The notes under the pieces are model-generated. The model worked only from the letters and a program-made list of their open reading frames with translations. It made no database searches and was not told where the DNA came from. The translations under genes and the position numbers were made by a program. From positions 27,605,249 through 27,669,248 of the forward strand of contig OZ038423.1 in NCBI GenBank assembly GCA_964036155.1: 64,000 nt of DNA. Direction: 5' to 3'. Below are positions 1 to 64,000 of the stretch, in pieces (the stretch's first letter is position 1; each line of letters begins with the position of its first letter). This DNA is from Diploscapter coronatus (Eukaryota; Nematoda; Chromadorea; Rhabditida; Rhabditidae).

Positions 1-932
1 TGGACCAGAAACCAACTAGATTCTTAACAAAATCCAGGGCAAATTAAAACTTGGAAATTTAAAAGAAGTTTTGAGGTTGAAATTCTTGAGAATGACAGGT
101 TCCCGGTGGAATTTGATGATTTTCAAGAAATTTAGAGGTGCCGGGAAAATTTCCTGGAAATAAGAACTCGTCAATGTTCAGGGAAAGCGGATAAAAATGA
201 GGATGGAAAAATTCTTGAAAATGTAGACGCTCGCAGTTCACGTATGCATCACAAATGCGGAGAGTAATGATAGACGGAGAAATAGTGAAGGAAAGAAGAG
301 AGACAAAAGATAGAGGAAGACGCATAAAGAGTGTATCGATTAGAGGTGAGAAAGAAAGAGGAGTAAAATGAAATCACCACCTTCTATCAGGAAAATGCAA
401 TTTTCGAATGACAGCGGGCATTTTCTTTTTAAAGTGGACAAATTTTTGAATGAAGCCTAATTTTACTTTTAGAAAGGGAATTTGAAAGTTTTCAAAAATC
501 TAGTCAAAATTTCTAATGAAGAAGTTTATGATGGAAGTTTTAATTCGACTTAGAAAGAAATTGTAGACGAAATAATCTGACTAACTTTCGGAAGACTAAT
601 CAATACTTTTTCCGAAATATAAGTGAAAAGGGCGAAATAATAGTTAATTAAATTAACCGAATGACAATATTTTCGCATTTTACGATCGAAACTAAGGTCA
701 GCACCACACAAAACAAAATGCGAAAAGTCGTTATTTTGCTATTTTGCACAGTGTCCTTTTTCTGTATCTTTTTCACTTTCAGAAGCACTCTATTTTATGA
801 CCTTCTGCATGTTTTCCCCTCTCGATTCAGAGTGCTATTTCCCACCCAGAAGCTTTCGCCCTCGGGGTCTGTGCAAATAATTGCCTCTTGGTCCAGGGGT
901 CGGTTCTTCCGTAAAATCCGGAAAAGTTCGTC

Positions 933-976
933 CTGTATTGGAGAATAGGGTCAGAAAAACCGGACGGGATATTTGA
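933..976 (-). promoter_or_regulatory. Bipartite PSE/21U-like motif copy
   Basis: Minus-strand reading has CGTCCGGTTTTT then CCCTATTC (block 945-966, 22 nt). It lies in the tpa-1 3' flank. Role inferred from similarity to the other copies. Confidence 0.4.
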
Positions 977-1679
977 TATTTTGAAAAACTATATATGACT
1001 AATAAGGTTTGGAGAATCTTCAAAGATTTTCTCGAGAGATACGAATTTCAAAATCCAAAGTTCAGAGATAGAATATCCAATGATAAACGAAAAGTCTTAC
1101 AAAGAAAAACTAAAAAGATACAAATTTCCGATGAGTTTACTTTTCAGAGACAAAAGTTTCATTTTAGGGATACAAAGGCAAAATATTGAGGGATTTTCTA
1201 ACTACAGCTTTCTAAGAAAGATAATTTCTAAAAATAGCAACAGATTTTGATGAGAATAAAATACTGAGCAGATGAAAATTCCCCTAATGAGAGTTCTAAT
1301 TCACGAATTCAAGAGGGGAAAACCCGCGAGATGCATTATTTAATGAGCCTTTCCAAGTAATGAGAATGTATGAAAATAGATGGAGAAAAATTCAGCAAGT
1401 TTTTCACACTGATGAGATCTTATAAAAATTCTTTTAAGTTTTAAATGACATTTATAACTTGCGATGATCTAAAATAATCTAGAAAATTTGAATTAGCCTC
1501 TAGGAAAATTGAAATAACTTCCAGAAAACTTCAAGTAATTTTTAGAAAGCCTCAAATAAGCTGCTCTAGATAGCCTCTAGATTAAATATATTCCAAAAAA
1601 TGTTCAATAACTTTCAGAAAAGTAAGAAACCCTAAGAAAACTGCATATTCTGATTCATAGGAATAGGAAAAGCTAAAAT

Positions 1680-1930
1680 GAGAAAATTTTTCCTTCTTAA
1701 GAAGAGATTTCCTCTTTGCAATGTTATTCTGTCGAGGACTGTCTTTTCTTTTCCTCATACTATTTCTCGTTTTCTCTCTTTTCTCTTTGCTATTTCCTAT
1801 ATTCATTCTTGTTTCGATTTTTTTCTTTCTCTCTCGATTTCAACTGTCTCTAATCGTATACTTTCTCTTGTATTGTATCTTTACGAACTAGATACATGTC
1901 TATATTCCTTTTCTTTGGACCCTCTTCAAT
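1680..1930. repeat. Polypyrimidine array with ACTATTTC-like unit
   Basis: Pyrimidine-rich on the plus strand with repeated TTTCTCT and TACTATTTCTC / GCTATTTCC words. One of the dispersed arrays built on a degenerate 26-28-bp unit. Confidence 0.45.
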
Positions 1931-2439
1931 ATCTATAGTCCTACAGTCTCCAAAATATTACATCATCTGCAGAATGAACCTTGGATCAACCGGTAAAAGT
2001 CATATCTCAACTTTCATCTCTGAAACGGTTCTTTGAAAGTCCTTTGTTAGGAAATAATGTTCCAACGAAGCAACACAACAATAGTAAGGAATTTAGTGAA
2101 AACATTTGAAAAATTTTTTAAATTTAGCAAACATTTAAAACAATCCATATTTTTAATATTTTATTCTCGAATGATTACGGCATTTTCTGAAAATTAACAT
2201 AAAATATGTCGCGGATTGACTATTATGTGCACGAATAAAACATCAAGAAAATATCACAAAATTACAATGATCAAAAGAAATTCGTTCTAAATATTTGTCA
2301 GAATTAGCATATTTTTGCGTAGGGGCGTCATTTATTTATTTCAGAAATTAAGTTTTACGCCACTACGTCAAATTACAGTAGCCCTCATCATGATAAAATA
2401 GTTTCGTTGAAAATCGTAATACGTTTTAGCGTAGAATAA

Positions 2440-2515
2440 ACGGATTTTCAAACATTTTCAAGCGCACCCTTTGCAAAATGCTACTTTTTGCAAAGTGCGC
2501 ACATTTTGAAAATTG
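2440..2515. repeat. Imperfect hairpin in the tpa-1 3' flank
   Basis: GCGCA-cc-CTTTGCAAAA (2462-2478) pairs with TTTTGCAAAGTGCGC (2486-2500) across a 7-nt loop, with a 2-nt bulge. Outer ATTTTCAA segments can extend the stem to about 75 nt. It could be a MITE relic, a terminator-type structure or a pre-miRNA-like hairpin; nothing distinguishes these here. Confidence 0.45.
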
Positions 2516-3705
2516 TCACAACGATAGAAGCTAGACGGATGGGCGTGTACAAAATAAGTTTGTGGGTGATATGGCGTTCAAAGTATCGATAGTTGATGAA
2601 TTTCCAAAAATAAATCTAAAAATAATGTATCTACGAATTTTCTAGTACAGCATTTCCGAAAATTACACTCGATTTACTCGTTGTTTAACATATATCAGAG
2701 TTGAGTGAACTTATAGCTGAATTGTCAAGAAAGTGAGCTGCTGAAGTTGACTGCAAATCTCCCGTCAAAACCTCGAAATTCACTTTTTTGTCAAAAATCG
2801 ATTTTTTCGGTAAAAATTTGCAGTCAAAAATAAACACTTTTACAATGTAAAATGATGATTTCGGCCCGAGAATGGAGTACCAAAAGTCGATAAAATAGAA
2901 ATCTTAAAAATGCAATAAGGGTAAAATTTTCAGAAAAATAGAAATTTCAAAATTTTGGACACCTGTATCAATCGAATCCAAGAGAAAAATAGAAATTTTA
3001 GGAAAATAAATGATTTTTCGATAGTTGACAAATGCCTGATCGAGTCAATAGTGAATGAGTATCTCTTTTAGAGGCTATGATTTTCTAGAAATACAGCTTT
3101 AGAAAAGTACTTATACTTTTTAAAACATTATTTTTAGTACTTTTCCAACCAAATACAACATTTCGAGTGAAAAATAGTGCACACAACCTTTTTATGAATG
3201 ATTAGACGATAAAAATAAGAAAAATTATTATAAATAAAATAATTTCGTCAATTTTTTCAGATTAGGTTTCAAAAATCTGCGTATTATGGCCAAATGTAAT
3301 GAAAGAATTGGAATATTTTCGAGGGAAACATTTTCAGCAAAAAAACGTTTCTTTTTCTTCAAGGAAAATTATCGCTATCAGCCCGGCTAAATTGAGCTTG
3401 AAAATCGCCCAGAAAATGTTTGGGCAATTTTTATGCAATTCTATCTTTCGAGAATTCATGAAATGGCGATTTTTTTGCAAATCATTCATCAGTTTTTTTT
3501 AAACTAGTCAAATCTCCACCTCATTAAATCTCATTTCAAGTACTACTTTTGAAACATTAAAATACAAGAAATTTCGGTACTTTGAATTGCAAAAAGCAAT
3601 CATTATTCATTTTTTCATAGAAACAAATCATTGTAGTTCAAATACCGCAATTTCAAGAAAGCTCAAATTCCAGTATCCCTTTTCCACCTACCGTAATCCA
3701 CCTCC

Positions 3706-32304
<28,599 letters not shown>

Positions 32305-32393
32305 GTTGCCGTTGCCAAATTTCGGTTGCCGAAGTCGGTTTTTTTCAAATTCGGTTGCCAAAGTTGCTCAGCTTTTCGCCAACCAGTCACACG

Positions 32394-32417
32394 TTAGTGC
32401 CTCGTTTGAGAAGCCAT
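32394..32417 (-). promoter_or_regulatory. Upstream ORF in the 5' leader of tpa-1 exon 1
   Basis: A seven-codon ORF (MASQTRH, stop TAA) lies 89 nt before the main ATG at 32304. It starts four bases after an acceptor-like TTTCAG ending at 32422. That acceptor suggests the leader begins either by spliced-leader trans-splicing or by splicing from a non-coding upstream exon. A uORF this close to the 5' end would be expected to reduce or regulate translation of the long isoform. Confidence 0.4.
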
Positions 32418-32773
32418 TTCTCTGAAATTGAAAAAATTAGTCTTAAAACCTTGAAAGATTGCGTTTCAGGAATCCGATAAATCGAAATATTTTTTCAAGG
32501 GATTGATGTTTTGAGCATTAAGCTAGATTGAATAAGTTTTATTCTATTAAAATAGAATAAAGATCATAAAAAAAATGAATGAGCTTAATGAGATCCGATG
32601 GGATTGAATAATTTTTAAAGTTTCGTTAAATAAGAAAAATTTTCAGAAAAGATAATCTTGACAAAGTCAAAGAATAAAAGAAAAAAAAGCTAAAATCTCT
32701 CTAAAATGAAAATAATAATTTACCAAATCGCACAAATTTTGGCTTAGCCTATTTTCTTTAAATTAGGCAAAAA

Positions 32774-32815
32774 CTCACCCCAGACGGTTTTAAATGCCTA
32801 ATCTTTAGCATGGGA
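32774..32815 (+). promoter_or_regulatory. Bipartite PSE/21U-like motif copy
   Basis: CAGACGGTTTT then TGCCTAATC, block 32781-32801 (21 nt), followed by TTTAGCATGGG. Confidence 0.5.
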
Positions 32816-33346
32816 TTAGAGAACTTTCTCAGAATCTTCGAATGGAGCAAAATTATTATAGAGAAAAAATAGAGAGATGAACGAACTAAATTAGGGGTAG
32901 AAGTCTGAAGAAAATAAAAATAAAGACTCGGCACTCATCCCTTATTAGTGTCCCAATATACTGAACGATTTTCTAACCCTATTTTTAATATAGGATGATA
33001 TAGTCGATAAAAAAGGAATCGAAAGAGAACTTATAATTTACGTCAGTCGTTTTCCATATATTTTAACATGGGGAGAGAAAGAGTCTGTCTGAATATATCT
33101 GAGATTAACTAATTTAGATCTCTTAAAGGATGTAATTATATGTACATTTAAAGATGCTAAATGATGGAGTAAAGACGAGAAATAAAAAAATAAAAAATAG
33201 GAAATGATGAAAAGATGGCACCATAAAATATGTATTTAGATTTCTTTAGTTTATCGTATGAACACTATCAAATAATGAGACATTTTGTGAAAATAAATGG
33301 TTTTTAAGACCGAGTCTATGAGAGAATCGGCTCTCTATAGAGAGAA

Positions 33347-35460
33347 GGGTGACCAGTGATAAGAGTTTCGTTTTTCCGAGGTTTCTGAGTGTTAACTAAC
33401 TATATTCGACCTGGAGAACACGATTTTGGGGCTTTTTCCCGGAGTTTTCAAGTCCAGGTTAGAGTACCGGGGTCCGGGGGTCAAATTTCAAAAGTCATTC
33501 TTATATTCCAAATTGTATATTAGATTGTTCAGTTCGTCGAGCTGAGTCGAATGGTGCGAACATTTTTCGGATCTGACTTTCCTATCACAAGTTACGGCTA
33601 AAAACAGTGCAAAACTGCCAAAAAGCATGAATGCTGATGATTCTTCGATTATTTTCGAAGGAACTGATACCCGTCTGTGTGATAAATAGTTTATATTTAT
33701 AAAGTAGAAGTCCTAAGAATTATTTTAATATACAAATTTGGACTCTTTTCGGTATCAGTCTAGGGGATAACCGAGTCCGAAGTCAGACCTGAAAATTTCG
33801 ATTTTTCAAATTTTTGAGTTAGACCCCCAAATTATATATCATTCGATAGAGCTCATCAAACTGGGCAACTTTTGTGAAGACACCTTCGAAAAATTTCCAT
33901 TCCGAAATGAGATATTCAGGAAAAACTGAAAAATAAGGTATTTTTTCAAAAATTTATTTCTCACCATTGGTGTGCTCTAATTCGTAAAATTTTGTATTAA
34001 AGATGATTCCTGACCCTTGAGTTATGATTCTAAATAAAATTTAGGGGGTAATATCTATATTCTGGAACTTTCCGGTACTGGTTCCGGAGGGTACCAGACC
34101 GGTTTTAAAATATAATCGGAACCAAGCATGTTATATACCATTCGAAAGCCAGTGAAAAAATAAATATAATACCGAAAACCGCTTGAAAAACGGATTGGTG
34201 CATCGAGAGTTATGGTCAAAAACGTTCCAAAGTTTACTCTTCAATTTGATCGAAACTTCATTTCCTCATAAAAATGGATAAACTGATCTATTTTTCAAGC
34301 AGTTTTCAGCATTACACTTAGTTTTTCATTGGTTTTCGAATGATATACAACACTATAGGTCTTTCTACCAAATGGTAACTCATCCCATATGGGTCGCGGC
34401 TCATATGGGTCAAGTTACCGTTTTTTACAAAGACCAATCATGTTATATACCAAATGAAAGCCCTTATCGAACTGAGTAATGTACTGAAAACCACGTGAAA
34501 AATGGATTAGTCTATCGCTTTTTATGGCCATTTGAAAATATCTCATTTTTGGTCTTTTTCGGCAGGTGATTATAGCCAATTACAATGATGGTATAATGAA
34601 ACCATTTGCTGAAATTGATAGAAATGGGCTCGAATGTTACTTTCCAGTCGATTTCGAGTCGAATGATATCCATTTTATAGCATACCACTCGGGTACCATA
34701 TGGGTGGTATACCATGGACCCATATGATAACATGATAAAGTGATAGCACGGTACTCTAGGAAGCAAAAATGAAGTATTGCTCTCCAACTACTATATTCCG
34801 AAAAGATCTTTCAATTTGGTTTTATTTTACAAAAGTTATGAATTTTTGAAGATTTTTGTCATTTTCATGAGTCTGGCCCATTCAAACCTCCATACCACGC
34901 ATACTATTATAGATAGACCCAAAGTGTCTTCACAAAAGTTACTCAGTTTGATGAGCTCTATCGAATGATATATAATTTGGGGGTCTAACTCAAAAATTTG
35001 AAAAATCGAAATTTTCAGGTCTGACTTCGGACTCGGTTATCCCCTAGACTGATACCGAAAAGAGTCCAAATTTGTATATTAAAATAATTCTTAGGACTTC
35101 TACTTTATAAATATAAACTATTTATCACACAGACGGGTATCAGTTCCTTCGAAAATAATCGAAGAATCATCAGCATTCATGCTTTTTGGCAGTTTTGCAC
35201 TGTTTTTAGCCGTAACTTGTGATAGGAAAGTCAGATCCGAAAAATGTTCGCACCATTCGACTCAGCTCGACGAACTGAACAATCTAATATACAATTTGGA
35301 ATATAAGAATGACTTTTGAAATTTGACCCCCGGACCCCGGTACTCTAACCTGGACTTGAAAACTCCGGGAAAAAGCCCCAAAATCGTGTTCTCCAGGTCG
35401 AATATAGTTAGTTAACACTCAGAAACCTCGGAAAAACGAAACTCTTATCACTGGTCACCC
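33347..35460. mobile_element. 2.1-kb element with ~540-bp near-perfect inverted arms
   Basis: The left arm (33347 to about 33886, starting GGGTGACCAGTGATAAGAG) is repeated in reverse complement at about 34921-35460. By eye the arms differ only near their inner ends (33861-33886 against 34921-34946). The spacer of about 1 kb has no convincing coding sequence. Weaker inverted similarity continues outside the arms (33302-33346 against 35461-35505). I see no clear target-site duplication. This fits a non-autonomous foldback or long-inverted-repeat DNA element, or a palindrome kept uniform by gene conversion. A transcript through it would form a long hairpin. Confidence 0.8.
34116..34705. repeat. 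Degenerate ~100-bp units in both orientations inside the palindrome spacer
   Basis: A unit running TTATATACCATTCGAAAGC ... TACCGAAAACC ... TGAAAAACGGATT ... TTATGG recurs at about 34121-34225 and 34432-34535 on the plus strand, and about 34268-34372 and 34588-34705 on the minus strand. Related sequence (ATATATCATTCGATAGAGC) lies in the arms near 33832 and 34975. The element therefore seems to have been built by repeated duplication and inversion of one small unit. Confidence 0.55.
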
Positions 35461-36737
35461 CTTGGTTGAATCTCTCAAAGATTCTGTCTTAAACTTATTT
35501 GAGTCAGATTTTTTATTAAAGCAAGAATTTTAGAAAATTTAGAGTGATTCTCAAAAATGGGAAGGAGCAAATTTTCAAAATAAATTTGATCAACTTCGTG
35601 AAAAAATTAACGAAAAGGCGTGAAAGCAAGTCTCGAAAATCCATTTTTTAAAAAGTTAACCCCTAGAAAACTCTTAAAGTTAATAAATTGTGGAAAAAAT
35701 AAAATAAACTTCAAGCGCGTCTTCTGATAATTTGATAACATCAGTATCTGCAAAAATAACCTCGAGGCGTCATCGAAAAACTAAGACGTGGGGGCTGAAG
35801 AGAAAATAGCAAAAAGCGAAAAGAAGACAGATTACCTAAGGCCGCTCAAGTTTCTGATTTTTTAAGGATTTTTTGGACGAAAACTCACAAATGCATGACA
35901 TAAGGGATGGGATTTCAAAAATCTTGGATAAATTGATCAAATTTAGCAAATTTCGAACTGGTGATAAAAAATTACAAAAGAAAGTAACTTTGATAAATTA
36001 TGGAAGAAATTCTTTATTTTCAGGGGAAAGATCATTAATATCTTAGTCGAATCTTGAACACAGTATCAAAGGTGATCGGAGCTAAAGTTTCCAGTTTCTG
36101 AAACCAAATTTATGAAACCCACACCAAACATTTCAAAACGATATTTGGCATTATAAAGTTGCCCCAGCCATTTCCAACTAACCCTATGAAAACCGACTTT
36201 TAATGACTTCCTGTGGAAATTTCGCTTTTAATTGCTTCAATTATCCACCACCCGCAATTAATGCAAAGCACACTTTTGCACTTTTCATAAATTTCTGCAG
36301 TACGAAAAATATATCGTCTTTTAGAATAATTCTTTTCGGTTGTCAGAAATCAAGGAATAAAGGCTTTTTAGCTCCAACATTTCTCAGTTTCATTTTGAAA
36401 ATTAGTAATTCTCCTCCGAATTTGTAAAGAAATATCATTTCCATTTTTTTCCTCTGGAAAACGACAACAGATAACAAAGTTTGTTACCTCGATAAAAAAC
36501 GACCCCTTACAAGAGTTTTCTTGACCGTGAATCTCAGAAATCCAAAAATCAAGAAATAGTTTTCGAAACGAGAGAAAATAAGAAAGAAAGAATATCCGTG
36601 AAAATTGTTCGGGATAGTGCAAAATTCGGTTACCGATACCCGAAACTTCGCGGTAAAGTAATAAGGAATAAGCATGGCTGCGTCCCCCGTAAACCGAATC
36701 AGGATAATGCAACTTGCCAAAACTCCCTCTCTATCAT

Positions 36738-36780
36738 CTCATGATAGAAGATAAACGAGTAAAACCGGCTAGCCTATTTT
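36738..36780 (-). promoter_or_regulatory. Bipartite PSE/21U-like motif copy
   Basis: Minus strand TAGCCGGTTTT then CGTTTATC, block 36751-36771 (21 nt), followed by TTCTATCATGAG. Confidence 0.45.
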
Positions 36781-37352
36781 CACTTCCTTATGAATTTCAA
36801 GATCGAGCACAAAGATCTTCTTTTCGAATAAATTTTCTGGATGGTCAGAAAGGGTAATTTTCTGGGTTTGCAGCGAGAAAGTTATGCAGTCATACCTTAC
36901 AGTAGAAATTTAGGAAAATTGAGTTTTTGAGGGAGCTCATTACGATGTTTCATGCAAAATTTTGATGAATTTAGAAAATTAGAATAAATATATTTCAAAA
37001 TAATATGAAGGAAATTAATTTTTTCGAAGGATAATTCTTAAGGGAAATGTGGTGTTGAATAATTTCTAAAAAAAATTGTTTAAATTATAATTTGAAAGTC
37101 TGAGTCTATTAAACATTTTTAGAAATCAGTCTCATATCTATAAAAAAGGCGTATTTTTGTCGAAGAAAACATTGCCCCGAAGAAACAGGGCGCCTTTCGA
37201 AAAAAATAAAAGAAGACCCCCGATAAATTGAGCCAATCAGGGCGAAATACAAGGGAAATTCATGAATCCGGCTCTGCTTAGACCGGAAATCGGACAAAAG
37301 TTGAATTAAACCGGAAAACCGAGATTTTTTCAATTTGTTCCAGATTTAAAAA

Positions 37353-37393
37353 ATGATCCCAACCATTTTCCCTCGTCTATCTTTTATCATCGG
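37353..37393 (+). promoter_or_regulatory. Bipartite PSE/21U-like motif copy
   Basis: CAACCATTTT then CGTCTATC, block 37360-37380 (21 nt), followed by TTTTATCATCGG. Confidence 0.5.
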
Positions 37394-37903
37394 ACAAGAT
37401 AAAGAATTTTCATAGAGAACTGAAAGCGGGGGTGGAGTTGACTTTGAAAGGACAAAATGATCAAACTCGGGATTTCAAAGGATTGTCCCCAAAATTTAGA
37501 ATTTCCAGAAAGATCAAAAGTCGAATTTTCGAAATTATGCACTTATGCACTTTTTGTCAAAAATTCGATATTTAGAAAATAGAAGACTTAAGCCTAGAAT
37601 AAAATATTTTTTCTCAAAATTCATATTTTTCCCCAAATTCTTCAAGAAGGGTAGGTATCAAAATTTCCTCAAAAAAATCGAGTCTAGTATGGAATCAGAC
37701 AAGAAGTTCCGGGATTTTTGCGTAAAAAATTTCGACCGGATATCCTTGTTTCTGCTCGAATTTAACATCCAGTGAAGAATCGAAACTCAAAATTTACCTA
37801 CAAAAATTGAGCGCTCGAAAAACATATCTATCTGGAATGACAAGAACATCAAAATTTCCTTTTAGAGCTTTGTAAAATATCTATTCTCGCGAATTACTCA
37901 AAA

Positions 37904-37945
37904 ACTATTCCAGACGTTTTTAAAGGTCTGCGTTGTATCAATGCG
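37904..37945 (+). promoter_or_regulatory. Bipartite PSE/21U-like motif copy
   Basis: CAGACGTTTTT then GGTCTGCG, block 37911-37931 (21 nt), followed by TTGTATCAATG; the right half is weaker. Confidence 0.4.
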
Positions 37946-39336
37946 TAAGTGAAATTTTAGTTGTCTACGTTTGCACTTCGAAAATCTACCAATTAAAAAA
38001 TGAAATATGAATTTGAGAGCTTTGCTAAAACGAATAAAGAAACGCAAATAAATTCAAAGGTTGAGCCGAGCGGAGTATGAAATTTGGAATATGAAAATAG
38101 CACTAGAAAAAGGGCTGGAAAAAGTAAAGTAATAATAAAGATAATAGGTAATTTCTGCCAAAAATGAATGCATATTTTGTCATAAAAAGTAAAAAAAAAA
38201 ACTAATAAGTACAATTTTAAAGAACTTATAATTTTGAGAACAAAGTATCAGATTCGTGATGTAAACACTTTTGCGATGAATTGATAAAAGGTAGGATCAG
38301 GCTAGACTGAGAATATATCGGAGCACGTCAAAAATCCGAAACTACAAAGTATTCGTAAATAAGAGGGTTGAAAGAAGCCGAGAAAGAGCCAATAGCATTT
38401 GAAAATAGGATATCAAAAAGGCAAAAATCTAACAAATAGCTTATAGAAACAAGATAATAAAGAAAAATGTTCCATTTTCATCTCTAACTCTACGAGTTTG
38501 CAATAGAAAAAGCCCTCTCCTAGATATAATGAGAATATTCCTGGAAATAGCGTTGGATTCACATAGGGTTTTGAGAAAAAGAACTCGTTTAGATAGTGTG
38601 AAGAAAATGGAGGAAGTTGGAGAAAACATTATTAGAGAGCTTGAAAAAGTGGGAATATTCGACGAAATAGTTTTAGATTTTCAGAGAGTGGAGAGTAAAA
38701 TATGATGGTTAGAGGGTACGAAAAAAGTGCAAAGACGCAGACAATCAGACAACCAACTCTTCGGACCTGCAGAGTGGATTAGCACCTCAGGCATGATGAG
38801 GATGAGATCCAGTTAGGAAGTATTGAATAATGAGAGAGCATTAGAGAAATAAGCTGTTAGAGAGGGAGAGAAGATATAATAGAAAAAGGAATAGAGAAGA
38901 AAAGTGATATGATAATAAGGCTTGTAAAGATTAATTTGGTTAAAAATTATGCCTGTTGATTTTTAATCATATTCTCTATCGCTAGATTAGATGGAAAACT
39001 GGATATTCAGATCTGTAGGTTCAAAATGATAGTCCAATGAAAAGTAAGTAAAGACAAAAGCCTAACTTTGAATAAAAGATTCTTTTTAAAGAAAACAATA
39101 GTTAATTAGAATAGACCAAAATATATGATAATCCCAAGATAAAAGAAAGGAGAGAAGTGTTGCAATTTTAGAGAACGAAAGAGAAAGAAGGGAATTTAAT
39201 CCTGATTGTGAGCTGTTTGTCAGCAATTTTATACGACAAAGTGTGACATCTAATCGAAGATGCTTTATCCCTTCAAATCTGTGAAAGAGCTCATACATCC
39301 GTGATAAAATGATAAGGTCAAACTAAAAGAATGCTA

Positions 39337-39378
39337 TTTATGCCAGACGGATTGAGATTCCTAGCTTTCATTATTAGA
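39337..39378 (+). promoter_or_regulatory. Bipartite PSE/21U-like motif copy
   Basis: CAGACGGATTG then TTCCTAGC, block 39344-39364 (21 nt), followed by TTTCATTATTAG. First of four copies in about 400 bp. Confidence 0.4.
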
Positions 39379-39423
39379 GAAGAGATTTTCTAACCTTCTA
39401 AAATTTTCACGATTACGCCAAAA

Positions 39424-39462
39424 GTATTCTAGCCATTTTCAAGACCTATTCTTTCATGATAA
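39424..39462 (+). promoter_or_regulatory. Bipartite PSE/21U-like motif copy
   Basis: CTAGCCATTTT then GACCTATT, block 39429-39449, followed by CTTTCATGATAAG. Confidence 0.45.
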
Positions 39463-39508
39463 GATAGTTTCCAAGTGTCTAAAAATTGCAGTTCGATCGA
39501 AGTAAAAA

Positions 39509-39547
39509 AGTTATCACAGCCATTTTAGCTCCTATCCTTATCCTTAG
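39509..39547 (+). promoter_or_regulatory. Bipartite PSE/21U-like motif copy
   Basis: CAGCCATTTT then CTCCTATC, block 39515-39535, followed by CTTATCCTTAG. Confidence 0.45.
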
Positions 39548-39692
39548 CCAAAGATTTCATAGCTAAATCCCCAATAAGGTCACGAAGAGGTGTTAAACTT
39601 ACAAACAAGTAGCATTAAAACGCAATATGAATTATTCGCATCCTGAAGTATAATCCGAATTTTAAAGGGCATCGAAAAAAGATGTCTCTAGT

Positions 39693-39735
39693 CACGTGTA
39701 TAAGGATAGGTCACGAAAATCGGCTGGGCTATAAG
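39693..39735 (-). promoter_or_regulatory. Bipartite PSE/21U-like motif copy
   Basis: Minus strand CAGCCGATTTTC then GACCTATC, block 39706-39726 (21 nt), followed by CTTATACACG. Confidence 0.5.
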
Positions 39736-40893
39736 ATAAAAGAACATTTCGTTCTGCAAAGAGTAAATCCTGTAAAGTCAACAATGTTCTACGACGAGTC
39801 TTGCGACAAAGTTCATTGATTCATCGTTTTTCCTTCAAGAATAGATTTTTAATGAAAATAGTAAGTAGGCTCAAGAATTGTAGAAAATAGAGCCTGAATT
39901 TTCAAGTAAATATTATTTTCAGGCGATTAAAAAATCTGGCGTGAATTCAGTATTTGCGTAAAATCTAAAACTTGAAAATTGTGGGGGTGAAAAGGAGAAA
40001 AAGATGAACTGATCGAATTACCTGAAGAGTCAACTAAAAAACTCACTATAGAAAAGAAACTGTTCGTTCCAGGGAAGAAAGATCGAATGGTTGAAAACAC
40101 AAAATTACCTGGGTTAGTTACAAAATTCTGGTAAATTTTGGGCATTTATTTTAAATTAGTTAATATCAAGGTTTTCAAATCAAAAAATTAAAAACGATCA
40201 ACATGGATTGAATTATTTGACTATGTTTCAGATATTTGTTAAATTCAGAGAATTGAAGAGTCTAGCCGACACCAAGAAGTTGAACACTCAAGAAATCAAA
40301 AGTAACCTAAATTGATTTGAAATGGCTCGAACGTGTTTCAAAATTTCGTTAAACTTAGGTATGATTAGAATGAGAGATAGTGCTTCGATACAGGAAACTT
40401 CATAAACATTTTCCAAGAAAAGCTTCGGAATGATGAATGCTATTCTCGTCTTTCGAGTGTCTACATAAGAAATGTCTGTCAATCAAAATAGATACAGTCA
40501 ATGTTATTGAAAGAAGTAGTTTGAAAATGTTTCGAGGAATGGTTAAATTCCTGAACGATTGCCAAAATTGATCAAATTTGGGTAAAGCAAGTTCTCGCAT
40601 AATTAATCTACATTTTTTGAAAGTTTATCCATTTCTGAAGCGAGATAGCGCCGATAAATTAGAAAAAAACGGGGTGAATTTTCCAAGAATCTGATAAAAA
40701 TGCTGTCAAACGAAATACATTCTTGTTATTTCAAAACACGCTCGTATTCTATCAGAAAATTCGCAAGTAAAAGCAATAAAATAAAATTTGGAGCAGAAAA
40801 AATTCCTTCGCCTTGTCAATGTCAAAATGCGCATCCGAGTCCGACTCAACTAAAAAAAACCACAAACCTTGTAAAACAAAAATTCGAATTCTC

Positions 40894-40935
40894 GATATCC
40901 CAACCATTTTCTAGGTCCTATCCGTAATCATAAAA
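40894..40935 (+). promoter_or_regulatory. Bipartite PSE/21U-like motif copy
   Basis: CAACCATTTTC then GTCCTATC, block 40901-40921 (21 nt), followed by CGTAATCATAA. Confidence 0.5.
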
Positions 40936-42239
40936 CCAGAGATAGATTTTCTTTCTAAAGAGAAACCCCAAAATTCGATTGATATTTGATTTGGCTAGAA
41001 TAAAGCAATCCTCTCGGCGCGCAGCAACTTTCGTAGAAAACGACTAAAATAGTGAGTTTCTGCGAAAATCGACAACGAAATAGCGCAAAAATCGGGTTGA
41101 TTGCATTATTTTTGACAAAAATAAACTAATTTTGATTTTTTCTCGATCGCCTAATCCACCGAGCCATTAGCCAATTGTCTAAAGTGATTACAAGCGAATC
41201 TTGGAAATTGGCAAAAATGGAACAGAATGTGAAATTCGACGGGACGAACAAAAAGCATGAGCAGAGATTGAATTAGTTCGAGGAAAGTGCGCGAAAAATT
41301 TCAGGGGAAGAAATGGGGAAATAATTATTTGTACGAATTTTTTCTTGGATAAAAATTATTTCTACGTTATCGAGACCTGAAGAGGATCAAATTAAATTAA
41401 ATCAAATCTTTATGAATTAAAAAAAAATTGAATAACCACTTGGCTATTGAGGAAAAATCCAAAATTAAGGGAAAATCTCCAAATCGTCTCCGTAGATTTC
41501 CGAAGGTTTGCCAAGTCTCGATTAGCTCACGCTTCTCTGGTTCAGCAAAGTAGTGCAAAAAAATCATGCGCTCCACGAGCAAAATAGAGGCAGTCAATTC
41601 ATTCAATTCTTTTTTGACTCATGGCAAAACGTGGAAAACAATTGGTGGTTTTTAAAGGATTCTAGATTTTCGATCTTTATAGATTTTCTAGATCTTGACT
41701 AGAAAGAGATAAAAAAATATTAGATCAGGAAAATTTATTATACTGTTGATTTTCGAGAAAAAAAATCGTCCAACATATTTAGTGAATCTTTCGAGGTTAC
41801 TAGACTTTTTATTCTAGTTCTAGAACAACGAAAACATTTAGGTCAGAAAATTCAAACTGAAAAAATGATATAGGTTTTCATAGAATACTATTATTTGAAG
41901 GAAAAAAACGAAGATTTAGTCCTACCCTGGCACTTAGAGAGCTTGCTATCTTTTCTATCACGGGGAAGCAAAAGCAAGACATGAAGATTCCAATGAGATA
42001 CACCACATACTACACCAGAAATTTGCCAAAGACTAAAATACTATCCCACTTCATTTGTGTTTTCCATTCATGACACAAAATTTGCAAACTTGCATAATTG
42101 AATTTGAATAAGTAAACCATTTCCGGCTATTTTGGTTGCTGTAAAATGTAAGTTACATCCTTTGGAAAAGAGTTTCAAGTTTTCAGAGAGTCCAGAGAAA
42201 AGAGTGGTCGCGCCACGAGGAGCTTCAATTTTGCTACTT

Positions 42240-42490
42240 CCCACCCTATGGAGTCTCTATACTATTTCTTCCTATTTCTAGTTCTTTCTCTCTCCCTCCT
42301 TAATTCGCATACTTTTTCTCGCTCGATGCCTTTTCAGTTAATTTGCGTCATTGTGTAGCTTCTTGCATGGGTTTTGAAACAAGAAGGAAAAAGTTTTCTG
42401 TATCTTTTCGCTCTATCTTTCACTATTTATTCTTTCTCTAACTTCATACTATCGCTTCTTCTCTTAAATTCCCACACTATTTCATCAAAA
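42240..42490. repeat. Polypyrimidine array with clear 26-28-bp spacing
   Basis: ACTATTTA, ACTATCGC and ACTATTTC follow each other at 26 and 28 bp, separated by TTCTTTCTCTAACTTCAT-type filler. The periodic unit shows best here. Confidence 0.55.
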
Positions 42491-43866
42491 TGGTAACAAT
42501 TGCATCATGGGTTCCCTCTTGAATTTTTGGTTTCTAGCCATTTTAGGTTAAAAGTGAATCCTTACATCATCTGAATTTCTGGTGACGTGCTTTGATGCGA
42601 ATCCTCCTTTTCTTTGCACACTTACAAAGGAGTCAATTACCGAGATGCGTTAGACCAATTTATAACATTTTTAGAAATTGAGGAAGTATTTTTGAATGGG
42701 TACGCAATTCAAAAGATCAAAAGTGGCGAAAATTATAAGATAAGTCATTAAAAGATCGAGAACAGGAAGGGGAGAATAGAATTTTAGCGATTTCGTAATC
42801 CATATCAATGAAGCATATCAAAAATGCCGATTCTTTGATCACTTCAAAATCTTCGAATGATACCATTCATTGAGGTTAGAGACAACCCTCAAAATTTTCT
42901 ACTTTTGAAGCCTACAAAAACCTTGGAAAAGGCAACATATCTCCAAAAAAAACACCTAATTTTTAGCCTTTGTTTGCAATTATCAAGCCTCTAAATCTTG
43001 CAAATTATCTAATTTGTTCTAATCGTTTCTAGAACGCTCTGTTTTACGCCTAATTGCAGAAAACGCACAACATCGACGCATAATTGCGGAATCATGAGGC
43101 TTCGAATGCGCATTTTTTCGTAAAAAGTGAAGAATATTTTATTTGGCTTTAATTTCCCCAGGCTTCTCATTATCTAATCTCGCGTATTTTTCTCATAGCA
43201 AATATTTTAGTTTTATATTCAACTTGAGGGGAATATTATTTAATTAGAAGAGGAGAAAAGATATTCTTACGTAAAAGAAATCTTTCAAATAGATAAGCGC
43301 AAAGAAATAAATTTACACAATATAATGAAACTGGAGAAATTCACGCATACCTAAAAAGTAAATGGAAGGAAAAGAAGTTGGACTTTTCTTAATTTATTTT
43401 TTCAAAATTTTGAATTTTCATATCCTCTGGTAAGTAAAATTAGAAAGATCGTTTCAAAAATCCAACTTAAAATGTCATAATCTAAAAATCAAGCTAAAAG
43501 AATAAATGTTCAAGCTTCTCTACCTTTCGCTCCAAAAATTCTCTCAATTAATCAAATTCGCAACTTTCCAAAATTCCTGATCAAAAAGTTCTGCAAAATT
43601 CGTGTTTTACTCTTCGAAAAAAGTCCAGGCCCAGGTCCAGTCGCATGGATAAAACTAGCCGAAAAAACGGGATAAAATTGCCAAAAATGACGAGTTCATC
43701 GTGCTAAATTTCTCATTTTGCACCCGAACAAATTCGACCATGAAATTGAAATTCGACGAAATTTCCATCGCAAAGTTACCCCCCAGTGCAAAATTCGCCT
43801 TTTTTTCTGCAACATGAGACATATTCAAAAGATTAAAATACCAAAAAACCGACTTCTAGAAAAAAA

Positions 43867-43907
43867 ATTATTCCAGCCTTTACGGAACGCTATCTCATTT
43901 ATCATTG
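43867..43907 (+). promoter_or_regulatory. Bipartite PSE/21U-like motif copy
   Basis: TTATTCCAGCCTTTAC then CGCTATC, block 43874-43893 (20 nt), followed by TCATTTATCATTG. Confidence 0.4.
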
Positions 43908-46293
43908 TGATAAAATTTAGGGATCAAATTCAGATCCATTCAAATATGCAAGCATCATATTCGTAGAGGGTCTAAGAAAACGATAAATAGCAAAAATTCC
44001 AGAAACTTGACAAAATGATTCTGATCTTTAGTATGTAGATTTCAGAAAAAATAAAGAATGACAAGTTGAAATAAATGTTCTATGACATTTTTCAGCATAA
44101 ATTCAAGTTTTCAAAGAAAGAATCCAATTTGAAAATATTCCTTTCAAAATTTTTATAAGCGTTCTAAAAAGATAGATATAAGTTTTCCAAAATTAAAAAT
44201 AATGAGTATTCATTCCAAAAATATTCGTTCCGGATATTTTTACCTATTTTCAGAGCAAACAAAGGTTAACGCGTAAAAGTTAGAAAAAGAGATATCCATA
44301 AAAGGCTCTCCCTTCGAGTAATGAAAAGAGGATTCATTAGAAACTCGCAAATGTCAGATAGGTAAGCGCGGCGGGGGTGGGCAAAAATAGAGCATAGCAG
44401 AAAAAGATTTAGAGATAAAAAATGGCATGAAGAGCGGGAATTCCTAGTTCGGATATTCAATGCCACATATCTAATCTGAGCTCTATTGCCTATGTCTTGT
44501 CACGAAATCACTCTATCGTGTTCGTTAACGAAGAAAAGCAGAGGTGCGACATGATTAAGAGTGTTTTACCGATTTATTCATAATCACAAACGAGGGATGG
44601 GATATTCACCAAATAGTCTTTCGAAACTAGACCGAAATGGGCCTAAAATCGATATGGTATAGAGCTTTAGCCACGTCCACTGACAACTTGCAGTCATTGT
44701 GCAAGGAAAAGTTCTTTATTAATGGACACTGGAGAGTGAGAATGGGAATTTTGCTAGAGTAAGATTTATATAGATAAAAAGGCCTCAAGATTATTCAAAT
44801 CCAAATGAAGTCTAGATAAGATTTGCATAATAGAAAGAAATTACAGGTTTATTCAGAACGGGAAATCTAGCTGAATTTTTGGATTTTCAGATCTGATTTT
44901 ACAAAATTGTTGGATTTATCAACAAAGTTTTCCTTCAAATAAAATTTTCCAAAAGAGATCTCCGATTAGAATATTCCAATTTTATCACTGATAATTGATA
45001 AGATATCAAAATAAGCCCATCCTAACAAATCCGATTGTCTGGCTGAGATTAGCATATAAACATAGCTTTATCTAGCAACAGGCTAAAGATACTAGGGATC
45101 CTCTGAATATGCAAAATGTAAAATGCACATAGAATAAGGAAGCAGACGAGTAAACGAGGATATAAGTGGCTTCCTGCAAAAGATAAGATATCCCTTTAGA
45201 AAGAATGAAATTGATTGGCCTTAAATTTGCATTTCATTTGGATAAATATAGGCCAAATCTTCATGATAAGCGAAAAAATACTAGCTCTTATCAGTTTTTC
45301 AAATAAGTTTCAAAGTTTCGGTAAGTAAAGTTCGAATTTGCAGGATATGCTTTTAACTAACATGAAATATAAGCAAGCTTGAAACTTGAAATTGCTAATC
45401 AGAGTCTAAGAATGATTACAAATTTAGACAAGTTTCCAAGCGACCTTATAGCATGTTTCTATATTTAGTATTACAATGCATTCAATCAAATCTAATTTAG
45501 CAATAACTTTAGCATTCACATTTTTTCTCTAAAATTCTCATTTTGCTACGTAAAATATCCACACGAATTGAAAAAAGGGTAACTAGTCAGAAAAGTAGAA
45601 AAATCCTGATATTTGACTCGTTTTAAAATAAATATTCATTCAAAAATGCCAAAAAGCACATCTCTTTACGCAACAAATTCATAAATGAGCAATTAGTCAG
45701 GGAAAGCGGCATCTGAGAGGAGATTTTGGTGCTGATGAAAAGTCGCGTGGAAACGGCAGCGAGGGAGTAAAAAAGGAGGCAGATCTCGAAGTCTCGAATA
45801 CGGCAAAGGGGAAAAGCCCAGCAGAGGAGAAAAGGAGAATGTGGGAATACGGGATGAGAAATAGAAAAAGTGAGGGTGGAGATATTACTAGAAGAGGAGA
45901 AATATATAAAAAAGGATGAGATAATTCTTGATCAGAAAATAGCGATAAAAGATTATTCTTCTATCAGAAAAACAAACACAACGTAAAATTATCATTTTAT
46001 TGAAGCTTTCTAAAGGGAATGTAATTTCTATAATAGAAGTTCACAGAATATGTGGGATGATTTTTCCGATGAGTCTAGGACGAAAAAGATATGTAGGTTT
46101 TAGAAGTTCAGTCTAATTCAAATGAATCTCAATTTATGAAGGATCTCTTATTTTCAATGAAGCAACCAAGAAATTAGTCCACTAATTTCGCGATAAACAA
46201 GCACTAATCGCTCTAAATTCAATTTTTCTATATTTCACGATAAACTCTCCAGAATTGGGACGTTTTCCATCGCAAATATCCCTTATGCGGTGA

Positions 46294-46333
46294 ATTACCC
46301 CAATCAGTTTTGCACCATCCTTAATAATGGAAC
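46294..46333 (+). promoter_or_regulatory. Bipartite PSE/21U-like motif copy
   Basis: CAATCAGTTTT then CACCATCC, block 46301-46321 (21 nt). Confidence 0.35.
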
Positions 46334-46703
46334 GAGAGATGGTGACGAATTTTTGCGGTGGAAAAGTTTCGAGTCTGCAAGTCCCCCACCCTCAAGTCCA
46401 AAGTATTCACAACTGGTTACATGTACAACTTAGCCTTTTCAATATTTAGGGTTTTGGCTACAAATTTTAAAATTTCTTATCTACAATGAGAAATACATTC
46501 AAAAACAATTCGGTCTATTTTCTAAAACTTCAATTTTTTCTGAAGTGTGATTTACAGGGTAATTTCTCACACTAAAGATCGAGATAACAATTATGAGTTG
46601 TGGGCAGCTTCAGTCTAGGCTTAATTTTGTAGATTTTCGCTACAATTTTCCGGAGGGATTCTAGTTTTCTGTTTTGTTGAAAGAAAAAAACATTGAAACG
46701 TAC

Positions 46704-46740
46704 CTGAATTGCCACCAGTTCGAAGGCTCCGAAGTGACAT
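46704..46740 (-). CDS. Weak candidate first coding exon, gene unknown
   Basis: Within a GC-richer block (46700-46850) an ATG at 46740 opens MSLRSLRTGGNS plus one base, followed by the donor GTACGT. An acceptor-like TTTTCAG lies about 100 bp upstream. The phase would fit tpa-1 exon 4 or exon 6, but both are more than 26 kb away. A perfect TGACGTCA palindrome (CRE-type site) sits in the same block at 46793-46800. It could be a distant promoter of tpa-1, or chance. Confidence 0.2.
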
Positions 46741-47184
46741 TATGATGCCACATTTTGCGGATTTGGCGTCAAAGCATCACAAAATCGAAAGTTGACGTCA
46801 TCTTGAAACGCCACTTCGAACACTTTCGTGTCGATAAAACTGAAAAGCATTTTTGAGAAACTAAAAAATGGATTTTTTAAAACTAATAATCTCGAACTAT
46901 GATACTGACGCCTTGGCGAGTATTGAAAATTTAGGAGCCTTTGAAACTCATTTCATCAATTTTTACTTTTTCAAAGTGCATCTTCAGGTTAAAGACAAAA
47001 ATGTCAAAGCTTCCTTGAGTTCACGATTTCAAATTATCGAAGATAATCGAAGGAATTATTGGATAATTGCTCAATTATCCAGCTGATTTCTGAGAAACTG
47101 ATTTATTTCCCCGAAACCTACCCATTTCAAACGCCTTTGAACTCGTCATATATAGTTCTGTGTTGAAGGGGACCGCTGAAATTA

Positions 47185-47660
47185 TGCTAATTAGTTAATT
47201 AACCTGATAGTTAATTAACTCTTGCATTCAGAAAAGAACGATGGATTTCTTGCAAAGCCTCAAGCGTACATGAAATTCTTTCAGCTTCCATTTAAATTTC
47301 TGATAATTAGTCAATTAAGTCAGCTAATTGGCTAATTATCGTTAGCTATCCCTAGCATTTGCGGAAACTGCACGAAAATCGTTCGATTTTTATTTTATTT
47401 TTTTCGAAAATCCAGTCAGTTTCGGCGGCTTTCGAATCGGGTTTCCCTCTTAGCGTCGTGGCACGAAAGACTGCAATTAGCTGAGTTAATTGAAGCGATA
47501 ACTAGCCGCCTTTTGCAAAATACCGACTTATTTACCTCAAGTTTTTGAAAGATCTTCATTTTCAGAAAAAAAATTATTATTTTTAAAAGTGCGAGTGAGA
47601 AACCAGTGAATTTGACGGAAAATCTAACTAATTAGGTGATAATTAGCGTGAAATTAGAAT
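47185..47660. promoter_or_regulatory. Cluster of TAATTA/TAATTG core sites
   Basis: About ten TAAT[TA]-type homeodomain cores occur in under 500 bp: around 47187-47215 (two TTAATTAA palindromes), 47300-47342 (TAATTAG, TCAATTAA, CTAATTGG, CTAATTAT), 47475-47492, and 47629-47655. The block is directly upstream of the weak minus-strand exon candidate at 46740. Homeodomain binding is inferred from the cores only; AT-rich DNA raises the chance background. Confidence 0.3.
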
Positions 47661-48632
47661 AAAGGAAAGATAAATTGTGTAGATAACACAAGCACGACGG
47701 TAGAATACCGGGTGAAAATCAGAGAAAAATTAAAGAATTTTTTTTAAACTCGCCAATCTTTATTTTACACAACGACGAAGACTTGCGGTGGATTTTTAGC
47801 TCTCGAAAAGTAGATCTGTCGATTTCTAAGCTATCATAAAATAATCAGATAAAGAAAACGAGGAAATTATCGAAATTTCACGACCTAAATCATCTTCCTC
47901 AAAACCTTTGTTTGCACTAGAATATTCTAGTTTCTGCAAACTGAAGATTTTGATAAGATAAGGTCGGAAGTCAGTGAAAATCGGTAAAATCTCACGAAAA
48001 ATCAATAAGCTCGACCATTTTGCAAAAGAACGTTATAAAATGGAAGAAAGGAGACGATATTGATTCTTCGCTAGAAAAATGAATTTTCAAAACGACATTT
48101 TTTGAAAACCCCGAAAAAAATATTTTTACAAAATACGTGAGTATTTGCAAGAACGGTGTAAATGAGAAAGCATCGATAAAGTTATAAGTGAATTGAGGCC
48201 TTCGTACATGGAAAATACGGTGGTTTTCTACTTTACCCTTGCCGAAAGCCACGCCCATTATTCTGACTTTTGCAATTTCTCGGCACGGATCAAGTGGAAC
48301 ACAAATAGATATACACTTGAGCGACGCATAAATAAGGTTATTTGTGGCTTGTGATAGGTTTGATCCAAATGATATTGATTTGAAAAATGAATGCTTGAAA
48401 CAAAAAACGTCAATTTTTAAAACTACGGATAAATCTCAAGCACTCTAGATAATGATAGTACAGTAAGTAACAAATTGATCATCAAAATGTGGATTTTCGG
48501 AATCCCTTTAATCCGAGAAAAATCGAAAAAAATCAGGATTTTTTAGGTTTTCAGAAAAATTGCAATCTTTTCTGAGCCCCTAGCATTTTCCCGAATAATC
48601 CAGAAAATTTTTAATTTCCAGAATGTGTCCCC

Positions 48633-51600
48633 CTACTTTCGATGTCCGTTGGTCAGACTGTTGGTGCTCGTGGGACGGGACGTTTGTCTCAACTGACCCA
48701 TGTGGCCGCGTTCCATGAAATTTTCCTGGAAAGTCGATCTTTAAAATTTAAAGAAAACTCACAAGACATGTTTCAAGGAATTCTTGTTCTTGAAAAAAAA
48801 CTAATTATTCTGCAGTGATTCATTTTAAACTGAAGGAGACATGAAAAGTTGATTGGAAATCATGCTCAATATTATTTTTGTATGATGTATGCTAGAGCAA
48901 CGACTTTAGGATAAAACTGAGAAGACTGATAGTAAAATAGCTTTCAAAAGTAGAGATAAAAATGCTACCTTTGATCTCAACTGATCCCTAAGTTTGGCCA
49001 ACTTTTCGAGAACCTCGTTTTGGCGATCCAGGGTCCGCTTCGAGTTGAACGAGCGATATGCGGGGCTCTGGAAGAGAACGAAATTTTGCGAACTTCCGTT
49101 TCGTCTAACGGTATTTTGCAGTTATGAAAATACTTTCTTTTTTAAAATAAAAAATGAAACGTATTTTCATAGATTTTTATAAAATGTGATAATTTGTGAA
49201 CTTGATAATAATACTCCGTAAGCCCGAAATTGTATTGGAAAGATTTAATTCTATCTAGCATGTAGGACATTTTAAACATTTTCAAACTCCTTTAAAAGCA
49301 ATTTTAGAAATTGATCAGTGAACTACCGAAGCTGTATCGAGTAAATCTCATCTTATTATATATCAAACGTGAAACATCTATCAAATTTTCGCAGAAATAA
49401 TCAAATTTTTAAATAGACCGAAAAATTGCCTTACCATGCTCTTGAACCGTCCCAGATTAGGATCGTCTTCGTGCTTTCCATTCTGCGACAGATTCAGGTT
49501 CGATCCTCTCAAGTCGCGCATCGAGCCGTACAGCGAAGCGATTGACGGGGTTCGGCTGAGAGAGGCCTCGGCCTTCCTGCGGACTGCTGGCGCGAGAACA
49601 TCCTGCAAATTGTTACTTTTTACCCTCAAGATGTTTTTGAAATCCTTTACAACTTTTTAAATCTAAATTTTCTAAAATTTCAAATTGTAGTTGCTCAGAA
49701 ATATTTATTCTAAATTTGAAGCATTATAAAATGGTTGAAAAATAAGTACTGAATTTTACAGTTTTGTAATTCTGTAATTCGAGATATGTTACCAAAGTTG
49801 TATAAATGTTTGGGTGTTAGGTTACATTGATATCCAAGTCTTTTTTCTGGTTTACCTCAAAAATACCTATCTCGGTTTCACTACATGAATCAAGCTACAG
49901 AATTCGAAATACGTTTCAAAAATTCAATAAAATTCGAGGTTACCATTTATCTTAATACAGAAGTTCCATACCGAACAAACTCGAATAAATTTAAAAATTA
50001 AATAAAAACCCGCACCTCATCATGTTGGCTGCATCCCTTTTCCAGTAGCTTCTTGTAATAGACTGTCTTTTCAAGTGGTGAAGTCCTGCCTCCATTCAGA
50101 TAATACTGAAACCGAATTTACAAGTTTTTAAACAAAAGGTTAATTTAGACCAAAAGTTCAATGTTAGTGACTTTCATTTTTAATACGGACTTAAATTTAT
50201 GGCTTCTTTTTTCGCAAAATTGATCTATTTTCAAGTCGAAATAATGCTGATAAAATGGAGGAACAATTAAGAAAAATAATTTCTCATTAATTTCCTACCT
50301 GTGGTGTACCTCCCAAAATCATTCTGCTCCGGATTTTCGGTGTCTCGAAAATCGTTTGTGAAGTTTCATCTTCAACACGAATAGATGGGGCCGGGGAAGC
50401 GGAGTGTCTGAAATTAGCATAATTTATTTTTGATCCTATTTTTGTATCTTTAGCCCATTGGACCTATTTTATTCTAGCCTTATTTTTAACGTTCTGATAA
50501 TTTCCATCCATTTTTAAAAATCACTAGCTTTTCTTAGGATTTTATAAGGGGCGAAATTAATGTTTTCCTATTTTGTTTGAGAAAGCGAGATTCAGTTTTG
50601 CTTTTTTGCAATCGAAATCCAAAATTTTAGCCCACGTCATATAATATCATAGAGTCCCTTTACTATGATTCAGTCCAATTTGATGACCGAATTCGGCTGT
50701 AAAAGTTGGCTCATCAACAATTCGAAACTTCCTTATCAAATTTCAGCCCAAAACAAAATGATGAAAAGAAAGAAAAGGAAGCGTGCAAGTTTGTCTTTCC
50801 ATAGAGCTGATTGCTCATAATTCAATAGTTTGATGACAATCAAAATAATGAAATCGTCACTTCATTCTTGAAATTTTTGGATGATTTTGATAGATTTAAA
50901 AAAAAAAAAATCAACAAAATAGTTGTAAGAAAAATATGCTGTTAGATGATGCTCGGACTAGATTAAAATTTCGACGAAAAACCAATCCTTCTGAAGATCT
51001 TATGTGCCGCCCCAAACATTTCAATTTTCTGCGTTACAAAACTTGCTTATTGTTGAGAGCAAAAATCATCCGACACTTTCCAAGTAATGAATCCATATCT
51101 AACAAAAAACTTCAACAATTATATTAGTTCTACGAGTTCTTGGTATACAGAAATTAGAATACATCTTCATCTTACTGTTTCTGGTTAGAGATAGCGAAAA
51201 AGACGACTACTTTAAAGAATGCTAACTTAAAAATTGCAAAAACTTGATTGGATAACCAAATAGTTTCCCCCGACTTACTTGATAGGTGAGTTTGGAGGCA
51301 GCACTTCTTCGGACGAAGTTGAGGATTCTGTGCCGATCGGGGAGTCGAAACCTCTCATTTCGATGGGATGTCTTTCTGAAATCAAAATTTCAGATTAGTT
51401 TCAAGAAGTTCCATAAATTCCAATTTAAGAAAAATAAGCGATGCTCGCCAACAGTCAGAAGTAGTAAAAATGAATAAATTTTCCAATATGCATAGAAATT
51501 TCATAATTTATTGGATTTTACCGCTGAATGATAATGTCTCTCGGGATCTGACCTCAGCATATAAAACTCTAAATTCTATCGAGAAAAGCTTGATCATTTT

Positions 51601-51759
51601 TTCATCATGGGATTTCAAATGTATGCTACATAAAAGATCTATTCTTTCATTTCTTTTCAACTATGCTAATTTCCTACCTGTATGATTTTCCTGTCCGATC
51701 TCTACGCCGTTCGCCGCTTGTCGTCGATTTCGGGTCGAAATTGGAGCGAACAAAGCACT
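48633..51759 (-). CDS. C-terminal exons of the coiled-coil gene
   Basis: Seven exons encode a Ser/Thr/Pro-rich tail with short, conserved-looking blocks: TPKIRSRMILGGTPQ, YYLNGGRTSPLEKTVYYKKL, SLSRTPSIASLYGSMRDL, and a predicted short helix LDRQNEVLEKLAKLRDQL before the end NSLTNGHRK. Many SP/TP and RxxS sites suggest phosphorylation. The stop is TAG at 48633-48635. A 6.8-kb intron (51760-58591) separates this part from the rest. Confidence 0.85.
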
Positions 51760-54700
51760 CTGAAAATTGGGAACTAAGAAAAAAATCGATTTTTTTTTCA
51801 AAAAAATTCATAAATTCCATAAATCTCTATATTGCATTATGACTAAATCGAGAATATTAATGTGCTCTCAAAAGAATGAAAATAATAATGTTCTAGAAAA
51901 AGCAAGGGGAATGATATCATAAAAATTCGATAATTGAAAATCCGAATAAATTGGAGCTAATTAGATAGGCTTCAGAGTTTCCACATAATTAGCTTTAGCT
52001 CAGATGCACGATTTGAGTAAAATAATGCAAAAGTAAACATGGTAATAATTTTTGGGAATATTATCGTAGAAACTAAAAAAAATCAATTTCTGGAGTAAAA
52101 TACCGACTCATCTTTTCCGTACAAGTAAAAGATAGAAGCAATACTATTTCTCTACGAGTGAATGAAACCTTTTATGCTAGTTTTTCTTTTCTCACCAAGT
52201 CAAGTGCACGGTATAAAAACCCACTTCCTATAATATGCGTAAAGAATCTGGAAATAGGTAAAAGTAAGGTATGAAAAACGGTAATTTTCTTTACACCAAT
52301 AATTTTCTCGGACAATAAATTATTGTAACACTCGTTGAAAGTCTAGAAAATTCCGAAAAAATGAACTCTTAAGAAAGCTTACAAAGACTTGTTTTGTATA
52401 GAAAAGTTCTTTTTTTTTATTTAGAAAATACCCATTTTCCAAAAAAAACCTATTCTACAGTACCTAAATTTTCTTTTTTGTCTAATCCATTCTCTAAAAT
52501 CTCGTTTTCCGATTCTAATGCGCGAAGATTAAACTAAAGCGATTTACCCATTTTCCCATTCAAATGCGGTTCGATTATTCCATAACATGTCAAGATGGAT
52601 TCAATCAAAAAGAATGAGAAAGTTTTGGGAAAATATAAATGTTCTAGAAAACTTCCGAAGCTCTCTATCAATTCCAGAAGAAATACATTTTAGATAAATT
52701 TTGACAGAAATATTAAAAATGATTCAAATAAGTTACAAACTCATATTATTTTGAGTAGATTATTAGAAATGATAGTCAGTTAAACAATAATAAACAATAA
52801 AATTATGCGAATATTTGCTGCAAAATTCCGAGGGTCATTCAGTAAATCCGTTCTCGAAAAATACTCCGATAAGCCCCAAGGTCGCCTTATTTTTGGTGTC
52901 AGAAAAAAAATCAAGCAGAAAGACGGGTCTCTAAAAGAATCAGCGATATGAATGAATGATGGTCGCTTGAAACACTGAAAGAAAATCGAGAACATTTTTC
53001 GCGTTCGGGAAAATCGGCGCTCTCAAAAAAGCGAGATAAAATCAACTTTTCGGCAAAATGCAAAAAATCAAGCTAGCCTCAAAAAACGGGGGCAAACGTG
53101 TGAAAAAATCAGAAATATCAAGGCGAGAGATCGATAAATCTCGCTTATATTTTCAACAAGTGTAAAAATTCGTTTGCAAACGCAAAACGAAATGCCAAAG
53201 TTTTAGCTTCGAGGAACGATAGAAATTTTGAGAATGTTTCGAGGAAAGGGCAAAATGTTCGAATTTTTGGTCAGATAATGTAGCCAAGAGTTTGCCATGT
53301 CAATTTTAAAAAAATCCCGAAAAGAATATTAAATCAGTTTAAAAGAAGTTAAATCAAATAAATCAAATTCTTCAAAAAATTAAAAATGAGCTTTTCATCA
53401 ATTTTCAACATCTGAAATTGATCAATCTCGGTTAGTCAGCACTCGCAGTGAAAGAAAAGAAAATATGATCAATAAAAGGCGACCTAAATGAAAGAAATGA
53501 GATAGAACCATCGGGCAGATGATCAGAGAGAAAATGAGAAATAGAGGAAAGAGAAATAGTATGGGAAAATGACGAGAAAAGAAATAGAGAAATATCATTA
53601 ATCAGGCAAAAGAGCGAGAATAACCCTCGGAATGAAAATGAATGACATGCTCGATGAAAAGGCAGGAGGAAAAGCACTTGGGGGTTTGGAAGTAAAACAA
53701 GAGCCCTCTCGGTTCTAAATGATGATGAAAGACCTGGCAGAATTTCTCACTGTTCAACCTCACTATTTCATTTTCTTATCATCTTCCCGCTCTCTTATTT
53801 TTCCTCCATCTCTACCTTTTCTCTATCTCTCTTTTCTACATACTATTTCATTTTCTCGCCATCTTTTCCCCGTTACTACAAATATCCCAGCTGTTGTGTC
53901 TATTTCCTCTACAAAAAGTCCTCGGACTGGGAAACAGAATGCGGAACGCTCTATAAGAAAAGGGAATAAAGAAAGGACACAAATAGCCGCACAGAAACTA
54001 TGCAATTTCACACCAATACTTGAATTCTTTGAATCTCTTATTTTCAATTATCCCCCGCTTTTCTTTCTTTCTCTAAACTATAGCATTTCACATAAAATTT
54101 CTCTATCTTTTTAAAAGCTCTTTATTCTTTCTCTAGACCATCTAAATTTCAGGCCTCCCTCAAAAATCTATTGTTTTCCAATTACTCTTTTTTTATTTTT
54201 TGGCAAAAGAAGTTTTGCAAAATCACAATCCCCGGCTCTATTTACTACTTTACTTTTTGCCCGCGTTTTACCTCTACACTACATGTGCTCCGAGAAGTTT
54301 CACAAAACACATTTCGCTGGTAAAGCTCTGATTTCTTCGCGTTTTACGACCGATGTCCGGCAAAATCGTAAAAATGTAAAATCGGAAAAGACGTTGGAAA
54401 AAATGTCAAATTCAGAGGGATCTATGCATTTTTTATGAACTGGGAAACAAGTAGGGAAATTTGCATGGATAATGAAATGAGTAAAGGGATAAGTCTGAGA
54501 TTAGTAAAGGCAGGTTTCGGGGAAGATAAAATTAGTTAAGAAAATGATGAATGTAATAGATCGTTTGCTACTATATAAATTATATCAATTTAAAACTATC
54601 AGAATAGGATCAATCATATTGCTGTCCATGACAGAAGTGAAAGAATTTAGGTAACAATTTTTACAAGAAACCTGTGGCGACCATACTCGATAGAATGAAC

Positions 54701-57700
54701 CATCATTCCAAAGTTCTAGAAACCTACGGCTGATATTTAAAATATCTATTTATAAAAAAAAAAGGCTCAGTAAATGCAGAAAGAAGAATTTTAATTAAAG
54801 TATCGAATTACACAGATTGTCACGAAGTATTGTGAAGGTAAAAATTCAAATTATAAAAGTCCACGTTGGAACCTACATCAGCAGTTTAAATAGCCCTATT
54901 CTTGAAGGAATCATTCTAAATCTTTGCTGTTCACAATAAGAAGTGTTCTCGAATTGCAGCAAAATACCTCGCGAGAAAAGGGAGTGCTCTTTTCTTTCTT
55001 TTATGGTCCGGTTTTCACGAGTTTTGACTAGGAAAAATATCTCAGACTGCTTTCCAGGTCTATTCCCCAACACATAATATTTTTCTCGAACTGTTCTGAA
55101 ATTGGTGCAAGCAATTTTCGGATTACAAAATATTTTCCGTATTCGTCAAGGTGGACCAATTTTAGCCAAAATTTAGTCCAAACAAAATTCGGTACTAATC
55201 TCAAAATTACTGAAGACCATCATATTTCAGCGAAAAATGACCTATTTTAGCCGTAAATTTTTGGTGTCTCATTGTCCGAGTTTTCTGATAATCTCAAAAT
55301 GATTGCAAAATTTCCCATTCAAAAACCAGTTTTTGAGTATTTTGGCGATTTTTGAGAAGCTCGGTGTTTTTGAAAGGTTCAAAGCAACCCGTCAAACTTG
55401 TCATTTTTGAGAGATGAGAAAAATTTAACGTTCTGGAAAAGAATATCAAAAGCCTCTAGTCTAGATGTAGAATAACAATAGAATATCAGAGCATAATGAA
55501 ACCTGTAAATAAGAGTATCATGAATAGTAGGTTTCAAGAATTTTACGAGTTACTCAGTATTTCAAAAGTGTTACTTGCGTAAAATACAGAAAAACTAAAA
55601 AAATATTCAAAAATTCGAAATTAATTCCGGAAAATTCTAAAAATCTTTTCACCCGTCCGAAAGCAGAAAAATGTCCCGTGACGCCAATTTTATCAGTAGT
55701 TTTGTCAGCGAAAATCGGGTGAACAATTAATGACAGGAATAAGTTCCCGTGCTCATTACCTGTTTCTCAAAATCATCTCATTCCATAGTTAAGGATAGCC
55801 CCCGAAAATCATATGGAATAATTTTTGATCATTATCAATAAACCATCTATTTTATCAGCTACTTCTGATTAAAGAAAAAGTCCGCAACGCCTAACTTGCA
55901 AATGTCCGTAATAAACAGAAGGAGAGCAGGAAAATTACACAAATGCGCCAAATGAGTCGTAAAAATTCCGAGAGCTCAAGACACAAGTGAAAAACCTCGT
56001 CCTTGATTAAAGATAAGGTGAGAAAAACAGGTTGATGTAATTTTTGAAACCCTGATTCAGGAACATTTTTGGGTAAACGTAAAATGAAAATAGTCTCGAG
56101 GAAGCAAGTTGATAATTTCAACGGGGTCTGAGCCATACCGGTTAATTACAGAGTAATAAAGGATCGTAAAATTTTTGAGGTTGCATTTTTGTAAAAAATG
56201 AAAATGCTAGATTTTACGGTGATGAAAAGTAAAATCAATTTTAGTTTTGGAAAAGATAGAAATAATATAGAAAAAATGGCTGAGATAGACTATCATTTTA
56301 CCGCTATCCGAAACGTATATTAAAAACTTTTGGTGAAAAATAAACAATAGTAGCTAAAATTCAATAGAATTCGGCTATTTTTACGAGGAAACTCGTCAAA
56401 TTTCGCGCGCAAAGATTCGCTTTCAAAGCGTCGTAAATTTCCCATGAAAATGTGTGAAACAAGCTTTACGCTACTCATTTTTTCCGAACCACATGGTCGT
56501 TGTCAGGAAAATGAACGACTTTGAGAAGCGCGTAAAAATAAAAATAAGTCGTACTTTACAAAAGATGATAAAATTAGTCAAAATTATCATCCCTTACTGC
56601 ATTTTGGGAAAGGTAAATAAAATTCAGTACTTTACAAAATTCGACGTGTTTTATCAGAAAGTTATCATATCGTAACGCTCAACATACATAAGGAGAAAAA
56701 TAGAACATGTACTTTAAAAATTCAAAAATAGTAAGTTTCTCGATACTTTATCCCATAAATATCCCCACTCTGATAAATCCATTAACGGAAATGATAAATA
56801 GTTTGCAGTAAATCAGAAACTAGAGCGTGGGAAGATATGAAGGAACTGCGCAAGACGACAAACATTGTTTGCAAATTAATAAGGCCACCCTTCCTATCTA
56901 GCGTACCAAAAATTTTTGCCCTTTCAAACCCACTTACCTACCAAATACCTAATAATCGCCGTATTGACCTTTTCCTTTATCAAAATGAGCTTGGATCAGA
57001 AATATTTCAGGCTATTTTGGCTTCTTATACTTGAATATAGTAGAAAGTAGCTTTCGATAATTTTTGGTATCAAAAAGGTTAGGAAAATATCCCAGCCTGT
57101 ATTCTTTTTCTGTCCTAAAATATGGAGTTAGATTTTTCTGACAAACTATAATCGATTATACCCTATTTCGTCATAATCTCCTTCCCATTGCAAAATTTTT
57201 AAGAGCGTAGAGAAATTCTTACGACAGGGTGAAATTGTGAGAAAATAGTGTGGGAATGATAAGCAAATCTGACATCAATCAGTGAACAAAACTGATAAAA
57301 TCGAAAAATGCTCCTTCAAAAAGGGGTTAAGCCTAACAATAAGTCAAATCATGAAGGGGTTAAACATGTGCAAAATGGGAAATTATAAGTAAGTAGAGAT
57401 ATAATAATTTGATCGATCGTTTTTAGGCGAAAGGTGTCAATCAAATCAAATATCAATAACTTAGTAGTCCAGAAGTTATAACATCTTTTCTGAAGCATGA
57501 AAAGTGAATCAAACAAATTCTGGTTTGGTAAGAAAGAAAAACCATAAGACTTGGGGATCAATGCGACTCTCTGATCAAAATGTCTTCAATTTGAAACCTA
57601 CGAGACAAAGTTATATAATGAAGTCTTATCATAATCAAAAATACCGTACTATTTCTAACCATCACAAATATTCTAGTCTCAAAAAGGCACTAACCTTATA

Positions 57701-60700
57701 ATTTCTGACTAAGCACTCAGCATTGCTTTGTTTACTTTGAAAGGTAATAAAACTCGGTACGTTTGAGTACGCCCGATTCCGATTATTCAGTCGAAATAAA
57801 TCGAAAAGCCCATTAACCCATTCACAAATCGGTCATAAATATTCCTCGTATCAAAATATCGTGATTTGGCTTGATTTAAAGGCACAAACAAGAAAATTTT
57901 AAGGAATTTGAGGAATTTCTAAATATGTTTCGAAATTTCATTAAAAACAACAAAAATATAGTTGAAGATAGATCGGGTATAATTATCAGTCAAAACTTCA
58001 GACGATCAATTCAAAGAGGTTTGAGCTATCACTTTAGACAAGTTTTAAACTATTCTAATACGTTTGAAGAATTACTAGTCTTAGTCTAGGTTGACTGGAG
58101 TCTGGTTAAGATGCGAAAATGTGGAAAAAATCCCCATTAAAATTTTTCCCAATTTCCATTGCAACACGTGAGCCATAAAATTTGTCTAGAAAATTGACAA
58201 GCTCAGAATTTTAAAACGGTAATAAAATTCCCTACTTCTAATTTGATAATTGATCATTTGCTAATAAAGCCCCATATTCCTAGGTCATAAAATAGCGCGC
58301 AACTAATTTTGGGAAAAATTTTAACGAGTCTGATTTTGGTTCCTAATAAAGTCTCAGTAATTACTAGATTAGTAAGTAAGAAAATATCGCAACTATTAGA
58401 CAGGAGCTCTAAATAGGTATGAGATTTTTAAAGTGATTTTTGAAAAAAAAAAATGTTAAAATCAAATAACAGCGTGCAATGAGGGTAGAGATTTTAATGA
58501 ATCTATGATACTTTCTAATGATTTTCCACACTATTAAAGAGCGATCCTTATAAGTTTGGGGTTTTCCAAAAATTCTAAAAACGAAACTAACCGAGGCGAT
58601 GGATTTAGCGGAATCCCTGGGAGACGTCGGAGAGCGAGTTGCCGTCGAGGCTGGGGACGACGCAGTCGGGTAGACGCTGAACATTTTCGAAGTTTAAAGT
58701 TCATCTTCACAGAAAATCTCACGAAACTATGGGATTTTCAATAAAAACGTTAAGGTGGAAACAAAATTATTGTTTTGCCAATCTGTCATTGTAAGAGCTT
58801 TTCTGAGAAACATATCAGAATAAAGATGTAATGTTTATCATCTATGATACGAGAAAAGGTGTAGGATACTCTTTCGAACGCATGTAAAGGAAAATTTTTA
58901 AATCAACCATGAAAAATTTCTGCAAAAAGAATAAACTCAACCAACCCCTTATCATTCTCATTGTCGTTGTGGTCCTTGGTTTGAATGATCAGCGTGCGGT
59001 TCAGGTCTTCGGAAAGCTGAAATTTCGAAATAGCATAATTTCTAAATGTTTGCACTTTTCTTCAAAAGTTAGCATATTTTAAAATCTAGCATAATTTCCT
59101 ACTTGATCAACCAACTTGGGCTTCTGTTTGTAGGCATTGATGATACCGATCGCAGGAGAGGGCGAGTTCTTCAGAATCGGCAGAGCGGAACGTCTGAAAA
59201 ATATATTATCCAAATTTATAAGAATGATAAACATGGAACATTGAAAGCAGCTGCTTAATAACTGAAGTTATGTAAAAACATCTTGAAACGTAGAATTAAT
59301 TCTACCTTCTTTACATATTTTTTACTTTTGGTGATTTTGTAGCTATCTACAGGATATCACTTTTCGAAAGTTCAACCTTATAAACTCCATTTTTGAATTG
59401 TAAAATCAAAATTACTTTGACTCTTTTGCCAACTCGTATAGCCTCATAGAAAACCCGTCATTATGTGTAAAGTCCTTCAGGCATAATTTTTTGCAAATGT
59501 TTTCACATATGTTTATCAGATCAATTCATAGAACTTCATTCTTAGACTAAGCATTTTTGAAACTTATCAATTGAGCTATCAAATAATTTAAGAATTACAC
59601 AAAGGTTGATAGAATTGCTCAGAAATTTAAAATTCGCTAACCTCGTAAACCCTGTGATGCCGTTCTCCTTTTCCGCTTCGAGTTTCTCCTTTTTGGTTTC
59701 TCGCACCGAAATTCGACCTGGCTGCCGTCGTTGGAAAGTCGGCTGACTTTGAGGTTGACTGTGTTGAATGATTATTGGTCTCTGAAAATGAAATCATTCA
59801 TTTTTTGAATCATAAAAATTCTAAATTTTCGAAAAATAGGCTTCAGGAAATTTCGAAAAAAAATCAGGTATGGACAGACTTTTAGCGTAGTCACGATATT
59901 TTTATGCATTGTCGAAATAATTCCTATCTTTATGGAAGAAAATAAGCTTCTGATAATTTTGAAAAGTCAAGTTAGCAACTGTCGTGACTCTTCAAGGCAA
60001 AAATAGGAAAAATTTGATCTTTAATTTTCAACTCACGGGAATTTGAAACAATTTACAAATTCAATACCTGCGCCGGTTCGTTCCGTTCTTCTCCACTCGA
60101 CGAGCTGCCGACCGAAAGCGATGCCGACTTCGAGAGAGGGGCGGGCTGAAATGAAAACTTTCAGATTTTCGCTTACTCTCGGTCTACAGTATTACGCGAT
60201 TACTCACTGAGTCAGTACAATTTTCAAAGAAGTTAAGACATTTTGAAGCGTAATTTTTAAAAATTATTTTCAAAGATTTTGATATTTATGTTGTAGGGTT
60301 AGACGAGTATTCATTCACTGAATCGGCGAAATTTCCAACGAAGTTAAGAATTTTTTGAAACATCTATTTTTACTGTTAGAAATAGTTGGTTTTTGACTTT
60401 ATATTACCAGGCTACTCACTAAAGACGATATCCAAAGAATATATGAAACTCTTGAAATATATCCCTTCAAGTATTTTGTGCTTATTTTAGGTTTTGATAT
60501 TACTCGTTTACTCATCGCGGATTTTAAAATTCGTTTAATCTATGCAATTCTGAAACTCGCCTTAGCCGGTTCTGATCTCCTCGACTTGGCGTTGACTACA
60601 ATTTCGTCCTGCTTGATTTTCTGCTGTCGTTCGAATTGGCGCACCTGAAACTAGCATTTATTAGAGGAGAATCAAAATTACGATCTGACTATCCAAACTA

Positions 60701-63556
60701 GAAAATCAACAATTTTTTGGGAAATTCTAGAACTTATTTGATTTTTGATACACGAATTTATCTAATGGCTCGTAGAAATTATCGCTACATATGCAAAGTT
60801 TTTGAAGCGCGTCTCAAAATTCAAAATAATCAATTTAGAACGTCCTTAGATGAAATCTAGCCGACATTGCTCTGCGAAAAGTTATGACTATTAAATCCAG
60901 AGTTGATAAAACTCGACTTTTATAAATTCTATCAAACCAACGTGATCGAGTATTTTCTCTGCTTCCTGCCCGGTGACCCCGAGCAATTTCATCTCCATTT
61001 CGGGATTGCGCTCTCCATCCAGAAGAACGTGGCGGAACAGTTTGGCCTAAATTCGATAATTTGTTTAAAAATTCCATAACGAAAAATATCGTGTAAAGTT
61101 AAAAAAAGACCTGAGAGGATAAAAATATTTAATTTTGCACCGTTTCAATTTGGGAAATTTGCAATCTTTTACCTTTTTGAAGAGTTCAGCCTCTCGCTCC
61201 AATTGTCGTTTCTTCTCCTCCGCTTCAGCCATCAGACGAAGATGTTCTTCCTGAAGATTATAAATTTTTAACTTTATTGATTTTTAGGCAGATAAAATTT
61301 CAAAGTATAGACTTGCTCTTCATTTTACCTCAAGGGTTTTTATTTAATTTTCAAAAATTAGAAAAATGTGTTTCGTAAAAAAATTCCATCTAATTAGCGT
61401 GAAGTTTCTCACAATATCATGTTGACGCATAATCAAGTGTAAAAGAAGCGAAATTCATTTTTCAGGTTTTAATTTGCAAATTTGACCTTCTCCCGCATTT
61501 TCTCCCTGAGTCGTCGTTCCTCGTCGTCTCTGCGTCTCTGCAGCTCCTCCTCATCCCTGCGCACTCTTTCCTCTTCCAATCTTTCCCGCTCCATCTGAAC
61601 TCGTTCCAGTCTGAAATTAGCATATCATGTAAATTTCGAGGTAGTTTTTATTCGAAAATTAAACTGCGTTGGATAAAATAGATGGTTACACAAATAATTC
61701 GATTTAATGAATGAATGTATGAAACGTTGAGTTTTGAATTTCAAATATTGTTATGACGTCCCATACATCCAAATCGTTTATCAAAGTATTGGCAAAATTT
61801 TCAATATTCGTTAAAACATTGAAGCTTATGTTCTTTTCTTAAAAATCAGAAATCAAACCTTCGTTTTTCGGCAATTTGCTCATCATAGACACTCTGCGGG
61901 ATGGTGACGGATTGTCGTCTTTCACAGGTACTTTGGCTATTGCTTGAAGATGCCCGATCTCTTCTCAATTCCTCAGAATCGCGCACCGATGAAAACGTGC
62001 TACTGGCTCTGAAAAAATAAGCCTCAGGAAATCGATATTTTTATGAATTTTCTATAAAGCTGTTTCCTCATAATTATCTTCGGGAATTCTTCAAAAACTT
62101 CAAATAAATCTGGTCTTTCCCAAAAAAAATCAAGTGTTTTATTCGCTAGTCGAAGTTTAGCCGTAAAATTAAAACTTTAGAAAATCGGTGTATAAAATTA
62201 TTTTATGAAACATGAAAATCTTAAATCGTGTCACAATTCTTATTTTAATCAAAACCTTATCAATTTGCCCTAATAAAATTCCTTTTCGAATCATATTACA
62301 ATGATCTTATGATTTTACCTGCCCGTATGATTCCTGGACGATGGATCGCTTGGAATCGAATTGGACGTCGATTGGAGATGTCCATTTTCGGCTCCATTCA
62401 CCTCCATAGATTTACAATATCCCATTTCCCTCTGCATCTCTGACTCTCGCCACGTTTCCTGATGCTCGTGCTCTAGTTCGGAGTAGTGTCTCTGGAATAA
62501 ATCGCAATAAAGAAAACATTCGTCTGTCTAAAAACAAGAAAAATCTATGGATTTTATAATTTATTTGACGATTCTGTTAAACGAAATGAGACTCATTTTT
62601 TCCCAATAGTAATGCATAGCGAAATATTTTTTAAAAAATTGAAATTTCAGAGTCACTTCTTGAAAAATTTACCTGATCAGTAAAATCGGCCCCTCGATTT
62701 GCAGACTCGTTTGAGTGTTGTTGCTTCAAACAGTGCGGAGGACACGTCCACCCATAGCCGGTTTGTTCCAATTGGGTTAGAGGACAGTCGGCCATGCTCT
62801 GAAAAATTATTTTTAGAAAAAATTTAAATATCCTAATTAATTTCTAGGGATTCGAAATCGATGTTTCAAAAATCTCATATCCATCGTCGAACTAAATACA
62901 TTTGTTAATAACGATATATAGATGTTCAAAAGTGAAAATTTAGTTAAATTTAGCATACCGTAAACCCAGCAGGCGGTTGTTGCGGTTGAGTTTGCGGAAC
63001 GAAGGATACTGGATAGGCGTATTGCGCATAAGGGTGGGGCCAGGCGTAGTAAGGCTGCTGAAAATAGAAACAAGTATTTTCGAGCCAGAATTTGATTTTT
63101 CAGACTTCGTTTAAAAATTTACAAATCCGAAAGCTCAGCTGAGAAAATCGCTAGAAAATTTTGCCAAATACGCATTTTGTTTGTGATAAGTCATATATCA
63201 AATTAGGTGAACGTTACAAAAATTGCTGATCTTCAGAGAAAAATATTTACACGCTAATTTTTAGAGTTTTTATAAAAAAAACAATATACTCGGAGTTTCA
63301 AATTTATCGATTCCCTTACCTGCCCGTTGTCCCGTCCAGTCTGTATCTGCGTTCCATATCCGGGTGGGAAGGCGATCGGCACGGCTATCGGGATTGGTGC
63401 TCCGCTCGGTCCGACCTGATGATTGGGCATGTTCGGCAGGGCCCTTGCTTGTTCCGCATGAGGATATCCATTCGAATTACTGCCTGATTGACAGTTCACC
63501 GGAATAGTTATAGGATAGCCGCTACTCATCACGGCCGAAAGCGTGTTTTCGGAAAT
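48633..63556 (-). CDS. Unrecognised coiled-coil protein, 5' end open
   Basis: Twenty-one exons with fully consistent phases (2379 nt, 792 residues plus TAG), high..low: 63556..63320, 63057..62959, 62798..62673, 62491..62319, 62008..61859, 61610..61487, 61250..61173, 61046..60942, 60644..60561, 60145..60068, 59781..59642, 59193..59103, 59016..58946, 58676..58592, 51759..51678, 51375..51279, 50407..50299, 50105..50016, 49602..49435, 49067..48969, 48725..48633. Order of regions: P/Q/Y-rich N-terminus, Ser-rich stretch, long E/R/K coiled coil (~residues 250-390), Ser/Pro-rich linker, and a C-terminal part with SPAYRSFNSKRTLDRQNEVL. No enzyme motif, signal peptide or membrane segment is visible. 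The charged helix recalls microtubule/centrosome proteins such as CCDC66 or CSPP1, but helices of this composition look alike and I assign no function. The first exon shown starts at an acceptor; Met at 63529 could be the start or the gene may continue upstream. Confidence 0.85.
53460..54130. repeat. Mixed polypurine then polypyrimidine array
   Basis: The left part is purine-rich (GAGAAATAGTATGGGAAAATG), the right part pyrimidine-rich (CACTATTTCATTTTC and ATACTATTTCATTTTCTCGCC about 79 bp apart, near three units). The two halves are in inverted orientation. Confidence 0.5.
55036..55077 (+). promoter_or_regulatory. Bipartite PSE/21U-like motif copy
   Basis: CAGACTGCTTTC then GGTCTATTC, block 55043-55063 (21 nt). 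Confidence 0.45.
55783..55822 (-). promoter_or_regulatory. Bipartite PSE/21U-like motif copy
   Basis: Minus strand TTATTCCATATGATTTTC then GGCTATCC, block 55795-55815 (21 nt), followed by TTAACTATGG. Confidence 0.45.
57086..57125 (+). promoter_or_regulatory. Bipartite PSE/21U-like motif copy
   Basis: CAGCCTGTATTC then CTGTCC, block 57093-57113 (21 nt); the right half is degenerate. Confidence 0.35.
58319..58360 (+). promoter_or_regulatory. Bipartite PSE/21U-like motif copy
   Basis: GAGTCTGATTTTG then TTCCTAAT, block 58326-58346 (21 nt). Confidence 0.35.
60561..62008 (-). CDS. Coiled-coil core exons of the same gene
   Basis: Five exons encode an almost uninterrupted charged helix: QSVYDEQIAEKRRLERVQ, LEEERVRRDEEELQRRR, EERRLREKMREKEEHLRL and EEKKRQLEREAELFKK. 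It then becomes less repetitive, with KLFRHVLLDGERNPEMEMK and LGVTGQEAEKILDHVRQF. The last segment looks like a small folded or helical module and is the best query for finding the family. The exon ending at 60561 uses a GC donor (AAG followed by GCGAGT). Confidence 0.85.
62673..63556 (-). CDS. N-terminal Pro/Gln/Tyr-rich exons of the coiled-coil gene
   Basis: Three exons encode a low-complexity, probably disordered segment with GYPITIPVNCQSGSNSNGYP, PIPIAVPIAFPPGYG and QPYYAWPHPYAQYAYPVSF. The second exon begins after a CAGCAG tandem acceptor (63055-63060), so one Gln may be optional. The frame is open back to the acceptor at 63557; the first Met is nine codons in (MSSGYP). Whether this Met is the true start cannot be decided inside the window. 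Confidence 0.75.
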
Positions 63557-63950
63557 CTGAAATTTGGCCTTTAAAAATCGAATTTCCTGGTCTTCAAGTA
63601 AAAGACTTGAATTATCAACGAAAAGAAGTGTACAACATAGAACATGTGATAGTTTTTAAGAAATTAAGCATGTTTCAAAGGAATTTGAAATAAAGAAAGC
63701 TTCAATAAGTAAACGCTAACAGCCAGATACGAAAATTTATAATCTCAAGGAATTTGAACTTGAAAATAAGAACCTTTGTTCGATTTGGAATTATTCAGCT
63801 TCCTAACACCTCCAAGAGTATCAGTAACAATACGCCACCTTTCACTAATCCTTATCAGTGAAATCAGACAACAATCAACAATAACGATTATCGAGCAGCT
63901 CTCACGCATTTCAGCATCGTTTCTTCTTAATCTCTCTAAAGTCTCTCGTC

Positions 63951-63994
63951 CTATGATAAAGCATAGAGAGCCAAGACCGGCAGACATAATTATC
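63951..63994 (-). promoter_or_regulatory. Bipartite PSE/21U-like motif copy
   Basis: Minus strand CTGCCGGTCTTG then CTCTATG, block 63963-63983 (21 nt), followed by CTTTATCATAGG. It lies upstream of the last visible exon of the coiled-coil gene, in line with a long 5' intron or intergenic DNA there. Confidence 0.45.
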
Positions 63995-64000
63995 AAACCT

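Follow-up and report, generated by a model that had tools for sequence, protein, structure and literature searches.

A stretch of 64,000 nucleotides of the Diploscapter coronatus genome, here called the window, carries a short bipartite motif scattered over its length, which an earlier note had taken to be the promoter of 21U-type piRNA genes; the question raised by this locus is what these copies are. Nematodes use the snRNA-activating complex, SNAPc, also for piRNA transcription. The core reported for nematode piRNA loci is GTTTC, and the Ruby motif is, in the published view, held to derive from the 3' half of the snRNA PSE. Orphan SNAPc-type elements that number in the thousands and share their DNA with half-site piRNA promoters would make it testable how SNAPc, an snRNA factor, spreads over nematode piRNA-bearing DNA.

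Architecture, abundance and divergence of the motif

The 264 kb that were scanned (the window and 20 further loci) had also served to fit the scoring matrix, and controls were scored with the identical matrix. At a threshold of at least 14 bits the window contained 38 copies, 19 on each strand, against 0 in the reversed window, and 33 copies reached at least 16 bits. A fixed-spacing bipartite motif present on both strands, as the earlier note had described, is therefore real, and its figure of about 30 copies was somewhat too low. The 264 kb held 114 copies (reversed sequence 0, Markov sequence 2). Genome-wide, a mismatch pattern gave 2,693 matches versus 58 for its control, which extrapolates to approximately 3,900 copies per homolog, and the strict pattern CAGNCKGTTTTN{3,10}CTATC gave 176 matches versus 2 for the reversed pattern.

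The copies of the window are listed below with the strand of their PSE-like orientation, which is opposite to the strand read in the earlier note; the latter is the strand given with the position of CAG.

921..975, +, orphan PSE-like element; 31.5 bits, CAG at 966 -
9338..9392, -, orphan PSE-like element; 33.3 bits, CAG at 9347 +; C1 allele 34.6 bits
13648..13702, -, orphan PSE-like element; 27.7 bits, CAG at 13657 +
17146..17200, +, orphan PSE-like element, head-to-tail pair with 17218..17272; 31.0 bits, CAG at 17191 -
17218..17272, +, orphan PSE-like element; 24.9 bits, CAG at 17263 -
17567..17621, +, weak PSE-like element; 14.5 bits, CAG at 17612 -
17772..17826, +, orphan PSE-like element, pair with 17834..17888; 23.8 bits, CAG at 17817 -
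17834..17888, +, orphan PSE-like element; 28.3 bits, CAG at 17879 -
18018..18072, -, orphan PSE-like element, pair with 18083..18137; 35.8 bits, CAG at 18027 +
18083..18137, -, orphan PSE-like element; 22.8 bits, CAG at 18092 +
22102..22156, -, orphan PSE-like element, top score in the window; 45.2 bits, CAG at 22111 +
23264..23318, -, orphan PSE-like element; 44.4 bits, CAG at 23273 +
23648..23702, +, orphan PSE-like element; 34.6 bits, CAG at 23693 -
25885..25939, +, orphan PSE-like element; 26.9 bits, CAG at 25930 -
26560..26614, +, weak PSE-like element, pair with 26617..26671; 16.8 bits, CAG at 26605 -; C1 allele <10 bits
26617..26671, +, orphan PSE-like element; 21.6 bits, CAG at 26662 -
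29333..29387, +, orphan PSE-like element; 38.3 bits, CAG at 29378 -
30653..30707, +, orphan PSE-like element; 31.0 bits, CAG at 30698 -
32772..32826, -, orphan PSE-like element; 35.0 bits, CAG at 32781 +
32953..33007, -, weak PSE-like element; 14.3 bits, CAG at 32962 +; C1 allele 29.7 bits
36726..36780, +, orphan PSE-like element; 37.0 bits, CAG at 36771 -
37351..37405, -, orphan PSE-like element; 36.4 bits, CAG at 37360 +
37902..37956, -, orphan PSE-like element; 20.9 bits, CAG at 37911 +
38944..38998, -, orphan PSE-like element; 18.3 bits, CAG at 38953 +
39335..39389, -, PSE-like element, first of a head-to-tail triplet; 22.6 bits, CAG at 39344 +
39421..39475, -, PSE-like element, second of the triplet; 17.7 bits, CAG at 39430 +
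39508..39562, -, PSE-like element, third of the triplet; 16.0 bits, CAG at 39517 +
39681..39735, +, orphan PSE-like element; 34.2 bits, CAG at 39726 -
40892..40946, -, orphan PSE-like element; 22.7 bits, CAG at 40901 +
46292..46346, -, orphan PSE-like element; 28.9 bits, CAG at 46301 +
46467..46521, +, weak PSE-like element; 16.0 bits, CAG at 46512 -
55034..55088, -, orphan PSE-like element; 36.4 bits, CAG at 55043 +
55770..55824, +, orphan PSE-like element; 33.0 bits, CAG at 55815 -
55989..56043, +, orphan PSE-like element; 26.0 bits, CAG at 56034 -
56999..57053, -, orphan PSE-like element, pair with 57084..57138; 22.6 bits, CAG at 57008 +
57009..57063, +, weak PSE-like element, overlaps 56999..57053; 15.2 bits, CAG at 57054 -
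57084..57138, -, orphan PSE-like element; 33.4 bits, CAG at 57093 +
63938..63992, +, orphan PSE-like element; 37.5 bits, CAG at 63983 -

The distance from CAG to CTATC was 17 in 24 of the 38 window copies and 14-18 in the remaining 14, and a value of 17 equals the 21-nt spacing of the earlier note, which counted from CAG through the final T of CTAT. The motif includes CTTTATCAT, and a weaker AGAGATTT block comes after it; its core is GTTTT, with T at the fifth base in 82-83% and C in 11%, and an unconserved spacer lies within it beside T positions that are 82-95% conserved. Same-strand pairs at a pitch of 57-87 bp numbered 19 versus 3.2 expected, and a genome-wide head-to-tail pattern search gave only 10 versus 4. 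Elements spaced in this way would have their start sites inside or close to the following element.

The thousands of copies, some of them head to tail, might suggest fragments of a transposon or satellite, but this is scarcely credible, since conservation is bounded at about -10 and +45 (a length of approximately 55 bp), with only three isolated, weakly skewed columns beyond, at -19, -14 and +89. The spacers between paired copies are moreover unrelated in sequence, and the motif itself contains the unconserved spacer, so that the earlier denial of copies of one transposon was borne out.

In the stretches examined, the copies lie within long introns and gene-poor DNA. Three exon pieces were recognised in the window:

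6097-6243, third exon piece, recognised by eye and by low homolog divergence (1/147 sites); no Pfam match
7696..7845, -, host-gene exon piece, novel-type protein kinase C (PKC), C1 domain; PF00130 7.8e-11, PDB PKC chains, best 2.3e-18
20548..20712, -, exon piece of the same PKC host gene, delta/epsilon/eta/theta-type PKC C2 domain; PF21494 PKC_C2 1.1e-11

None of the 38 copies overlaps these pieces, and the claim that exons are free of the motif holds to that extent, the host genes being only partly annotated. Between homologs, 37 of 672 informative motif positions differed (5.5%, 28 copies), compared with 4.5% for shifted masks and 1.5% (7/462) for exon pieces. Individual copies are thus unconstrained between homologs, and this argues against a strong function of any one copy; at least 14 bits were retained by the other homolog in 25 of the 28.

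Likeness to snRNA promoters

In antisense orientation, 24 of 25 U1, U2 and U5 genes had their best match to the motif 48-53 nt upstream, as did 15 of the 16 genes of a set with less redundancy; on this strand the motif thus resembles the full bipartite snRNA PSE, the element bound by SNAPc. With 150 column-permuted models the same 25 upstream regions gave a mean of 2.5 and a maximum of 11. The sense strand placed its best match there in 0 of 25, and the antisense best score exceeded the sense one in 19 of 25. Addition of U6 and SL genes gave 26 of 38 at that position (shuffled mean 2.8, maximum 8 in 100 rounds), with U6 contributing 0 of 3 and SL 2 of 10. The relation to the snRNA PSE proposed earlier was therefore upheld, and the strand assigned at that time is wrong if the motif is a PSE, because snRNA upstream regions match on the opposite one.

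The snRNA PSE is a relative of the motif, not the same motif, since most snRNA promoters score under the 14-bit cut: with an unfitted model only 1 of 38 snRNA and SL promoters reached it (a U2, 14.2 bits), and some were far below, including one U2 at -23 bits. The U2 gene at C1:79107302 has both half-sites (12.9 and 10.6 bits, 26 nt apart), and many other snRNA promoters match mainly in one half. The motif shares with the nematode Pol II snRNA PSE (bound by SNAPc/SNPC-4) its two halves, its orientation and the position of the best match before U1, U2 and U5 genes, but differs in that the copies examined have no snRNA alongside, occur in thousands and in head-to-tail pairs, and have a consensus stronger than that of the snRNA genes themselves. 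No Rfam gene at gathering score was found in the 264 kb.

piRNA signatures within and outside the motif

In a type-1 (Ruby motif) piRNA locus, a YRNT providing the 5'U is expected some 41-48 nt downstream from the G in GTTTC. The core of the motif is not GTTTC, and on the strand of the earlier note YRNT stood at the expected distance in 48 of 114 copies, without excess over control stretches (39-52 of 113-114). Along the PSE strand no peak of T or YR was found at 44-59 nt; YRNT with its T at 51, 52, 53, 54 and 55 occurred in 9, 8, 5, 6 and 7 of 113 copies (offset mean 7.1), summing to 35 versus 35.5 expected. A low-GC dip 40-100 nt after CTAT was likewise absent in 92 copies, with a GC fraction of 0.357-0.375 (GC being measured, not Tm). 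The motif thus failed as a piRNA promoter.

In contrast, 115 of the 853 GTTTC sites outside the motif in the same 264 kb were followed by a YRNT whose T stood at +43, versus 57 +/- 7.6 at other distances, and at GTTTC/YRNT sites GC fell to 0.287 versus 0.338 at +70..+80. Such sites numbered 34 versus 14.6 expected in the window, 33 versus 11.9 in motif-rich loci (70 kb) and 48 versus 29.5 in motif-poor loci (130 kb). The co-distribution of motif and signature (Fisher p 0.04; Spearman 0.43, p 0.054) was selected post hoc and is weak, and a short-range association was absent (17% versus 18% within 300 bp). Of the proposed piRNA-type cluster, the signatures are present in the window, but they lie outside the motif copies.

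That every copy, on the strand of the earlier note, drives one 21U-type piRNA is consequently very improbable. CTG/CGGTTTT does resemble CTGTTTC, and the genome encodes a PIWI-clade protein, each homolog having a PIWI-domain stretch uninterrupted by stop codons (Siwi 1.2e-33 versus Argonaute-1 3.9e-14; 294 nt of overlap between homologs, 1 silent difference). The 57-87 bp units also recall the cassette of a ~50-nt motif plus 21 nt described in a passage of PMC3597512. Against this stand the ordinary YRNT count at the motif and the clear one at GTTTC sites of the same DNA. Compared with Rhabditina Ruby motif loci, the motif is alike in its location in introns and gene-poor DNA, on both strands, in a genome with PIWI, and unlike in having GTTTT, extra blocks and no YRNT at +43. 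For D. pachys, P-type piRNAs, i.e., in introns of active genes, are reported in a passage of PMC6436959. The D. coronatus data fit, in one more genome, the derivation of the Ruby motif from the PSE 3' half.

Candidate docking sites for SNAPc and alternative readings

Our preferred reading, held tentatively and at somewhat less than an even chance, is that the ~55-bp motif represents orphan full-length bipartite PSEs that serve as SNAPc docking sites in piRNA-bearing DNA. The motif, its number, its snRNA-promoter likeness and position, the lack of Rfam genes in 264 kb and the lack of a piRNA initiator are observations; SNAPc binding, a docking role and an effect on piRNA genes are inferred. On its PSE strand the motif, (TATGATAAARGATAG)-N10-(CMGNCTGGNATAW), would be of the kind found ~50 nt before Pol II snRNA genes of the worm. 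Thousands of such dispersed elements, often head to tail and lacking a recognised RNA gene in the stretches examined, would bring SNAPc and its partner factors to the DNA around them, where the many weaker half-site promoters (GTTTC plus an initiator located at +40..+43, putatively the true piRNA-type sites) could exploit the raised local concentration. The further proposal, that a lattice of ~4,000 full-length PSEs per homolog, almost none of them with an snRNA gene, determines by loading introns and gene-poor DNA with SNAPc where half-PSE (GTTTC) piRNA promoters are usable, is rather doubtful; if true, it would constitute a cis-encoded domain signal and explain the SNPC-4 coating of piRNA regions away from start sites.

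In C. elegans, SNPC-4 coats piRNA domains (Kasper et al. 2014, as cited in passages of PMC6436959 and PMC7884074) and its binding extends over piRNA clusters but is not enriched where the piRNAs start (Kasper et al. 2014, cited in PMC6436959). This coating would be the functional counterpart of the proposed docking, although those passages describe no dispersed lattice of full PSEs, and a limited literature search yielded no description of orphan PSEs of this kind. In the relevant passage of PMC6436959, a scan of Plectus murrayi gave 3,082 bipartite SNAPc-like sites, 39 of which were removed as non-coding RNA genes, and in P. sambesii a bipartite motif lies upstream of 21U-RNAs at an snRNA-like distance. 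P. murrayi and D. coronatus thus share a full, two-part SNAPc-like motif that occurs at thousands of sites; unlike the P. sambesii promoters, the D. coronatus motif shows no initiator signal at that distance.

The Plectus promoters and the SNPC-4-motif piRNAs of C. elegans (same source), together with the snRNA-promoter likeness and position, also favour a reading in which every orphan PSE functions as a SNAPc-type promoter for a short unstable Pol II transcript of its own, neither represented in Rfam nor a piRNA started at YRNT. This is unlikely, considering the flat T/YR and YRNT profiles on the PSE strand and the head-to-tail pairs, which place the expected start in or near the next element. 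Less probable again is that the copies are relics of a once-active family of SNAPc-dependent loci, now drifting neutrally in an asexual lineage: between homologs, motif and flanks diverge alike and exons do not, but its position-specific information, a free spacer beside highly conserved T's, indicates constraint at some time, and the retention of scores by the other homolog speaks against decay, although neutral decay of 5% would also spare most copies. Finally, the length and information content of the motif, the modest snRNA promoter scores and the additional AGAGATTT block would suit sites of another DNA-binding protein, e.g., a many-fingered one, sharing part of the PSE by chance; this is improbable in view of the match position at -48..-53 in all but one of the 25 snRNA genes.

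Anatomy, number and genomic setting of the motif

A motif matrix of two blocks and a free gap, trained from the seed in the earlier note and applied at a cut-off of at least 14 bits, detected 114 copies in the window and 20 loci of 10 kb (L016-L035; 264 kb together), versus 0 in reversed sequence and 2 in Markov sequence; 38 copies lie in the window. The loci were picked for holding a strict match and represent 20 of 86 planned regions. Genome-wide, the strict pattern gave 176 matches versus 2 in the control, and the 3-mismatch pattern 2,693 versus 58, which bears out the motif as originally noticed. In the window, the 3-mismatch pattern recovered 13 of 38 copies and no other site; extrapolating from the recovery rate of this one window gives roughly 3,900 copies per homolog. 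Strict matches on the large contig C1 (n = 89) are unevenly distributed: the intervals 24-26, 28-30, and 64-66 Mb contain 10, 8, and 11 of them, respectively, and 14-22 Mb contains none.

On the strand of the CAG...GTTTT...CTATC arrangement (the motif strand), the motif reads AAAWTATNCCAGNCKGTTTT-N6-CTATCYTTWAYCATNRGA-NNAGAGATTT, with a weak third block about 19 nt past the start of CTAT. Conservation ends near -10 and +45, with three isolated weak columns beyond (-19, -14, and +89). Neighboring copies on the same strand within 100 bp formed 19 pairs, spaced 57-87 bp (3.2 expected; maximum of 10 in 2,000 permutations), and opposite-strand neighbors within this distance numbered 3 (2.6 expected). 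The spacers of the same-strand pairs displayed no likeness above that of random spacers which, together with the conservation limits, rules out that the copies are remnants of a transposon. A structured RNA was also dropped as an explanation, since the folding energy of single copies equals that of their flanks and a consensus fold was not found in 65 copies, the latter being a weak test because shuffled controls likewise gave none.

The genome comprises 169.7 Mb in three contigs, including C1 (87.7 Mb) and C2 (82.0 Mb), and the window corresponds to C2:27605249-27669248. For a 5-kb piece taken from it, C1 has one counterpart, split into two adjoining pieces at 92% identity, and C1 and C2 differ by 5.3% substitutions over a 35-kb alignment; the two contigs thus behave like a homologous pair in a genome with a single chromosome. 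Excerpts of a genome review (PMC9071541) give 170.5 Mb and one chromosome for Diploscapter coronatus, and 157.7 Mb for D. pachys. The left host gene in the window lies on the minus strand and encodes a protein kinase C of the novel type (PKC_C2 1.1e-11, C1 domain 7.8e-11).

Resemblance to snRNA promoters

Likeness to the proximal sequence element (PSE) bound by SNAPc was tested first on the motif strand against snRNA upstreams, where nothing was found, and this orientation was dropped after these null tests. On the opposite strand (the PSE strand), the 3' block of the motif reads GNCTGGNATAWTTT, which is present near -50 in many U1, U2, U5, and some SL promoters. Upstreams were sampled from 15 of 75 U1/U2 matches, 10 of 47 U5 matches, 10 of 21 SL-like matches, and three of the four full-length U6 snRNA genes, L010 being left out as a duplicate of L009:

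L009, C2:73993324, full-length U6 snRNA gene
L010, C2:74187623, full-length U6 snRNA gene
L011, C1:79304777, full-length U6 snRNA gene
L012, C1:79099896, full-length U6 snRNA gene

The complete, unfitted model had its best antisense match at -48 to -53 in 26 of the 38 upstreams (shuffled mean 2.8, maximum 8), i.e., in U1 8/9, U2 6/6, U5 10/10, U6 0/3, and SL 2/10. For U1, U2, and U5 only, this amounted to 24/25, whereas column-permuted models had a mean of 2.5 and never exceeded 11 (150 models). A model built from window copies alone placed 19/25 at the same position, and a less redundant set, with 80% similarity remaining between two U5 rows, gave 15/16. The sense strand gave 0/25 at this position, and the best antisense score was the higher one in 19/25. 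The relation to the PSE proposed in the earlier note is thereby confirmed, and the strand on which it was placed is to be reversed.

The scores of the snRNA promoters were modest, with 1/38 reaching 14 bits and one U2 promoter at -23 bits. Random pieces (n = 2,724) had a 99th percentile of 5.5 and a maximum of 13.8, and 6/38 promoters scored above this percentile. In view of these scores, the element is PSE-like, and its consensus is sharper than that of the snRNA genes' own PSE. At C1:79107302, the U2 promoter has TATATTTCA as its 3' half, one letter off the TANGTTTCA tendency of piRNA-like sites, which accords with published work that derives the Ruby motif (the GTTTC-core motif of type-1 nematode piRNA loci) from the PSE's 3' half. 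In the promoter of the U1 gene at C1:75756166 (L039), the motif's 5' half is strong (15.2 bits) and its 3' half poor (-1.3 bits).

piRNA-type loci and the status of the motif copies

According to excerpts of Beltran et al. 2019 (PMC6436959), a GTTTC motif peaks 42 nt before 21U-RNAs, transcription starts two nt upstream of the U at YRNT initiators, and D. pachys, grown in culture to extract its RNA, has P-type piRNAs; excerpts of Billi et al. 2013 (PMC3597512) describe CTGTTTCA with a 35-42 nt spacer in a very small unit, made up of a motif stretch of about 50 nt and a further 21 nt. Among 853 GTTTC sites outside the motif in the 264 kb, 115 had a YRNT with its T (the 5' U) at +43, as compared to a mean of 57.0 (sd 7.6) at the background offsets 10-37 and 50-79, and this peak was absent at GTTTT, GTTTG, GTTTA, ATTTC, and CTTTC sites in the same DNA. 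Moreover, GC at +70 to +80 of these 115 sites was 0.287 versus 0.338, in the place where the excerpts of PMC6436959 lead one to expect the pausing dip. These GTTTC-N35-YRNT sites, in twofold excess in the window and L016-L035 and numbering 34 in the window, are likely real piRNA loci. A PIWI-clade gene is encountered on both homologs; its assignment comes from L056 and L072 only and was not sharpened by a control exon of another Argonaute (L074), for which the matches to PIWI and to AGO chains were about equally good.

The motif itself displayed neither the +43 YRNT peak nor the low-GC dip, so that piRNA-type loci are present but at other sites, and the piRNA product for which the motif had been proposed is not upheld. 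In view of the absent YRNT excess at the expected distance, a piRNA promoter on the motif strand was rejected, as was a SNAPc-type piRNA on the PSE strand in view of the absent initiator signal: T and YR showed no peak over 44-59 nt, and YRNT no excess at 51-55, on the latter strand. We estimate that at most about a tenth of the copies could have a sharp initiator on the PSE strand. A YRNT 38 nt after the C of CTGG on this strand occurred in 15/113 copies (7.1 +/- 2.4 at other offsets), the best of 108 offsets, which is unexplained.

Rfam at gathering score gave no match in the 264 kb, and the motif copies are very probably orphan PSEs, i.e., PSE-like copies without a recognised RNA gene. In elements paired 57-87 bp apart, the start site of one would fall inside or near the next element; these predicted collisions and the missing initiator peak favor docking, the proposed loading of SNAPc onto DNA, over one RNA per copy. 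Such a docking role is predicted tentatively, at somewhat less than an even chance, and the combined statement of orphan identity and predicted docking is put at about the same level. The GTTTC..YRNT sites numbered 33 versus 11.9 expected in the 7 loci with at least 4 copies, 34 versus 14.6 in the window, and 48 versus 29.5 in the 13 loci with at most 3 copies; copy-rich loci and the window thus carry more of these sites than copy-poor loci (Fisher p 0.04, tested after the data were seen), and a short-range link between the copies and these sites was not found.

Informative motif positions differ between homologs at 37/672 (5.5%), as compared to 4.5% for shifted masks and 7/462 (1.5%) for exon pieces, indicating that no constraint on single copies is visible for the time after the homologs diverged. 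This pattern is compatible with redundancy among many sites, with asexual drift, and with loss of function.

U6 genes with an intron

Each of the four full-length U6 genes contains a 54-nt mRNA-type intron (GTAAGT...TTTGCAG) directly after ACAGA, a position that we take to be the ACAGAGA box. Between homologs, the exons differ at 0/103 positions and the intron at 14/54. An intron-free full-length U6 was not encountered among the seven U6 matches, and a narrow search found no paper on U6 genes with such an intron. The other three matches (L013, L014, and L015) are 58-60-nt pieces of the U6 3' part beside L012, with which they share their flanks, as if locally duplicated.
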